From Periplaneta americana (Eukaryota > Arthropoda > Insecta > Blattodea > Blattidae): a stretch of 64,000 nucleotides of DNA. Below are positions 1 to 64,000 of this stretch, piece by piece; within the stretch, counting starts at the first letter, position 1; every line of letters begins with the position of its first letter. Location of the stretch: NCBI RefSeq assembly GCF_040183065.1, contig NC_091126.1, forward strand, positions 145,354,204-145,418,203, read 5' to 3'. The notes beneath the pieces are model-generated. The model had not been told where the DNA came from. It did no database searches and saw nothing but the letters and a program-made list of their open reading frames with translations. A program made the translations under genes and the position numbers.

Positions 1-339
1 TAAAAATAATACGCTGCAATTACTTACGCATTAGGTATATACAACAGAGAAACCTACACTTTTCCTTTAGAAAACAAATATTTGTTAAATCAGTCGGTAA
101 AAAAACACGACAAGGGTTAAAGGGCATCCCACGAAATACAGCTTCCTATGCTCCCCACATTCAGAAGACAAATATATGTACATGACAAAGTGTAGGAGCC
201 AGTTGTTGACAAGGCAATACAAACAATTGCTGGTTTCCTGCACATTTACAGAAGAACATGAACTCCAGATCCTCACCTACGAAACGTAAAGCTTATGATA
301 TACTTCGGAATATGTATGATTAGTCTTTCTTGTGTTAAA

Positions 340-600
340 TTTTAACGTACCTTGTTAACATGTTTCGACCTATTTTGGGTCATCTTCAGAACTGGTCGTA
401 GTTGGTGTTGGCGCATCTTGTTTCCTGTGTGGGTGCGTTCGTGGTGTAGAGTCAAAGAGTGTATGTGTTTTGAAATTGAGTTGTGTGTTGAGAATATCGT
501 TGGGGTGTGTTTTCGTGTGTCTGTATATGTATGATATGATATAATGAATACAGTGTTAATTTCATTTTCTTTCAAGAAAATGCAGTTCACGAAAACTACA
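340..600. repeat. Possible Penelope-like element terminal fragment
   Basis: Contains the motif ATGTTTCGACCTATTTTGGG followed by a TCATCTTCAGAAC-type stretch. From memory this 'cgaaacatg ... gatga' pattern occurs near the ends of Penelope-like elements in many arthropods. The TG-rich tract 400-530 looks low in complexity. No coding region survives. The flanks 1-340 and 600-880 show nothing I can name. Confidence 0.35.
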
Positions 601-881
601 GGGAATAATTTAGGGACTTGAACAATAGGTTGTGTGAAACTGCATCATAAATTATAAACAAGTGTTTTGATGGAGTACTGAAAGAACTTCTAGTAATTAA
701 CAGCTCGGAGAGACACCATTTGTCTCGTTTCATATTTATTATCCACTGTTTCAACAGTTCCTTTTTTTTTTTCAAAGGGAACCTGCAAGAAAAGAAAAAT
801 ACTGTACACACCGCATGGTATGCCGGGCGTTGTTACACATTTATGCATGAAAAAAAAATGCTGCTAATAATTAGCAGCATA

Positions 882-941
882 CAGCAACTGATATATCATA
901 TTTCATGTAAATTTTATGAAGTATGATATATCAGTTGCTTT
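882..941. repeat. Short hairpin
   Basis: GCAACTGATATATCATA at 882 is followed about 20 bp later by its reverse complement TATGATATATCAGTTGC, giving a 17-bp perfect stem. It may be a small MITE end or a transcribed hairpin; no flanking duplication was seen. Confidence 0.55.
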
Positions 942-1149
942 TTCCTTTTGACATTTCAGTTATATTCAGCACACACAACAGGCATGTTTTTTCTTTGTTT
1001 TTTTTTTTTCGTAATGTTTACCTCCGTATACACAATGTTGTAAGCAGACGAATTTTTACAACGGTGGGCGCTTAATTCATATCTGCAGTGTTTCGCGGTG
1101 GCACCACAAAGAGCGCTGTACAGGACAACATGGCCACTCTATATTCTTC

Positions 1150-1203
1150 TCTTTCTAACTCGTTGCTACACACACACACGCACGCACACACGCACACACA
1201 CAA
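1150..1203. repeat. CA-rich microsatellite
   Basis: Interrupted (CA)n with CG substitutions, just upstream of the mariner remnant. Confidence 0.8.
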
Positions 1204-1299
1204 GTAGAGTTGACCGTGCTACAGATATAAATTATACAATTATACAATTTGCTTTACATGTGCAGCTCTAGCGAGAGAAGCGTGAACTACGCAACAAAG

Positions 1300-2359
1300 A
1301 TGGTGCGCATGTTACTGTTGTCAACTTGCGAAGAGCAGCGAAGTGTTGTGCGACTTTTGTGGGCTAAAAGACATAACCCAAGTGAAATTCACAGGGACAT
1401 GTATGGCATGTAGGAGAAGACTGTATGGACCGTAGCAACAGCTCCAGATGGTTCGCATTCTTCACAGACGGCCGTGAGAAACTTTGTGATTCGCCACGTT
1501 GCGGGCGGCCGGTAACAGCTGCAAACCAGCAGAATGTCACAGTCATTGAGGCGGCAATTTTGAACGACCGGCGGATTGAACTGCGAACTTTATCTCAGCA
1601 GTTCAACATTTCATACGTTGCGGTGTACGATATCGTGCATGGAAATTTCATAAAGTTAGTGCCCACTGGGTACCTAAGGACCTGACAAACGACCACAAGG
1701 CCAGCGAATGATGACATGCTTGGACCACTTAAGGCGTTACGCTGCAGAAGTGCATGACTTTCTGAAAGGAATTTGCACTGGTGATGAGTCCTGTGCGTAC
1801 CACTACACGCCCGAAACAAGGAAGGCCTTTATGAAGTGGAAACATCCTGCTTCTCCAGTAAAGAAAAATTCAAAGTGACGCAATCTGCTAAGAAAGTGCT
1901 TGTGACAGTGTCCTAGGATATGGATGGTGTTTTGTTGGTGGACTTTGCTCAACATTGGACCACTGTGAATGCCGCAGCCTACATTCAAACGTTGGTAAAG
2001 TTGTGTCGTGCCCTTCATGACAAACGGCGTAATATTAATGCTGACGATGTCAAACTTCTTCATGACAATGCTCGCCCACATGTTGCGGCTTCTGTTCGTG
2101 ACAAAATCAACACATTTGGTTGGAAGTTCCTCCAGTATTCACCGTACAGTCCAGATCTTGCACCGTCGGACTTTCATCTGTTTGGTCCCATGAAGAAATT
2201 CCTGGCCGGCCATCGCTTTGCGACCGATGCAGAAATGCAATCAAGTGTCCGCAGATGGCTATATTCCAACCGAACGGACTTCTATGAACAGGTATACTGA
2301 AACTGGTACCACGATGGGAGAAATGTGTTGAGAAAATTGGCGCCTATGTAGAAAAGTAG
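1300..2359 (+). pseudogene. Mariner-family transposase pseudogene
   Basis: Reading across frames gives a mariner-like transposase of about 345 codons: N-terminal helix-turn-helix (QRSVVRLLWAKRHNPSEIHR), the catalytic-domain LLHDNARPH block and the YSPDLAPSDFHLFGPMKKFL block, ending AYVEK-stop. The frame is broken by at least one early stop (after RDMYGM) and by frameshifts near 1680 and 1880. The 3' terminal repeat ends about 2454 (actttccgatcaaccctcgt); no matching 5' repeat was recognised, so the 5' end may be lost. Cut-and-paste DNA transposon, inactive. Confidence 0.85.
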
Positions 2360-2628
2360 CTAAAAGATGTGAATTCATTTGTATTTTTTTATTTTTGTTT
2401 ACCTATTAAACCTCTTTTTAATTATTGTGCGTTACTTTCCGATCAACCCTCGTATTTAAACAGGCATGTCAAGTGCCATCATGAACATGAATATGAACAT
2501 GGACAAATTGAATGGCATGGATCAACTGTACTTCCATCTAGCGACTGTTACCAATCGACAGCGGCGATCCTAGTGGTTGTTCTCTTCCACACGTTACGGT
2601 TTTTAGCATGCGGCTGATTAATCTGTTA

Positions 2629-3145
2629 TACACTATCTACCAAAAAGTAATTGGGCACTGTTTTTGCCCCTTTAGAACCTCGTGGTACCAACTTTTGTTG
2701 CTATAACAGCAGCCACCCTGTCAGGAATACTCTCCACTAGTTTGTGTAGGATATCCACTGGAATGCGTCGCCATTCCTCTTGCAACATGGCTCTCAGTTG
2801 GACAATGGAAGTTGGCCCCATGTTTCGGCAGCTACTATGCAGTGGTATGCCGACAATACTGTTCACCGGTTGGACTGGCCTGCACAGAGTCCTGATCTCA
2901 ATCCCATTGAGCACATTTGGGACGATTTTGACTGGCGATTGAGGTCTCGGGAGATGCGGCCAACTTTCATTGTCCAACTGAGAGTCATGTTGCAAGAGGA
3001 ATGGCGACGCATTCTAGTGGATATCCTACACAAACTAGTGGAGAGCATGCGTAACAGGGTGGCTGCTGTTATAGCAACAAGAGGTGGTACCACGGGTTCT
3101 AAAGGGACAAAAACAGTGCCCAATTACGTTTTGGTAGATAGTGTA
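2629..3145. mobile_element. Palindromic Tc1-like deletion derivative (foldback)
   Basis: The ends are inverted repeats (left TACACTATCTACCAAAA, right its reverse complement) next to TA dinucleotides. The two arms both code, in opposite directions, the same transposase C-terminus: MLQEEWRRI--DILHKLVES then RVAAVIAT. The right arm also carries AQSPDLNPIEHIWDDFDWRL, the third-catalytic-residue region of Tc1 transposases. So the copy is an inverted duplication of one transposon end, not an intact gene. Confidence 0.8.
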
Positions 3146-3261
3146 TATGTGATCAGGGGCTAGATGCAAATGTGTGTGGGGGCGGAGTGGGGGCTTTCTT
3201 AGTTATTACTTCTATTAATAGATGGCGAAAATAGTAGTCATAGTTGCCAATGTTCCCAATC

Positions 3262-3894
3262 GTACATACTGTGAAGGGTGATAATATTGGTGATTCTAAA
3301 CAAAAAAGAATATGCCCTATTCTTAACAATATCTGACATACAGCTTTTTGAATAACACGGGCGTCAGTCTCATGTCCTTCATCAGCACTTACATGCGGAC
3401 GCAACCAGGGCGACATCAGGTTATAGTAGGATCAATGAAACGTATCCTGTGCGTTGGATCGGTCGCATTGAAGTAATTTATTGGCCACCGAGGTCATCCG
3501 ACCTTACTCCATTGGATTTCTGTGTACGGGATTGCTTAATTGCGAAGTCTACAAGTATAAAGTGAAAATAAAGGAGGAACTTCTCGCTCGCATTTTACAT
3601 GCTTGTGCTCATATAAAGGAATGTTCGAATCAGTCAGATCAGCAACACAGCTGCTGTCTACAAGAGGTGCAACGTGTATTGAAGTTGATGGTGGACTTTT
3701 TGAACATGTTCTGTAAAGAAAAGTACACAATTAAACAGAACATAACATAACAATGTTTTAATTTACTATCACCTGCACTTTTCCCGTTTCTCATTGTTTC
3801 CATTAGTTTTCTCCGAAACTGTTAAGAATAGGACATATGTTCGTGTAAACTTTTTTGTTCAGAATCGCCAATGTTATCACCCCTCAAATCATGT
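3262..3894. mobile_element. Long-TIR element with Tc1/mariner-type transposase remnant
   Basis: 3262-3330 is an imperfect inverted repeat of 3819-3894 (shared: a GGTGATAA block, AACAAAAAAG-like block, CCTATTCTTAAC). Between them, + strand 3440-3560 reads WPPRSSDLTPLDF, typical of the DDE region of a Tc1/mariner-superfamily transposase, with several frame breaks after it. A motif at 3909-3922 (actcaccctgtata) resembles another such element's end. Confidence 0.6.
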
Positions 3895-4310
3895 ACCTTT
3901 CCTCCTGACTCACCCTGTATACTCGCATTTTAGAATTGAACATTTCATCCCTCTCTGCTGATTGTAAAGCAACACTGGGTTTATCTGGAAATTGCTGATA
4001 TTGTCAATTACGAGAATAATTCATTCTTAATCAACATATTTCCCTCCCCCCACATCACTTTTAATTGTTCTAATAATGGTGCCACCTATTGAGGAATATC
4101 AGAACTGTTTCAAAGTTTGTCAACTTTTATCTGTTCAGACTTATCCCACAGTCTACTATATACAGTCACGAAGCTTGGGATGATTTGTTGCCAACGAGTT
4201 GCATTTCTCGCGATAGTTGCTAGCCGCTTGGAACGCTGTGAGTACTAGGAACAATAGACTGTGTCACTGCCATCGTGATCTAATACAGGCATACCATGTG
4301 ACTCGCTTAA

Positions 4311-4500
4311 AGACTGGTTCACAATAAACCTGGAACAGAAACGACAACAAGAACGAGAACGGAAATATTTTAAAAATAAATGTATTTAAATGTCAGCATT
4401 CACAATTAACTGTTGTGAATGCTTACATTTAAATACATTTATTTTAACAATATTTCCGTTCTCGTTGTCGTTTCCATTCCAGGTTTATTGTGAACCAGTA
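4311..4500. mobile_element. TTAA-flanked hairpin MITE
   Basis: Near-perfect palindrome of 190 bp (ACTGGTTCACAATAAACCTG at the left, its reverse complement at the right) flanked by TTAA at 4307-4310 and 4501-4504. The clean CACAG copy has a single TTAA here, so the insertion point is proven by comparison. TTAA targets are used by piggyBac and Kolobok elements; which one drove it cannot be told. Confidence 0.85.
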
Positions 4501-5058
4501 TTAACCCGATCACGAAGGGCGGCGTTTCAACCACATAAATTAATTGGAATGTATAAAGAGTAACATATATTTCTGTAAAATGTAGTGTAATTGCATTAAT
4601 AAAATTTAAAACAATGATTAGGGGACACTTCAGACATAATTCCTTGGGAGTTAAGGTGTAATATTATTTATGGTGTGAAAATTACGTTGTTCATATGTGT
4701 AATACCTGCCTTTATTTCGATTAAATATTGCGAAATTCTTGTACATTCATTTATGCAGATTCAATAATTTTCAGTTGCACCGCACGAATATTTAGATATG
4801 TTGAAATTATAGGTTATGTTTACTGTACCAATTGCCCCTTTCTGTCTAATTTTAGTGGCCTCCAATGCCCTGCCACTACATATGTATGTTATGTCATATG
4901 GATATTATAGGTTATGTTTACTATATTTAACTTACATTCTTATATTCGCAATTATACATTATAATTAAACATAATGTCATGCATGACACACGTCACATTC
5001 TATTTGTATTTTAATACTACAATTGAATACTGAATTATTGTATTTATATACTACCTAA

Positions 5059-5893
5059 AGGTACGATCACACGTCGCTACTTTTGCAACGCTGCAGTACA
5101 AAAAACTGCGCAACTCTTGTACTGCGACGTGTGAACAACGGTGCAACCCGAAAAGTAGCGGCTGCCGAACCTGCTGCCCGCTACTTTTCCATGCTGCGCG
5201 CAACTTAAAAGTAGCGACGTGTGAACAGGGTTCTCAGGGTTGCAGCCGCAGCATTTTTGATATCGGTTTTGTTGAAACTTTTGCTGCGGTTGCAACCAGT
5301 GTTACCACCCAAATGTGTCAATGATACTTTTATTGTTTGGATATATTTTAATGTTAAATGTGATGAAAATAAATTATTTGTAACAGTTATTAAATACACA
5401 ACACAGTCTGAGCATAATTGGTGACGATATAATTCATTTTTTAAATATTCCGTAGCGTAGTTCCAAACAGGAGGGTTGCCAACATTGATTACGTGAATAT
5501 ACTGTTGGTTATCATTTAAGTATATAGGCGTTTTTAAAAGCTTTATAGTAAAAATAATGCCAATTTCTGAATACTAGATACGACAGAAAAGCAACTAATA
5601 GATAAGGAAGCTTTCGCATGAGTTTCTTAATAATGCGAACATAACCACAAAATGTATATTGAGAAGTCAACACGGAGATGGGAACCTGCAGCATGACTGC
5701 GGCTGCAAAAGTAGCGCCTTGCGTGTGAACAGACTCGCAACCTCCAGTTGCTACTTTTGCAGCACTCGGGTTGCGCAGCACGAAAAGTAGCGTGCAGCGC
5801 GCTACTTTTGGCTTACGTGTGAACACGACACGCAACTTTTGCAGCTGCAGTATAAAAGTAGCGCTGCAAAAGTAGCGACGTGTGACCGTACCA
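5059..5893. mobile_element. TAA-flanked MITE with long complex terminal repeats (PIF/Harbinger-like)
   Basis: Ends GGTACGATCACACGTCGC and its near reverse complement (GGTACGGTCACACGTCGC from the right), flanked by TAA at 5056-5058 and 5894-5896. The uninterrupted site in the 55137 copy has one TAA. A motif AAAAGTAGCG (or CGCTACTTTT) recurs many times in both arms. No transposase was seen. The 3-bp TAA/TTA target suggests PIF/Harbinger; that is inference. Confidence 0.75.
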
Positions 5894-6215
5894 TAAGATA
5901 CGAAGTAACACAATCATACGTACACTAATTTCATAGGAGTGGTATAGTAAATTTTCTGTCTACAATTAAGGAAGGTAGATGTGCTAAATTAAAATCACAA
6001 TATAAATTCGTTTTTATTGAACCTCAAAATAGCTTCCATTCTAAACTTAAAATGTCGATGCAAACAGATTATGTTAACACGTAAAATTCTCTTCATATTA
6101 AAATAACACAGTTTTGTAATTATTTCTGCAACATATTATGCAACAAGAAGTGAACTGAACTTAGGGACACTTCACACTAAATAAAGCTTAGCAATGATAC
6201 GCAATAAAGTTATAT

Positions 6216-7767
6216 CACACTTTAGTATATACAGTTACGAAGCTCAATACTTACTAAATATGCAAACATAGACATTTGAAATATGCATCCACAGATAGTT
6301 GCTAGCCACCAGGATCGCTACTATCGCCTCATCACAGACTCTTTCCCTAGCAGACGATAAATGTATTGTACTTTTGATATCGTGTTCTTTTGAAAAATTA
6401 ACACCTTCCTTCCACTATTGAAATACGAAATACATAAGGTTTATTTTCATAAAGTATATATTATATTTTATAAACTCACCTTCCTGGATCTTTCGGAAGG
6501 ATAACTCTGACCTCTTTTTCTTAGAATTTATAGTACTACAAACATCTCCTTGTCCCATATTATCATTCATATTATTGTATTTTAGCCATTTACAGTTATT
6601 ACAAACGATAACGAACATTTCATAGTTTACACAACTTTTCATTACAATGTTAAATACGGCACAGTCAATCCCTTTTCGATCTAGACCAGGTCGTAATGTA
6701 TGTCCGAGTTTTCTATTTCAGTGTATGGAGCTCAGTGAATTATTATAACTTTATTGCGTATCATTGCTAAGTTGTTTTATTTGGTGTAATGTGTCCATAA
6801 ATTCCGTTTACTTCTTGTTGCATAATATGTTGCAGAAATAATTACAAAACTGTGTTATTTTAATGTGAAGAGAATTTTACATGTTAACATAATCTTTTCG
6901 CATCAACATGTTAAGTTTAGAATGGAAGCTATTTTGAGGTTTAATGAAAAAGAATTTATATTGTGATTTTAATATAGCACATCTACCTTCCTTGATAATG
7001 ACAGAAAATTTACCATACCACTCTTATGAAATTAGTGTACGTACGATTGTTACTTCGTCTCTTAGGTAGTAGATAAATACAATAATTCAATACTCAATTG
7101 TAGTATTAAAATACAGACAAATTGAATGTGCGGATTATCATACCTGACATTATGCTTAATTATAATGTATAATTGCGAATTTAGCAATATAAGATATAGT
7201 AAACAACCTATAATATTTCCGTATGAATGGCAGGGCATTGGAGACCACTAAAATTAGACAGAAAGGTTCAACTGGGACAGTAAACATAACCTATAATTTC
7301 AACATGTCTAAATATTCGTGCGGTGCAACTGAAAATTATTGAATTGTGCATAAATGAATGTACAATAATTTCGCAATATTTCATCGAAATAAAGGCAGGT
7401 AGGTCTATTACATATACGAACAACGTAATTTTCACACCAAAAATAATATTACACTTTAACTCGCAAGGAATTATGTCTGAAGTGTCTCCTAATCATTGTT
7501 TTAAATGTTATTAATGCAATTACACTATATTTTAGAGAAATATATGTTACTTTTTATGCATTCCAATTAATTTATATGGTTGATAACGCCGCCCTTCGTG
7601 ATCGGGTTAAGCGAGTCACATGGTCTGCCTTACGGCCTGTATTAGATCACGATGGCAGTGACACAGTCTATTGTTCCTAGTACACACAGCGCTCCAAGCG
7701 GCTAGCAACTATCGCGAGAAATGCAAAAAATCACTCCTAGCTTTGCGACTGTATATACTAGACTGTG
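6216..7767 (-). mobile_element. CACAG-family transposon, inverted copy nested in the first
   Basis: Reverse-complement copy of the 55137-56463 element, sitting inside the outer copy. Flanks GTTATAT (6209-6215) and GTTATAA (7768-7774) are a 7-bp duplication with one mismatch. It carries the same internal ORF on the minus strand (6642 back to about 6480) followed by a GTGAGT donor-like site. About 1552 bp. Confidence 0.85.
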
Positions 7768-7782
7768 GTTATAATATAATAT

Positions 7783-7965
7783 CACAGTCTAGTATATACA
7801 GTCGCGAAGTTCAATATGTAGTAAATATGCAAACATTAGATAGTTGCTCACCACTAGGATCGCTAATATCGCCTCATTACAGGCAATGCAAAATAGAACC
7901 GTCACAGTCTATTGTTTCTAGGACCCTCAAAACTCAAGCTTCGTGACTGTATATAGTAGACTGTG
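7783..7965. mobile_element. CACAG-family short MITE (about 183 bp)
   Basis: Both ends match the family terminal repeat (CACAGTCTAGTATATACAGT ... ACTGTATATAGTAGACTGTG). The interior has the family's AGGCGATA/TCGCCTCAT and CAATAGACTGTG-like blocks. It is inserted beside the AT-rich junction of the inverted copy, so the target duplication is blurred (ATAATAT left, ATATAAT right). Confidence 0.8.
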
Positions 7966-8243
7966 ATATAATCTAACTGAGCTCCATACAGTGAAATAGA
8001 AAACCCGATCATACATTACGGCCGAAAAGACACTGACTGAGCCGTATTTCGCTTTGTTGTGAAAAGTTGTGTAAACTGTGAAATGTTCGTCATCGGTTGT
8101 AATAACTGTAAATGGCTAAAATACAATAATTTGAATAATAATATGGGACTAGGAAGACGTTTATGGTACTATAGATATTGTAAGAAAAAGAGGTCAGTGT
8201 TATCCTTCTTCCGAAAGATCGATGAAGGTGAGTTTATAAAATA

Positions 8244-8281
<38 letters not shown>

Positions 8282-8485
8282 TATTTAAACCTTATGTATT
8301 TTACATTTCAATATAGGAAGGAAGGTGTTAATTTTTCAAAAGAATACGATATCGAAAGTACAATACATTTTATCGTCTGCTGGGGAAAGTGTGTGTGAGG
8401 CGATAGTAGCGATCCTGGTGGTGAGCAACTATCTATGTTTGCATATTTAGTAAGTATTGAGTTTCGTGACTGACTGTGCTTATCC

Positions 8486-8942
8486 CGTGTTTAGAAAGAT
8501 CACTTACACGATCAGAAAATTGCAGGCCCGATATCTGTGAACGGTTGTGTATAGTACTTCTTGCTTTCACACCATGTTCTTGTATTTCCATTTTTAACTA
8601 CTAGATATCGCGTTTTCAGTTATTTGAATATTAGTTGTCAGCCTTTGTATATTTGATCTTTTCTCCCATTTTATCAAATAAACACCTATATTCTCTAGGC
8701 CTCGGTTATCTATTACATGAAATTGATTAGCGTTGATAACATTTAAGACGTTATGTTATGTGGTGTTTGTGTCGTTTTGCACGAATGAATCGTGTGAAGT
8801 TTTTAGTGTTTGGTGATTGTGTTAAACTGTGGAATTAAATTCGCATGTGGTATAATGCTTGCTTCAGCTATTGTGATGAGCGATTTAGATAAAAATATTT
8901 GTTCTGCTTGATTCCTGATTGTGCAGTCATACTGTAGATGTG
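8486..8942 (+). promoter_or_regulatory. Presumed 5' flank / 5' UTR of hook
   Basis: Stretch between the nested CACAG element (ending 8478 plus its 7-bp duplication) and the hook ATG. No repeat was recognised. A minimal upstream ORF, ATG-TGA at 8938-8943, overlaps the start codon by one base. No TATA box was called with confidence; promoter position is inference from location only. Confidence 0.35.
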
Positions 8943-8981
8943 ATGGATAAAGCTCATCTGTGCGAAAGTTTGATGAAATGG
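8943..8981 (+). CDS. hook: hook exon 1 (residues 1-13, start codon)
   Basis: Encodes [13 protein letters not shown] and ends in phase 0 at donor gttagt. It joins exon 2 ([10 protein letters not shown]) to give the expected Hook N-terminus (short leader, SL-x-x-W, then L-x-APH). The start was chosen because it is the only ATG in frame with this match. A second ATG five bases upstream is followed at once by TGA, overlapping the start (ATGTGATG). The 5' UTR and any non-coding first exon were not resolved. Confidence 0.85.
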
Positions 8982-10131
8982 GTTAGTAACACGTCAGCTG
9001 AGTTTCTTGTATGATGGTTTAGATTAACAAGCACTGATTATTTGAATTCCGGATATTTTCTCATTTGATCACAAAATGTAACAATATTTGGTCTTGTGAC
9101 ATATTGCTATCTGCTACTAATTCAGCAATTGGATAATACTGGCTCTTGTTCACGGTTTACTGTCATTTGAAAAGTAGTAATTATAAACTTGACAGCAACG
9201 AAGAACGTTAGCTGAAAATTAACTTTAACCCTCAACTAGTATTGCTTTTTTAATGTACGTTAACGATACTTATCCTTATGGGTCTATATTGACCCATAGA
9301 TACCAGTTGAGGGTTAAATCTCAACTTTAAAACTACTAACAATAGTTGGGAGTATTTAAAATTATTAATTCTAATATATAGGCCTAACGTAAATGTTGAA
9401 TGAAATTATACTTAAAGTAATTAATAGTAGTGCTGTTATCATAAAGTACATTAATGCATGTAACTAAGTTTATAAAGGTTTTCGTAATGCAACTGTTCTT
9501 ATGGGAACGAAGGGCAATGGACCTGATATTTACGTGTGTCATTTTTGCGTCAGTCACTTGTCATTAATCTATCACCGCATCAAATCGTACAAAACCTTTT
9601 AATTGATAGTGAGGCTACATGTTCACTGATTATTTATCTCTTCATCAAACCCTCCCTAAACTTTTCACTGACAGTGGATTTACTTCTTAACCTCTCAACA
9701 AACCTTACATAACAGTGTCACTGATAGTGGGGCTACTTGTCACCGATCTGTCTCCTTCAAACTCTCCCAACCTTGCCACTGGTAGTAGGGCTAGCAGGGC
9801 TACTTGTCACTAATCTAATTTGTCATCAAACGTTACATAACTTTATCATTGAGAGTGGGGCTAATTTTTACTAATCTGTCTCCTCATCAACCCCTATTTA
9901 ATCTTGTCACTGACAGTGGGTTTATTTGTCACTAATCAATCTTCTCACCAAATCATTCAAACCCTACCTAAGTTTGTCATTGTATGTATTTATTCACACT
10001 GCAATGGGTATATACCCGGTGGCAGTGGTAACTAGTTACACTCAATAATGACAATAATAAACTTATTAATTAAAAATACAGTTAATAATAATACCAATAA
10101 TTAATACAAATAATTAATACTAACAATAATT

Positions 10132-10174
<43 letters not shown>

Positions 10175-13100
10175 GTAGGGAATATCCTAAACTAAATGAA
10201 GTCATTGACATTAGGGCTACTTGTCACTCATCTCCTCTACAGATCGCCCCTAACTTTTTTTGTCACTGACAGTGGGACTACTTTCCACTAATCTGTTTCC
10301 TCATCAAACCTTCTCTAACATTGTTAGTTACATTGGGGCTACTTGTCACTTATCTCAACAAACCTTTCCTAACTCTGTTACTGGCAGTGGGACTACTTAT
10401 CACTAATCTCTTTTCCTCATCAAATGCTCCCTAAGCTTGTCATTGATAATAGAGCAATTGTCACTAATCTATCTCCTCATTAAACTTTTCTAACCTTGTC
10501 ACTGATAGTGGGCCTAGGAAGACTACTTGTAACAAATTTAATTCATCAAACCATACATAACCTTGTCACTGGCAGTGGGGCTGCTTTTCACTAATCTATA
10601 TTCTCATCAAACCCTACCTTTTCTTGTCACTGACATTGAGGCTATTTGTCACTAATCTGTCTCTTCTTCAAACTCTACATAACCTTGTCAGTGACATTTG
10701 GGCTGTTTGTCATTAATCTGTCTCCTCATTGAAGCATTCCTAACCTAACCGGTGGGGATAGTGGACCTCTGTTTAAAGGAACAGAGATTCGGTTTGTGAT
10801 ACATTTTCTGGACAAGGAGAAAGTTTTCAAGTTTTCTGCATTTTGTCATTTTCTGTGTTATTAATAGGCTACAGTAAAACTTGTTCATATTGCAAAGGAC
10901 CAAATTTATTTTCCAAATTTGGACAAGTTTCCACATTGTACAGTAAGGTCCGAAAGTCTTGTCATGTATGTTGATGTGCATCCATTTTGAACATGTCATA
11001 GCAGATGTGTGACAATAGTTGATACTTTACATTCCAGCTTGTTTAGTGATCCAGAACATCAGTATGAAACAATCATTTTCGTGGCACAAAATGATGCGGC
11101 GCCATGTCCTGTATGAAATTTTCCGCAGCAAAGACGGTGTAATTTCCCTGAATGCCTCCCTAACAGCTTGCTTCAAATCTTCAATTGTCTGGTATCGATG
11201 TTTTGAGACATGCTGCTTAATTATTTCCCGAAGGGAAATTTCACTGCCTTTGCTGCAGAAAATTTCATACAGGACATGGTGCCACATCATTTTGTGCCTT
11301 GATAATGATGGTGCCCATACTGATGTTCTGGATCAATAAACAAGCTGAAACGTAAAGTGTCAACCATTGTCACACATCTGCTATGACATGTTCAAAATGG
11401 ATGCACATCAACATACAAACGGGGGAGGGGGTGAAAAGATTTTCGGACCTTACTGTATATAATTATATGTTTTAACAAATTTTATTAGGGACATACAGTG
11501 AAAGCCCTACCTAACGTGGACTGATATATGGCAGATTTGGATATAATGTGGTGAAAAGTATGTCCTTCACAAAAAGTGACTGTTATTAATGAGTGAATAG
11601 GCCTATAAATTTTATGGATTTTTTTTCTCCCACAGTGAAATTTTCTTTCCCCATAGTGTGAACATAATGTAGAATTTTGTATGCAACCGGGTCATTTCAA
11701 GCAATTAAGGACAAAGGTATTAAATTTTAAAATTATTAGTTTGTCTTAAACTTCAATATTTCCTCGAAGTAGGCTACATGAAGTGAACATTCACAACATT
11801 AATATATTTTCTTATGGGAATGCATTATTCTTGTATTTTTGCTCGAGTTAGGTTGGTGATTATTAGTGCTTGTGCTTTCAACACCTATATGCAAGCATCT
11901 CTTTTGGTGAACAGAATTGTCTTGTTCTGAGGTTTATATTATACAGTGTGGAAGTGAAATAACCCTGCACATGGAAAGGTACGATAGGTTACACTTATAT
12001 GAATTGAAAACCTATAATATGTTCTGTGGTTAAATGCATGGTTAATTAGAAAATTAATTTGGAAGTTCCAGCAGTCTGGCAACATCGTCGCTAACACACC
12101 CCTTCTCTATTTATGTAAAAGTTGAATGAACTCAGGCTGTCTAACTGCCTCCACTTGCCTATCTGGCTACAGTGTTTTGATCTTGGCGCATTGTTCAGTG
12201 GCTTCAAATTAAGCGATTTATAAATTAAATTTACACGAAAACCGTCCATGCTGTTAAAATACGCCAGAGGGATGAATTATTTTTTATTAAATTTTCTATC
12301 AATATGAACAAAAAGTAACGATGCTACTCACAGCATTACTAAATTTGGGAAAAGAACATTTTTCTGAGAAAACTCTGAAATTCCCACCAATAATTATAGC
12401 ATTACACTTTTTTTTGTTAAATACAACATGAGGTATTTGCTCCGAAATATATATATAATTCTAAACAGGCCGACAGTGGCCTAAGCTATGTTATGACATG
12501 TTTAGACTTGAATATTACTTGTGTATTTTGCTTATAATTGGAGATAAATACAACCACACACCATGTAACAGCGTTAATAAAATAACCTTTTTTTTCATAG
12601 ATATGTTAATAACCACAGTTGTCCCTTAAATTGTTCAGCCCTCTTAGTATTCATTCTTATCTTCAATCATATCAAAGATATGAATTTTTGATATAGACGA
12701 GCCTATTTTGAAATCTGAAAATATGTAACGTGAGTGACCGTAGCATGATTTACGCAAAGATAACGTTAGTTACGACGACACTGAGATGAAATTCTACCCC
12801 AATATTGCCGTAAATTAAAGTTAAATTTTTTAAAATTAGACAGAAAGGAACAGCATGGAGTTTTTAGGTGAGACCTATACATACCAGTGTTACAAAATTT
12901 ACAATAAGTAGGCTAGTGAGAGTAACTTCAAATACTATTTATAATTAATCCATTACAAACCTGAAAAGTGAAACATAGTAATTTGTAACGTAAATTACGT
13001 ACATTATAACAAGCGTTTTTTCTTGTGAACATGACTAAAATGATGCTGGAAATTAGACACTTTGTAATCTCATACCATGTGTTATGGTTTTTAATTATGA

Positions 13101-13433
13101 TAAATGAGAACGATTTTTAAACTACTAGGCCTAGTGTAAGAGGCTAATGTCTGGCTAAAATTATTATAACGTGAGTTAAAACCGTTGCGTACGAGATTAT
13201 ACAAGCTGGCGCATAACATGATCTAGAGTGGGTCTCTGAGCGTCATGACAATTTCTGCCGCTAGGTTCGCCTCGCAGTTCTATTAAATTATGAATAGTTC
13301 CATTACTAAGCATTGTGTATCGTCAAAATTCATTTGATTAACATTTTCAATTCCTTGTTTTTCCTTCAGATTTTGTTCCCTCTTAGTCGTTTTAATTGCA
13401 GAAAGTGAACTACCGATGTCTTTTACTTTCAGA

Positions 13434-13478
<45 letters not shown>

Positions 13479-13842
13479 CATCATCGTATAGTTCTTAGTT
13501 TGTCTTGTCTTAAGACAGTCAGTAGCGTTATTAAATAGTTTCGAGGAAAATAATTATGATTAAAAGTCATTTATAATGGCGAAATATTCTACGACAATGG
13601 TTAATTATTACTGCTGAATATTGACACATATACAATTTGCATTATTTACGATACAACATACGCAGCAATGCGATTTTAATATTGCGCGTGCTGAGTTTAG
13701 TGTAACGTACTCCCCTCATCCTCCAAGCCATATCAAATATTATTATATTACGAGCAATAAATAAATAATAATTATTACAATTGAGGTAGTCAGCGTAACA
13801 GTGGTCTAAGCCACTTTTTAATGTAGAAAACACAAGTTAAAG

Positions 13843-13899
<57 letters not shown>

Positions 13900-14670
13900 T
13901 GATATTTTTTAGGGGAAAACTACATGGTTCCTAACAAGCTATATAATGGTAGATTGGTCTATTCCACTTCGTAGGAAGACAGTTCACGTCAAAATCAACA
14001 GAAGGCTCAATATTTAATTTTTCGCATTGAGAAGTGTTAGGCCACTGTTGCGCTGACCCCCTCAATTATTCGTTGTGATAAAGTACAATTACCACTGCAT
14101 GATGTACCAAAGATTTTACTTTGTTTTCATTAAATTGACATGTCATGAGTGACGACAGAAAACAGCTCAGGGGAGCGAGATGCAGACATTACTAAAAAAG
14201 AAATGGGGATCAGAGAGAGCAGATGCGCATGTGCCTATGGGCGGCAAAAAAAAAAGTCCCTGAGAATCCAGAGATATTTGTTTGTTTTGGTAAATCGTCA
14301 AATGCGGAAACCATTTCTAATCACATATATTGCTGACTAACTTCCTAATGTAATTTAATTCTAACTCTTAAATTAAAAACTGTTTACACACACTAAAATA
14401 TCACATCATTTGCTATTACTATCCACTACAGATTAATCAGCAGGCCTGTTAGATATTTATTTCATCACTGCAAAGTGTGCAAGAAAAATCGTATAATTGT
14501 ACTAATCATGTATTGTGACTGCAGTTTGCATTAGTAAAAATCATAACACTTCAATGTCAATATAAAAAAAAAAAAAAAGAAAGAAGGGGAAAAGTTAGGC
14601 CCACTTACAAATGATTAAATTATGAATTCAGGAAAATGGAAGATAATACATTACCTTAATTCACTGGAAC

Positions 14671-14725
<55 letters not shown>

Positions 14726-15909
14726 CGTGAAAGGGTAAACTACAGTGTTTATGTAAAATGTATTAAGTTTCTTTCATTATTTCCGAAAAGGTATAGTGTA
14801 TGAATTGAACAACAGGAAGGTAGTTTTTTTTATTAGGTTATTTTACGACGCTGTATCAACATCTAGGTTATTTAGCGTCTGAATGAAATGCCAGTGAAAT
14901 GAGTCCGGGGTCTGGCACCGAAAGTTACCCACCATTTGCTCGTATTGGGTTGAGGGAAAACCCCGGAAAAAACCTCAACCAGGTAACTTGCCCCGACTGG
15001 GATTCGAACCCGGGCCACCTGGTTTCGCAGTCAGACGTGCTGACCGTTACTCCACAGGTGTGGAAGGAAGGTAGTGCCTTAGTTTATAATATGTAATATC
15101 TTTTAATGTCAAGAATGACAGCCATTCATTTTAATATAATTGAGATGTAGAAGTTTTGAAATTACATCTATTGACCATAAAATATTGTACAAAGCATTTA
15201 ACAAGCAACAGTGAGTCCTTTAAATGTCCCAAATGTCAGTGTCATTTAAGCGTTCTGCTATGAATCTCTAGAACCAAACAGTGCTCTGACTGGCGGAATT
15301 GGCATTATGTAGGAACCGCTTTAGACCCGTATTTCAAGTGCTATGCACCAGCTTGTATAATCTCGTAAGCAGCAGTTTGATGATACAATCATAATTAAAT
15401 ATTTCTGTGCAACATTTAACTTTTGAATTTAGATATGGAACTCCTACAGAAAAAAAAAAAACTGAAGAAAAGAAGTGAAAATTAAAGCAGGAAGGAAAAT
15501 ATGAGGCCTACAAAGAAACACAGCGAGAAAGGATGAAAAAATGTTCAAAACAGAAAAAAAATAAATGAACTGAGAAAGAGAGGAAAACAGCAAAAAGAAG
15601 ATGAAAAATGAAGACGAGTAAGGGAGCAGGTTGCTGAATGTAGAAGACTGAAAAAAGAAAGACAGGCAATTGAAGCTCAATATTCAATATTCAAGAGATT
15701 GTAGTCTCTAGGTAAAGCCACTGCACATGTTCTACGTTCACTTTCAAGATCTCCAGGAAGAAGAAAATGTGTTGTTACACAGTTATTTCACACAATTGTT
15801 TGTTTAAATTGTGAACAGACTGAAGAATTGACATCCAGAAAAATACGACAGAGGTTTAACAGATGTCGAAAGAAATAAAATTCAAGCCATTACTCCAGAG
15901 CAGTGGACA

Positions 15910-15989
<80 letters not shown>

Positions 15990-18900
15990 AATAATAATAA
16001 TCCATGGCGCTACAGCCCACGTAGGGCCAAGACTGACCAGCTGGCTGCTGGCCTCATGGCCACATGCCGAAGCAGAGGTGGACGATCATCCAACCAGAAT
16101 GGAGGTATTATGTGGTTAGCACGATGAGCCCTCCCCCCAAGCCGTTATAGCTGGTTTGTGTAACTGGATTTTGCTACCTATCGTAGCTACCCAGGTGCAT
16201 CATGATGCTGGGTGGGCACCGGTCCCATACACTGGCCGAAATTCCATGAGAAAATTTCTTCTCCCATGAGGACTCGAACCAGCATAAAATAATAATAGGC
16301 CCAATAATAATAAACGAACAGGAAAATGAAATTCTATGGAGAACATGTACTTCTGCGCTGCATAATGTCAGCCACAACTGATTTACATCAAGTGTGCTTA
16401 TTATTTTTTTTCTGAAACATCTAGAAACTTCTCCGTTTCAAGAATCGGGTTTGTGCCTCAAAATACAACTAATAGAACTTAGTAACATTTTCTACATCCT
16501 GTTTTGAATTTCCATTATTTGGTTTAGGGTACCAAGAAAGATCTCTTACTCCTTAAATATGTACCAATCTTGTCTTTCTCGTCATTCAACTTACAAAAAT
16601 ATTTTGGAAGAAGACTTGAATCTTAAACTTTTCATTCTATTAAAACTGGAATCTTTCTACTGCTTTCAGGCCATAGTCTCGTTTCTATAGGAAATTCTAA
16701 ACTAAATTATTATGCAGCTAATCTTAATGAAAATTAAGACTGGAATTTTAGAGATGTGTATTAGTTTTTTCCAATTGTCTGAAACACAGCAAATATCAAT
16801 TTTGTTAACAGCAAACCTGAAACTTCTTCTATCTGTTGAAGCCATTTGTTTTAGTTCTAAATTTACCTCTCTGTTAATATTGTGTCATGTACAGTTTCCC
16901 TGAAAAAGGATGAGACGATTGAATATTCCTAAGTCTCAGATGTAAGACACTGCGCATGATCGGAGACCAGAGCACTGATACACAAGATAACGAATATTGA
17001 GTTACTTAAATTCAGGCTATTTGGTTTGTTACTAGCATCGTTCCGAAATTCACTTCAAAAACTGCAAAAAATATGATAATATTACGTAAATAAAAGATAA
17101 ATATATACATAAATCGTGTAGTTAAATCGACAATGACCCTTCATGACTAGATCGACACTCCGCACAGAAAGGAAAGCTTTCGTGTCGTTTCAATAGCTCA
17201 GACGGTAAGACTTCTGCGTGCTGTGTAGAAGAGTGCGAGTTCGATTCTTAGTCTACACAACGATTTTTTTTTGTCTAAATAACGTTGAAATAGCTAAGTA
17301 ACGTTGAAATAGAGTTCTACAAAGTCCTGAGATTAAGTGTTAATGATCGCAAACAATACAAAATTACAAGTTATAATATTATAAACGTTAATCTAATGAA
17401 TGCATTTATACACACACACACACATATACTGTACAATGTAAATGCATATATATTAAAAACTAACAATTAAAATTAAATTAAAAATATGTATATAATAATA
17501 GACAAACTTTTACAAAGGTTTAGAGTCCTTAGGCTATGTCATTTCTTGAGTAATTATTACAATATTTTATTAATAGCTTTCCCATTAGTGTAATGTGTAA
17601 GTAATGCACTCGCACAAAACAATTTTTGTTAAAAGTGTGGCTTTGGATTATTTCATTCTCACCCCTTCATTTAATTTTAACTATTTTATCTACGTGTTTG
17701 CAATAGTGTTTCATTTAATGTGAATTCAATTTTATTCATGTTACTAGCCCTACCCGTGCGCTCCGCTGCACCCGTTAGAAATAAATATAAAGTAATTACA
17801 TAATTAAAATAGGACATTTGATCCAGGGAACATTCGTGTTTGATATAAGGATAAATCGTTTATTATGTAACTTAATTTAAATTGTATTTGCATAATTAAA
17901 ATGCGATCATTTTGATCCAGAGACCACTCATTTGGTCATTAAAATTATTTTAGGAAAAACAGGAAATGAATGTACTGAATAGCCTATCACGTTTTCTGTG
18001 CATAAGAAGCTATTTTAATCTTACCTGTCCTCGATTCACTCAGAAGTTACTGTAATAACATTATAGCATTATGTCCATCTAGAGAAACTACACTTTCCAA
18101 TGGTGAATTAATAATTAATTATACAAATCGGTTAATTTAGCTTCTGATATTACTTCATACAAACACAGAAACATTATCTGTAGGCTATCTTTCATAGCTT
18201 TCGATTGTTGCTGTCCAAGGCCCCTTATAGACGAAGTCATTTGTTTTTTAATTCATTACACGGCCTTAGATGGCAGTTATTTTAATTTTAAAACTCATTT
18301 ATCTAATTAAATATCAGTCCTATCAAAATTTTTCAAGGAATAAAACTTATCGGAAATTATTTTTAAAGAAACGTTTGTTATGTAACATTTGTCACAAAAA
18401 TCAATAATAAGCGAGATATTTCGATTTATTTAATTCAGGCCCCCTTATAACCCCTTTTAAATAATGTATTTTGAATGCCATATAGCCTAAAATCTAAGTT
18501 ACAACGAACTTAATTTATATTCCAATTTTCATCGAAATCCGTTCAGCCATTATCGCGTGAAAAGGTAACAAACATACAGACAGACAGACATACAAACAAA
18601 CATTTCAAAAAAGCGATTTTCCATTTCAGGGTGGTTAATTGTATATGTTAGGACCAATTATTTTTGGAAAATCGGAAATTACCAGAAAAATTTCGGCTAC
18701 AGATTTATTATATTATTAGTATAGATGATTGAATGAAAAAGCACTGTTGCAGTTATTGACTAATTACATGTATTAATACTAATTATTAAATGCATCTGTT
18801 AAGTAACCAATTGCAGTATCTTTTGCAAAATCTTGAATGTTTAAGTTGTCAATAATATTTCTGTACCATATACTATAATACGTTAAAAGAATTTGCAATA

Positions 18901-21900
18901 GATTTGGAATCCTCTACTTTATAATCATTGGTCTTAATGAAAAAATATTTTCTTTCTTAAGATATCTACAATTTTAAATTTAATAATATTCCGAATAGGT
19001 TTAATTGCATTATCTGAATTTTGTACTTTTCTATTCAAATATATTCTATTTCCCTCTTTCACAATTTTTGATAAATTACACTGTACTTCTTGCAGTATTT
19101 AAGAACATGAGGATCATTACATTGCAACTCATTACATATAGATTCTTCTTTTTAATATATGAGATTTTGAAGTCCCTGCGTTATCTACATGTTTTTAATT
19201 TTGAATTTTTTCACAACATTGAGTCGAGAACATCCACTGAAGTGATTATGAAATTAAGTGAAAAATTCAATACATTTACTCTTAATATCAGTAGTACCAG
19301 TATCATATGTTTTTCCAAGATTCATTTTGTAGACATAAATGTAAATAATCACTAGATACTAGTTTTTGAATTAATATTTTGAAATTGTTCAGTGACATTG
19401 GAAACACTTAGGATTTGTTTATCATGTTCAGACAAGCCATTGATTATAGGTTCTGTCGAATAGGAATTCAGTCTAATTCTGTGTACAAAACATTTATCAA
19501 TGGCTGTGCTACTTCAGTGCTACAAATTCCATATGAGATTTCTGAAGTCTTTTCTTTAGAAATTCAGTGTTGGCTATAAATATTAATAAATAATGTAAGA
19601 AATACGAATGATTGTAGTTATAAGTCTGATTTACATTATAAAAAGCAAGAAGTTACATTCCTCGGCAATATTCGAACTTTCGATGTTTGGTTTTGTCGTC
19701 CAACGCACAACCACGGACCTATTCAATGCTTATGTTAATAACCTACAATTTAGCTGTAGCAATGTGGTGTCATAATTTGGGGTTTGTTTACTTAATGTAA
19801 TTAGATTTAATTTGATTAGTTTCGCAACAATTGGACTTCCTGTTATATCCTGTTATTTAGATATTTAATTTAGGGTTGATTTATTAACTCTTACTATGCA
19901 AGATGCCTCTTATTTCAATAATTCTATATCACGTTAAATAGTCATTGTCTACACTAAAGCATTATCGTCATCCCTCATTTCTCATCGTAATGGCGAACCG
20001 ACGTGACATGAGACAGCGAGTTATAGCTCTAGTTGAGGCTGGATATGGGGCTAGATCTGCTGGCCGTTTGGTTGGTATTCCTGGAAGTACAGCCGCGAGG
20101 TGGGTTCATCGTTACCAAAATTTAGGGGAGGTCAAAAATTGCCCTATTCCTGGGTGTCCGCGGATTTCTTCATTGGAAGAGGATGCTCTGTTATTCGAGA
20201 CAGTTCGACAGGACCCCTTTCTGACTGCTAACGAAATAAGCGCAGCATCTAACATTCCCGGCTCTTCACAGACTGTGATCAGCAGGTTGAGGAACCGCGG
20301 TATTAGGAGCCGGAGGGCTGTGCAAATGGAAATATTGGGGGAAGCACAAGCTGTCGACCGTCTTGCCTTCGCTACCAATCGAGTGGATTTCGATTGGAGA
20401 AATGTAATTTTTTCCGACGAAACAACCATCTCGAGTTATTACAAAGGTCCTGCCCGTGTCTATCGTGAGGATGGTCTCTGACATGACCAGCGCTATGTGC
20501 ACCGACGTGAAAGATCGGGGCGCTTTAGCATATCGTGTTAGGGGTGGATGTCTTACGATGGACCTGGCGTTATAGAACGAATCGGTGACCGGTTTAATGC
20601 GGGAACTTACTAGCACATTCTGGAAAATTTATTCCTTCCTTCCGCCCAAGAACGTTTTCCCGAAGGAACATTTCTGTTCCAGCAGGATAACCATCTCGTG
20701 CACTATGCTGCAAGCATTCAAAGATGGTTTCAAAGGAGACCCGAGATCGAAATCATTAATTGGCCTCCGAAGTCACCTGATTTGAATGTCCTCGAAAATT
20801 TATGGATGGAATTGAAAAAGAGAAGAATAGCCACCTATACCCACCGACGCCCTCGAAATCGTGACGAATTGTGAGATCAAGTTGTTGACACCTGGGAAGA
20901 TCTCGCCGGGGATCAGAACTTATTCCACAATCTCGTGACATCCATGCCGGATCGACTTAGAGCTGTAATAGAAGCTGATGGTGTGTGGACAAGATTTTAA
21001 GTTAACAGGTCTCTCTTTGTTTCTTATGATTTTTGTTTGAGGAAGAATACTTTTAACATCCAAGTAAGATTTATTTTTTGACGAGGTTCAGCCCACTTGT
21101 AAGACCCAGAAATTGGGCATAAATTATTCCATATTTTTCGACAAATTAGACAGTCGAGGATCTCTGAACAAATTAATTACACCTCAATAAAAAAGAAGTT
21201 TTACCCGGGATCGAACACGAGACGTTTCGGTTATACATTGGAACCGACACGCTACTATATGAGCTACCGAGACAAGACAGTGACAGCAGCAGTCCAGAAT
21301 GTAGATCCCTTAGCAGGCATTTGCCATTCGGTACAGTGAAGCAATGATATTTTGTGACTCGAGCTATGTTGTGAAATCCTGGCCTTAAATGGCAGTCTTC
21401 TTCGTGATCCTTATTCTGGTGCTTGTCCTTGTTGTGGTCCTTATAACAATTCTTGTACTATTTGTCATGGTATGTATCATTATGGGATATCGAGTGAACC
21501 GCGCTGTAGAACTTTAACTTCCGACGACCAAGAATCGTCTCATTCTTTTTAAGGGTAACTGTACAACTTTGAGTAACTTTTCGTTATTACCTGCAGAATA
21601 ACTTAAATTACTTCACTTTGAATTAGGATTGCGTTGGACAGAAATGTCACTTCACTTCCCCACAATCTGTTGGGTGGCTTACAAACAAAGTTGAGGTGCG
21701 TAGTAAATAAATTTCAGAAATTGTTTTATTTTTCAAGCGAAATGTTTGAAAAGTTATTGTTTTGATTGATAGTCTAATATTGAAATTACGGCCATCAGTG
21801 TAGCTGAGGCATTAGACATGTTTGTCAGGCAATCTGATCAGGAGCTTTGCTTGGGCTGATTACGTAGTTAGGTATTTCTGAGGTTTTCCCCAACTGTAAG

Positions 21901-24900
21901 GCGAATGTCAGATAATCATACGGGTCCTTGACCTCGTTTCACTAAGTACCATCTCACTGTGACCAATTTTATCGACTCTAAATAACCATAAATAATCAAG
22001 TAGTTGATAAAATGTCGTTAAATAACTGACTAAAAAGAAAGTCAAAATTACGTAATTTCTTTCTAAGCTCTGTATTAACAAATTTTGTCAATATGGGGTG
22101 TGAATCTGTCATATTTCTTTTCAACTTCTTTGGAGTGCCATGCATATACTCACAAGTTTCTATTTCAGTTGCAGACATTTGATTTGGATGCACCACACAA
22201 GACTCTGGAAGAAGTCAGCGATGGAGTTGCAATGGCACAGGCCCTCACCCAAATGTAAGATAATATGAATAAAGTTACGATAATTTTTTTTCTGTTAAAA
22301 AAACTGAACTTGATTTATGATATAGCAACTTGTTGTGGAGGCCAAAATGGACTAGAATTACATATGGGGTAGATTATATAATGAAAAAAAAAATGTTTAG
22401 AACGATGGGTAATCAAAATGGCACCTTAATTTTACAGTCTTAATAGTCCGACAAAACATGTAAAATGTAAAAGTATTTCCCATATGAGCTATTCCATCTC
22501 AAATTGACCGAAATATAGAGAAAATTGACCTTACAGTTTCTAAATACAATAAAACTTTTCTTGTACGTAGAGAACTGTGATACAATGCTTTGTGCAAAGC
22601 TTGAGGCATCAGAACTTTATAGTGTTTAAATTAAAAATATTTAAATTTATCATATTTTCATAAAATTTGCAAATTTAAAATGTTGTAGCTCCGAAACCCT
22701 TTCACCCAATGATCAAAATCATGGTTTATTTTGATGCTGAGAAATTAAAGTTTATATTGACATATAAACAGATTTTCTTACTTTTTATGGAAATGGAGAA
22801 ATTTAGGTTTTTCCTCATTAAGACGCCTTTGCTGAGGAAAAAATATTTTAAAAATATATAGTTAGATTCTGCATTGAAAGTACAAATACATATTTTTTAC
22901 TGCTGGCACGTTGATAAAGTATTAAAAATATAAAATAAAGAAAATAAATAGTACGCGCGTGAACTAACCAGCTGACTGTGAGGCGGGAGCTAGCCGAGGT
23001 AAGCGAGGCCAGGAGACATAAACACGTGATGTGTCGTCTAGCAGTCATGACTGTGCTAGCTTTATCACAGGTTTTCATAAACACAGGAGTAAAATGACGC
23101 CCAACGCTCGCTTATCTTCATCTCTCGGCCAGTGCATGCAGTACTGCGCCATTCAAGTCTAGGCATGTGAAAATAATTTATTTAACACTCTCGAAACTTA
23201 TTGCCGTACCACTAAGCAAACAATGCCGAATCCCTCTTAATAATGCAAGGTTTTTTCTCAATATTTTTTTACATTTTTACAAATAGCAAAAAGCCTAAAA
23301 GTAAGTAAAATCAGATTATCTGTCTCTCTGTGTACAATAAAAATAAGGATTACTTCTTAACATAACCTACCAAATGTCAGCTTCAAAATAAGGTCTCGTT
23401 CAATGTTCTACAGTAAATGGTTCCAGAGTTCTGAGCGCTGAAAGAGGCTTGTTTTTATAAAATACGCTAAATTTGTCGCTCAATAATATGAAGACCGTTT
23501 GACTTTCGATAGCATATTTTTTAAAATGCACTCTCCTCAGCACTTTGTATAAATAGGGAAAAAATTAGAGTATAAAAAAATGCGACGTTTTTTACAGATC
23601 GATTTCATATGGAATAGCCCATATATTCCATGAAGGCACTTCCATGCTTTCTTGATCTCGGCACTGGAATGAAGTAGTTTGATTGGTACCACTCTCCGAC
23701 CACTTTTTATCCTTGGAAAAGATCTGGTATTGTACTCAGTTTGATAGGAAGCTAAGTGAACTTCGGGATCTTTATGGAAGTTTTGGCAATGAGAAAATTC
23801 CATCACCACTTGGAATGAAACCCAGGACCTTCCAGTCCATAGCCAGTTGCTCTATCAACTGTACTACCTGGCTGTCGATAAAATATGTATGTGTATGTAA
23901 GCAAACAATTCGATATGTTTTCAGAAAAAATTTGTACATGCCACTTGGTCGAGACGTTACAGCAACAGTAAGTTAGCGTTTTTTAATATATAAATTAATA
24001 CCATGTAGGTAGCGTATTTTTCTGTGAATAGAGGATGTTGAAATTGATCGTTAAATTTTTTAAATTAACATTCAATATGGTTGTAGGTACATTTCATTCA
24101 CTGTTTGTTGAGATAATAATGGTAGACTTACACAGTGTTTTTTAAGCATTATTCTAATGATTTTCTTTCATAATTTTTCCACGGATTTCTAAAATTTTCA
24201 TGAAAGATTTCTAGCACTCAGGAAATCCATTTGAAGAGCTCAGGGGAAAAACTTGTGAAGTCCAAAATTATTGATTTTCTGTTTTAGATGTCATGTAATA
24301 GCTCAGGTAGTGTAGATTTGTGTAGTTTAAATGTATAGAATAACCTCATTAATCCAGAGAAATTTGAAGAATGATAATCCAAAGACGATCCAATACAATG
24401 GGTCTTGAAACTTTTAACTTTCTCTCCTCTAATAACAGTAAAACGTGACTTATAAGGTTTTTCCCCTGTACTCTTCATTTCTTCTTGAGGTATATTTGAA
24501 GGGTCATGGGAAAGAAATGTCGATGTCCATAATAAGATGTTCTGAGAAAATAATGGATATCAACTGTTCTTTTCTCGCAGTACACATTTTCAAACCTATT
24601 TTACAAGGATTGTGTTGCTTATTAGTGCATGGTGACTCAATAGGCTCATAGTACCCCTGAAAATCAATAGAGAGTACTACTCAACTAAAAAATGTCAAAA
24701 GTTGGCCATCGACAATTTTTTTCTATGACCCTTCATTTTTGAATAATTAGAAGAGCATACATCAGCCATTCCATAATTATGGGTGAGATATTCTTACTCA
24801 GTTTTTTAACTTCAAATTTGCTATATTACTTTAAATATTGCATTGCAACCTTTCATGTTTGAATTCTGTAAATGAAGCATATTACCCTGCATAATGGATG

Positions 24901-25684
24901 TTGTTTAAACTTTTAAAATATTATTAATGTATTTGAAGTAATATTGTTAAGATTTTTTACAGGTGGGACAAAAATAATTGGAAACGCATTTTTGTGATAA
25001 ATGTTAAATCGAACATTTTCTGTTCTTCTGTTATTGTCAGAATTTTAATATCGATATTAATGAAGAAATAGAGGTTTAAAAAATGATAAATAATGCTTCC
25101 AAGATCCTTAAAATATATATTCACTTAGCAAAACAACTAAATAAAGTTGCTGGCAGTGTTGCGAGTGGGACATTATGGGGGGAACGAAAAAGGCAAAGTT
25201 TCATTCTGAATTTATTTTCCTCTTTGTATTTCAACAAAACTTAATTACAACTCTTTTTCAGTAGTAAATAACCACTTTTATTAAAAACTTGAGGTGCTGA
25301 CAATATGGAGGCAGCTGATCTCTCTGCACCACATAGTTCATAACAGTGTTGAAATCATGTGATAATTGTAGAAAAAAAATTATTATTTGACATTGACACA
25401 TAAACTATTTAAAATTATACATCAAACGAAATTGTTTAAAGTGCTGAAACTTCAAAATATTATTATTATTAATATTATTGTTGTTATTAATAGCACAGTC
25501 TAGTATATACAGTCACTAAGCTTGAGTTGTGAGGGTGCTAGGAACAATAGACTGTGCCGGTATTATTTTGCATTGTCTGTAATGAGACGATATTAGCAAT
25601 CCTAGTGGTTAGCAACTATCTATGGATGCATATTTACTATGTATTGAGCTTTGCGACTGTATATACTAGACTGTGTTAATAGTC

Positions 25685-25748
<64 letters not shown>

Positions 25749-28700
25749 GTTGTCGTCGTCGTCGTCGTCGTCGTTGTTGTTATAAGTTACGAGTTATTCA
25801 GCTTGACTTCTAATTCGTAGGTTTTTCCTTAACTTGCTTTTCAGGTAAAAATTCCCATATTTTATGGAATGGCTGACATCCATAGTTGCTGACACACCCT
25901 GCTAAATATATAAGCAGTCGAGCTTCGATTATCGTCGTTAATTTGTTCCACAAAACTGCTATTTTTATTAAATCGATGATAATTGAATCATTTAAGTCAT
26001 GTTACAGTGACATTTTGTTGCAAAATGAAACCTGGACACTTATAAATATCTTTCGTTTAGGCTATAACTTTGAACAAAATTATTTTTTTACAAGAAATAT
26101 GATATATTAACACTGTCATCAAGTGGGCCCGGGTTCAAATCTTGTTTGGGACAAGGTACCTGATTGAGTTTTTTCCGGGGTTTTCTCTCGGTCCGTTAAG
26201 AGCAAATGCTGGGTAACTTTCGGCGCTGAATCCTGGACTCATTTCCTCAGCATTATCTCCTTTATCTTACTCAGAATCTAAATAACCATAGCAGTTGATA
26301 AATCATCGTAAATTAGCCAATTAAAAAACACTGTAACATTGATGTAAATTTTAGAAAATGTGACTAAATCCATTATAATTTTTTCAGACTTCAATAGGAA
26401 ATCATAATAAAAATGCTGAAAAATTCAGTGAATACTGAATTGCTCTTGTTAGTATGATGCCATGTTAGTTTACCGACGTTGACATTCAAATTAATTACTA
26501 ATAATGGTGAGGATAGTGGGCATATGAACAAAGCACCTGAACATTTGACTGAATGTTTGCCATTGGGAAAATGTTGGTGATCCAGTAGCAGTGCATCAGC
26601 ACATGATCTGTAAAAAAATGACGATCATTAGACTTTTGATCGTGAATGTATTAAATAGCAAATGATAGTTGAAGATTACTAGTGGAAGCACCATAGTTTT
26701 ACTATAGTAGCATACAAATTAATCTGAACGTGACAATTTTCAGCATTTTCTTTGATTGTTGGTCTGCTAGCTGCATATTCCTACTTAATTGAGTTCTGTG
26801 AAACTGTATAGCAGACTTTCATTGTTGAAGGTCTGGAGTTTATATTTTTTTGCACTTTGTCAATTATTTCCTCCCATTTTCTTCCCCAAATCATTTTAGT
26901 CGTGTTGAAGACTTATTGCTGTGTTCATTCTCTCATCGGAAATGGATACAACTCCACGAAAACACTCTAAAATTGTAACATTAACAGAGCAAACTTCCAT
27001 GACACAGAGGCAAATAACTGCAGAATCTGGTGTCAGCTTAACTATAGTTAATTCTGTCCTAAAATGATAAGACACTGAATCCATCATGCCTCAGAAAAAA
27101 AGGAAGATGTGGCAGTAAAATAAAGACCAACGCAAGATGACCGTTTAATTATTAGGAAAAGTAAAATAAATTCTAGACTGTATACTGTTGACTGAACCCA
27201 CGAGTTAATAACTACAACTGGGATAGACATTTGAGGAGCATCGTTTCAAAACGTATTAAGTCCCCCAGTGGACGAAATTAAATTTGTTACTTTCTATTTA
27301 TTTATCTTTCATGCTGTGAAGTCTGATGACTCCAAGTCGTCATATTTGTAAACTGTTAAACCAGTACTTAAAAATGGTTTTGTGTAGTGTTTTGAAAACT
27401 TCTCCAGTTTACGAGTAGTCCAGTTTTTCGTCATTCGTGTAAAAAAATTGTAAGGGGCACATAATACGTTTTGAAACGATGCTCCTCATTTACATTACAA
27501 CAGTGTAGCATAGACTTTTGGAAGTTGGGTGGAAGTGTAGGTATTAAAAAAAGCAACTGCTAATCCCTGATATGTGCAAAAGACGCTTAATATGGGCAAA
27601 ATTACATAGAAACTGGACAGTGAATGGAAGAAAGTACTTTTTTCCGATGAATCTCATTTCAAGGTCCATGGCCACTGTGTTATGTTCGAAAAGGTTTCAT
27701 CAGCTCATCTCCAACAAGCATCGAAAAATCCCTCAAAAGTAATATTCTATGGTTGTTTTACACACGAAGGGCTTGGATCAAGGGAATTCCTATCAAAGGA
27801 ATGATGAATTGTGCCAGGTATATTTGTATATTGGAATCTTAGACTCTTACTGCAGCTGCAGAAATCATTTCCGAATGGGAATGGTGTGTTTCAACAAGAC
27901 CTGGCAACGTGTCATACCTACATCTCGAAAGACTACAAAGTTCTTGAACCAGAATAATATACAGGTACTCCCCTGGCTAGGCAACTCACCCGATATGAAC
28001 CTGATTGAGAACTTATGGTAAATTTGCAAATGGAGAATGGCAAAACTAGATAATTCTATAAAAGGAAAAATTATTCTTTCTTTATTCAAATATGGTTTTG
28101 TGATGAGGAAATTACAATGATTTGTGGAAATTTAGCGGAATCCATGCCAGGTCATGTCGGTGATATAATTACGAACATGTACTTTTAGTTTAATATACTC
28201 AGTATGGCTTGTTCAGAATAATTTGCACGCTACTTTACTTCAGATAAATTCAAAATTATTTATGTATGAAGTTCCTTCATGTGCTTACACTTTTAAGAAA
28301 TTGAATAATATTTGTGACCTTGAAATTTCATTAAGAATTACAGGTTTACTCTCTCAAAAAGTCTTACTACTGAGTATTGATTGTCACTAAGATGGATTAT
28401 TTACATGGTATGTAGTTTGAGACAGAATAGTGTTATTGTTTAAAAAAGGTAGAGGAGCTTTGAGTAATATGGAATAGTGATATTTCATCTCTGTAAAATG
28501 TCACAACCTCCCAGAAACCACGAAAACTACTTGATATGATCCTCCTGGCACTGTGGTTGCAGTCTCGTTTAAGTTAAACTAGTGAAAACTTGTTAGTAAT
28601 CAATTCTGTGTTCTGTTGTTTTCTAAAACTTTTGCAGATAATCTGATGTTAGTAGATTGTTACTAAATATGCCTGTGATATACAATTTAACGAAATGCGC

Positions 28701-31700
28701 CATGTAATGAAGTACAGTAGTTAATCTTTGTTATCTTACTGGTTTTACGTGTTTGTTTTTCCGCGATCATGTGATAGAAATTTATTTTACAAAATGGCTA
28801 TGTGGGTAATATGGAATACCAGAATTCCATATTGCCCTCACTTATAACCGTATATCTCATAGATCTCTTAATCAAAAGAAAAATATAATTAAGTTGAAAT
28901 GATACATTTTATTGACGATACTTTTATGTATACAGATATACTCTTGTTATCAGATTCCCGATTAATGGAAACTAACATCAACTATGTTGACATTAAACCA
29001 CTGTATTTGATTTGGATTAGGTTATGTCCGTCCACTTTGTTTTTTTAGTTGTGCCAAGTATTCATTTAAAGTTTTATGTTTTTCCGACTATTTAACACAT
29101 GTTAGTAACTTTTTAAACAAAAGACAACATTACCAAGTAAAAATTGTTGTATTTCATATTACTCGAAAATGTACATTTTTTATATTGGTCGTTATCTACG
29201 TAATATAAAATTAATTTACTCAGTTATGCTATGAAAAACAATTAAAAAGAAGTCAAGCAAATCATGTATTCACTAATCATTACCTATGTGTCAATAATAT
29301 TTGGATGTTTAACAAAAACAAAAATGGTATTCCATAATACCCAAAGTTACTCTAAGATTTCCCCATGTGAAATAATGTTTTCATTGAATATGTTGAGTTC
29401 ATATCCTGTGCAACATTTTATTTCCAGGTAATTGATTGTCATATGTGACAGTGATAGTGATGCCAAGGGAAGTAACGTAATTTCATGTACGATTCCAATC
29501 AGTGGCTCAGCCTTCCCCTAATATCTGAATTAACTGACATCTTTCTCATGTCTTTGAATCTTATTCAGGATTTCTGACATGCCAGTAAAATTTGCTAAAA
29601 ATATGACTGATGGATGTAACATTTCAGATTTGATGCGTCACAAGACAGATTTTGGTTCAGTAGACATTTACACAATTGCATTACATTTTTCAGTGCTCCA
29701 GAGTGGTTTGGAGAGTCGTGGATGTCCAAAATTAAAACTGATGCTGGCAACAACTGGAGGCTGAAGGTAATTGAAGGTAGATGATGAGGTGATTGGTTTA
29801 ATGTGTCTCTTCATGGTGGATTAAGTTCCTAATCAGGAAACCACATTGTGAGTTGTATATAGAGCAATGAACAATTAATGGTTGTGCAATTTATATTATA
29901 ATTAGAGCCCAGATGTTTAGGCATTTATTTTGTTTAAAATAGGCAGGCATATAGGCACTAAAAATAGTAAACATAGGCAATGAAATAGACATTTATTATT
30001 CATGGAAAAGACAAAAATAGACAAATACTTAATAAACTATCCCATACGGTACTCACTTTCCTTGGTTACATGTCACAACAAGATGCTTTTTTGAGTTGTC
30101 AACTGTCATAGTGAGTCACCTGTCAGAGAGAAGTTTTTCATGGCGGAAAAAGATCTTTCTGCATCTACTGAGCAATTGGAGCAAACTTAAAACAACTTAT
30201 TTCAGAAGGACTCTACTTTCTTTCAAAGATCGGGAAAAACCAACTGTGTATTGTTTAAAAAAAAAAGGGGTGTGAGAAGGGATTAGAGACTTCAAAGTAC
30301 GCGTGACTTGTGTGTGCAAGCGACAACAGTAACGGGACCTGGAGACTTGCTTTTAATACTTTCCTCATCCCCTTTCTTTCGCTGGTAAACCCTGAACTGA
30401 CCTGAGCACTGAGGGTTTTACTGTTCAGACATCTTTGTTAAGTGACATGAAAGATGGAATCAGTAGGGGAGAAAAGTTTACTACTTCTTGGAAACATATG
30501 TATTGCTGGAGAATAAGATTTTCAGCAAATATTTGTGTGAGGTGAATATATATTTTTAATTTGTACAACGATTCTTTTTTTGTTTTTTGATATAGGCTAA
30601 TTTATGTATGGTTTATTTTAAATGCATTAAAAATATAACAAATGTACAATAACGACGTAAAAAGGCTAAAAAAAGGCATTTAACCTTAAAATAGGCAAAA
30701 AAGGCAAAATAAAAATTGGGCCTATCGTCCCCAAATGTGTGGAAGCATGTTTATCTCTAATAGGTCTTTCGTACATACACTCAGTTTAAAAAAGGCATTT
30801 TTCCTAACATCTGAGCTCTAATTATAATCATCTGTGTTTTTGTGTTCCCTCGTAAATTTCTTACTTCATGTCCTACTGTTGGAAGACAGGGGAATAATTT
30901 TGTGCAGTGAATATTGCTCATTCACTTGCCAGAACAAAAATCATAACACTTTAAATGATAGTAAAAAGAAGGAAATTGGATTCTTTCACGTTTCTGGGAA
31001 TTTTGGGAAGAGTATTCTGTTATTTTATATTTTAATAAAGGTTTCTAAAGTTTTAGAATCCTCTTAATGGTAAAAAGCAATTTTTACAGCAGTTTGATCG
31101 AAATGTGCAAGGATGACACAACACAAAATTTATAGGTTATTTACAATTTCAGTATCTTATTAAACTCATTAATGTTCATTTACTCTGACATTCCTTTTAC
31201 CTTCAAAAGCACGTATTATTCCCACCTCTAGCATTAATCACGTCTTCCAAAATGCTGCTGAGTAATGCTGCAATCTCCTCCTGCTGAATCGAGCTCCCAT
31301 TCTTCTTGAAGTGTCTCCCTCAGGTCCTGCAGGTTGTCTGAATAATGCTGGCGAAAACTTTTTCTTAGTTTGTCAAGTCAGTGGAATTCAAGTCTGAGGT
31401 TCAAACAAGCCATAACATGACATGAATCCCCATATCAACCAGGTACTGTTGCACACTTTGGACCACATATGGTCGTGCATTAGTATGCAACTATCACTTA
31501 TAAATGAAACAGAAGGCACAACATACTCTTGAAGGATATTCTGCATGTACTAATATTCTGTAAGTGTTTCATGCCCCACAAAGACTATCTTCATCCATGC
31601 CATCAGGGTTATTTCCATCCACACCATTATAGAAACCACGGTCCAAACATAACTAAATAAACTGTGAGGATTTTCTTTATTAAAACACATCACATAACAT

Positions 31701-34700
31701 ACATAATACAGTAAAACCCGATAAGACGCTGTTCAAGGGACCGGGTGTAAAACGCATATTAACCGGGACCACGTATTAGGCGGGTATACTAATTTTGACT
31801 TATATACAGTATTTATTAGCGTTTTTCTTTATTGAAATACATGATTCATGAAAGGTAATATAGTATTACTTCATTATGTAATTACTGTACTGTACGTCAA
31901 AGACATTTACAATACGTACTGTACTTAATTCTTTCGGAAAAAAAGTCATATATAGTTGTCTGCCGTGTGCGTGTTCTCCAAGTCCTCATATTTACCACAC
32001 TTCAGTTTCCTGCGATTACATCCTCCCGATGACGTAGCAACTGTAGTGATTGAGTCGCGATTTTTTTATTATCGTTCTTAATATTGATGATGGGATTCCT
32101 AATGAATCAGAGAGTTGTTTCTGAGTAAGGGTACTGTTCTCATAGTACTTTCGTAAGATTTCCAATTCTTCCGACACAGGAAGTGCTTTTTAACACTCAT
32201 TGTAATCATATTCACAGACACTTCAATACACTAAAAGACAACAAACTGCCCAGCAAAAATTTAAAGAATTTTATTACGGCCGAGTGAGGAATGCTGTTTG
32301 AAAGAGAGGGTTAGCAAGAGGGTGAGGTATTGTAACTGTATGTAGGCTTTAAGCGCGCAGGTAAAGAGTCGAATAAGAGAGCGTAACAAGAGGGTAGGGT
32401 AACTAAGGTATGAAGTCAGAAGGTTTAAATTCGCAGGTGAAGGGTCGTAATATCAATACTTTTCAGGTTAATGGCACCAATGAGTTCAGTGACCAAGATG
32501 TTTTATTGCTGTCACAGTACATTGCTGAAAATTACATCGAAAATATTCCACAAAAACAGCGTATTATGCGGGACTTGAGCGCAACAAGCGGGGTATTTTA
32601 TAAAGGCGTTAAATATGAAATGTGCAGGGACTGGACAAAAAAAGCGTATTACACGGGATAGCGTAATAAGCGGGCGCGTCTTGTTGAGGTTTTACTGTAC
32701 ATTAATTTTAGGTTTGAATATTCAGTGAAAATGAAAGTTCGTGTGAACTTCCTAATGTGCAACACTGACGCCCCCGAACATAACTAAATAAACATAAAAA
32801 CTGTGTGGATTTTCTGTATTAAAATGCATCACACAATACAAATAATGCAATAATTTTAGGTTCAGATATTCACTGAAAATGAAAGTTGTGCGAACTTTCT
32901 AATGTGGCAAACACTGATGGCCCAGATTGTGGCAATGTGGCAGAATAAATATTTTTTTTAGCACAGCCGAAAGTGCTGTTGTTTTGGTATTGCCGATTAT
33001 TTGGGTGCTGAGTACGAGGGATTTCACTGTATTTGGCAATATAATTCCGTTTTACTACTATCTCGAAGATACTTTTAATTTCTCTTACTACAAATTGTTT
33101 ATTAATTTTGCATTTTAGGTGTTATAATAACTGATGCTTAGAAGTAAAAGACAGAAACACAGCAAGTTTCACACTTGATTCATATATGTGGAATGTGCCA
33201 TTTTTTCTAGTCTTCTGGTTCTTATTTGTACATACAATATTCCTTACGATATAATTATATTCTATGACTTAAATTTGATTTACTGTTTGTAGGTTAGTAA
33301 CTTGAAGAAAATCTTGGAAGGCATTGTGGATTACTATCAAGAGTGTCTTAATCAACATCTCACAGATTTCAGTAAACCTGACGTGGTTAAAATAGGTAAT
33401 TATGAAGTTAGTTATTTGTTTCTCTTTTTTATTTAAAATGTTTCTTTGATTATCTTGCAGTGTATCGTTGTACTATTTTCTGTATATTATGTGTTAGTGT
33501 ATTGTTTTAAGTATTTCTGTAGAATAGTTCTTGAAGTTCTGATATACGTGAAAAGCACAGGGTGTCTACTGGTAAAAAAAGTAATTCAAAAGTAACTAAT
33601 TTAAGCAAATTGGTAACGAATTTAAAAGACTGAAATAACGTTGATAACGAAATTACATATATTGTTCAGCTTCACTTATTTAATGTTTATTTAATCTTGG
33701 CTAAGGGGAGCTGAAACAGCTGCAGTTTCAGAAACAAATATTATTGGAAGAAACAGCTGAGAAGCTGGAAGTCCATTAAAATGAAGATCAAAGAATTTAA
33801 GAAATAAGTCTGATGACAGATCGTAAGATGACTGAAATGTGATTAGTGTTTTTCCATAGTGCTTATGAGTAATTATTAAGTTGTGGTAACTAAACGTAAC
33901 TAATTTTTTTTTCACATTTTCGGTAGACACCCTGAAAACATAATATTTGGTTTTATCTCTTGTTTCATGGTATGCAAGATTGAAATATGGGAATGTCTCA
34001 CAGAGAGGAGTCAAAACTTTCATTCCCAGATTTCTTGACTTTTGTTTTCATCACAACTGCACGTCCATATAACATAAATGTGTACGTAGTACTAAATGTT
34101 TTGGACATATTTTATATAGGCTCTTGGATTCCTCTTTCTTTGTAATTTCGACAGGCATTGAACTCGGTTTTAAAGGTTTTCTGGAAATTCTGTAGTGTTT
34201 GAACTTGTCTGCAAAGATTGCTTCTCTATATTGTTTAATTACTACTAATCCAGCTACTGCTGCTGCATGACCACCACCATTACCGACATTTCCTGCCATT
34301 ACTGTGATTTTAATTATTACATACCACTCAACTCTGGATATAGTGAACATTCGGCTATAGTGAAACTAAATAGTTGGTCCTGACCCACAAACATTAAAAA
34401 GTGCATTAATATTTCTGTTTATAGTGAACCCTTGCTTCGGTTATAGTGAACCTTGTATCCTGAGATTTTCTTATTTGAAGTCAGACCTTCTTGTATAAAA
34501 TTGAAAGAATGTGTTGAGAACAACATTCTAAGTTTCATACTCCTTTAGTCAAAGGACAAAGGTAGGATCAGTGATTCCTAGACAGTGAGCTCTACTGTAA
34601 ATCCAGGCAACGCGTGATGACCTTGCTTCACTCCACCATCAAAGGGTTGACATTCTGTTCTCAGGCACTCTACTCTACTGTTATTTCTAATCCTCCACCT

Positions 34701-36148
34701 TCAAAGGGTTATCTTTTGTTCTCAGAAACATTTCAATTATGACGAACAGCATCGAAACAACGGAAAATGAAATTGCCTTCTTTTATTAAAAGGGTATGAA
34801 CATTATGTCCAGAGGTAAGATTTCGATGGCTTTCAAACTCCATCAACCCTCTACCAGTTTCCATTAAGTGACCCGGGAATTCCAAGACTGAGTACGCAGT
34901 CACACCATAACAGCGTTTGTCTATTTCTAGTATTCCAACAGTGAATGTACTATATAAAAATGTCGAAGCATAAAGTGTTTTCTTTGGAAGAAAAGGCAAA
35001 CATTATAAGTGACATTGAACATGGTCTTTCGCAAGCAGACTTGGGTCAACAGCAGGGGCAGCTTTTGGGGCAGTGCCAGTGTGCCATGGCACCACCAATG
35101 AAAGAAACAAAAAATAATATCCTAAAAAGGAGTTGTAGTTGTTTATTTCTACACATTTTATTCGTATGTCATCTGAACGAGCGGGAGCACAGATTGGGAC
35201 GCACTCTTGCAGCGTTTCTCTGAACGTTGGAGCCAGTTCGGCGTGGCACTGTCTGCGTCTATATAATACTGTACAAAAGGCTACTGATTCTAGTTTATAT
35301 GCGTTTCTAATGGCAGACACTGAGCCGAATTCAATTTGACTCAATAGTTAACAATCTGCCCGCTAGAGCGCAATAATGCAGAAATTTCGCTAGGTGGCAG
35401 GGTTGTTTGAGATGTTAGGCAGGGAACCATCAAGTGCAGGCTTTCAGGAAAACACAAGTTAAAGTTCCGCGCCAAATCTTAATGTAATGTTATCAATTCA
35501 AAACTAATGCACATAACTTGGATTTGAATGTATAAATTATTATCCATTTAACTATATTGAATGCAGAGATAGTCAGTCATGGTTCTTTTTAGAAAGATAA
35601 ATATTTTTTTCGTATTATGTAACACTATTTGCTAATTTTGTGTAATATTTATTTTATTTTGCGCCAACTAAATATCGCTATATTGTTGCTAGTATTGATG
35701 CTTTTGTTAACAATACAAGAGATCTGTGCAGGACATGAACAAGTGTTATTCAGGCTGCTGCCTTGGATTCATCGGCCTGTTTAAATGAAGTGCAAACATG
35801 TTCATTTATTATCTATAGCATTGTTATTCTTGTGTGTTTTTGCGAGTAATTTTACTAGTTATAAATGTCATTTATATTTGACTTAACAATGCTGAGATAT
35901 GACCAGAGATGTTAAAGCGAGTATAAATAATAACAGCCAAAAAAAAAAAAAAATACTGAGAAAGTTTTGCATTATCTATATATTTTGTAAATTTCGTTAT
36001 TAGTTTCGGAAATGTTATTGTAACTGTTACTAGATGCATGATTAACTGCACACTTAGTAAAATACGTGGTTTAATTAATGTGTTTTATTTAATATAATGT
36101 AAACGTGAGCTGTGATTATCACGTTTTACTAGAGTGATTTGCGTGCAA

Positions 36149-36197
<49 letters not shown>

Positions 36198-38092
36198 GTG
36201 ACACCACCGGCCGCCACTGGTCGATAGCATAGTTTAAGTAAATCAACTATGTGTAACAGTATACAGTGTAATCCATTCCACAAAAATGAAGTATTTTATT
36301 TTCTTGTTCACAATTTCATTCATTTCTCTCTTTTAAGGTTAGGGGAGAGACACTTCGCATATATTGAACTTCGGATATAGTGAACGAAATATGCAAGTCT
36401 GCAGAGGTTCACTATATCCGGAGTTGACTGTACATTCATTGATTGTAATTTATATTGCTAGCAGTATAGGATAACAATTTTCTTGTTTTCAGGAGAAAAA
36501 TGTGATCCAGATGAATTGGGCCGGTTGCTGCAGCTGATTCTAGGATGTGCAATTAATTGCAATCACAAACAAGGTAATTTTATATTCAGCTGATCTATGA
36601 TGTGCAGTATCAAATATTTCCTCTGCTGTGACATCCAGAGCAACACTGCCTGGCTATGTTGTGGCATATTGTCCACATGACAGCACTGTGCAAGACATCT
36701 ATACAAGGTAATTCCAGAGTTCAGGATTTAGCTACAGGAGGCAATTGCTGAGATCAGTTTCATTAAAAAAGTTAACATGAACTTGTGTTCTATTCTCATT
36801 GATTATAAAGTAATGGCCAGTGGTGTGCAGGCAATAATTTAAGAAAGGGCTTGCAAAGGAAAAGGGTGCGGCAACCAGCAGAGACATACAGCTCATGCAT
36901 TTTGTCAAGACACTCCCCCACTATTCCTACAGAGCCGCGCACGAGATCAGATGAGTCTACTTACGAATAATAGGGGAATGAGTTAGTTTTTGCCTTGAAC
37001 TCGGTAGACACATGCCCGACCTTCCCTTCTACTTTTACCCTCTACACAGAAACATTGTTCCTGTACTGCACATTGCGAGTGTCTTGACAAAATGCATGAA
37101 CTGTACAGAATAGAGAAAGGGGAAAAGAGTGGTTACTTTACAATAATAATAATAATAATAATAATATAATAACAATAATATATAATAATAACTTCGCTCT
37201 AGAATATGCCATTAGGAAAGTTCAGGATAACACAGAGGGTTTGGAATTGAACGGGTTACATCAGCTTCTTGTCTATGCAGATGACGTGAATATGTTAGGA
37301 GAAAATCCACAAACGATTAGGGAAAACGCGGAAATTCTACTTGAAGCAAGTAAAGAGATAGGGTTGGAAGTAAATCCCGAAAAGACTAAGTATATGATTA
37401 TGTCTCGTGATCAGAATATTGTACGAAATGGAACTATAAAAGTTGGAGAATTATCCTTCGAAGAGGTGGAAAAATTCAAATATCTTGGAGCAACAGTAAC
37501 AAATGTAAATGACACTTGGGAGGAAATTAAACGCAGAATAAATATGGGAAATGCCTGTTATTATTCGGTTGAGAAGCTTTTGTCATCTAGTCTGCTGTCA
37601 AAAAATCTGAAAGTTAGAATTTATAAAACAGTTATATTACCGGTTGTTCTGTATGGCTGTGAAACTTGGACTCTCACTTTGAGAGAGGAACAGAGATTGA
37701 GGGTTTTTGAGAATAAGGTTCTTAGGAAAATATTTGGGTCTAAGAGGGATGAAGTTACAGGAGAATGGAGAAAGTTACACAACGCAGAGCTGCACGCATT
37801 GTATCCTTCACCTGACAATTAGGAACATTAAATCCAGACTTTTGAGATGGGCTGGGCATGTAGCACGTATGGGCGAATCCAGAAATGCATATAGAGTGTT
37901 AGTTGGGAGGCCAGAGGGGAAAAGACCTTTGGGAAGGCCGAGACGTAGATGGGAAGATATTAAAATGGATTTGAGGGAGGTGGGATATGATGGTAGGGAC
38001 TGGATTAATCTTGCTCAGGATAGGGACCAATGGCGGGCTTATGTGAGGGCGGCAATGAACCTCCAGGTTCCTTAAAAGCCAGTAAGTAAGTA

Positions 38093-38136
<44 letters not shown>

Positions 38137-41100
38137 TAACAATAATAATAACTTTTTTCCTTAAAATAGGTTCCAAACTGCCATTTTGTTCACTGATGGA
38201 TTCAGCTCAGCTGTGGGATGCACTCTGGTGTCAGTAGCGAGGTGATGATTTCTCAGCCAGGATGCACAAATGGAACCATGTCCCATTATTACATAGATTT
38301 GCCAATAATGTTGTTAATGATTAAACTGGGCAAGTGGGAAACTATACTTCTTTCACAAGTGGCAATATCATTCATTCATTACACTAAAGTCCCTTTCAAC
38401 TTCTGCGATGCTAATGGTGACATAATTCGCGATTTTTTTTTTGGCTTTGACTGTAGTTAATGGTAATGGAGCATTGTTCTTTCGTATTAAGTTATCCTCC
38501 GCAAAATCTCGGAAGTCATAATTATGCTACAGAAGTCTCCAAAAGCAACTTGCTAAATTCTTGTATTTTCAATTGATCGCTTTATCAGAATATAGAATAG
38601 GAGATGGTTAAATTAGAAAAGTGCGTTTATTTTATTGGTTTTTCCTCGTGAGCTATTTTAACTTAGCTCAGCATGCTTCGCAATTAGGTCGTTACAACAA
38701 TTTCTAAACAGCAGTATCTTAAAGACAATATATTTTGCCTATTTTCATTCCATTATGTCCTACGGAATAATAGTTTGGGCAAATTCTGCAGATAGTAAAA
38801 ATATAGTCATATTACAAAAAAGAAGCCATTAGAATAATAGTTGGAGCAAAGGCTAGAGAATCATGTAGATTATTTAAAAAAAAATTAGAATTATGACCTT
38901 ACCAAATCAGTACATATACTCTTTAATAAATTTCCTCTTATGTAATACAGAAAATTTTCCAACTACTTCAGCCATACATAATATAAATACCTGCAGAAAA
39001 AATTATTTTCCAATTCTTGTCATTTGTGCTTGTTTGGTTAGACATCTTCCTCTTCTGCTTCAGACTTTGTCTGTACATATTAACCACTGCTTCTTGTAAG
39101 GTACTCTGTAATGTAAGTTTTTTCCTTCGTGATGTGTAAGTTTCTTCAGTCTCTTTCCTTTTGAACATGTTATATAACCTTAAAATGAAATGGTTATTAT
39201 ATTATATCGAAATCTTAACTACCATACACATTAATCTTAACCTCAATCTTAATTTAATTTTTATTAGACTAAATATTCGTAAGATTATAATGTTTATATA
39301 ACATCATATTAGGTAATTGTCCAGAGTATCTACACCAAATAAGACACATTTTTCTTTTGCTTTGCTGGCTTCTGTGAGATGTATATCACTCAGTGATTAA
39401 AAAAAAAAACGTGGTTTTAGTTTGCAGCCATAACTATTTTCAACATAAGAATCGTTCAATAATTACCTGTATATCCTAATGCAGTGTTGAAAGTATTTAT
39501 GGCTGCAAAACTAAAACCATGAGTTTATCACTACATACATCTCATAGAAACAAGTGAAGCATGCCATGCTTGGTGTAGCTATTCTGAAGAAATACCTTAT
39601 ATTATGCTAAACCATGTGAATATTATAATGAATAATTTATTGTTTTAATGTTCAAACAATATTCTTACTTTCAGCAGAGTCCGCTGTAATTATAAATTTC
39701 ACTCTTCTAAAATTAAAATATTTAATGTAATAATAATGCCTTACTGCACATATTACAGTGAATCATAATACAGCACAGTATTATAATTTGTATAATTTAT
39801 TGTAATGCAGGGTTCGCCAGAGAAACAGGCAATTTTAAAGTACATGCTACAGAAATATTGTAGGCGATAGAAGGTGCTGTTATCTGTTGATATATTTCCA
39901 AAACTATGCCATTTACGCAACATTACATGGTCAGTCGCCATGGAACAATGGAACGGTGCACAGCATGCATATGCAATCAAAGCATTTTCAAAACAATGAC
40001 AGTTACGAGATGCTGACATTTCTTCCATTTGGGACTCTCTTCATAGCAGATCCTGTAGCCTTGAAATTTGTGATATATAATTTGATTGCATGTGCACTAG
40101 GCATAGAATTATGACTTCCGGTATTGAAATGTGTACCAAAATCTCGTCTGGCAGCCTCGTAACTGTCATTGTTTTTTTTTAGTTATTTAACGACGCTCTA
40201 TCAACTACTAGGTTATTTAGCGTCGAGATTGGTGATAGCAAGATGGTATTTGGCGAGATGAGGCCGAGGATTCGCTATAGATTACCTGGCATTCACCTTA
40301 CGGTTGGGAAAAACCTCGGAAAAAACCCAACCAGGTAATCAGTCCAAGCGGAGATCGAACCCGCACCCAAGCACAACTTCAGACCGGCAGGCAAGCGCCT
40401 TAACCGACTGAGCCACGCCTGTAGCCCTGTCATTGTTTTTAACGCTTTGATTGAATATGCACGCTATGCACCATTCCATTGTTCCATGGCCATTGATCAT
40501 GTAACGCTGCGTAAATTGCATAGTTTCGGTAATATAAAAACAGATAACAAAATTTCTGTAGTGTGTACTTTAAAATCGCTCGTTTCCATGGCGAACCCTT
40601 TATTACACCATAATCCAAAATTGTTACTTACTTGAAAAATACATCCAGTACCAGTAGTTCTGAAGGAAAAAAAAACTATTTCACTAAGTTGTATGCATAT
40701 GATGTGATGAAAACAGTAACTTTACCTACTTACAACTCATTATTCCCGCAATGTTTTGTTATGTTATAATGGCGATATAAAATAAACAAAACTGAATCTG
40801 AATAAAATTGGTGAATTCAAATCAACTCGATTGATAAAAATCATAAATGTATCACATTGTGCCAACCTAACAGTTACAAAATGACCAACTATTGTGATAT
40901 CTGTAATGCATGTATTCCAGAAAGTGTTGCCATTAGTGAAGTGAACCTAACAGCTAGAAAATCACTAAATTTAAGCAGATGATGAAGTATTGGGGGAGGG
41001 GAGGAAATGTTGAAGTTGCATTTTAGTGCCTCATGATATGTTGTGACGATTATAGTACTGAGGTCTATAGAAGGAAGAAGAATGGGCTGAAGTGACCAAA

Positions 41101-41461
41101 TGTGGAGACAAAAAATAAATAAATAATGGAAAGAATTTTGTACATTATATTTCTTTAACTACGAGGCGCATCCAGAAAGTAAGTTTCCCGATTTTTTCCC
41201 CTTGAAAGTAAACGTAATTAGCCGTGTCAATTGCGCATGCGTAAGAGATCTATGACGTATCAATCATATGCCAGTCTGACAGGTCCCGCCTGGTGCCAGT
41301 AGCGTGGCAGCAGTGGTCCGAAATGGAAGCTCTTATTCCTTCTGCCGCCGCCTGCGAGGGTCGGTCGGTGATAAAGTTCTTTAATGCACGAAGAATTGCG
41401 CCAATTGAAATTCATCGGCAGCCCTGTCAGGTCTATGGGCCGAACCTCTCTCTCTCCCTCC

Positions 41462-41515
<54 letters not shown>

Positions 41516-44500
41516 CCTCAAGAAATTCCTGTCCTCCGGTGAGCGTTTTGGCAATGAGGAAGAGCTGAAGACGTGTCACACGCTGGTTCCATTCACAGGC
41601 GGCAGAGTTCTACGACAGAGGGATACAAAAGTTGATCCCACGATACGACAAGTGTGTCAATTCTGATGGTGGCTATGTTGAAAAATAGCTGAAACATTGC
41701 TGTACCTGTTGCCAATAAATGTTTTCCTGAAAGTGTGTGTTCTTTTTTTTTAAAAAATAGGGAAACTTACTTTCTGGATGCGCCTCGTACATTTATTCAC
41801 ATTGCTTCAGTGATGTTATATGGAGATAGTCAAAATTACATTAATATTATTAAACTAAAGGGAATTAATTTTAAGAGAAAAGACAAAGAAATGTTATTGC
41901 TACATTTTGTCGACAGACTACATCACAACAATAATGGCTATGGAGGAGTCAGTTCAGCAAGTGATAATGCAGTCCATCCAGGAGCTGGACAGAAGCAGCA
42001 TTGGATCCAACACCACAAGTCTTGTGATGAGTTCTGGACCGGATGTTGACCCTCAACTGCAGAGGATACTGGCAGAATTGGAAGCTGCTGCAGATGCGAG
42101 AGACCAAATGGCACAGCGCTGTCACGAGTTGGATATGCAGGTAACTGTACTGCAGGAGGAGAAGGCCAGTGTTGTGCTGGAGAACCAGCGACTACAAGAC
42201 CGGTTGCGGGAGTTGGAGGTGCTTGAGGGACCTGGTACTGGCACCATACACCGGTACAAGGAAACGCGAAAACAGCTGGATGCCCTGAAGGAGGAGATGT
42301 TTAAGATCGAAACATGTGAGTCATTCATCTTAGAGGATAGCTTTGTATAAGTCGTGCTAAATATTCTTGGCAGTTGGAATGTCTGGGTATTGGTCTCATG
42401 GCTATAATCTTTTCGCTGTAAGAAAAATCCTGATGTAAACAATAGCACATGACTGAAGTGAGGCTTCATTGGCCACTGTTTGGCGCCATAGATTCTCAGT
42501 ACGTGTTCCCGCCTACTGTTATACATTCTGTTTAATGTTAAGCAATTGTCGTTACTCGTCAAGTAGGCCTAACCTCACTACTATGTGTTCATTTGCTTAG
42601 GAAACATTTACTTTATAATTACTGTAATTAAATTATTTTTAAGTCTTATGTCTTCACAATGGACAGTTGAGGGTACAGAAGCCATACTTCAGTACCACGA
42701 GCTCGAGTGAACAACTACGAGCTCAAGGGACGCCAGCTTGTTACAAGAACAGACTACCTCGGTATTACTGTTGGTATTCATCCGCGTTCATAGTACATAA
42801 CAAAATATAAAAGTAGCTTTTCTTTTACATAGCGTTTTACACATGAGTGAAGTTAAATATTTCATCGTATTTAACAACTAGAATTCAATTTTTTATTTTC
42901 AAATAATACAAGGTTGTGGTTTCCTAATACGAACTATATTTTCCTGCGTCATGTGAGTGTTTCGACTGTGAGCCAATCACGGGTATGACAGCCATGTGCT
43001 TGTGTTTACATTAGGATTTTTTTTACAGCGAAAACAGTATATGTGGTGAGCCCTTTTCAGTTCTCGTTTTTGGGTTAGGTGAAATTTATGACTGTTGCTA
43101 GTAGTTTAATCTATTAGGGTCGTATTCATAGACAAGACTTTGGACCAAAGTTGACTTTGGAAAGTACAAAGTCACCATTTTCCTATTCACAGTCGACACT
43201 TTGACGAAAGTAAACTTCCATCGTGACTTTACTTCGAAGTTGGCGATAATCTAGACTTTGACTTTGACTTTCGTTAAGAGTACATTAATGTGAAGGGATA
43301 TTAAAAAAATATGTAGTAATGCTGTTGCATCAGTAATGGTTACCAGCATAAGAAAACAATGATTGCATTAGTTTTCCTGGAGTTTAATATACATAATTAG
43401 TGTTACTGTATTAACATTTTATCTCATGACTTTTTGAATCACAAATGCCATATAACTTTCCAGCACGAGATGATTACCGCGTGAAAGTTGAAATGCAGGA
43501 GAAAGAACTCTTAGAACTTCAATCAAAACTTGAAGAGATACAGAAAATGGCCGATGAAGCCCGGCACCTGAAGGACGAAGTGGATATTTTGAGAGAAACA
43601 GCAGATAAGGCAGTGAAGTATGAAGCTACAATTGCTTCATATAAAAAGAAACTCGAAGAGTATGGTGATTTGAAACGGCAAGTGAAGATGTTGGAAGACA
43701 AGAACACAGACTACATGCAGCAAAACATGGAGCTGGAGGAGGTATGTGCTCTCTTATTACTTACTTACAAATGGCTTTTAAGGAACCTGCAAGTTCATTG
43801 CCGCCCTCACATCAGCCCGCCATTGGTCCCTATCCTGTGCAAGATTATTCCAGTCTCTATCATCATATCCCACCTCCCTCAAATCCATTTTAATATTATC
43901 CTCCCATCTATGTCTCGGCCTCCCAAAAGGTCCTTTTTCCTCTGGTCTTCCAACTAACACACTATATGCATTTCTGGTTTTGCCCATACGTGCTACATGC
44001 CCTGCCCTTCTCAAACATCTGGATTTAATGTTCCTAATTATGTCAGGTGAAGACTACAATGCGTGCAGTTCTGCATTATGTAACTTTTTCCGTTCTCCTG
44101 TAACTTCATCCCTCTTAGCCCCAAATATTTTCCTAAGAACCTTATTATTATGGATGTTTAAATTTATGTCGAATGTTGTTCATATTTTGTGTTGTTAGTT
44201 TTTCTTGATCTTGTTCAACATAGTGATATACACAGGTATTATCAAGGGAATTTAGTGAAAGGGAATTTTAAGCATCTTACAAATGTTGAATTTATAGCAG
44301 TGTAAATGCAAGATAATCGTGCATTAAATGTAATTCTTCTGTTTTCATGTTAACAATACATTAATGTGAAGGATATATATAATTTTTAAATGTATACAGT
44401 AATGACATAGCACCAGTAATAGTCACCAGCATGACGAAAGTATTGTGTGCATGTACATGTACATGGTGTTCTTATTTTTACGCATACATAAACAGTGCCA

Positions 44501-45620
44501 TGAAGATGACATATTATTTCTTTATTCGTACATTCTAGGTATTTTGCAACAATTCAGGTCTGCAACATGTTAGAAATTATGTTCCTTCTTGTTAATAGTT
44601 CATTTGCATTAAATTTTTTTTTTTCTTTCTTTCTTTCAAAATTCGTGCATTACAGAAATAACTAGGGCTAGGATTTTGATGACCTATAAATCGTGAAAAA
44701 AGTCCTAAAAACAATGCATTTATTACCTAAAAATCTTAAAAAAAATGCCCTAAAAATTGATCTTACATAATTGGCTTAGTAGGAAAAGAGGTTTTGTACT
44801 ACTTAATATTTACACTAGTTATTAAATTTAACTTTACATAATTTTTTCTAAGTAGTACACTTTAATTAATTATTTTACCTGATGTAATTTCCATGTATGA
44901 TCGTTCACCTCTGCTTCAGCATGTGGACATGAGGTCAGCAGTCGGCTGGTCGGTTTTGGCACTTCATGGGCTGTAGCACCATGGATTTACTTTACTTTTA
45001 GTTTCCATGTAGTCTACCACAAGGCTACTCTTATCCGGAATTAGCAGGTATAGAGGAGTCTATATTGAAGGGGTTGTTGGACTGATCCATTACATGGGGT
45101 GTACTATGTTAAAATGGCCATATTTGTGTATAAAAACGATTAAAATATTATACAAAATAATGGGTATTAATGGACAAAATATGTAAAGAAAATATGAAAG
45201 GAAATAATAAATAATACATTAATAATGGGGATTTATGGCCAAAATTAAATGAAAATGGCTAAAAAAATGACCGAATAAAACAAAAGATGCTCTTATGAGT
45301 TGAAACAGGCAAAAAATGCAAAAAAAGAAAGCCCTAACAAATATGTCTTAAAACACTCAGTTTATCACATAACATATAAATACTAAAGCAGCTATGTTTC
45401 TGGCTTACTAGAAAAAAGATGCAATTTCATCAAAATCCTAGCCCTAGAAATAACTAATTTATGATGGGCGTAAATAGGATTGAATTTTGTTTTACACATT
45501 GCACAAAACACATTGTGTTTTATTAGTTTATAAATTGTATGGTTTAAGTCGATGTAGCTTACAAATAAGTAATTTTTCAGAAATTCACGTTAAATGCACA
45601 TATTATTATTGTTATTACTA

Positions 45621-45694
<74 letters not shown>

Positions 45695-46316
45695 GCAGTT
45701 ATAATATTTCTGTTTTAGAAAATCTGTGTTTAAAATTGCTATAATGTTAAATGTTATTTGGTTACCATGATAGTTGTTGAATCTGAGGGTCATTGGTTCG
45801 AACCCTGCCGACTACAATTACCAAGTATCTCCAAGGAAATAAAATGGTAAAAGTAATGTGTAACTTTGTCAGTAACTGATTCCGAAAACAGGAAGAATGT
45901 TAATGTTACAGCAAGTGTGTTAAAATGTGGTAGCTACAGAACTTACTAAATATTGAGGTCGCAGTATTTCGACCAGAGAGTAGTGCCTTGTTGTCACATA
46001 CTGCAGCATGCTGTGAGCTAGTTCTCACTTGCACACATCTCTTAATCTGTCATTCCACATGGAGACATGCTATTTGGCATTTGACAAAAATAAAACATAA
46101 CGATCACTTTCTTATATCACTGATATCCAGATAATTCTATAAGATATGCATTACTATGGTAGATTACAATACATTGTCTCAAAATGTGTTTTCCGGGCAC
46201 AACAAATATTAATATGTGCTGTAAACTATTTTGAAAATTCAATTCATTGCATCCTTATTCTGTTGAAAGGAGCCTATTTAAATGAAAAAAATTATTAGAA
46301 ATGAAATACACTGTTG

Positions 46317-46380
<64 letters not shown>

Positions 46381-49300
46381 TACTACTACTACTGCTACTG
46401 CTACTGCTACTGCTACTGCTACTACCATCGGTGTACTTAATTTTAAAATAGCTCAATAAATATTAAACTGAATTTCTCTTAACAGTTCTATCTTTATAAA
46501 ATTCTTAAGTACATGTGAAATTAAGATTTCATTCTTTTTGTGGATCTGAGAGGATATCATTATAGTTTACATCTGAAAATAAGAATTCATAATTTTGGTT
46601 TTAATTATGACTGATACTTGTTAGACATTGGATACTAAACAGTATTTTGACAAGTTTTTCATCGTCATTATGACAAATTCTAAATACGTTTGACAATTTT
46701 ACATTTGTAAATAAAAACATAAGCCTAGATAATTATATGAGACCTGCCGATGACACGAGTAATTTCAAATTATATACTGAAATATAAAAGCTCACATTAG
46801 GATAATGGCACTGCAAGTGACATGCTGTTGTCATATTCCTTTTCGTCTTCCATGTTGCTCACCTCAATGTTACCATCAGTATCACTATCTTCTCTGATAT
46901 ACAGTATATTATTATCCTCTTCAGGATTTGATCTCTAACCACTTCCTTCATAAAATCCTCTTTCTGCATTGTCAATATTACAGTAATATTTGATTGTCTG
47001 TTATATAAAATTAACTAAATAACTAATAAAAATAATAATAGACTAGATTAACCAAAATTACTAAATTTAAATGAAATATTTCTTAACATTATGCGTAGAT
47101 TAAAAAATGTTAAGTGACCTTTTCACTATGTAATATTCAACTGCATCTTCCACAGTGAGGATATTTTAACATATAGTAAGAACTGATTTTCTTATCAGAT
47201 GAGACATGACCCCTACAGGATCCAGCTGCATTTGTTATTTTAAGCTTGGTAGTTCTGTGACTGCTAAAGGCCATCCTTGCTTTTGCCTTTGTGCGTTTTC
47301 ATTCTGCCACGAAGGGAATCACAGTAATATATTACAATTAGACTACACTATTTATTTGTCACATGTTTATTCACAGTTTTAATGTTTAGGAATTGAAGAA
47401 GAGTGGAACATGGAAGCCACAACTGGAAATGTACAAAAAACAAATAGCAGAATTGCATCAGAGGCTCAATGAAGAAACAAAGAGGGCAGATAAAAGTGAC
47501 TTCGAGTGCAAGAAGATGCAAGAAAAGCTCAATGCCTTACAAAGAGAAAAAGAGGTATGATGAGGATCTATCATATTATGTGAAATAAGTTATTCAAGGC
47601 AGCATAAAGGCGAGAAATAAAATGAGAGATTTTTAAAAGTGGTGCTCTCTGCAAGTACACTAGTAGTACTTACCCAGGGTTAATCTGTGAGGATTAAGTC
47701 TTTATGTACCTATATCATACATGGGCACAATTTTCGGTTACGTGAGGCACTCGATTTGAAATAGTTTGTTTACTAGGAGAGGAGACTGCATTGTAGGATG
47801 GGAAATATAAACTGCTGTGACCTGCGTCACCTTATCGTAATCGCTAAGGCGGTCAGTGGCGAATTATTAGGAAAGCGCTTGGTTAATGTGAGAGACTCGA
47901 AAAGTTTTATTCAATTTGGCAAATTAATTCGGCAGCTTTAATCATAAAACCTCTTTACTATTTCTCCATCATTGAATTGATTTAAATCAGAGGCGAGAAA
48001 TTGCGTAACTAGCCAATAATATTCCATCACGTTGTCTATGTTTATTTTCTTGAATATTCTGGTGTTTATCAAGATTACTTAATAGATTTGCACATTCTCG
48101 TCCTAAAATAATTTCAGAAAATCATATTTCGTTTTCTACGCATATTTGACATTTTTTTTATATATTTCGTTTGGAAATAATATGTACAAACAACATTTAA
48201 TTCCTCGTACCTTTTAATGCAGCGTGTTTAAGGTATAATGTATTTAGTATAGCCTACTATGCAAATGTTAAGATCATAATTTTTCTTCGGAATAGTACGA
48301 AAAAATAACATTTAACTTGTCTTACCTTCTAATTCAGCATGTTGTTTATGACATAAGGAGTAATGTCGTTGTATATTAAATTTATTAATGCCTAATAGGA
48401 TTTTCGAGCATAACATACATCGTATGTTCTCCCCTTCTAAACAGCAAAAAACTCTTCCTCCCATTTCTCATGAAATAATCGTTTTCTAACACGTACACAC
48501 TGAATATTTAAATACTTATATAGTCATAATCATGCCATGATATGAAAGAAAAATTTCACAACCTCGAGCGGGATTCGAACCTGCGACTTCCTGTACTCTG
48601 GTCAGGCGCTCTCTGAAACGTACACACTGCTTTGATAATGCCATTATGCCACCACTGATATTGCTTATGAAACTAATATAGAACCTGTCCACGCCTAGGA
48701 GCTATGTGAGGGAGGAACGGGGACTGTGAAGATGATGTCACTCAGAGCGATAAGCTCTGTGAAGGTCAGTGAGGCACTAATTCTCAAGTGAGGCACGATG
48801 CCCATCCTTGAGCTATATCATTAGTAAGTTTCCCCCAACTTACGAAATCACAGAGGAAAACTAGATGTATTGAAATTTCACCCAGGGAACATTCATTCAA
48901 AATCTTCAACCTGCACGCAAAAATATTGTACATATGGAGAAATTTAGCCAAATAAAATTTATCCAAGGAGTATTTATTCAAGACATGAGTAATTCAATGT
49001 CAAACCTAACACATACGAAACATGACAACTTAGTACAGGGTCTGGCATTTGGTTCTGACGAGTTTCAACATGCTGTTGTAAAGGGACTGTAAGGTTTAAA
49101 AATTAAGAAGTAACACAGTATGTAGCTTGAATAATGCAATTTATTGTAATGTCTTCAATTTTTGAAAATTACACATTTCAAGTGATCCCCTTGGTATCTT
49201 ATGACCTGTTTTAATCTTACACGAAAATTGTTCATGATACTTTGCAATAAACCTGGGGTTTCGTTGATTTCTTGCACTTCAGCCTGTATCCTGTTCTTCA

Positions 49301-49910
49301 GCATTTCACCTGACAGTGTTTTTGTCAATATGTTTCTCTGTTTCAGAGGCTTATCATCGAACGAGATTCACTCAAAGAAACAAACGAAGAACTGAAGTGT
49401 TCACAATTAGCTGGGGGTAACTGTACGAGTGGAACAACTCTTCTGGCTGAAACTGTTTCAGAAAATATGATTTCTCCTGAAATAAAGTATGTGTAAATTT
49501 ATAATAGCAGAATTAGTACTGAATGTAATAATGGTTGGTGGTGGTGGTAGTGGTGGTGGTGGTGGTGGTGGTGGTGGTGGTGGTGGTGGTGGTGGTGGTT
49601 TGCACTTGGGCGTGGATTCGATTCCCACTTGGCTGATTACCTGGTTGGGTTTCTTTCCGAGGTTTTCCCCAACTATAAGACGAATGTCAGGTAATCTATG
49701 GTGAATCCTCTGGCTCATGGCAAATACCATCTCACTATCATCAATCCCATGATCGCTAAATAATCTAATAGTTGATACAGTGTCGTTAAATAACTACAAA
49801 AAAAAAGAAGCTGTAACCATTGGTGTTAGCTGCATCATCATTTCTTCATTGAAATGAGTATTATTGTTGTTGTTGTTATTATTATTATTAATATTATATT
49901 ATTATTGTTA

Positions 49911-49965
<55 letters not shown>

Positions 49966-52900
49966 GTTATATGGATTGTGTATGAATTTAATGTGGCTAC
50001 TTTCAGGGAAAAACTGGTGCGATTGCAACATGAAAACAAAATGTTGCGATTGAATCAGCGTGGGCCTGAAGATGATAAACTGTCAATGGTACAAGCACTT
50101 CTTGATGAGTCAACTCAGAGAGTGAACCAGCTGCGTATGGAGAACAGGTGAGTTAATTCTGTAGCTCAAGGAAATGTAAAGTTCTCTAACCAATGAAAGT
50201 TGTCAACATTGGTAACAAGCAAAACTCATTTTTCTGATGGCTGCACTATGATATGGATTCGAATTCGGTTTGGGTTAACTGCCCGTTTGGGGCTTTTATT
50301 TTTTCTTTCTAACTTTAAAGTGAATGTCAGTTAATTCCATGGTGAATCCTCAGACCTATCTTGCTAAATACCATCTCACTATCACTAGTTTTACCATCAC
50401 AAGATAACTGCAGATTTGGTACAGTACCATTAAATCCATTAAATAACCAATTAAATATCAATGAAAGAGTTCAACAAATACAATTATTTGTCATTTCTTA
50501 TGGTTTACTACTCTAGCTGTAAATGTTATATTCAGGCATATTAACAACAACAGAGATAAGATATTCAATTTTCAACAGAAAATAAAACAGAAGGGATTAC
50601 AAATCACTAAGATGTAACTAATAACAAGGGAAGACATAAGAATGGACACTAATGTTGGAGCCTAGATACTGTTACTAGTCCATGAAACAGATTCTGGAAG
50701 ACAATGCTAGCAATCCTTCCAATAGGGATGCACAATAAGCCTTTTAGTCTGACGTGCAAGGGGCCTTTAAGACTCCTTAAAAATCCCCCCATAACCTAAC
50801 CTAAGATGTAACTAGGAGCATCGGCCTAGGTAGCGTAGTCGGTATAGTGCTGGTCTTCTGAGCCCGAGATTGTGGGTTTGATCCCAGCCTAGGTCGATGG
50901 CATTTAAGTGTGTTTAAATTCCACAGGCTCATGTCAGTAGATTTACTGGCATGTAAAAGAACTCCTGCAGGACAAAATTCCAGCACACTGGCGATGCTGA
51001 TAAACCTCTGCAGTTGTGAGCATCGTTAAATAAACCATAATTTAAAAAATGTAACTAGGAGCTGCTGAGAAAGAACACGATCATGATACAGAATTTGTTA
51101 CGCAGTTGGCACTTCATTCCTGACTTCATTCCAGTTGTGAATGTAAGGAATGAACTCTCTCTTCTTACGTCTAGTAACTTCAACAGTTGTGGACTGATAG
51201 TTGGCTGTAGATAGATGCTGTGAAATGAAGTACTTTTTTTTCGTGATTAACTGCTATTTCACATAATTGTTTATTATTACTCAGTGGTTTACTTTACTTC
51301 ACGTTGAAAGTTGAAAACAATTACAAGGGCAAACTTTTTTTTCTAACGTTATGTACAGACTAAAACATGACTATTAGGTGCATGGAAGGAGCATGTATAA
51401 ATATATAATAGATGCGAAACTTGCTGAGTTTCCTGTAACACATGCTAGAGGCGCTAATGTAGCAACATATCTTGCTGCCATCTGTTGGTAGGTGGAGAAT
51501 TTATTACATCTATCAGCGCACCAAGGAGCGAAAACAAAAACTAATTACTCCATGCATTTAGCAGCTCTCCTGGTCACTTCTGTATGCTGATGACGCAGTT
51601 ATATATAGTGTTAAATTCAGTCCTCAATATGCTGTCTCTGCAGTTCAAAACCATGTACTTCTATTAGAAGAATGGCTTAAAGAATGGCGTATTTCTTTAA
51701 ATCCTGAAAAATGTCAGTCAGTAATTTTCTCCAAGTGTTTAAAAAGACCTCGTGACAAAATAAAAATATGCAATCAAGAAATTCAATACAGTGACCATGT
51801 AAAATATCTTGGTATTACTCTTGATAACAAGTTGTTATGGCACAAGCACATAAAATCTGTAACAACTAAGAGCTCTCTTAGAATATCTCATCTTTACCCC
51901 CTGTTCAAATCTCCTGTTCTCAGTCTAAGAAGAAAAGTTATGCTCTACAAAATGCTGATTTTACCAATCCTAACTTACGTTGCCCCAGCTTGGTGTTATA
52001 TTCCAAAAACAGTCTTTCAACCTCTTCAAATTGTTCAAAATAAAGTGCTCCAAATAATACATAATTCAGACTGGTACACAGCAAATGCACAAATACATTT
52101 TGATTTGGACATGACATTTCTGAAAGACTCATTACGTGAACAAGTTAAGAAGTTTTATAACAGTGCAAATTCAAGTGAAAATCCATTCATCAAGCGTCTT
52201 GGTCAATACAATGCAAATTTCTACAAGAAAACACAGAACACCAAAATCCTATTTAAGTGAATAACATGCACTTTTCCACAACCTCTGACTTCCTTAAACC
52301 TACACTAATGTCTCTGTGCCCAATTGTTTTGACAGCTGGACATGAACAATATTTGTGCATCATTATTTGAATTTACACTAAAATACGAAAAGGCAGTAAA
52401 CATATTTGTTTTGGAACTTTATCAATAAATTGCTGAATGTAAAGGGGGGGGAAAAAAAGCTCTCCTGGTGACGAAAATGTTAAATTATGCAGAAAGTATT
52501 GCTTCCTTCCCTCCCTCCCTCATCTCTATTCTCAATGAACCCAATTTAAAATAAAACATTTACATTTTTATTTCTCACACCACCTTCCACTGAAAATTCT
52601 TACCGGAGCCAACAGGAAGATAAGAGAGATCTATTTTACACTACCCGATTAAAATATAACCAAACAGAGAAGAAAATAAAGCAAAAGGTTAGATAATTGG
52701 GATTGTATTCTTTGGGTATTTAGTGTACAGCACAATGGAAAAGTCTGCAAAAACTACTTAAATAGTTCAATTTATTATATTACCACAGTCTAGTATATAC
52801 AGTCACGAAGCTCAATACATAATAAATATGCATCCATAGATAGTTGTTAACCACTAAGATCGCTAACATTGCCTCATTACAGACAATGCGAAATAGTACC

Positions 52901-55900
52901 GGCACAGTCTATTGTTCCTAGCACCCTCACAACTCAAGCGTCGTGACTGTATATACTAGACTGTTGTTGTTATCCAAAGCTGGGCTTTGACAACGAAGCC
53001 ATTAGCGCTCTTGTTCTCCAATATTTCTCTGTGGTGGATCCAACTGGTAGAACTTCACAGGTTTGTAGATGTTCTGCAGTCATTTCTTCTTCTTTGTGGC
53101 ATAGAGGACAATTAGGATTCGTGTAAATTCCTATTTTATGCAAGTGTTTGGCCAAATAATCATGTTCCGTAAGCAGTCTGAATTTTGCTACGGCAGTTTT
53201 ACGTGGAATTTCTGGAATAATTTCTGTTTCTTTTATTAAAATGTTCCATTTTTTGTCTTCGGCTTTCTTACATAGTGCTTGGTTTTGCTTGATTTTATAT
53301 TTGTTTTTAATTAGTCTTTTCATGGATTGAAAAGGTAGGTTTTTATTTGTATTCTGAACTAAATTGGAGCCTTTTTTGTCAAGAAAATCAGCAGTTTCAT
53401 TTCCAGCAATTCTGCAATGTGCAGGTATCCATTGCAATTGAATTCTTTTCTGTAGTTTTTGAAGTTGAATCATTTTGTGACATTCTTTAATTTGGACTGA
53501 CATCATTTTATATGAATTTATTGCATATAATGCTGCTTTAGAATCAGAGAGTATGACAGCATTTTGAAATTTATCTATTCTCTATAGTAGGTGTTGGGTG
53601 AAATATGAATAGCCATTATTTCCGCATCAAAATTTGTTGTGTGGTATCCTGCTGGTTGATAAAATGAGAATAACGCACACGTAATTCCTGATCCTTAGTT
53701 GTTATCGATAGTAGACCCGTCTGTGTAGATATGTAACCATTCTTCTGGTGGGTATCTATTGTTCACAGCTTCTAATGCTAGTGCTTTTAGTACAGGTTTG
53801 GAAGTTTCAGATTTTATAACTGGTTTTTCTAAATCTAGCCGAACATTAATTGGTTTGAGCGTTAGAGGGTTTTCTCTGGTTGAAATGTTTTCTTTAGAAT
53901 TAGGGAGATTCAATTCTGTTTTCATTTCCGAGACTTTGGACAGAAAACTTGTTTGTGTTTTCAACTTGGTTGGTTGTAACCTAATATACTAGACTGTGAT
54001 ATTACTATTACTTTACAATACATTCCACAACACTATTTTTACAAGGTCCATAAACATCACTGCTTATACACACACTTAGTATACTTTATGTCCACTTATT
54101 AGCAAATTTCTGGCTGCCATCTTGTCTTCTCGAGCATCATCTGTTCGTCTCGAATGAACGAATAAATAGAGAACTCTGGGTAATCTACCCAACACGTAGT
54201 TCTAATGTTCACCACCTATGATGTCAGGCACTGATCATCTTATTTGAACCCCTTCCGTCAGATGGTGCTGACCGCAGTTTCGCATCCTATTATATATTTA
54301 TCCATGGAAGGAATCTGTTAAGTGATATGAATCTTGAAACTTCGACCATCAGGACATTTGGAAGCTGCATCTTGTAAATGACTAGAGAATGTGAGCTGGA
54401 TTATGACAGTATAACCATGACATAACAGAAGATTTGGAATTTTACTTCAGATACGAAAAGTTGAATGAATAAGTTAACAACAAACACATCTGTTTACGTG
54501 CTGTTAATGCTAAGGTTCAGTTATACTGTTTTCAAAGACGTAACATAGGCCTACATAATTTCTAACAATTTGTAGCATACTATTAGTCAAACATTTTGGT
54601 AACCCAGGTTCGCATCCCTGCAGATCTAAGTGGAATTTCTAGTGGACAAAAATGGTGCTTGGTTTTATATTTTACAGTTTTCCTACTGACATTTAACCAT
54701 TGCTTTATTACTCATTATGAAGCAGTGCTATGTAGTTGACCTCCAGTGCTGCACTTAGGGCAAAGTCTATGGCAAAAAGAACTACAGCTTCGGCATATCA
54801 CTCCTATAAGTGGGCCTTGGGCGAATGATACAAGGTCAAGTTTCTGCCATTGGATAAATAAGTAAAAGAACAATATTTACTACAAAAAGAGAATTATAAG
54901 ATCCATCTTTAAATTAAAGGGTATGGACTCATGTAAACTTTAATTAAAACAATATAAAATTTTAACATTTTCATCCATTTATATTTATAAATGTGTTATT
55001 TTCTTTAAACAGAATGAGAATAAATAAAAGAAGAATTCAAATTTTCGTAAGTATAGCATGCGAAATGCGCATCTAGTCAATATTGAAAATCATAAACTTA
55101 AGAAAAATATGTAAAATCGTCCGCTTATAGTGTCATCACAGTCTAGTATATACAGTCGCGAAGCTTGGGGTGATTTTTTGCATTTCTCGCGATAGTTGCT
55201 AGCGACTTGGAGTGCTGTGTGTACTAGGAACAATAGACTGTGTCACTGTCATCGTGATCTAATACAGGCCGTAAGGCAGACCATGTGACTCGCTTAACCC
55301 GATCACGAAGGGCGGCGTTTCAACCATATAAATTAATTGGAATGCATAAAAAGTAACATATATTTCTCTAAAATGTAGTGTAATTCCATTAATAAAATTT
55401 AAAACAATGATTATGAGACACTTCAGACATAATTCCTTGCGAGTTAAATATTATAGGTTATGTTTACTATATCTTATATTCCTAAATTCGCAATTATACA
55501 TTATAATTAAGCATAATGTCATGTATGATACTCCGCAAATTCAATTTGTCTGATTTTAATACTACAATTGAGTAATGAATTATTGTATTTATCTACTACC
55601 TAAGAGACGAAGTAACAATCGTATGTACACTAATTTCATGACTGGTATGATAAATTTTCTGTCTTTATCAAGGAAGGTAGATGTGCTATATTAAAATCAC
55701 AATATAAATTCTTTTTTATTAAACCTCAAAATAGCTTCCATTCTAAACTTAAAATGTTGATGCGAAAAGATTATGTTAACATGTAAAATTCTCTTCACAT
55801 TAAAAGAACACAGTTTTGTAATTATTTCTGCAACATATTATGCAACAAGAAGTAAAGGGAACTTATGAACACATGTCACTAAATAAAACTTAGCTATGAT

Positions 55901-58900
55901 ACGCAGTAAAGTTATAATATAATAATTCACTGAGCTCCATACACTGAAATAGAAAACCCGAACATATATTATGGCCTGGTCTAGACATTGACTGTCTAGG
56001 CATTGACTGTGCCGTATTTCGAATTGTTGTGAAAAGTTGTGTAAACTGTGAAATGTTCGTTATCGGTTGTAATAACTGTAAATGGCTAAAATACAATGAT
56101 TTGAATAATAATATGGGACAAGGGGACGTTTGTTGCACTGTAAATTCTAAGAAAAAGAGGTCAGAGTTATCCTTCCGAAAGATCCAGGAAGGTGAGTTTA
56201 TAAAATATAATATATACTTTATGAAAATAATATATAAACCTTATGTATTTCGTATTTCAATAGTGGAAGGAAGATGTTAATTTTTCAAAAGAACACGATA
56301 TCAAAAGTACAATACATTTTATCGTCTGCTAGGGAAAGAATCTGTGATGAGGCGATAGTAGCGATCCTGGTGGCTAGCAACTATCTATGGATGCATATTT
56401 CAACTGTCTACGTTTGCATATTTATTAAGTATTAAGCTTCGCAACTGTATATACTAAACTGTGGTGTCATTATGTTTCAATATGTTACCATTGGAGATAC
56501 AAACTTTATCTTATATAAAATTCAAAGTGAAAGTGAAACAGTACTTAACCGTTCAGTGTCCTTGTTTTGTGAATGAATTCTTAAATTTACCGTATAAAGT
56601 ATTACTTGATATTTCAATTTATAATGTATTTTTAATGATGTGTATATTCATGTATGTGGTAATATATTGAATGATCTTTCACTCACTTATTCACTTTTAA
56701 ATGTGAAATTCATTTTTTAAGCGAATTGTATAATAATTTCCTTAGTCTATGGTAAAAAACGTGGAATTAGTTATAAAATCGTACTAAGAGGCAGGAAGAC
56801 ACAGTGAATTAAAAAAATTGGCAATAAAGTGAAGTAAAGGAAAAATAAAAACTCTTCCAAATCATAAAGTGTTCTCTATAATTTAAATCCTTAAAATCGT
56901 AACCAGTAAGGAAATAAATTTTATCTAACATTCGAGCTCTGATGACAAAATTGGCTCCTGAGAATTTGAGAACACATAAGCAACATTAATAATAAAATTG
57001 AATAGAGGATGAGGAGGAAGAGAGCATAATGACAAAAAAGAATTTGGGAATGGAAACAGTAATGTTAATAATTTGGCATTGTTTCCCCTTGCTTTCGAGG
57101 AATTAATAACTTAATTACTAGCTTCAGCATTGAATGTTATGAACACCATTCTTTATTGAAGAGCACAAATTTTAAGGTTGCTGGTAAAGTGGTACGGTAT
57201 GATACATTATGCTGCTTGTTTTTCATGTTTTAAATTGTATGTGTATTCACGTTCTGTGATAAATAGCAGCAAATGTACATTACCGGTCAAAAGTTTTTGA
57301 TCACTTATCACAACTATGGGTTTGTGGTTAAAACAGGGATTTCGTTTTGAATATTCTATCATATCATAATGCTAGAGAGAGAAAATATTTATTTTGTTGG
57401 TCTATTTAGTTTTTCCGATGTGTTTGTACATTGAAATAAAGTATATACAGTAAAACCTCGCCCGCTTATTATGCTGTCCCATGTAATACAGTTTTTTTGC
57501 CTGGTCCCTGCATGTTTCATATATAACGCCTTTATAAAATACCCCATTTGTTGTGCTCATTTCCTGCATAATACACTATTTTTGTGGAATATTTTCTATG
57601 TCATTTTCAGCAATATACTGTAACAACAATGAAACATTTTGGCCATTGAACTCATTGGTGCCATGTGCCATTAACCTGAAAAGTATTGGTATTCGACCCT
57701 ATACCTGCGCACTTAAGCCTTCATACTGTACAATACACCTACCTCTTCTTACGCTTTCTTATTCGACTTTTTACCTGCGTGCCTACATACAGTTACAATA
57801 CCCCCACCCTTTTGCTAACCCTCTCTCTCCTCACTCGGCCATAATAAAATTCTGGAAATGTTTGCTGGTCAGTTTGTTGTCCTTTAGTGTACTGAAATGT
57901 CTGTAAGTGTGATTACAATGAGTGTTAAACGAAAAGGTCTTTCTGTGTCGGAAAAATTGGAAATCTTACGAAAGTACGATGAAAACAGTACTCTTAATCA
58001 GAGACAACTCTCTGATTCATTAGGAATCCCATCATCGACATTAAGGACGGTGATAAAAAATCGCGACTCAATCTCTGCAGCTGCGACGTTGGGAGGATGT
58101 AAGCGCAGGAAAGTGAAGTGTGGTAAACATGACTTGGAGAACATGCATGCGGCAAACAACTATAAAGGAGTTTTTTTTTTTCGAAAGAATTAAGTACAGT
58201 ACATATTGTAAAGTCCCGCGCCGTGGCGTCGTGGTCTAAGGCATCCTGCCTAGGACTCACGTTACGGAATGCGCGCTGGTTCGATTCCTCATGTGGGAAG
58301 AAATTTTCTCATGAAATTTCGGCCAGTGTATGGGACTGGTGCCCACCCAGCATCGTGATGCACTTGGGGAGCTACGATAGGTAGCGAAATCCGGTTGCGA
58401 ATGCCAGCTATAACGGCTGGGGGGGATCATCGTGCTAACCACACGATACCTCCATTCTGGTTGGATGATCGTCCACCTCTGCTTCGGCATGTGGGCGTGA
58501 GGCCAGCAGCCGGCTGGTTGGTCTAGGCCCTTCACGGGCTGTAGCGCCACGGATTATATATTACATATTGTAAATGTCTTTGACATACAGTACAGTAATT
58601 ACATAATGGAGTAATACTGTATTAACTCTCATGAACAATATATTTCAATAAAGAAAAATGTTAATGTATACTGTATATAAGTCAAAATTAGTATACCCGC
58701 CTAACATGCGGTCGCAGTTAATACGCGGTTTACACGCGGTCCCTTGAACAGCGTCTTATTGGGATTTTACTATAGTTGTTTTCATACTGATCGAAAACTT
58801 TTGACTGGTAGTGTAAGTTCATTGTTCTTCCTGTGAGCAGAAACTGCAGTACCAACAACTAATTGGATTTGCCATTTCTACTGATCTAGATTGGCGAATC

Positions 58901-60133
58901 AGAGGATATTGGAGCTAGAAAGTCAGGTAGAAGAGCTTCAGGAGGGTGGAGGAGTAGGGATACGACAGCGGTTGGCTGATCTGCAGGGACAGCTTCGCAT
59001 TGCACAAGGCGAGAAAGAGAGACGAGTATCGCAGTTGGAAGAACGTGAAGTTTCTATTGCTGAGTACAGTAAGTTGCAAGTGTTGGGAGCAGTTTAATCT
59101 CTTAGATAACTTTTATGCTCGACCATGCCGAAATGTAGTAATTACACACCTGGTAGCAGTCCTTTAATGCATGTCATTAAAGTACACCTATTCATTAAAG
59201 TTCAGGTTTTCGATTATTCTTGGATATGCAATAGAAAGATGAGGGAAATGTCACGGAGGCTGGAAATCCAATACTGTCGCAGAAGGTTATGTTCTGTTAC
59301 TATGATAATTAGCGTTAATTGTAAATAATATTCAAATAAATTCAATTTGTCATCTCGTTTTTCAATTCTAAATCAATTTCCAGGTTATACATTCTCTGCA
59401 TTACATCAAGGTCAATGACATTATTGTTCCTTGGAAAAAATCAATACTTTCGCATCTGCGCACATCTCACAATTCACGAGCTATGAACAAGGTCACTTCC
59501 GATCTTCTGTCAGATACAAATAAAGTGAATACTTCTTAATAATTTCAAGTTAGAAATATGGTCGAGCATAAAAAGTCGTATGAAACTTTCCTATAATGGT
59601 AATTAAGACGCTCGTATGAAAATTATGAAGCTCGCGCTCGTTTCAGAAACAAACATACTTGCGTCTTAATTACTGTCATTATAGGCTCGTTGCATAATGT
59701 ACTATTATAACATTAATGTAGGTCACAGAATTGAATAGAAACCCGTTTTTGATACTTTTTTTCCTTCCCCAGAACAAAAAGCAGCAGCATTGCAAGAAAC
59801 ACTAAAACGCAAGGAAGTAGAATTTCAGTCATTGGAAGAGCGATATAAGAGATATATTGAGAAAGCAAAAAGTGTTATAAAAACGTTGGATCCAAAGCAG
59901 AACCCAGGATCTGCTGAAGTGGCAGTTCTCCGCAACCAGCTGCTTGAGAAGCACAAGATTATTGAAGATCTAGAGGTTAGCTAAGAATTGGACACTGCTG
60001 TGCTTTTGCTTCTCTTTCCACTCCATTTCCATTATGTAACGTCTTTTCTTATTTCCTGCAGGAAGAGAAGGAACATGCGAAGGCATTCCGTGAAATGGAA
60101 GAAAAATTAATGGCTTCGGCATTCTACAAACTT
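8943..60133 (+). CDS. hook: Hook homologue, dynein/endosome adaptor (13 coding exons, 3' end missing)
   Basis: Seen: exons at 8943-8981, 22169-22254, 29694-29766, 33293-33395, 36493-36573, 41917-42315, 43464-43741, 47390-47554, 49347-49486, 50007-50147, 58890-59068, 59773-59975 and 60062-60133. All junctions are GT-AG with matching phase; they sum to 1959 nt (653 codons) with no stop. Residues 1 to about 150 match the Hook N-terminal calponin-homology-like domain; about 155-650 are long heptad-rich coiled coil. Known of the family: Hook proteins bind dynein light intermediate chain through the N-terminal domain, dimerise through the coiled coil and attach cargo (FTS/FHIP, early endosomes) through the C-terminus; Drosophila hook is about 680 residues. 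Inferred: some tens of C-terminal residues are missing. The gene spans over 51 kb, almost all of it transposon-filled intron. Confidence 0.95.
8982..9540. other. Intron 1, first part: nothing recognised
   Basis: AT-rich intron sequence after the exon 1 donor. Two short inverted words around 9230-9318 (taaccctcaactagtat ... ataccagttgagggtta) form a possible hairpin of about 85 bp span, perhaps a small MITE. Confidence 0.4.
9545..10745. repeat. Degenerate minisatellite, ~60-65 bp unit, about 15 copies
   Basis: Units follow the pattern CTTGTCACTGACAGTGGGGC, TACTTGTCACTAATCTGTCT, CCTCATCAAACCCTACCTAA. They are strongly diverged. The array is interrupted at about 9980-10200 by a foreign piece (TTCACACTGCAATGGGTATA ...) ending in an (AAT)n tract at 10132-10174. 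It lies inside hook intron 1. Confidence 0.8.
10941..11455. mobile_element. TA-flanked foldback element with Tc1/mariner-type C-terminus
   Basis: Starts CAGTAAGGTCCGAAAGTCTT and ends with its reverse complement pattern (TTTTCGGACCTTACTG), next to TA at 10939-10940 and 11456-11457. The two arms of about 215 bp are inverted repeats. The minus-strand reading contains [20 protein letters not shown] and [16 protein letters not shown], which resembles the C-terminus of IS630/Tc1-mariner transposases. Non-autonomous. Confidence 0.8.
11456..13180. other. Intron 1 sequence without recognised features
   Basis: AT-rich, no ORF or clear repeat boundary. CAGTCTGGCAACATCG and similar words near 12070 hint at an old element, but no ends were found. 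Confidence 0.4.
13183..15375. mobile_element. Candidate large element bounded by inverted repeats
   Basis: Left TACGAGATTATACAAGCTGG at about 13191 and right its near reverse complement (CCAGCTTGTATAATCTCGTA at about 15350). The shared repeat extends about 35 bp, then diverges. Inside are (ATT)n at 13435-13479, (AT)n at 13843-13897, (AAT)n at 14672-14721 and a minus-strand SINE (14824-15064). No transposase was recognised inside; the Lys/Glu-rich ORF remnant starts just outside at about 15430. Confidence 0.45.
14824..15064 (-). mobile_element. tRNA-derived SINE (family A)
   Basis: Minus strand: tRNA-like head with a B box (GGTTCGAATCCCAGTC-like, read from 14997-15012 in reverse), a body with GGTTGAGGTTTTTTCCGGGG, and a tail reading GATACAGCGTCGTAAAATAA. 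Flanked by AGGAAGGTAG at 14814-14823 and 15065-15074. RNA polymerase III retroposon, mobilised by an unknown LINE. Confidence 0.88.
15430..15895 (+). pseudogene. Lys/Arg/Glu-rich ORF remnant, likely transposon-associated
   Basis: Broken frames read [40 protein letters not shown], then [20 protein letters not shown] and CVVTQLF. From memory this resembles a family of basic ORFs (YEEYK-x-K-ERER-KK-R, then RSLP-SPRKR-VVKKL) that is repeated in arthropod and cnidarian genomes. Several stops and shifts make it inactive. Function unknown. Confidence 0.45.
15909..15998. repeat. Compound microsatellite (AAT)n(GAT)n(AAT)n
   Basis: Three blocks in series, directly adjoining the 5'-to-3' junction of a minus-strand SINE; the AAT tract was probably the SINE target. 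Confidence 0.9.
15999..16274 (-). mobile_element. tRNA-derived SINE (family B)
   Basis: Reverse-complement copy of the SINE at 58213-58562; shared blocks include AGGCCAGCAGCC-like, TGGTTGGATGATCGTCCACC and GAAATTTCGGCCAGTGTATG. It lies between AAT-rich tracts. The tRNA head is shortened at the 16274 end. Confidence 0.85.
17192..17266 (+). tRNA. tRNA-like sequence (degenerate; SINE head or pseudo-tRNA)
   Basis: D-arm-like TAGCTCAGACGGTAAGAC and T-arm-like GAGTTCGATTCTTAGTC are present; TCGTT/AACGA could pair as part of an acceptor stem, and CTTCT/AGAAG as an anticodon stem with an oversized loop. Not a functional tRNA by eye. It is followed by a T-run. Confidence 0.35.
17405..17740. other. 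AT-rich intron sequence
   Basis: Contains a short (CA)n near 17410. No gene or repeat boundary was recognised from 17270 to 17740. Confidence 0.4.
17745..18725. repeat. Interspersed repeat of uncertain class
   Basis: Begins with an acccgtgcgctccgctgcac motif and ends with acagacagacagacatac, a cattttca-tcgaaatcc stretch and TTATTAGTATAGATG. From memory this start/end combination is a common insect interspersed repeat; class not assigned. No coding capacity. Confidence 0.5.
18726..19940. other. AT-rich intron sequence
   Basis: One stretch at 19643-19725 has a tRNA-like B box on the minus strand (GAAAGTTCGAATATTGCC), perhaps another SINE head. The 116-codon ORF at 19005-19355 is compositionally AT-rich and looks spurious. 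Confidence 0.4.
19990..21000 (+). pseudogene. Tc1-like transposase pseudogene (four in-frame stops)
   Basis: A single frame of 337 codons from ATG 19990 to TAA 21000. N-terminal paired-type helix-turn-helix (about residues 5-110), then the DDE domain: Asp in VIFSDET, Asp in FQQDN, Glu in [11 protein letters not shown]. Length is normal for Tc1. Four in-frame stops (20479, near 20538, 20611 and 20872) break it, with no frameshift. Terminal repeats were not recognised. It cannot make an active transposase. Confidence 0.88.
21185..21275 (-). tRNA. tRNA-like sequence (degenerate)
   Basis: Minus strand reads CTCGGTAGCTCATATAGTAG (A box-like) and CGTGTTCGATCCCGGGTAAA (B box-like) about 45 bp apart. 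Body resembles the tRNA-like piece at 17192-17266. Probably a SINE head or pseudo-tRNA. Confidence 0.4.
21791..22044 (+). mobile_element. tRNA-derived SINE (family A)
   Basis: Plus-strand copy ending GTTGATAAAATGTCGTTAAA-TAACTGAC. Flanked by AAATTACG at 21783-21790 and 22045-22052. Head is degenerate. It lies 120 bp before hook exon 2. Confidence 0.8.
22169..22254 (+). CDS. hook: hook exon 2 (residues 14-42)
   Basis: Acceptor tatttcag, donor gtaaga, phase 0 in and phase 2 out. It codes [20 protein letters not shown] then AMAQALTQ, the first helices of the Hook domain; the DGVAMAQAL block is a family hallmark. A tRNA-derived SINE (21791-22044) ends about 120 bp upstream. Intron 1 before it is about 13.2 kb, the largest intron of the gene. 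Confidence 0.93.
22492..23624. mobile_element. Candidate TIR element, 1.1 kb, intron 2
   Basis: Left ATATGAGCTATTCCATCTCA and right its near reverse complement (CATATGGAATAGCCCATAT). No coding remnant and no clear target duplication. It includes a GC-richer patch at 22950-23060. Class unknown. Confidence 0.45.
23630..23880 (-). mobile_element. tRNA-derived SINE (family D)
   Basis: Minus strand starts GCCAGGTAGTACAGTTGATA (A box) with a B box GGGTTTCATTCC about 45 bp on, then a body (TTCCATAAAGATCCCGAAGT). Different from families A-C. Confidence 0.65.
23890..24490. other. Intron 2 sequence without recognised features
   Basis: AT-rich; no gene, repeat end or tandem array seen. Confidence 0.35.
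24498..24734. mobile_element. Small MITE with ATTT flanks
   Basis: Ends GAAGGGTCATGGGAAAGAAA and the reverse complement pattern of GAAGGGTCATAGAAAAAAAT, with about 30 bp matching; ATTT precedes and follows. No coding capacity. Confidence 0.7.
25494..25675. mobile_element. CACAG-family short MITE (182 bp)
   Basis: CACAGTCTAGTATATACAGT at the left, ACTGTATATACTAGACTGTG at the right. Perfect 7-bp duplication TTAATAG at 25487-25493 and 25676-25682. The interior holds GGAACAATAGACTGTG and GGTTAGCAACTATC, shared with the long copies. Confidence 0.92.
25685..25790. repeat. Compound microsatellite (ATT)n(GTC)n
   Basis: Long ATT run passing into GTC/GTT repeats next to the CACAG MITE. Confidence 0.9.
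26117..26327 (+). mobile_element. tRNA-derived SINE (family A), 5'-truncated
   Basis: B box GGGTTCAAATCTTGTTTGGG, body with TTTTTTCCGGGGTTTTCTCT, tail GCAGTTGATAAATCATCGTA. Flanked by AACACTGT at 26109-26116 and 26328-26335. Confidence 0.85.
26336..26940. other. Intron 2 sequence without recognised features
   Basis: AT-rich; no feature supported. Confidence 0.35.
26943..28187 (+). pseudogene. Tc1-like transposase pseudogene, interrupted by a MITE
   Basis: N-terminal half at 26943-27180 reads [20 protein letters not shown] then a helix-turn-helix [18 protein letters not shown]. The C-terminal half, 27492-28187, reads [16 protein letters not shown] (third catalytic Glu region) and ends near NPCQVMSVI. 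Stops and shifts throughout. A foldback MITE (27233-27487) splits it. Confidence 0.78.
27233..27487. mobile_element. Foldback MITE nested in the Tc1 pseudogene
   Basis: Ends GAGGAGCATCGTTTCAAAAC and reverse complement, about 35 bp matching. ATTT at 27229-27232 and 27488-27491. Removing it and one ATTT rejoins the Tc1 remnant. Confidence 0.85.
28452..29352. mobile_element. Possible TIR element, degenerate
   Basis: 28452-28478 and 29326-29352 are imperfect inverted repeats (gctttgagtaatatggaat against attccataatacccaaagt). The word attccatatt recurs inside, near 28825. No coding remnant. The flanks 28190-28450 and 29353-29690 show nothing else. Confidence 0.4.
29694..29766 (+). CDS. hook: hook exon 3 (residues 42-66)
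   Basis: Acceptor tttttcag, donor gtaatt. The first base completes ATT (Ile42) with AT from exon 2. It codes [20 protein letters not shown] then WRLK, matching the conserved W-x-K-IK ... NWR-L-K segment of Hook N-domains. It ends in phase 0. Confidence 0.93.
29903..30820. mobile_element. hAT-type non-autonomous element
   Basis: Starts TAGAGCCCAGATGTTTAGGC and ends CCTAACATCTGAGCTCTA. Perfect 8-bp duplication ATTATAAT at 29895-29902 and 30821-30828. TAGAG termini and 8-bp sites fit hAT. It lies 136 bp after hook exon 3 (intron 3). Confidence 0.88.
31200..31642 (-). pseudogene. Degenerate Tc1/mariner transposase remnant
   Basis: Minus strand, across frames: a LMHD-type catalytic block, then [15 protein letters not shown] and a GGNNTCF-like end, as in Tc1 C-termini. 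Many stops. Preceding intron sequence 30829-31199 shows nothing. Confidence 0.55.
31645..32923. repeat. Tandem duplication of a ~145-bp unit; first copy split by a pogo-like element
   Basis: Unit 1 (31645-31708 plus 32700-32775) and unit 2 (32776-32923) share AACATAACTAAATAAA, GGATTTTCT-TATTAAAA, AATTTTAGGTT and GAAAATGAAAGTT blocks in order. Unit 2 lacks the insert and so shows the pre-insertion sequence. Confidence 0.8.
31709..32697 (-). mobile_element. Pogo-like element, deletion derivative
   Basis: Starts CAGTAAAACCCGATAAGACG and ends GGTTTTACTG with TA on both sides. The minus strand encodes a CENP-B/psq-type helix-turn-helix remnant (about 32200 to 32040) close to the one at 57917-58100. 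The DDE domain is missing. The + ORF 32410-32661 is the antisense of a shared non-coding end, not a gene. Confidence 0.8.
33293..33395 (+). CDS. hook: hook exon 4 (residues 67-101, part)
   Basis: Acceptor tttgtag, donor gtaatt. It codes [20 protein letters not shown] then [14 protein letters not shown]. The NLKK-x-L ... DYY ... DF-x-x-PD pattern is diagnostic of Hook domains. It ends with one base of a Gly codon completed by exon 5. Confidence 0.94.
33558..33934. mobile_element. MITE with CAGGGTGTCTAC ends
   Basis: Starts CAGGGTGTCTACTGGTAAAA and ends CGGTAGACACCCTG, with further inverted match (AGTAACTAATTT / AACGTAACTAATTT-type). 377 bp in intron 4. No exact target duplication found. The stretch 32924-33292 before exon 4 shows nothing else. 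Confidence 0.7.
34324..36430 (+). mobile_element. Pogo/Tigger-like element with nested hAT-like insert
   Basis: Ends carry an inverted CAACTC(T/C)GGATATAGTGAAC repeat (34328-34348; 36400-36426), with TA at both edges. The + strand codes [20 protein letters not shown] then HGLSQADLG, a pogo-type N-terminal helix-turn-helix, cut short at 35052 by another element. No DDE domain remains. Confidence 0.7.
35053..36219. mobile_element. hAT-like insert inside the pogo-like element
   Basis: Left CAGGGGCAGCTTTTGGGG, right end GGCCGCCACTG; flanks GTCAACAG and GTCGATAG agree at six of eight bases. A 46-base T run sits at 36151-36196. The interior is AT-rich with no transposase. Confidence 0.55.
36493..36573 (+). 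CDS. hook: hook exon 5 (residues 101-128, part)
   Basis: Acceptor ttttcag, donor gtaatt. It codes [20 protein letters not shown] then INCNHKQ. The [14 protein letters not shown] core is among the most conserved Hook N-domain stretches. Phase 1 out; the G starts Asp128. The exon lies just downstream of a pogo-like element (34324-36430). Confidence 0.95.
36574..37140. other. Intron 5 sequence without recognised features
   Basis: TTTTGTCAAGACACTC near 36900 and its partial inverse GTGTCTTGACAAAATGCATG near 37080 form an inverted pair about 200 bp apart, perhaps a small MITE. Nothing else seen. Confidence 0.4.
37192..38090 (+). pseudogene. RTE-clade non-LTR retrotransposon, 5'-truncated
   Basis: Codes the end of a reverse transcriptase: [20 protein letters not shown] (YADD active site), [40 protein letters not shown], then after a frameshift near 37810 [20 protein letters not shown] ... 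QVP-stop. The 3' end is a short TAAG-type repeat. AATATATAATAATAA-like sequence on both sides suggests a target duplication in a microsatellite. Confidence 0.88.
38097..38151. repeat. (AAT)n microsatellite
   Basis: Immediately follows the RTE element; a like tract precedes it at 37142-37190. Confidence 0.9.
38152..38638. other. Intron 5 sequence without recognised features
   Basis: No gene or repeat boundary supported. Confidence 0.35.
38640..39010 (+). pseudogene. Non-LTR retrotransposon RT C-terminal remnant
   Basis: Broken frames read [26 protein letters not shown], then [20 protein letters not shown] and SAIHNINT. This is the thumb/C-terminal end of a Jockey-like reverse transcriptase found in many insects. 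One stop and at least one shift. Confidence 0.75.
39329..39578. mobile_element. Foldback MITE
   Basis: Arms share CTACACCAA at the edges and GGTTTTAGTTT-GCAGCCATAA inside, in opposite orientation; GAGATGTAT near 39377 pairs with ATACATCTC near 39534. No target duplication was fixed. Confidence 0.65.
39778..40627. mobile_element. Foldback element with SINE inserted in its right arm
   Basis: Left arm (39800-40000) and right arm (40430-40625) are inverted repeats: GGGTTCGCCAGAGAAAC against GTTTCCATGGCGAACCC, CATGGAACAATGGAACGGTG against CACCATTCCATTGTTCCATG. A SINE splits the right side at 40177-40426. Confidence 0.8.
40177..40426 (-). mobile_element. tRNA-derived SINE (family A), full length
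   Basis: Minus strand: A box GGCTCAGTCGGTTAAGGCGC, B box GGGTTCGATCTCCGC (read in reverse), body with AACCGTAAGGTGAATGCCAG, tail GTTGATAGAGCGTCGTTAAA. Target duplication CTGTCATTGTTTTT at 40163-40176 and 40427-40440. Confidence 0.93.
40628..41160. other. Intron 5 sequence without recognised features
   Basis: AT-rich; no feature supported. Confidence 0.35.
41162..41787 (+). mobile_element. Mariner element whose middle is replaced by a CT repeat
   Basis: Perfect long terminal repeats (CGAGGCGCATCCAGAAAGTA and reverse complement) next to TA. Near the left, [20 protein letters not shown] is the mariner helix-turn-helix; near the right, [20 protein letters not shown] then [10 protein letters not shown]-stop is the mariner C-terminus. 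Between them is (TC)n at 41447-41512 instead of the catalytic domain. Non-autonomous. Confidence 0.9.
41917..42315 (+). CDS. hook: hook exon 6 (residues 128-261; LIC-binding helix and start of coiled coil)
   Basis: Largest exon here. Acceptor gtcgacag, donor gtgagt. It begins [20 protein letters not shown], the helix that in human Hook3 contacts dynein light intermediate chain. The human Q147/I154 positions correspond by motif to Q141 and I148 here, and both are kept. A Ser-rich linker follows, then heptad-rich coiled coil ([20 protein letters not shown] onward). The genomic ORF reads on into the intron; the true end was set by the donor and the frame of exon 7. A mariner derivative ends about 130 bp upstream. 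Confidence 0.94.
42404..43040. mobile_element. TIR element in intron 6
   Basis: 42404-42453 and 42989-43038 are inverted repeats of about 45 bp (CTTTTCGCTGTAAGAAAAAT ... GTAAACAATAGCACATG against CATGTGCTTGTGTTTAC ... TTTACAGCGAAAACAG). No coding remnant; class unknown. Confidence 0.75.
43125..43285. repeat. Small repeat rich in CAAAGT/ACTTTG words
   Basis: GGTCGTATTCATAGACAAGA starts a stretch with many ACTTTG and CAAAGT words that can fold on each other. It resembles insect MITEs that begin GG-CGTATTCATAGAC; no right end confirmed. Confidence 0.4.
43464..43741 (+). CDS. hook: hook exon 7 (residues 261-353; coiled coil)
   Basis: Acceptor ctttccag, donor gtatgt. It codes [20 protein letters not shown] and on through AYK-like heptads to QNMELEE. 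The DDYR-x-x-x-E-x-x-EKEL-ELQ start and the LK-E-D-LRE-ADK region match vertebrate Hook coiled coil. It ends in phase 0. An antisense RTE retrotransposon fragment begins only about 15 bp after the exon. Confidence 0.94.
43756..44146 (-). pseudogene. RTE-clade retrotransposon 3' fragment, antisense
   Basis: Minus strand codes [40 protein letters not shown] and AAMNLQVP-stop, the same C-terminus as the copy at 37192-38090. CTTATTA occurs at both edges. It starts about 15 bp after hook exon 7. Confidence 0.88.
44663..45446. mobile_element. hAT-type non-autonomous element
   Basis: Starts TAGGGCTAGGATTTTGATGA and ends TCATCAAAATCCTAGCCCTA. Perfect 8-bp duplication GAAATAAC at 44655-44662 and 45447-45454. 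A SINE family B 3' piece lies inside at 44897-44993. Confidence 0.92.
44897..44993 (+). mobile_element. SINE family B, 3' fragment
   Basis: Matches the last ~95 bp of the 58213-58562 copy (GATCGTTCACCTCTGCTTCA ... TGGGCTGTAGCACCATGGAT). 5' part absent. Confidence 0.8.
45601..45694. repeat. (ATT)n microsatellite
   Basis: About 30 uninterrupted units near the end. The minus-strand poly-Ile ORF over it is an artefact. Confidence 0.95.
46313..46427. repeat. Compound microsatellite (ATT)n(ACT)n(GCTACT)n
   Basis: ATT run passing into ACT and then CTGCTA/ACTGCT units. Remaining intron 7 sequence, 45455-47389, shows only a tRNA-like B box (GGTTCGAACCCTGCC) at about 45798. Confidence 0.9.
47390..47554 (+). 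CDS. hook: hook exon 8 (residues 354-408; coiled coil)
   Basis: Acceptor gtttag, donor gtatga, phase 0 on both sides (55 codons). It codes [20 protein letters not shown] and continues to NALQREKE. It matches the Hook segment ELKK-x-x-x-x-x-QLE-YK-Q---LH-. Confidence 0.92.
47719..48812. mobile_element. Candidate hAT-like element with CTATATCAT flanks
   Basis: CTATATCAT at 47710-47718 and 48813-48821. The ends share ATGGGCA inverted, and GTGAGGCAC/GTGCCTCAC-type words occur near both. The left end may have lost a few bases. A minus-strand tRNA-like B box sits at about 48550-48575. No transposase seen. Confidence 0.55.
49347..49486 (+). CDS. hook: hook exon 9 (residues 409-455, part)
   Basis: Acceptor gtttcag, donor gtatgt. 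It codes [20 protein letters not shown], then a less conserved linker ending SPEI. RLI[14 protein letters not shown] is a strong Hook signature. The donor was chosen as AA|gtatgt because only that keeps frame with exon 10; the later GT two codons on would shift it. Confidence 0.92.
49530..49797 (+). mobile_element. SINE family A with (GGT)n at its head
   Basis: (GGT)n at 49532-49599 is followed by a B box (GGATTCGATTCCCACTTGG), the family A body GGTTTCTTTCCGAGGTTTTC and tail GTTGATACAGTGTCGTTAAA. It begins about 45 bp after hook exon 9. Confidence 0.82.
49861..49970. repeat. (ATT)n microsatellite beside exon 10
   Basis: Interrupted ATT/GTT run ending about 40 bp before the exon 10 acceptor. 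Confidence 0.93.
50007..50147 (+). CDS. hook: hook exon 10 (residues 455-502, part)
   Basis: Acceptor ctttcag, donor gtgagt. It codes [20 protein letters not shown] and on to [18 protein letters not shown] is nearly invariant in Hook proteins. A long ATT microsatellite ends only about 40 bp before the acceptor, leaving a short pyrimidine tract. Confidence 0.94.
50200..50458 (+). mobile_element. SINE family A, diverged
   Basis: B box-like GGATTCGAATTCGG, body AAAGTGAATGTCAGTTAATT and CTAAATACCATCTCACTATC as in other copies. CAATGAAAG occurs on both sides (near 50192 and 50459). Confidence 0.7.
50820..51048 (+). mobile_element. tRNA-derived SINE (family C)
   Basis: Head TAGGTAGCGTAGTCGGTATA with B box GGGTTTGATCCCAGCC, body ending GAGCATCGTTAAATAAACCA. 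Perfect 14-bp duplication ATGTAACTAGGAGC at 50806-50819 and 51049-51062. Confidence 0.92.
51575..52457 (+). pseudogene. Jockey-like non-LTR retrotransposon, 5'-truncated
   Basis: Starts inside the RT at [11 protein letters not shown] (active site YADD), continues [47 protein letters not shown] and ends at a stop near 52260. A 3' UTR, AATAAA at about 52425 and a short A-rich tail follow. 12-bp duplication AGCTCTCCTGGT at 51563-51574 and 52458-52469. Open for about 225 codons, so young, but lacking most of the RT. Confidence 0.9.
52794..53998. mobile_element. CACAG-family short MITE, split by a retrotransposon
   Basis: CACAGTCTAGTATATACAGT at 52794, GACTGTG ending 53998. Perfect 7-bp duplication ATATTAC at 52787-52793 and 53999-54005. 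Without the insert (52975-53983 plus one 14-bp repeat) it is about 180 bp, like the other short copies. Confidence 0.9.
52975..53983 (-). pseudogene. Non-LTR retrotransposon 3' fragment with RNase H domain
   Basis: Minus strand codes a ribonuclease H domain: Asp in IYTDGST, Glu in FDAEIMA, Asp in SDSKAA, and [15 protein letters not shown], so all four active-site positions are visible. A zinc-binding-like [18 protein letters not shown] tail and a stop follow. One in-frame stop and frameshifts near 53690-53510 break it. 14-bp duplication ATATACTAGACTGT at 52961-52974 and 53984-53997. I- or Jockey-type lineage. Confidence 0.88.
54313..55129. other. Intron 10 sequence, mostly unrecognised
   Basis: A tRNA-like B box (CAGGTTCGCATCCCTGCAG) at about 54606 suggests a SINE fragment. 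No gene. Confidence 0.4.
55137..56463 (+). mobile_element. CACAG-family DNA transposon, clean reference copy (1327 bp)
   Basis: Starts CACAGTCTAGTATATACAGT, ends ACTGTATATACTAAACTGTG. Perfect 7-bp duplication GTGTCAT at 55130-55136 and 56464-56470. Subterminal GATAGTTGCTAGC (left) and GCTAGCAACTATC (right) extend the inverted symmetry. An ORF at 56029-56200 reads [20 protein letters not shown] and [16 protein letters not shown], then GTGAGT. No transposase catalytic domain was recognised, so the copy is probably an internal deletion of a larger element. Confidence 0.9.
56464..57277. other. Intron 10 sequence without recognised features
   Basis: AT-rich; no feature supported. Confidence 0.35.
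57448..58772 (+). mobile_element. Pogo-like element with psq helix-turn-helix ORF
   Basis: CAGTAAAACC left, GGGATTTTACTA right, TA flanks. The + strand codes (from about 57897) [40 protein letters not shown], a CENP-B/psq DNA-binding domain. The ORF ends near 58193 and no DDE domain follows. A SINE is inserted at 58213-58562. Relative of the minus-strand copy at 31709-32697. Confidence 0.85.
58213..58562 (+). mobile_element. tRNA-derived SINE (family B), full length
   Basis: Head GTGGCGTCGTGGTCTAAGGC (A box) with B box GGTTCGATTCCTC about 45 bp on, as in a leucine/serine-type tRNA. Body shared with 15999-16274. Perfect 12-bp duplication ACATATTGTAAA at 58201-58212 and 58563-58574. Confidence 0.94.
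58890..59068 (+). CDS. hook: hook exon 11 (residues 502-562, part; coiled coil)
   Basis: Acceptor tgatctag, donor gtaagt (full consensus). It codes [20 protein letters not shown], then a heptad-rich stretch to IAEY. The first base completes AGA (Arg502). The genomic ORF continues past the donor; the splice was fixed by the frame of exon 12. Confidence 0.9.
59069..59772. other. Intron 11
   Basis: Contains an inverted pair: GTCGAGCATAAAAG-type near 59562 (tatggtcgagcataaaaag) against CTTTTATGCTCGACCAT near 59110, about 450 bp apart, suggesting a TIR element of unknown class. No gene. Confidence 0.5.
59773..59975 (+). CDS. hook: hook exon 12 (residues 562-629; coiled coil)
   Basis: Acceptor ttccccag, donor gttagc. 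It codes [20 protein letters not shown] and then the diagnostic [20 protein letters not shown] followed by [32 protein letters not shown] is one of the best conserved Hook segments. It ends in phase 0. Confidence 0.95.
60062..60133 (+). CDS. hook: hook exon 13 (residues 630-653)
   Basis: Acceptor ttcctgcag, donor gtaagt, 24 codons, phase 0 on both sides. It codes [20 protein letters not shown] then FYKL, matching the family's REMEEKL--SA-Y. The family continues with a Gly-rich and SFLA-type tail that I did not find before 64000. Confidence 0.9.
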
Positions 60134-60283
60134 GTAAGTTATTTGACGTTTCTTCCTTATATTACATTGGTTTACTAAATATATTCATCTAAATATATTT
60201 TAATTTGTCATGTGCAGCAATTATTCTAGCCTTTCACAAATGTTAACTTATATTGGATCTGACTAAAAATGTAGTGCTCTGAC

Positions 60284-61286
60284 CAGTAGCGGCTCGCGGT
60301 TACAAAGGTTGGCAGTTCTGCATGAAAAATAGTGTATGTAGCAAACGCATGCTGTTTATTGCATCTAAATCGTATGACGCGTGTAATTACAGCCCCTTCT
60401 CAAAGTTGACTGTGTACCCGAAATTCTACTCCAACGATCCGTGTGCTACACCTCTCCCACCTGGTACAACTAGTCACGTAGTGGAGATGTGCCCCATATG
60501 CTTTTCTAGTTTTTTTAAGTCAAATTAACTAAATCCTTCACTTCGGTGTTTGTCCATGTATTTTCTCCTCTAAACAGAATACACGGGTGAGGGAGAAAGC
60601 GTTTTCATGAGCGCAGCAAAAAACCAATCGTTTCCATCACACATTTCGGTATTAAAATGACTAGTAGGCTACATGATTTCCTCGACTTTTTTCAGAAATT
60701 TCAATATTTAAATGTTGTATAGGACGTCCTAATTTTTTACGTTAACATGCAATTTCTCTTTTAATTTCGAAAAGGGTTGGTTGATTAGGTTTTCATTTCA
60801 TTCATTTTTAATATAAAATATTTCCTTAGACACACTGACTAATCATATCACACCACCCACAGTACTATAACACACTGGAACTGTAATGGTATACAGTAGT
60901 CCAGAAGCCTATGGGTTCTAACGCAGGTCATAAAAAGATGAGGGTGTTGACGGTTGTTATGTATATTCGGAGAGAACTGCTTCGGTTGCAGCTCTAATGC
61001 AGTCTTATGGGACGGTGAAGAAAACCAGTTTTCTGCTGCCGACTACCCTATGTTGAGCTTCAGGAACTGCCGATCACAGATCCGAAAAGTACACTACAGC
61101 TAAAATTCTCGAGCAGTTCAAGGTTCCTACAGACAGTAAAATCTCGAATCGAAAAGAATGAATTGGAAAAATAAATGAAACAATGAACTAAATTACATAA
61201 AAGCACGTTTTACATTTTTAATTATTTCAGGTCCATTTAAATGGGGGTTCTGCAGCTCTGCAGTTCTTATTGTAGAGCCGCCCCTG
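60284..61286. mobile_element. hAT-type non-autonomous element
   Basis: Starts CAGTAGCGGCTCGCGGTTAC and ends TGTAGAGCCGCCCCTG. Perfect 8-bp duplication GCTCTGAC at 60276-60283 and 61287-61294. GCAGTTCT words lie inside both ends. No transposase recognised. In intron 13. Confidence 0.93.
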
Positions 61287-61780
61287 GCTCTGACATCAGC
61301 AGCAAACTGTTACTTTACTTCGCAATAATTGACCAATTTCACAATATCCAGATATCTGTGTAGGCGCGATTTCATATGGTAACTATGGTGTTGAAGTGCT
61401 TAAAGGGAATTTTCGCACTATTTACACTTTTAGATAATAATGGTCATTAGTGATGAGATAAACTGCTCTTTTGTGATCACTCTTCGACCTGTGATTGCTC
61501 ATTTATGATCACGGTGATCTTAGACAGTGAAACACTGATTGAACTGCGAACTTGTTCGAGGTGAACACTGAACATTTCATTCTTCTCCGCTCATCAGAGC
61601 GTCTCACTGCAATGTTTCAATGCTCTCGATATTTCGCACATGGTAGGAGAGGTCGAGAAAATGTTGAGGTTATGTGTTTGTACTTCACAGAAGTCAAGTG
61701 TAAGCACAATACTGAGATGTAAATATAGGCATTTCATCATTTTAAAAACAGATTAAAGGTTTGAAAGTCAGTATTTATAT
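61287..61780. other. Intron 13 sequence without recognised features
   Basis: No gene or repeat end supported; no further hook exon seen. Confidence 0.35.
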
Positions 61781-61781
61781 A

Positions 61782-62392
61782 CTGGGTGTTCATTTCAAAG
61801 TGTGTCATGATGTCACTGTTGTGAGTCAGCAATTTGAAGCGAGTTTCAGCTTTTATGTCAGAGAAGTTGCCTATTAATCAAGGCGTTCAATCTGAACTTG
61901 AGAACATGTACAGTATGACTTGAACGTCATAGCAACAGATGGCAGTCTGTACGGTCTGTGTGCTACCATAACCTCTTTCGAACTGTGTTTTGCTCGGGAA
62001 AGTCGTAAGCAGGGTATTTGTTATCATTGTTGCGTACGGCAACATTCCACAACACAAATCAAATGCTCCGTGTCCATGTTGACATTCGAAGTTAATGTCA
62101 ACAAATACTGTACGTAAGTAATCGTCTTAACCCTCTCCCCATATCCCGACAGTAAGAAAAAAACTCACCCCAGTACGTGTTTCCAAACAGTTCACATTCC
62201 TGCCACTACTGGAGTTACCGTACTTATCGGTAAGTACTCTTCAGAATGAACGTCGTACTTGCTAGGCAACTTCTCTGGCACATAAGTAATACGCCTCTGT
62301 GGAAGTGTAGGAAGATTGAATTGTCTAGGCTCATCGGCTAGCCACATGACGTCATACAGCAAGCCATGACACACTTTGAACTGAACATGCAG
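61782..62392. mobile_element. TA-flanked TIR element
   Basis: CTGGGTGTTCATTTCAAAGT near the left pairs inverted with ACTTTGAACTGAACATGCAG at the right; GTGTGTCATG follows on both. A second internal inverted match (GAGAAGTTGCCTA / TAGGCAACTTCTC) lies about 400 bp apart. TA at both edges suggests Tc1/mariner. Confidence 0.7.
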
Positions 62393-62689
62393 TATATACC
62401 TATATTATTTATTGATTTATTTATTCATTTAATCGTAAACAAACTGAACATCTGTCGTCTGGTTACCCAATATGATGATTGTCCATTTGATCTTGTCCAG
62501 TATTCCTGAAGTGAAATATTGTATAGGAAAAAACGGAAAATTATTAATTTTGATATAATTCACACATCATTCAGAAGATGAAGGAAACATTATTTTCTAA
62601 ATCATGTCATATTTGGTAAAATTTTGTTATTGTTGTAATTTAACTAGCTGAATAGTGCAGCCAATTAACGTCACTGCTTAAAATAATGC

Positions 62690-62900
62690 AATCAATTCAT
62701 TCATTCATTGTGTTCTGCCCAAGGACAGGTCTTTCACTGCAAACCTAGCATTCTCAAGTCTTTCCTATTTTCTGCCTTCCTCTTTGTCTCCTCATATGAT
62801 CCATATATCTTAATGTCGGCTATCATCTGATATCTTCTTCTGCCCCGATCTCTTCTCCTGTTTACCATTCCTTCCAGTGCATCCTTCAGTAAGCAGGGAA
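62690..62900 (-). pseudogene. Non-LTR retrotransposon RT 3' remnant
   Basis: Minus strand reads ALEGMVNRRRDRGRRRYQMI, then DIKIYGSYEETKRKAENRKD and LRMLGLQ-stop. This basic tail is recalled from the end of insect non-LTR reverse transcriptases. 5' portion absent. Confidence 0.6.
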
Positions 62901-63119
62901 TCAATTAAGCAATGTAAAATCCTGCCAGATTTTCGGCTGTCGGTTGACAATAGTATATTTTTCGGTTTTAAGAAATTGAAATCGGCCTGAAATCTACTGA
63001 GTTGGCGACATTGAATGCATTGTTAAAATTGGGTGCTCACATTTCGCGAGCGTAGTTGTTCCCGGTGTTGTTATTGGGTATCATAAGCACAGCAGCGCAG
63101 CGCACGCAGTGAGAAAAGA

Positions 63120-63310
63120 ACATTAAGGGCCGATTATATAAACCATTTAATCTTAGATCAGAGGTTAAATTGATCCTCGTTCTAGCTGAACTTGGAATTT
63201 TGTGTTGTATAAAGTCTAATCTGAGATTAATTTGTCTTAACTAAAGTCAACTTTGACTGAAGAAATTTCTCCGATTAAGTTAGATGATCCAAGTTCAGTT
63301 ATTTCTTTTC
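63120..63310. repeat. Possible MITE fragment
   Basis: GGGCCGATTATATAAACCAT begins a stretch with many TTAGAT/ATCTAA-type words that can pair. Only one end visible. 62900-63120 holds nothing recognised. Confidence 0.35.
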
Positions 63311-63354
63311 TGTGTGAAATATACAAGTGGCAGATTGTGCAAAAAGAATAACGA

Positions 63355-63655
63355 TTGTTATTAATATTAATAGATATGGTAGGTACATTTATATATATAT
63401 ATATTTTTTTTCAAATTCCTGCCTTAATACACAAACATTCTTACATTTTTATAAGACTTTATCGTGTTCAGCAGTATCAAATAACATAACCTGTAATATT
63501 ATATTATGTTTATAACAACCATTAATTATTAATGGATATGATAGGTACATTAATAAATTTTCAATTAGCTGTATTACTAAATGAAAATTGTCGTTTTATA
63601 AAGCTTTATTATGTTTAGCAGTATCAAACACCATAACATGATAACAATTTGAAGA
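63355..63655. repeat. Imperfect direct duplication of ~160 bp
   Basis: ATATGGTAGGTACATTTAT at 63374 and ATATGATAGGTACATTAAT at 63536 start similar stretches, each followed by TTTTATAA and GTTYAGCAGTATCAAA blocks. An (AT)n lies in the first. 63656-64000 has no supported gene; the 60-codon ORF at 63675 looks spurious. Confidence 0.5.
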
Positions 63656-64000
63656 ACAGTCAACCTTCTTCTTATTGTCCGCCATTATTTACAATGAACA
63701 AAACAAACCAGTGTCTCCAACAGAGTGTATGGAAAGTCGCCAAAAAGTAGTTGGAAAGTCACTACATTTCTCATTATCAACAAAGAAAGATAAAATTTTG
63801 TCACTATGGGGTGCTAAAAAGGTCGCTAATTTCCTATTTAAGCAATATAAAAGTTAAAAGAAATTGTAGTTGAGAAAGAGTTAAAGTCGCTAAATTGGCA
63901 ACACTGAACAAACCTGTACAACATGGCCCGCGCATCACATACTTTACTTGTTTATGTGATGTTGCCAAATCCTTTTCATGTGAACTTTGAGCGTATTCCG

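Follow-up and report, generated by a model that had tools for sequence, protein, structure and literature searches.

Described P-Type Transposons and the CACAG Family

Target site duplications of 7 bp are described for 1360 and Galileo, both of the P superfamily. For 1360 (Hoppel) of Drosophila melanogaster 7 bp is the modal length, found at 274 of 279 sites (PMC3276498), and Galileo duplicates 7 bp with the consensus GTANTAC, three copies having 8 bp (PMC4168063). The Galileo target is surrounded by AANGT..ACNTT, those of P and 1360 by ANAGT..ACTNT (PMC4168063).

We describe here a transposon family with CACAG ends, six copies of which lie in the 64-kb stretch of cockroach DNA that was analyzed (the window). 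The six are very probably internally deleted, non-autonomous members of one cut-and-paste family of the P superfamily, of the same 7-bp type as 1360 and Galileo. Placement in the P superfamily is based on the target motif, a THAP exon and transposase remnants. A preliminary description of this DNA had regarded a constant 7 bp as unusual; its list of duplication lengths gave 8 bp for P and missed the 7-bp members 1360 and Galileo, and 7 bp does not lie outside the known superfamilies.

The CACAG family resembles Galileo in its 7-bp duplication, the GTANTAC core, the palindromic target and the THAP transposase, and also in that a full transposase is lacking from many copies (PMC4168063, PMC2775673, PMC3688188). 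Two pairs of ends with 8-bp duplications in our sample recall the three such Galileo copies (PMC4168063). Unlike the ends found here, with terminal inverted repeats (TIRs) of ≈30 bp, those of Galileo have TIRs of ≈0.3–1.2 kb (PMC3573991), and the outer motif, AANGT..ACNTT in Galileo but ANAGT..ACTNT here, also counts against the likeness. With 1360, compared by duplication and target, the family shares the modal 7 bp and ANAGT..ACTNT (PMC3276498, PMC4168063), whereas the 1360 core GTTNAAC fits the CACAG-family sites less well than GTANTAC does. The P element and Pdre2 show further similarities: the Pdre2 TIR starts with CA, a THAP domain is combined with an RNaseH domain carrying a GTP-binding insertion domain, as in the related locus L044 described below, and there are subterminal repeats and internal-deletion derivatives (PMC7776569, PMC10983969), but their duplications are 8 bp. 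The P-MITEs of Anopheles gambiae are likewise small non-autonomous copies that retain both P-element ends, but again with 8-bp duplications (PMC1562414).

We therefore read the CACAG family as non-autonomous, very large and new, but as belonging to a known superfamily and not as a new superfamily, its newness as a family being judged from a string search of the literature. The claim of the preliminary description that no described family has these ends agrees with this search, in which, among the 20 papers listed of 68 that matched, the 17-letter end strings were unmatched and only 10-letter ones found a counterpart. Titles and opening lines of abstracts on P, 7-bp and cockroach transposons contained no report of the family. 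A search of viral contigs for the family returned 0 exact matches.

CACAG-Ended Copies in the Window

Using the 20-bp end CACAGTCTAGTATATACAGT with up to 3 mismatches, 12 TIR matches were found in the window, whereas 100 shuffles gave 0.01 on average. They resolve into six copies, two of which are nested inside an outer copy at 4147–8478. The six copies with shared terminal repeats reported earlier were thus recovered, with the correction that the first of them is a single 4.3-kb copy containing two of the other five. Besides the TIRs of ≈30 bp there is imperfect subterminal similarity, and, as previously noted, both ends and the subterminal blocks are common to the long (1327 and 1552 bp) and the short (≈182 bp) forms.

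The outer long copy (4147–8478, plus strand) is broken by four insertions and flanked by the duplication CTTATCC at 4140–4146 and 8479–8485. Its right TIR is short by ≈12 bp and is absent from the 12 matches. Nested within it in reversed orientation is a long copy of 1552 bp (6216–7767, minus strand) with the flanks GTTATAT/GTTATAA (6/7), whose target sequence is the interior of a sister long copy and is uninterrupted there. The second nested copy is short (183 bp, 7783–7965, minus strand, the strand being set by the left-end subterminal block) and has ATAATAT/ATATAAT (5/7) in an AT-rich run. The outer copy also carries a 190-bp foldback insert at 4311–4500 with a TTAA duplication, and an insert at 5059–5893 that has inverted ends (GGTACG...) and is flanked by duplicated TAA, which we take to be PIF/Harbinger-like.

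A short copy of 182 bp is found at 25494–25675 (plus strand) with the perfect duplication TTAATAG. The short copy at 52784–53998 (minus strand; ATATTAC, 7/7) is split close to one of its ends by part of a LINE with RNase H and zf-RVT similarity (52965–53983, minus strand), itself flanked by the 14-bp duplication ATATACTAGACTGT at 52951–52964 and 53984–53997. The TIR match at 52946–52965 is the inner right end of this copy, parted from its flank by the LINE insert. The last copy, at 55137–56463 (plus strand), is long (1327 bp) and has GTGTCAT (7/7).

In total, four of the six copies have perfect 7-bp duplications, one agrees at 6/7 and one at 5/7, and none has a perfect duplication at 8 bp. Two sites drawn at random from the window agree at all 7 bp with a frequency of 0.00021. 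The earlier tally, in which the 5/7 case was called blurred, was reproduced on all six flanks.

Abundance and Duplication Length in the Genome

The genome (3.23 Gb, 91 contigs) contains 71,476 ends at ≤2 mismatches (35,635 and 35,841), or approximately one per 45 kb, while the reversed-pattern control gave 9 matches genome-wide (5 and 4). Duplications were sampled at 49 loci, made up of 48 loci taken in list order, all with an exact end and all on a single contig, within its first 9.8 Mb, and the locus L045. From 36 of these 49 loci we obtained 39 end pairs; the other 13 gave no pair.

Perfect duplications of 7 bp were seen in 14 of the 39 pairs and of 8 bp in two, with none at 3–6 or 9–11 bp, and 13 further pairs agree at 6/7. 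Counting against a fixed 7 bp are the 12 pairs at neither 7/7 nor 6/7, which include the two perfect at 8 bp and some false pairings; 10 pairs show neither 7/7, 6/7 nor a perfect 8 bp. A predominance of 7 bp in these 39 pairs is the outcome of the end search and length table that had been proposed as a check. The 7- or 8-bp duplication typical of the P superfamily is seen among the 39 pairs and in the empty sites described below.

The same counts bear on whether these could be hAT elements with shortened duplications. The hobo target motif likewise has T as second and A as second-last letter (PMC3276498), but hobo duplicates 8 bp at 1196 of 1198 sites (PMC3276498), while of the 39 pairs here 14 are perfect at 7 bp and two at 8 bp, and the THAP and P domains described below also speak against it. 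As 7 bp predominates and not the 8 bp of hAT elements, we rejected this assignment as very unlikely.

The K2P distance to the 182-bp consensus has a median of 0.057 for 34 short copies (31 sampled and three from the window), a sample biased towards young copies. The locus L070 was considered as a new long form and rejected; by eye, its interior is an insert of ≈1.1 kb with TG...CA ends, which lies in a short copy and is flanked by 5 duplicated bp (AGACT).

Empty Sites and Target Motif

A 1314-bp copy in L045 (L045:8326–9639), flanked by the duplication GTAATGT, is inserted into another P-type transposase gene, and paralogous empty sites are available for it. All eight that were compared are uninterrupted and have the 7 bp once. 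They are equal to the L045 flanks in 70–72 of 73 letters, and one of the eight loci has one letter of the 7 bp changed. Together with the target motif below, this demonstrates that insertion occurs at a palindromic site and duplicates 7 bp.

The target palindrome of the CACAG family is ANAGTAWTACTNT. In 27 unsymmetrised sites G, T, and A occupy positions 1–3 in 17, 21, and 22 cases, and T, A, and C positions 5–7 in 15, 23, and 13 cases. A second set of 31 sites consists of 26 of the 27 sampled sites (one false pairing dropped) and five of the six window sites (the unresolved one dropped). Here the mean match to the Galileo core GTANTAC is 4.06 of 6, compared to 1.65 for the window background (z 12.6), and that to the 1360 core GTTNAAC is 3.26 (z 8.5). 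The combined motif from the strand-averaged, i.e., symmetrised, table of the 31 sites is A-N-A-G-T-A-W-T-A-C-T-N-T. As this matches both GTANTAC and ANAGT..ACTNT, the CACAG-family target has the core of Galileo combined with the shoulders of P and 1360. The palindromic target ANAGT..ACTNT known for the P superfamily (PMC4168063) is thus seen in the 27 as well as the 31 sites.

The targets are dispersed AT-rich sites. Dada elements, with duplications of 6–7 bp, fit the length range observed here (PMC3706591), but they target small RNA genes, and Dada-U6 and Dada-U1 are described as being without terminal inverted repeats (PMC3706591), whereas the CACAG family has TIRs of ≈30 bp. Contradicted by both TIRs and targets, an assignment to Dada was rejected and is the least probable of the readings considered.

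Coding Remnants in CACAG-Ended Copies

The 1314-bp copy in L045 contains a THAP N-terminus, MGQGGDVCSAINCSNSKRKRPELSFFRFLKDSE, starting from base 237. This exon 1 matches PF05485 at positions 1–34 of 87 with an E-value of 0.0016, falling short of the cut-off, and its best match to a solved structure is a weak one to THAP11 (E 0.73). Directly downstream on the same strand, 37 residues match the transposase encoded at the locus L044 (see below), within its last 46 residues. The local score of this C-terminal match is 85, whereas 500 shuffles gave at most 59, 96 chunks of the window at most 49 and 48 non-P loci at most 42. A tblastn search at default settings missed it, and full local alignment or relaxed seeding was needed; with relaxed seeding the match has an E-value of 6e-9 and a second piece adjoins it in another frame (E 5e-4). 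The catalytic core is missing between the N- and C-terminal pieces, a loss that resembles the internal-deletion derivatives of P.

In the window, a decayed counterpart of THAP exon 1, followed by GTGAGT, could be recognized at 56113–56191 (plus strand) by comparison with L031/L045, where the exon is better preserved, and equivalent remnants start near 8143 (plus strand) and 6558 (minus strand). On their own, the window's three long copies gave no THAP match in Pfam or PDB, and local alignment of the copies at 55137–56463 and 6216–7767 gave no C-terminal transposase match.

An N-terminal THAP domain, as expected of the P superfamily, is thus present in part: short of the cut-off in L045, and in L044 with exon 1 just short of the cut-off and exon 2 over it. 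Alternatively, the family might belong to an undescribed superfamily that makes a 7-bp stagger, the THAP and P pieces in L045 being captured host or foreign sequence. Two observations would fit this: no transposase can be recognized in the window's long copies themselves, and a complete autonomous element was not seen. In L045, however, the N- and C-terminal P pieces keep their order, both on one strand and close to the left end; L044 carries this THAP exon too, again behind a CACAG-type end, and the palindromic target is the one known from the P superfamily. We consider an undescribed superfamily improbable, and the P superfamily is the assignment followed below.

A Related P-Type Transposase Gene

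Searching the genome with the P RNaseH model gave 2964 first-look candidates; scoring was carried out for 150 of them, every one of which matched. Among the P-type genes, L009–L018, L021, and L023 form a family in which ≈95–99% similarity between copies extends over as much as 3.4 kb, with several of the copies at low contig coordinates (0.9–6.7 Mb). A 1157-bp insert outside the CACAG family was seen in another P-type transposase locus (L042:3016–4172).

The locus L044 (C2:108,993,000–109,002,900, minus strand) combines a CACAG-type left end with a P transposase frame. Its left end equals the family end at 17 of 20 and 24 of 30 letters, with 75% identity over 48 bp. The ATG of THAP exon 1 is found at base 156 from the left end and the exon is followed by a GTAAGT donor; it matches THAP just under the cut-off (E 2e-4, 22.5 bits) and shares 21 of 33 residues with the L045 exon. 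An 865-aa frame has four domains over their cut-offs, namely THAP at 29–87 (E 4e-7), the N-terminal RNaseH part (2e-34), the GTP-binding insertion (1e-22) and the C-terminal RNaseH part (2e-8). No right end could be recognized in 3.3 kb downstream, and we therefore regard L044 as a relative of the parent element and not as a proven autonomous copy. It has a sister copy at C16:87.35 Mb.

Since the ends are so common, an end near a P gene means nothing by itself. In 36 P loci (161,427 bases) two ends at ≥17/20 were found, no excess over the end density, and one of them is the L031/L045 insertion. The L044 end counts because of its orientation, its distance, the shared exon and the 75% identity over 48 bp. 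L031 had been considered as an autonomous copy and was rejected, as it is a CACAG-family insertion into another P gene. A de novo search for TIRs and duplications around the six P genes L039–L044 gave no convincing boundary. The preliminary description had proposed to look for a longer copy with a DDE-type reading frame. L044 has a transposase frame and a CACAG-type left end; among the loci examined, none combines a full transposase with CACAG ends on both sides, which counts against the P reading.

Transposition and a Possible Footprint

A P-type transposase with a THAP domain, encoded by related elements elsewhere, could act in trans on the non-autonomous copies. It would bind subterminal sites together with the TIRs (20–30 bp), cut out the element and integrate it at palindromic ANAGTAWTACTNT sites, making a stagger of 7 bp. 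We infer that the transposase of L044 or a close relative moves the CACAG copies, and binding sites for it can be predicted in them. Comparison of the long copies revealed a shared block, GATAGTTGCTAGC, ≈55–85 bp from the ends, which the short copies retain at one end. As THAP sites are found at similar distances in Galileo and P (≈70 bp and 41–63 bp from the ends, respectively; PMC3688188), this block is a candidate binding site by analogy.

Remnants in which two TIRs meet were also searched for. A single case was found in the 296,528 bases examined, a 30-bp TIR–TIR remnant at L044:6626–6655 with the perfect 7-bp duplication GTAAAAG. A control with the ends facing outward gave two matches, both read as neighboring copies. 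The P transposase makes a 17-nt staggered cut at excision (PMC7776569), and by analogy the remnant looks like the scar of such a cut and is possibly an excision footprint. It is also possible that it represents a very short deletion copy.

Scale and Context of the Family

The family is of the 7-bp P type and has the target palindrome of the P superfamily in a cockroach. It is otherwise ordinary biology, a MITE family with a parent of a known kind. At 71,476 ends, its scale would provide a natural library for studying target choice and excision by P-type elements. The repeat section of the cockroach assembly paper gives Tc1-Mariner and hAT as the main DNA elements and leaves P unmentioned (PMC12774602); the CACAG family may therefore be among the unclassified or misclassified repeats. 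Tentatively, the cockroach P lineage might have given rise to a P-derived MITE population that ranks among the largest (tens of thousands of copies), might have kept the GTANTAC core of Galileo far from Drosophila and might leave P-style TIR footprints of 16–17 nt, a combined proposal that we find somewhat doubtful. If it is true, the odd excision chemistry of P could be read from many natural scars.

Other Features of the Window

Two open frames, at 41859–42350 (Pfam E 2.7e-18) and 43430–43957 (E 3.9e-39), match the HOOK coiled-coil protein and are probably exons of a host Hook gene. Mariner-like and Tc-like transposase fragments are found at 1917–2300 and 19942–20481.
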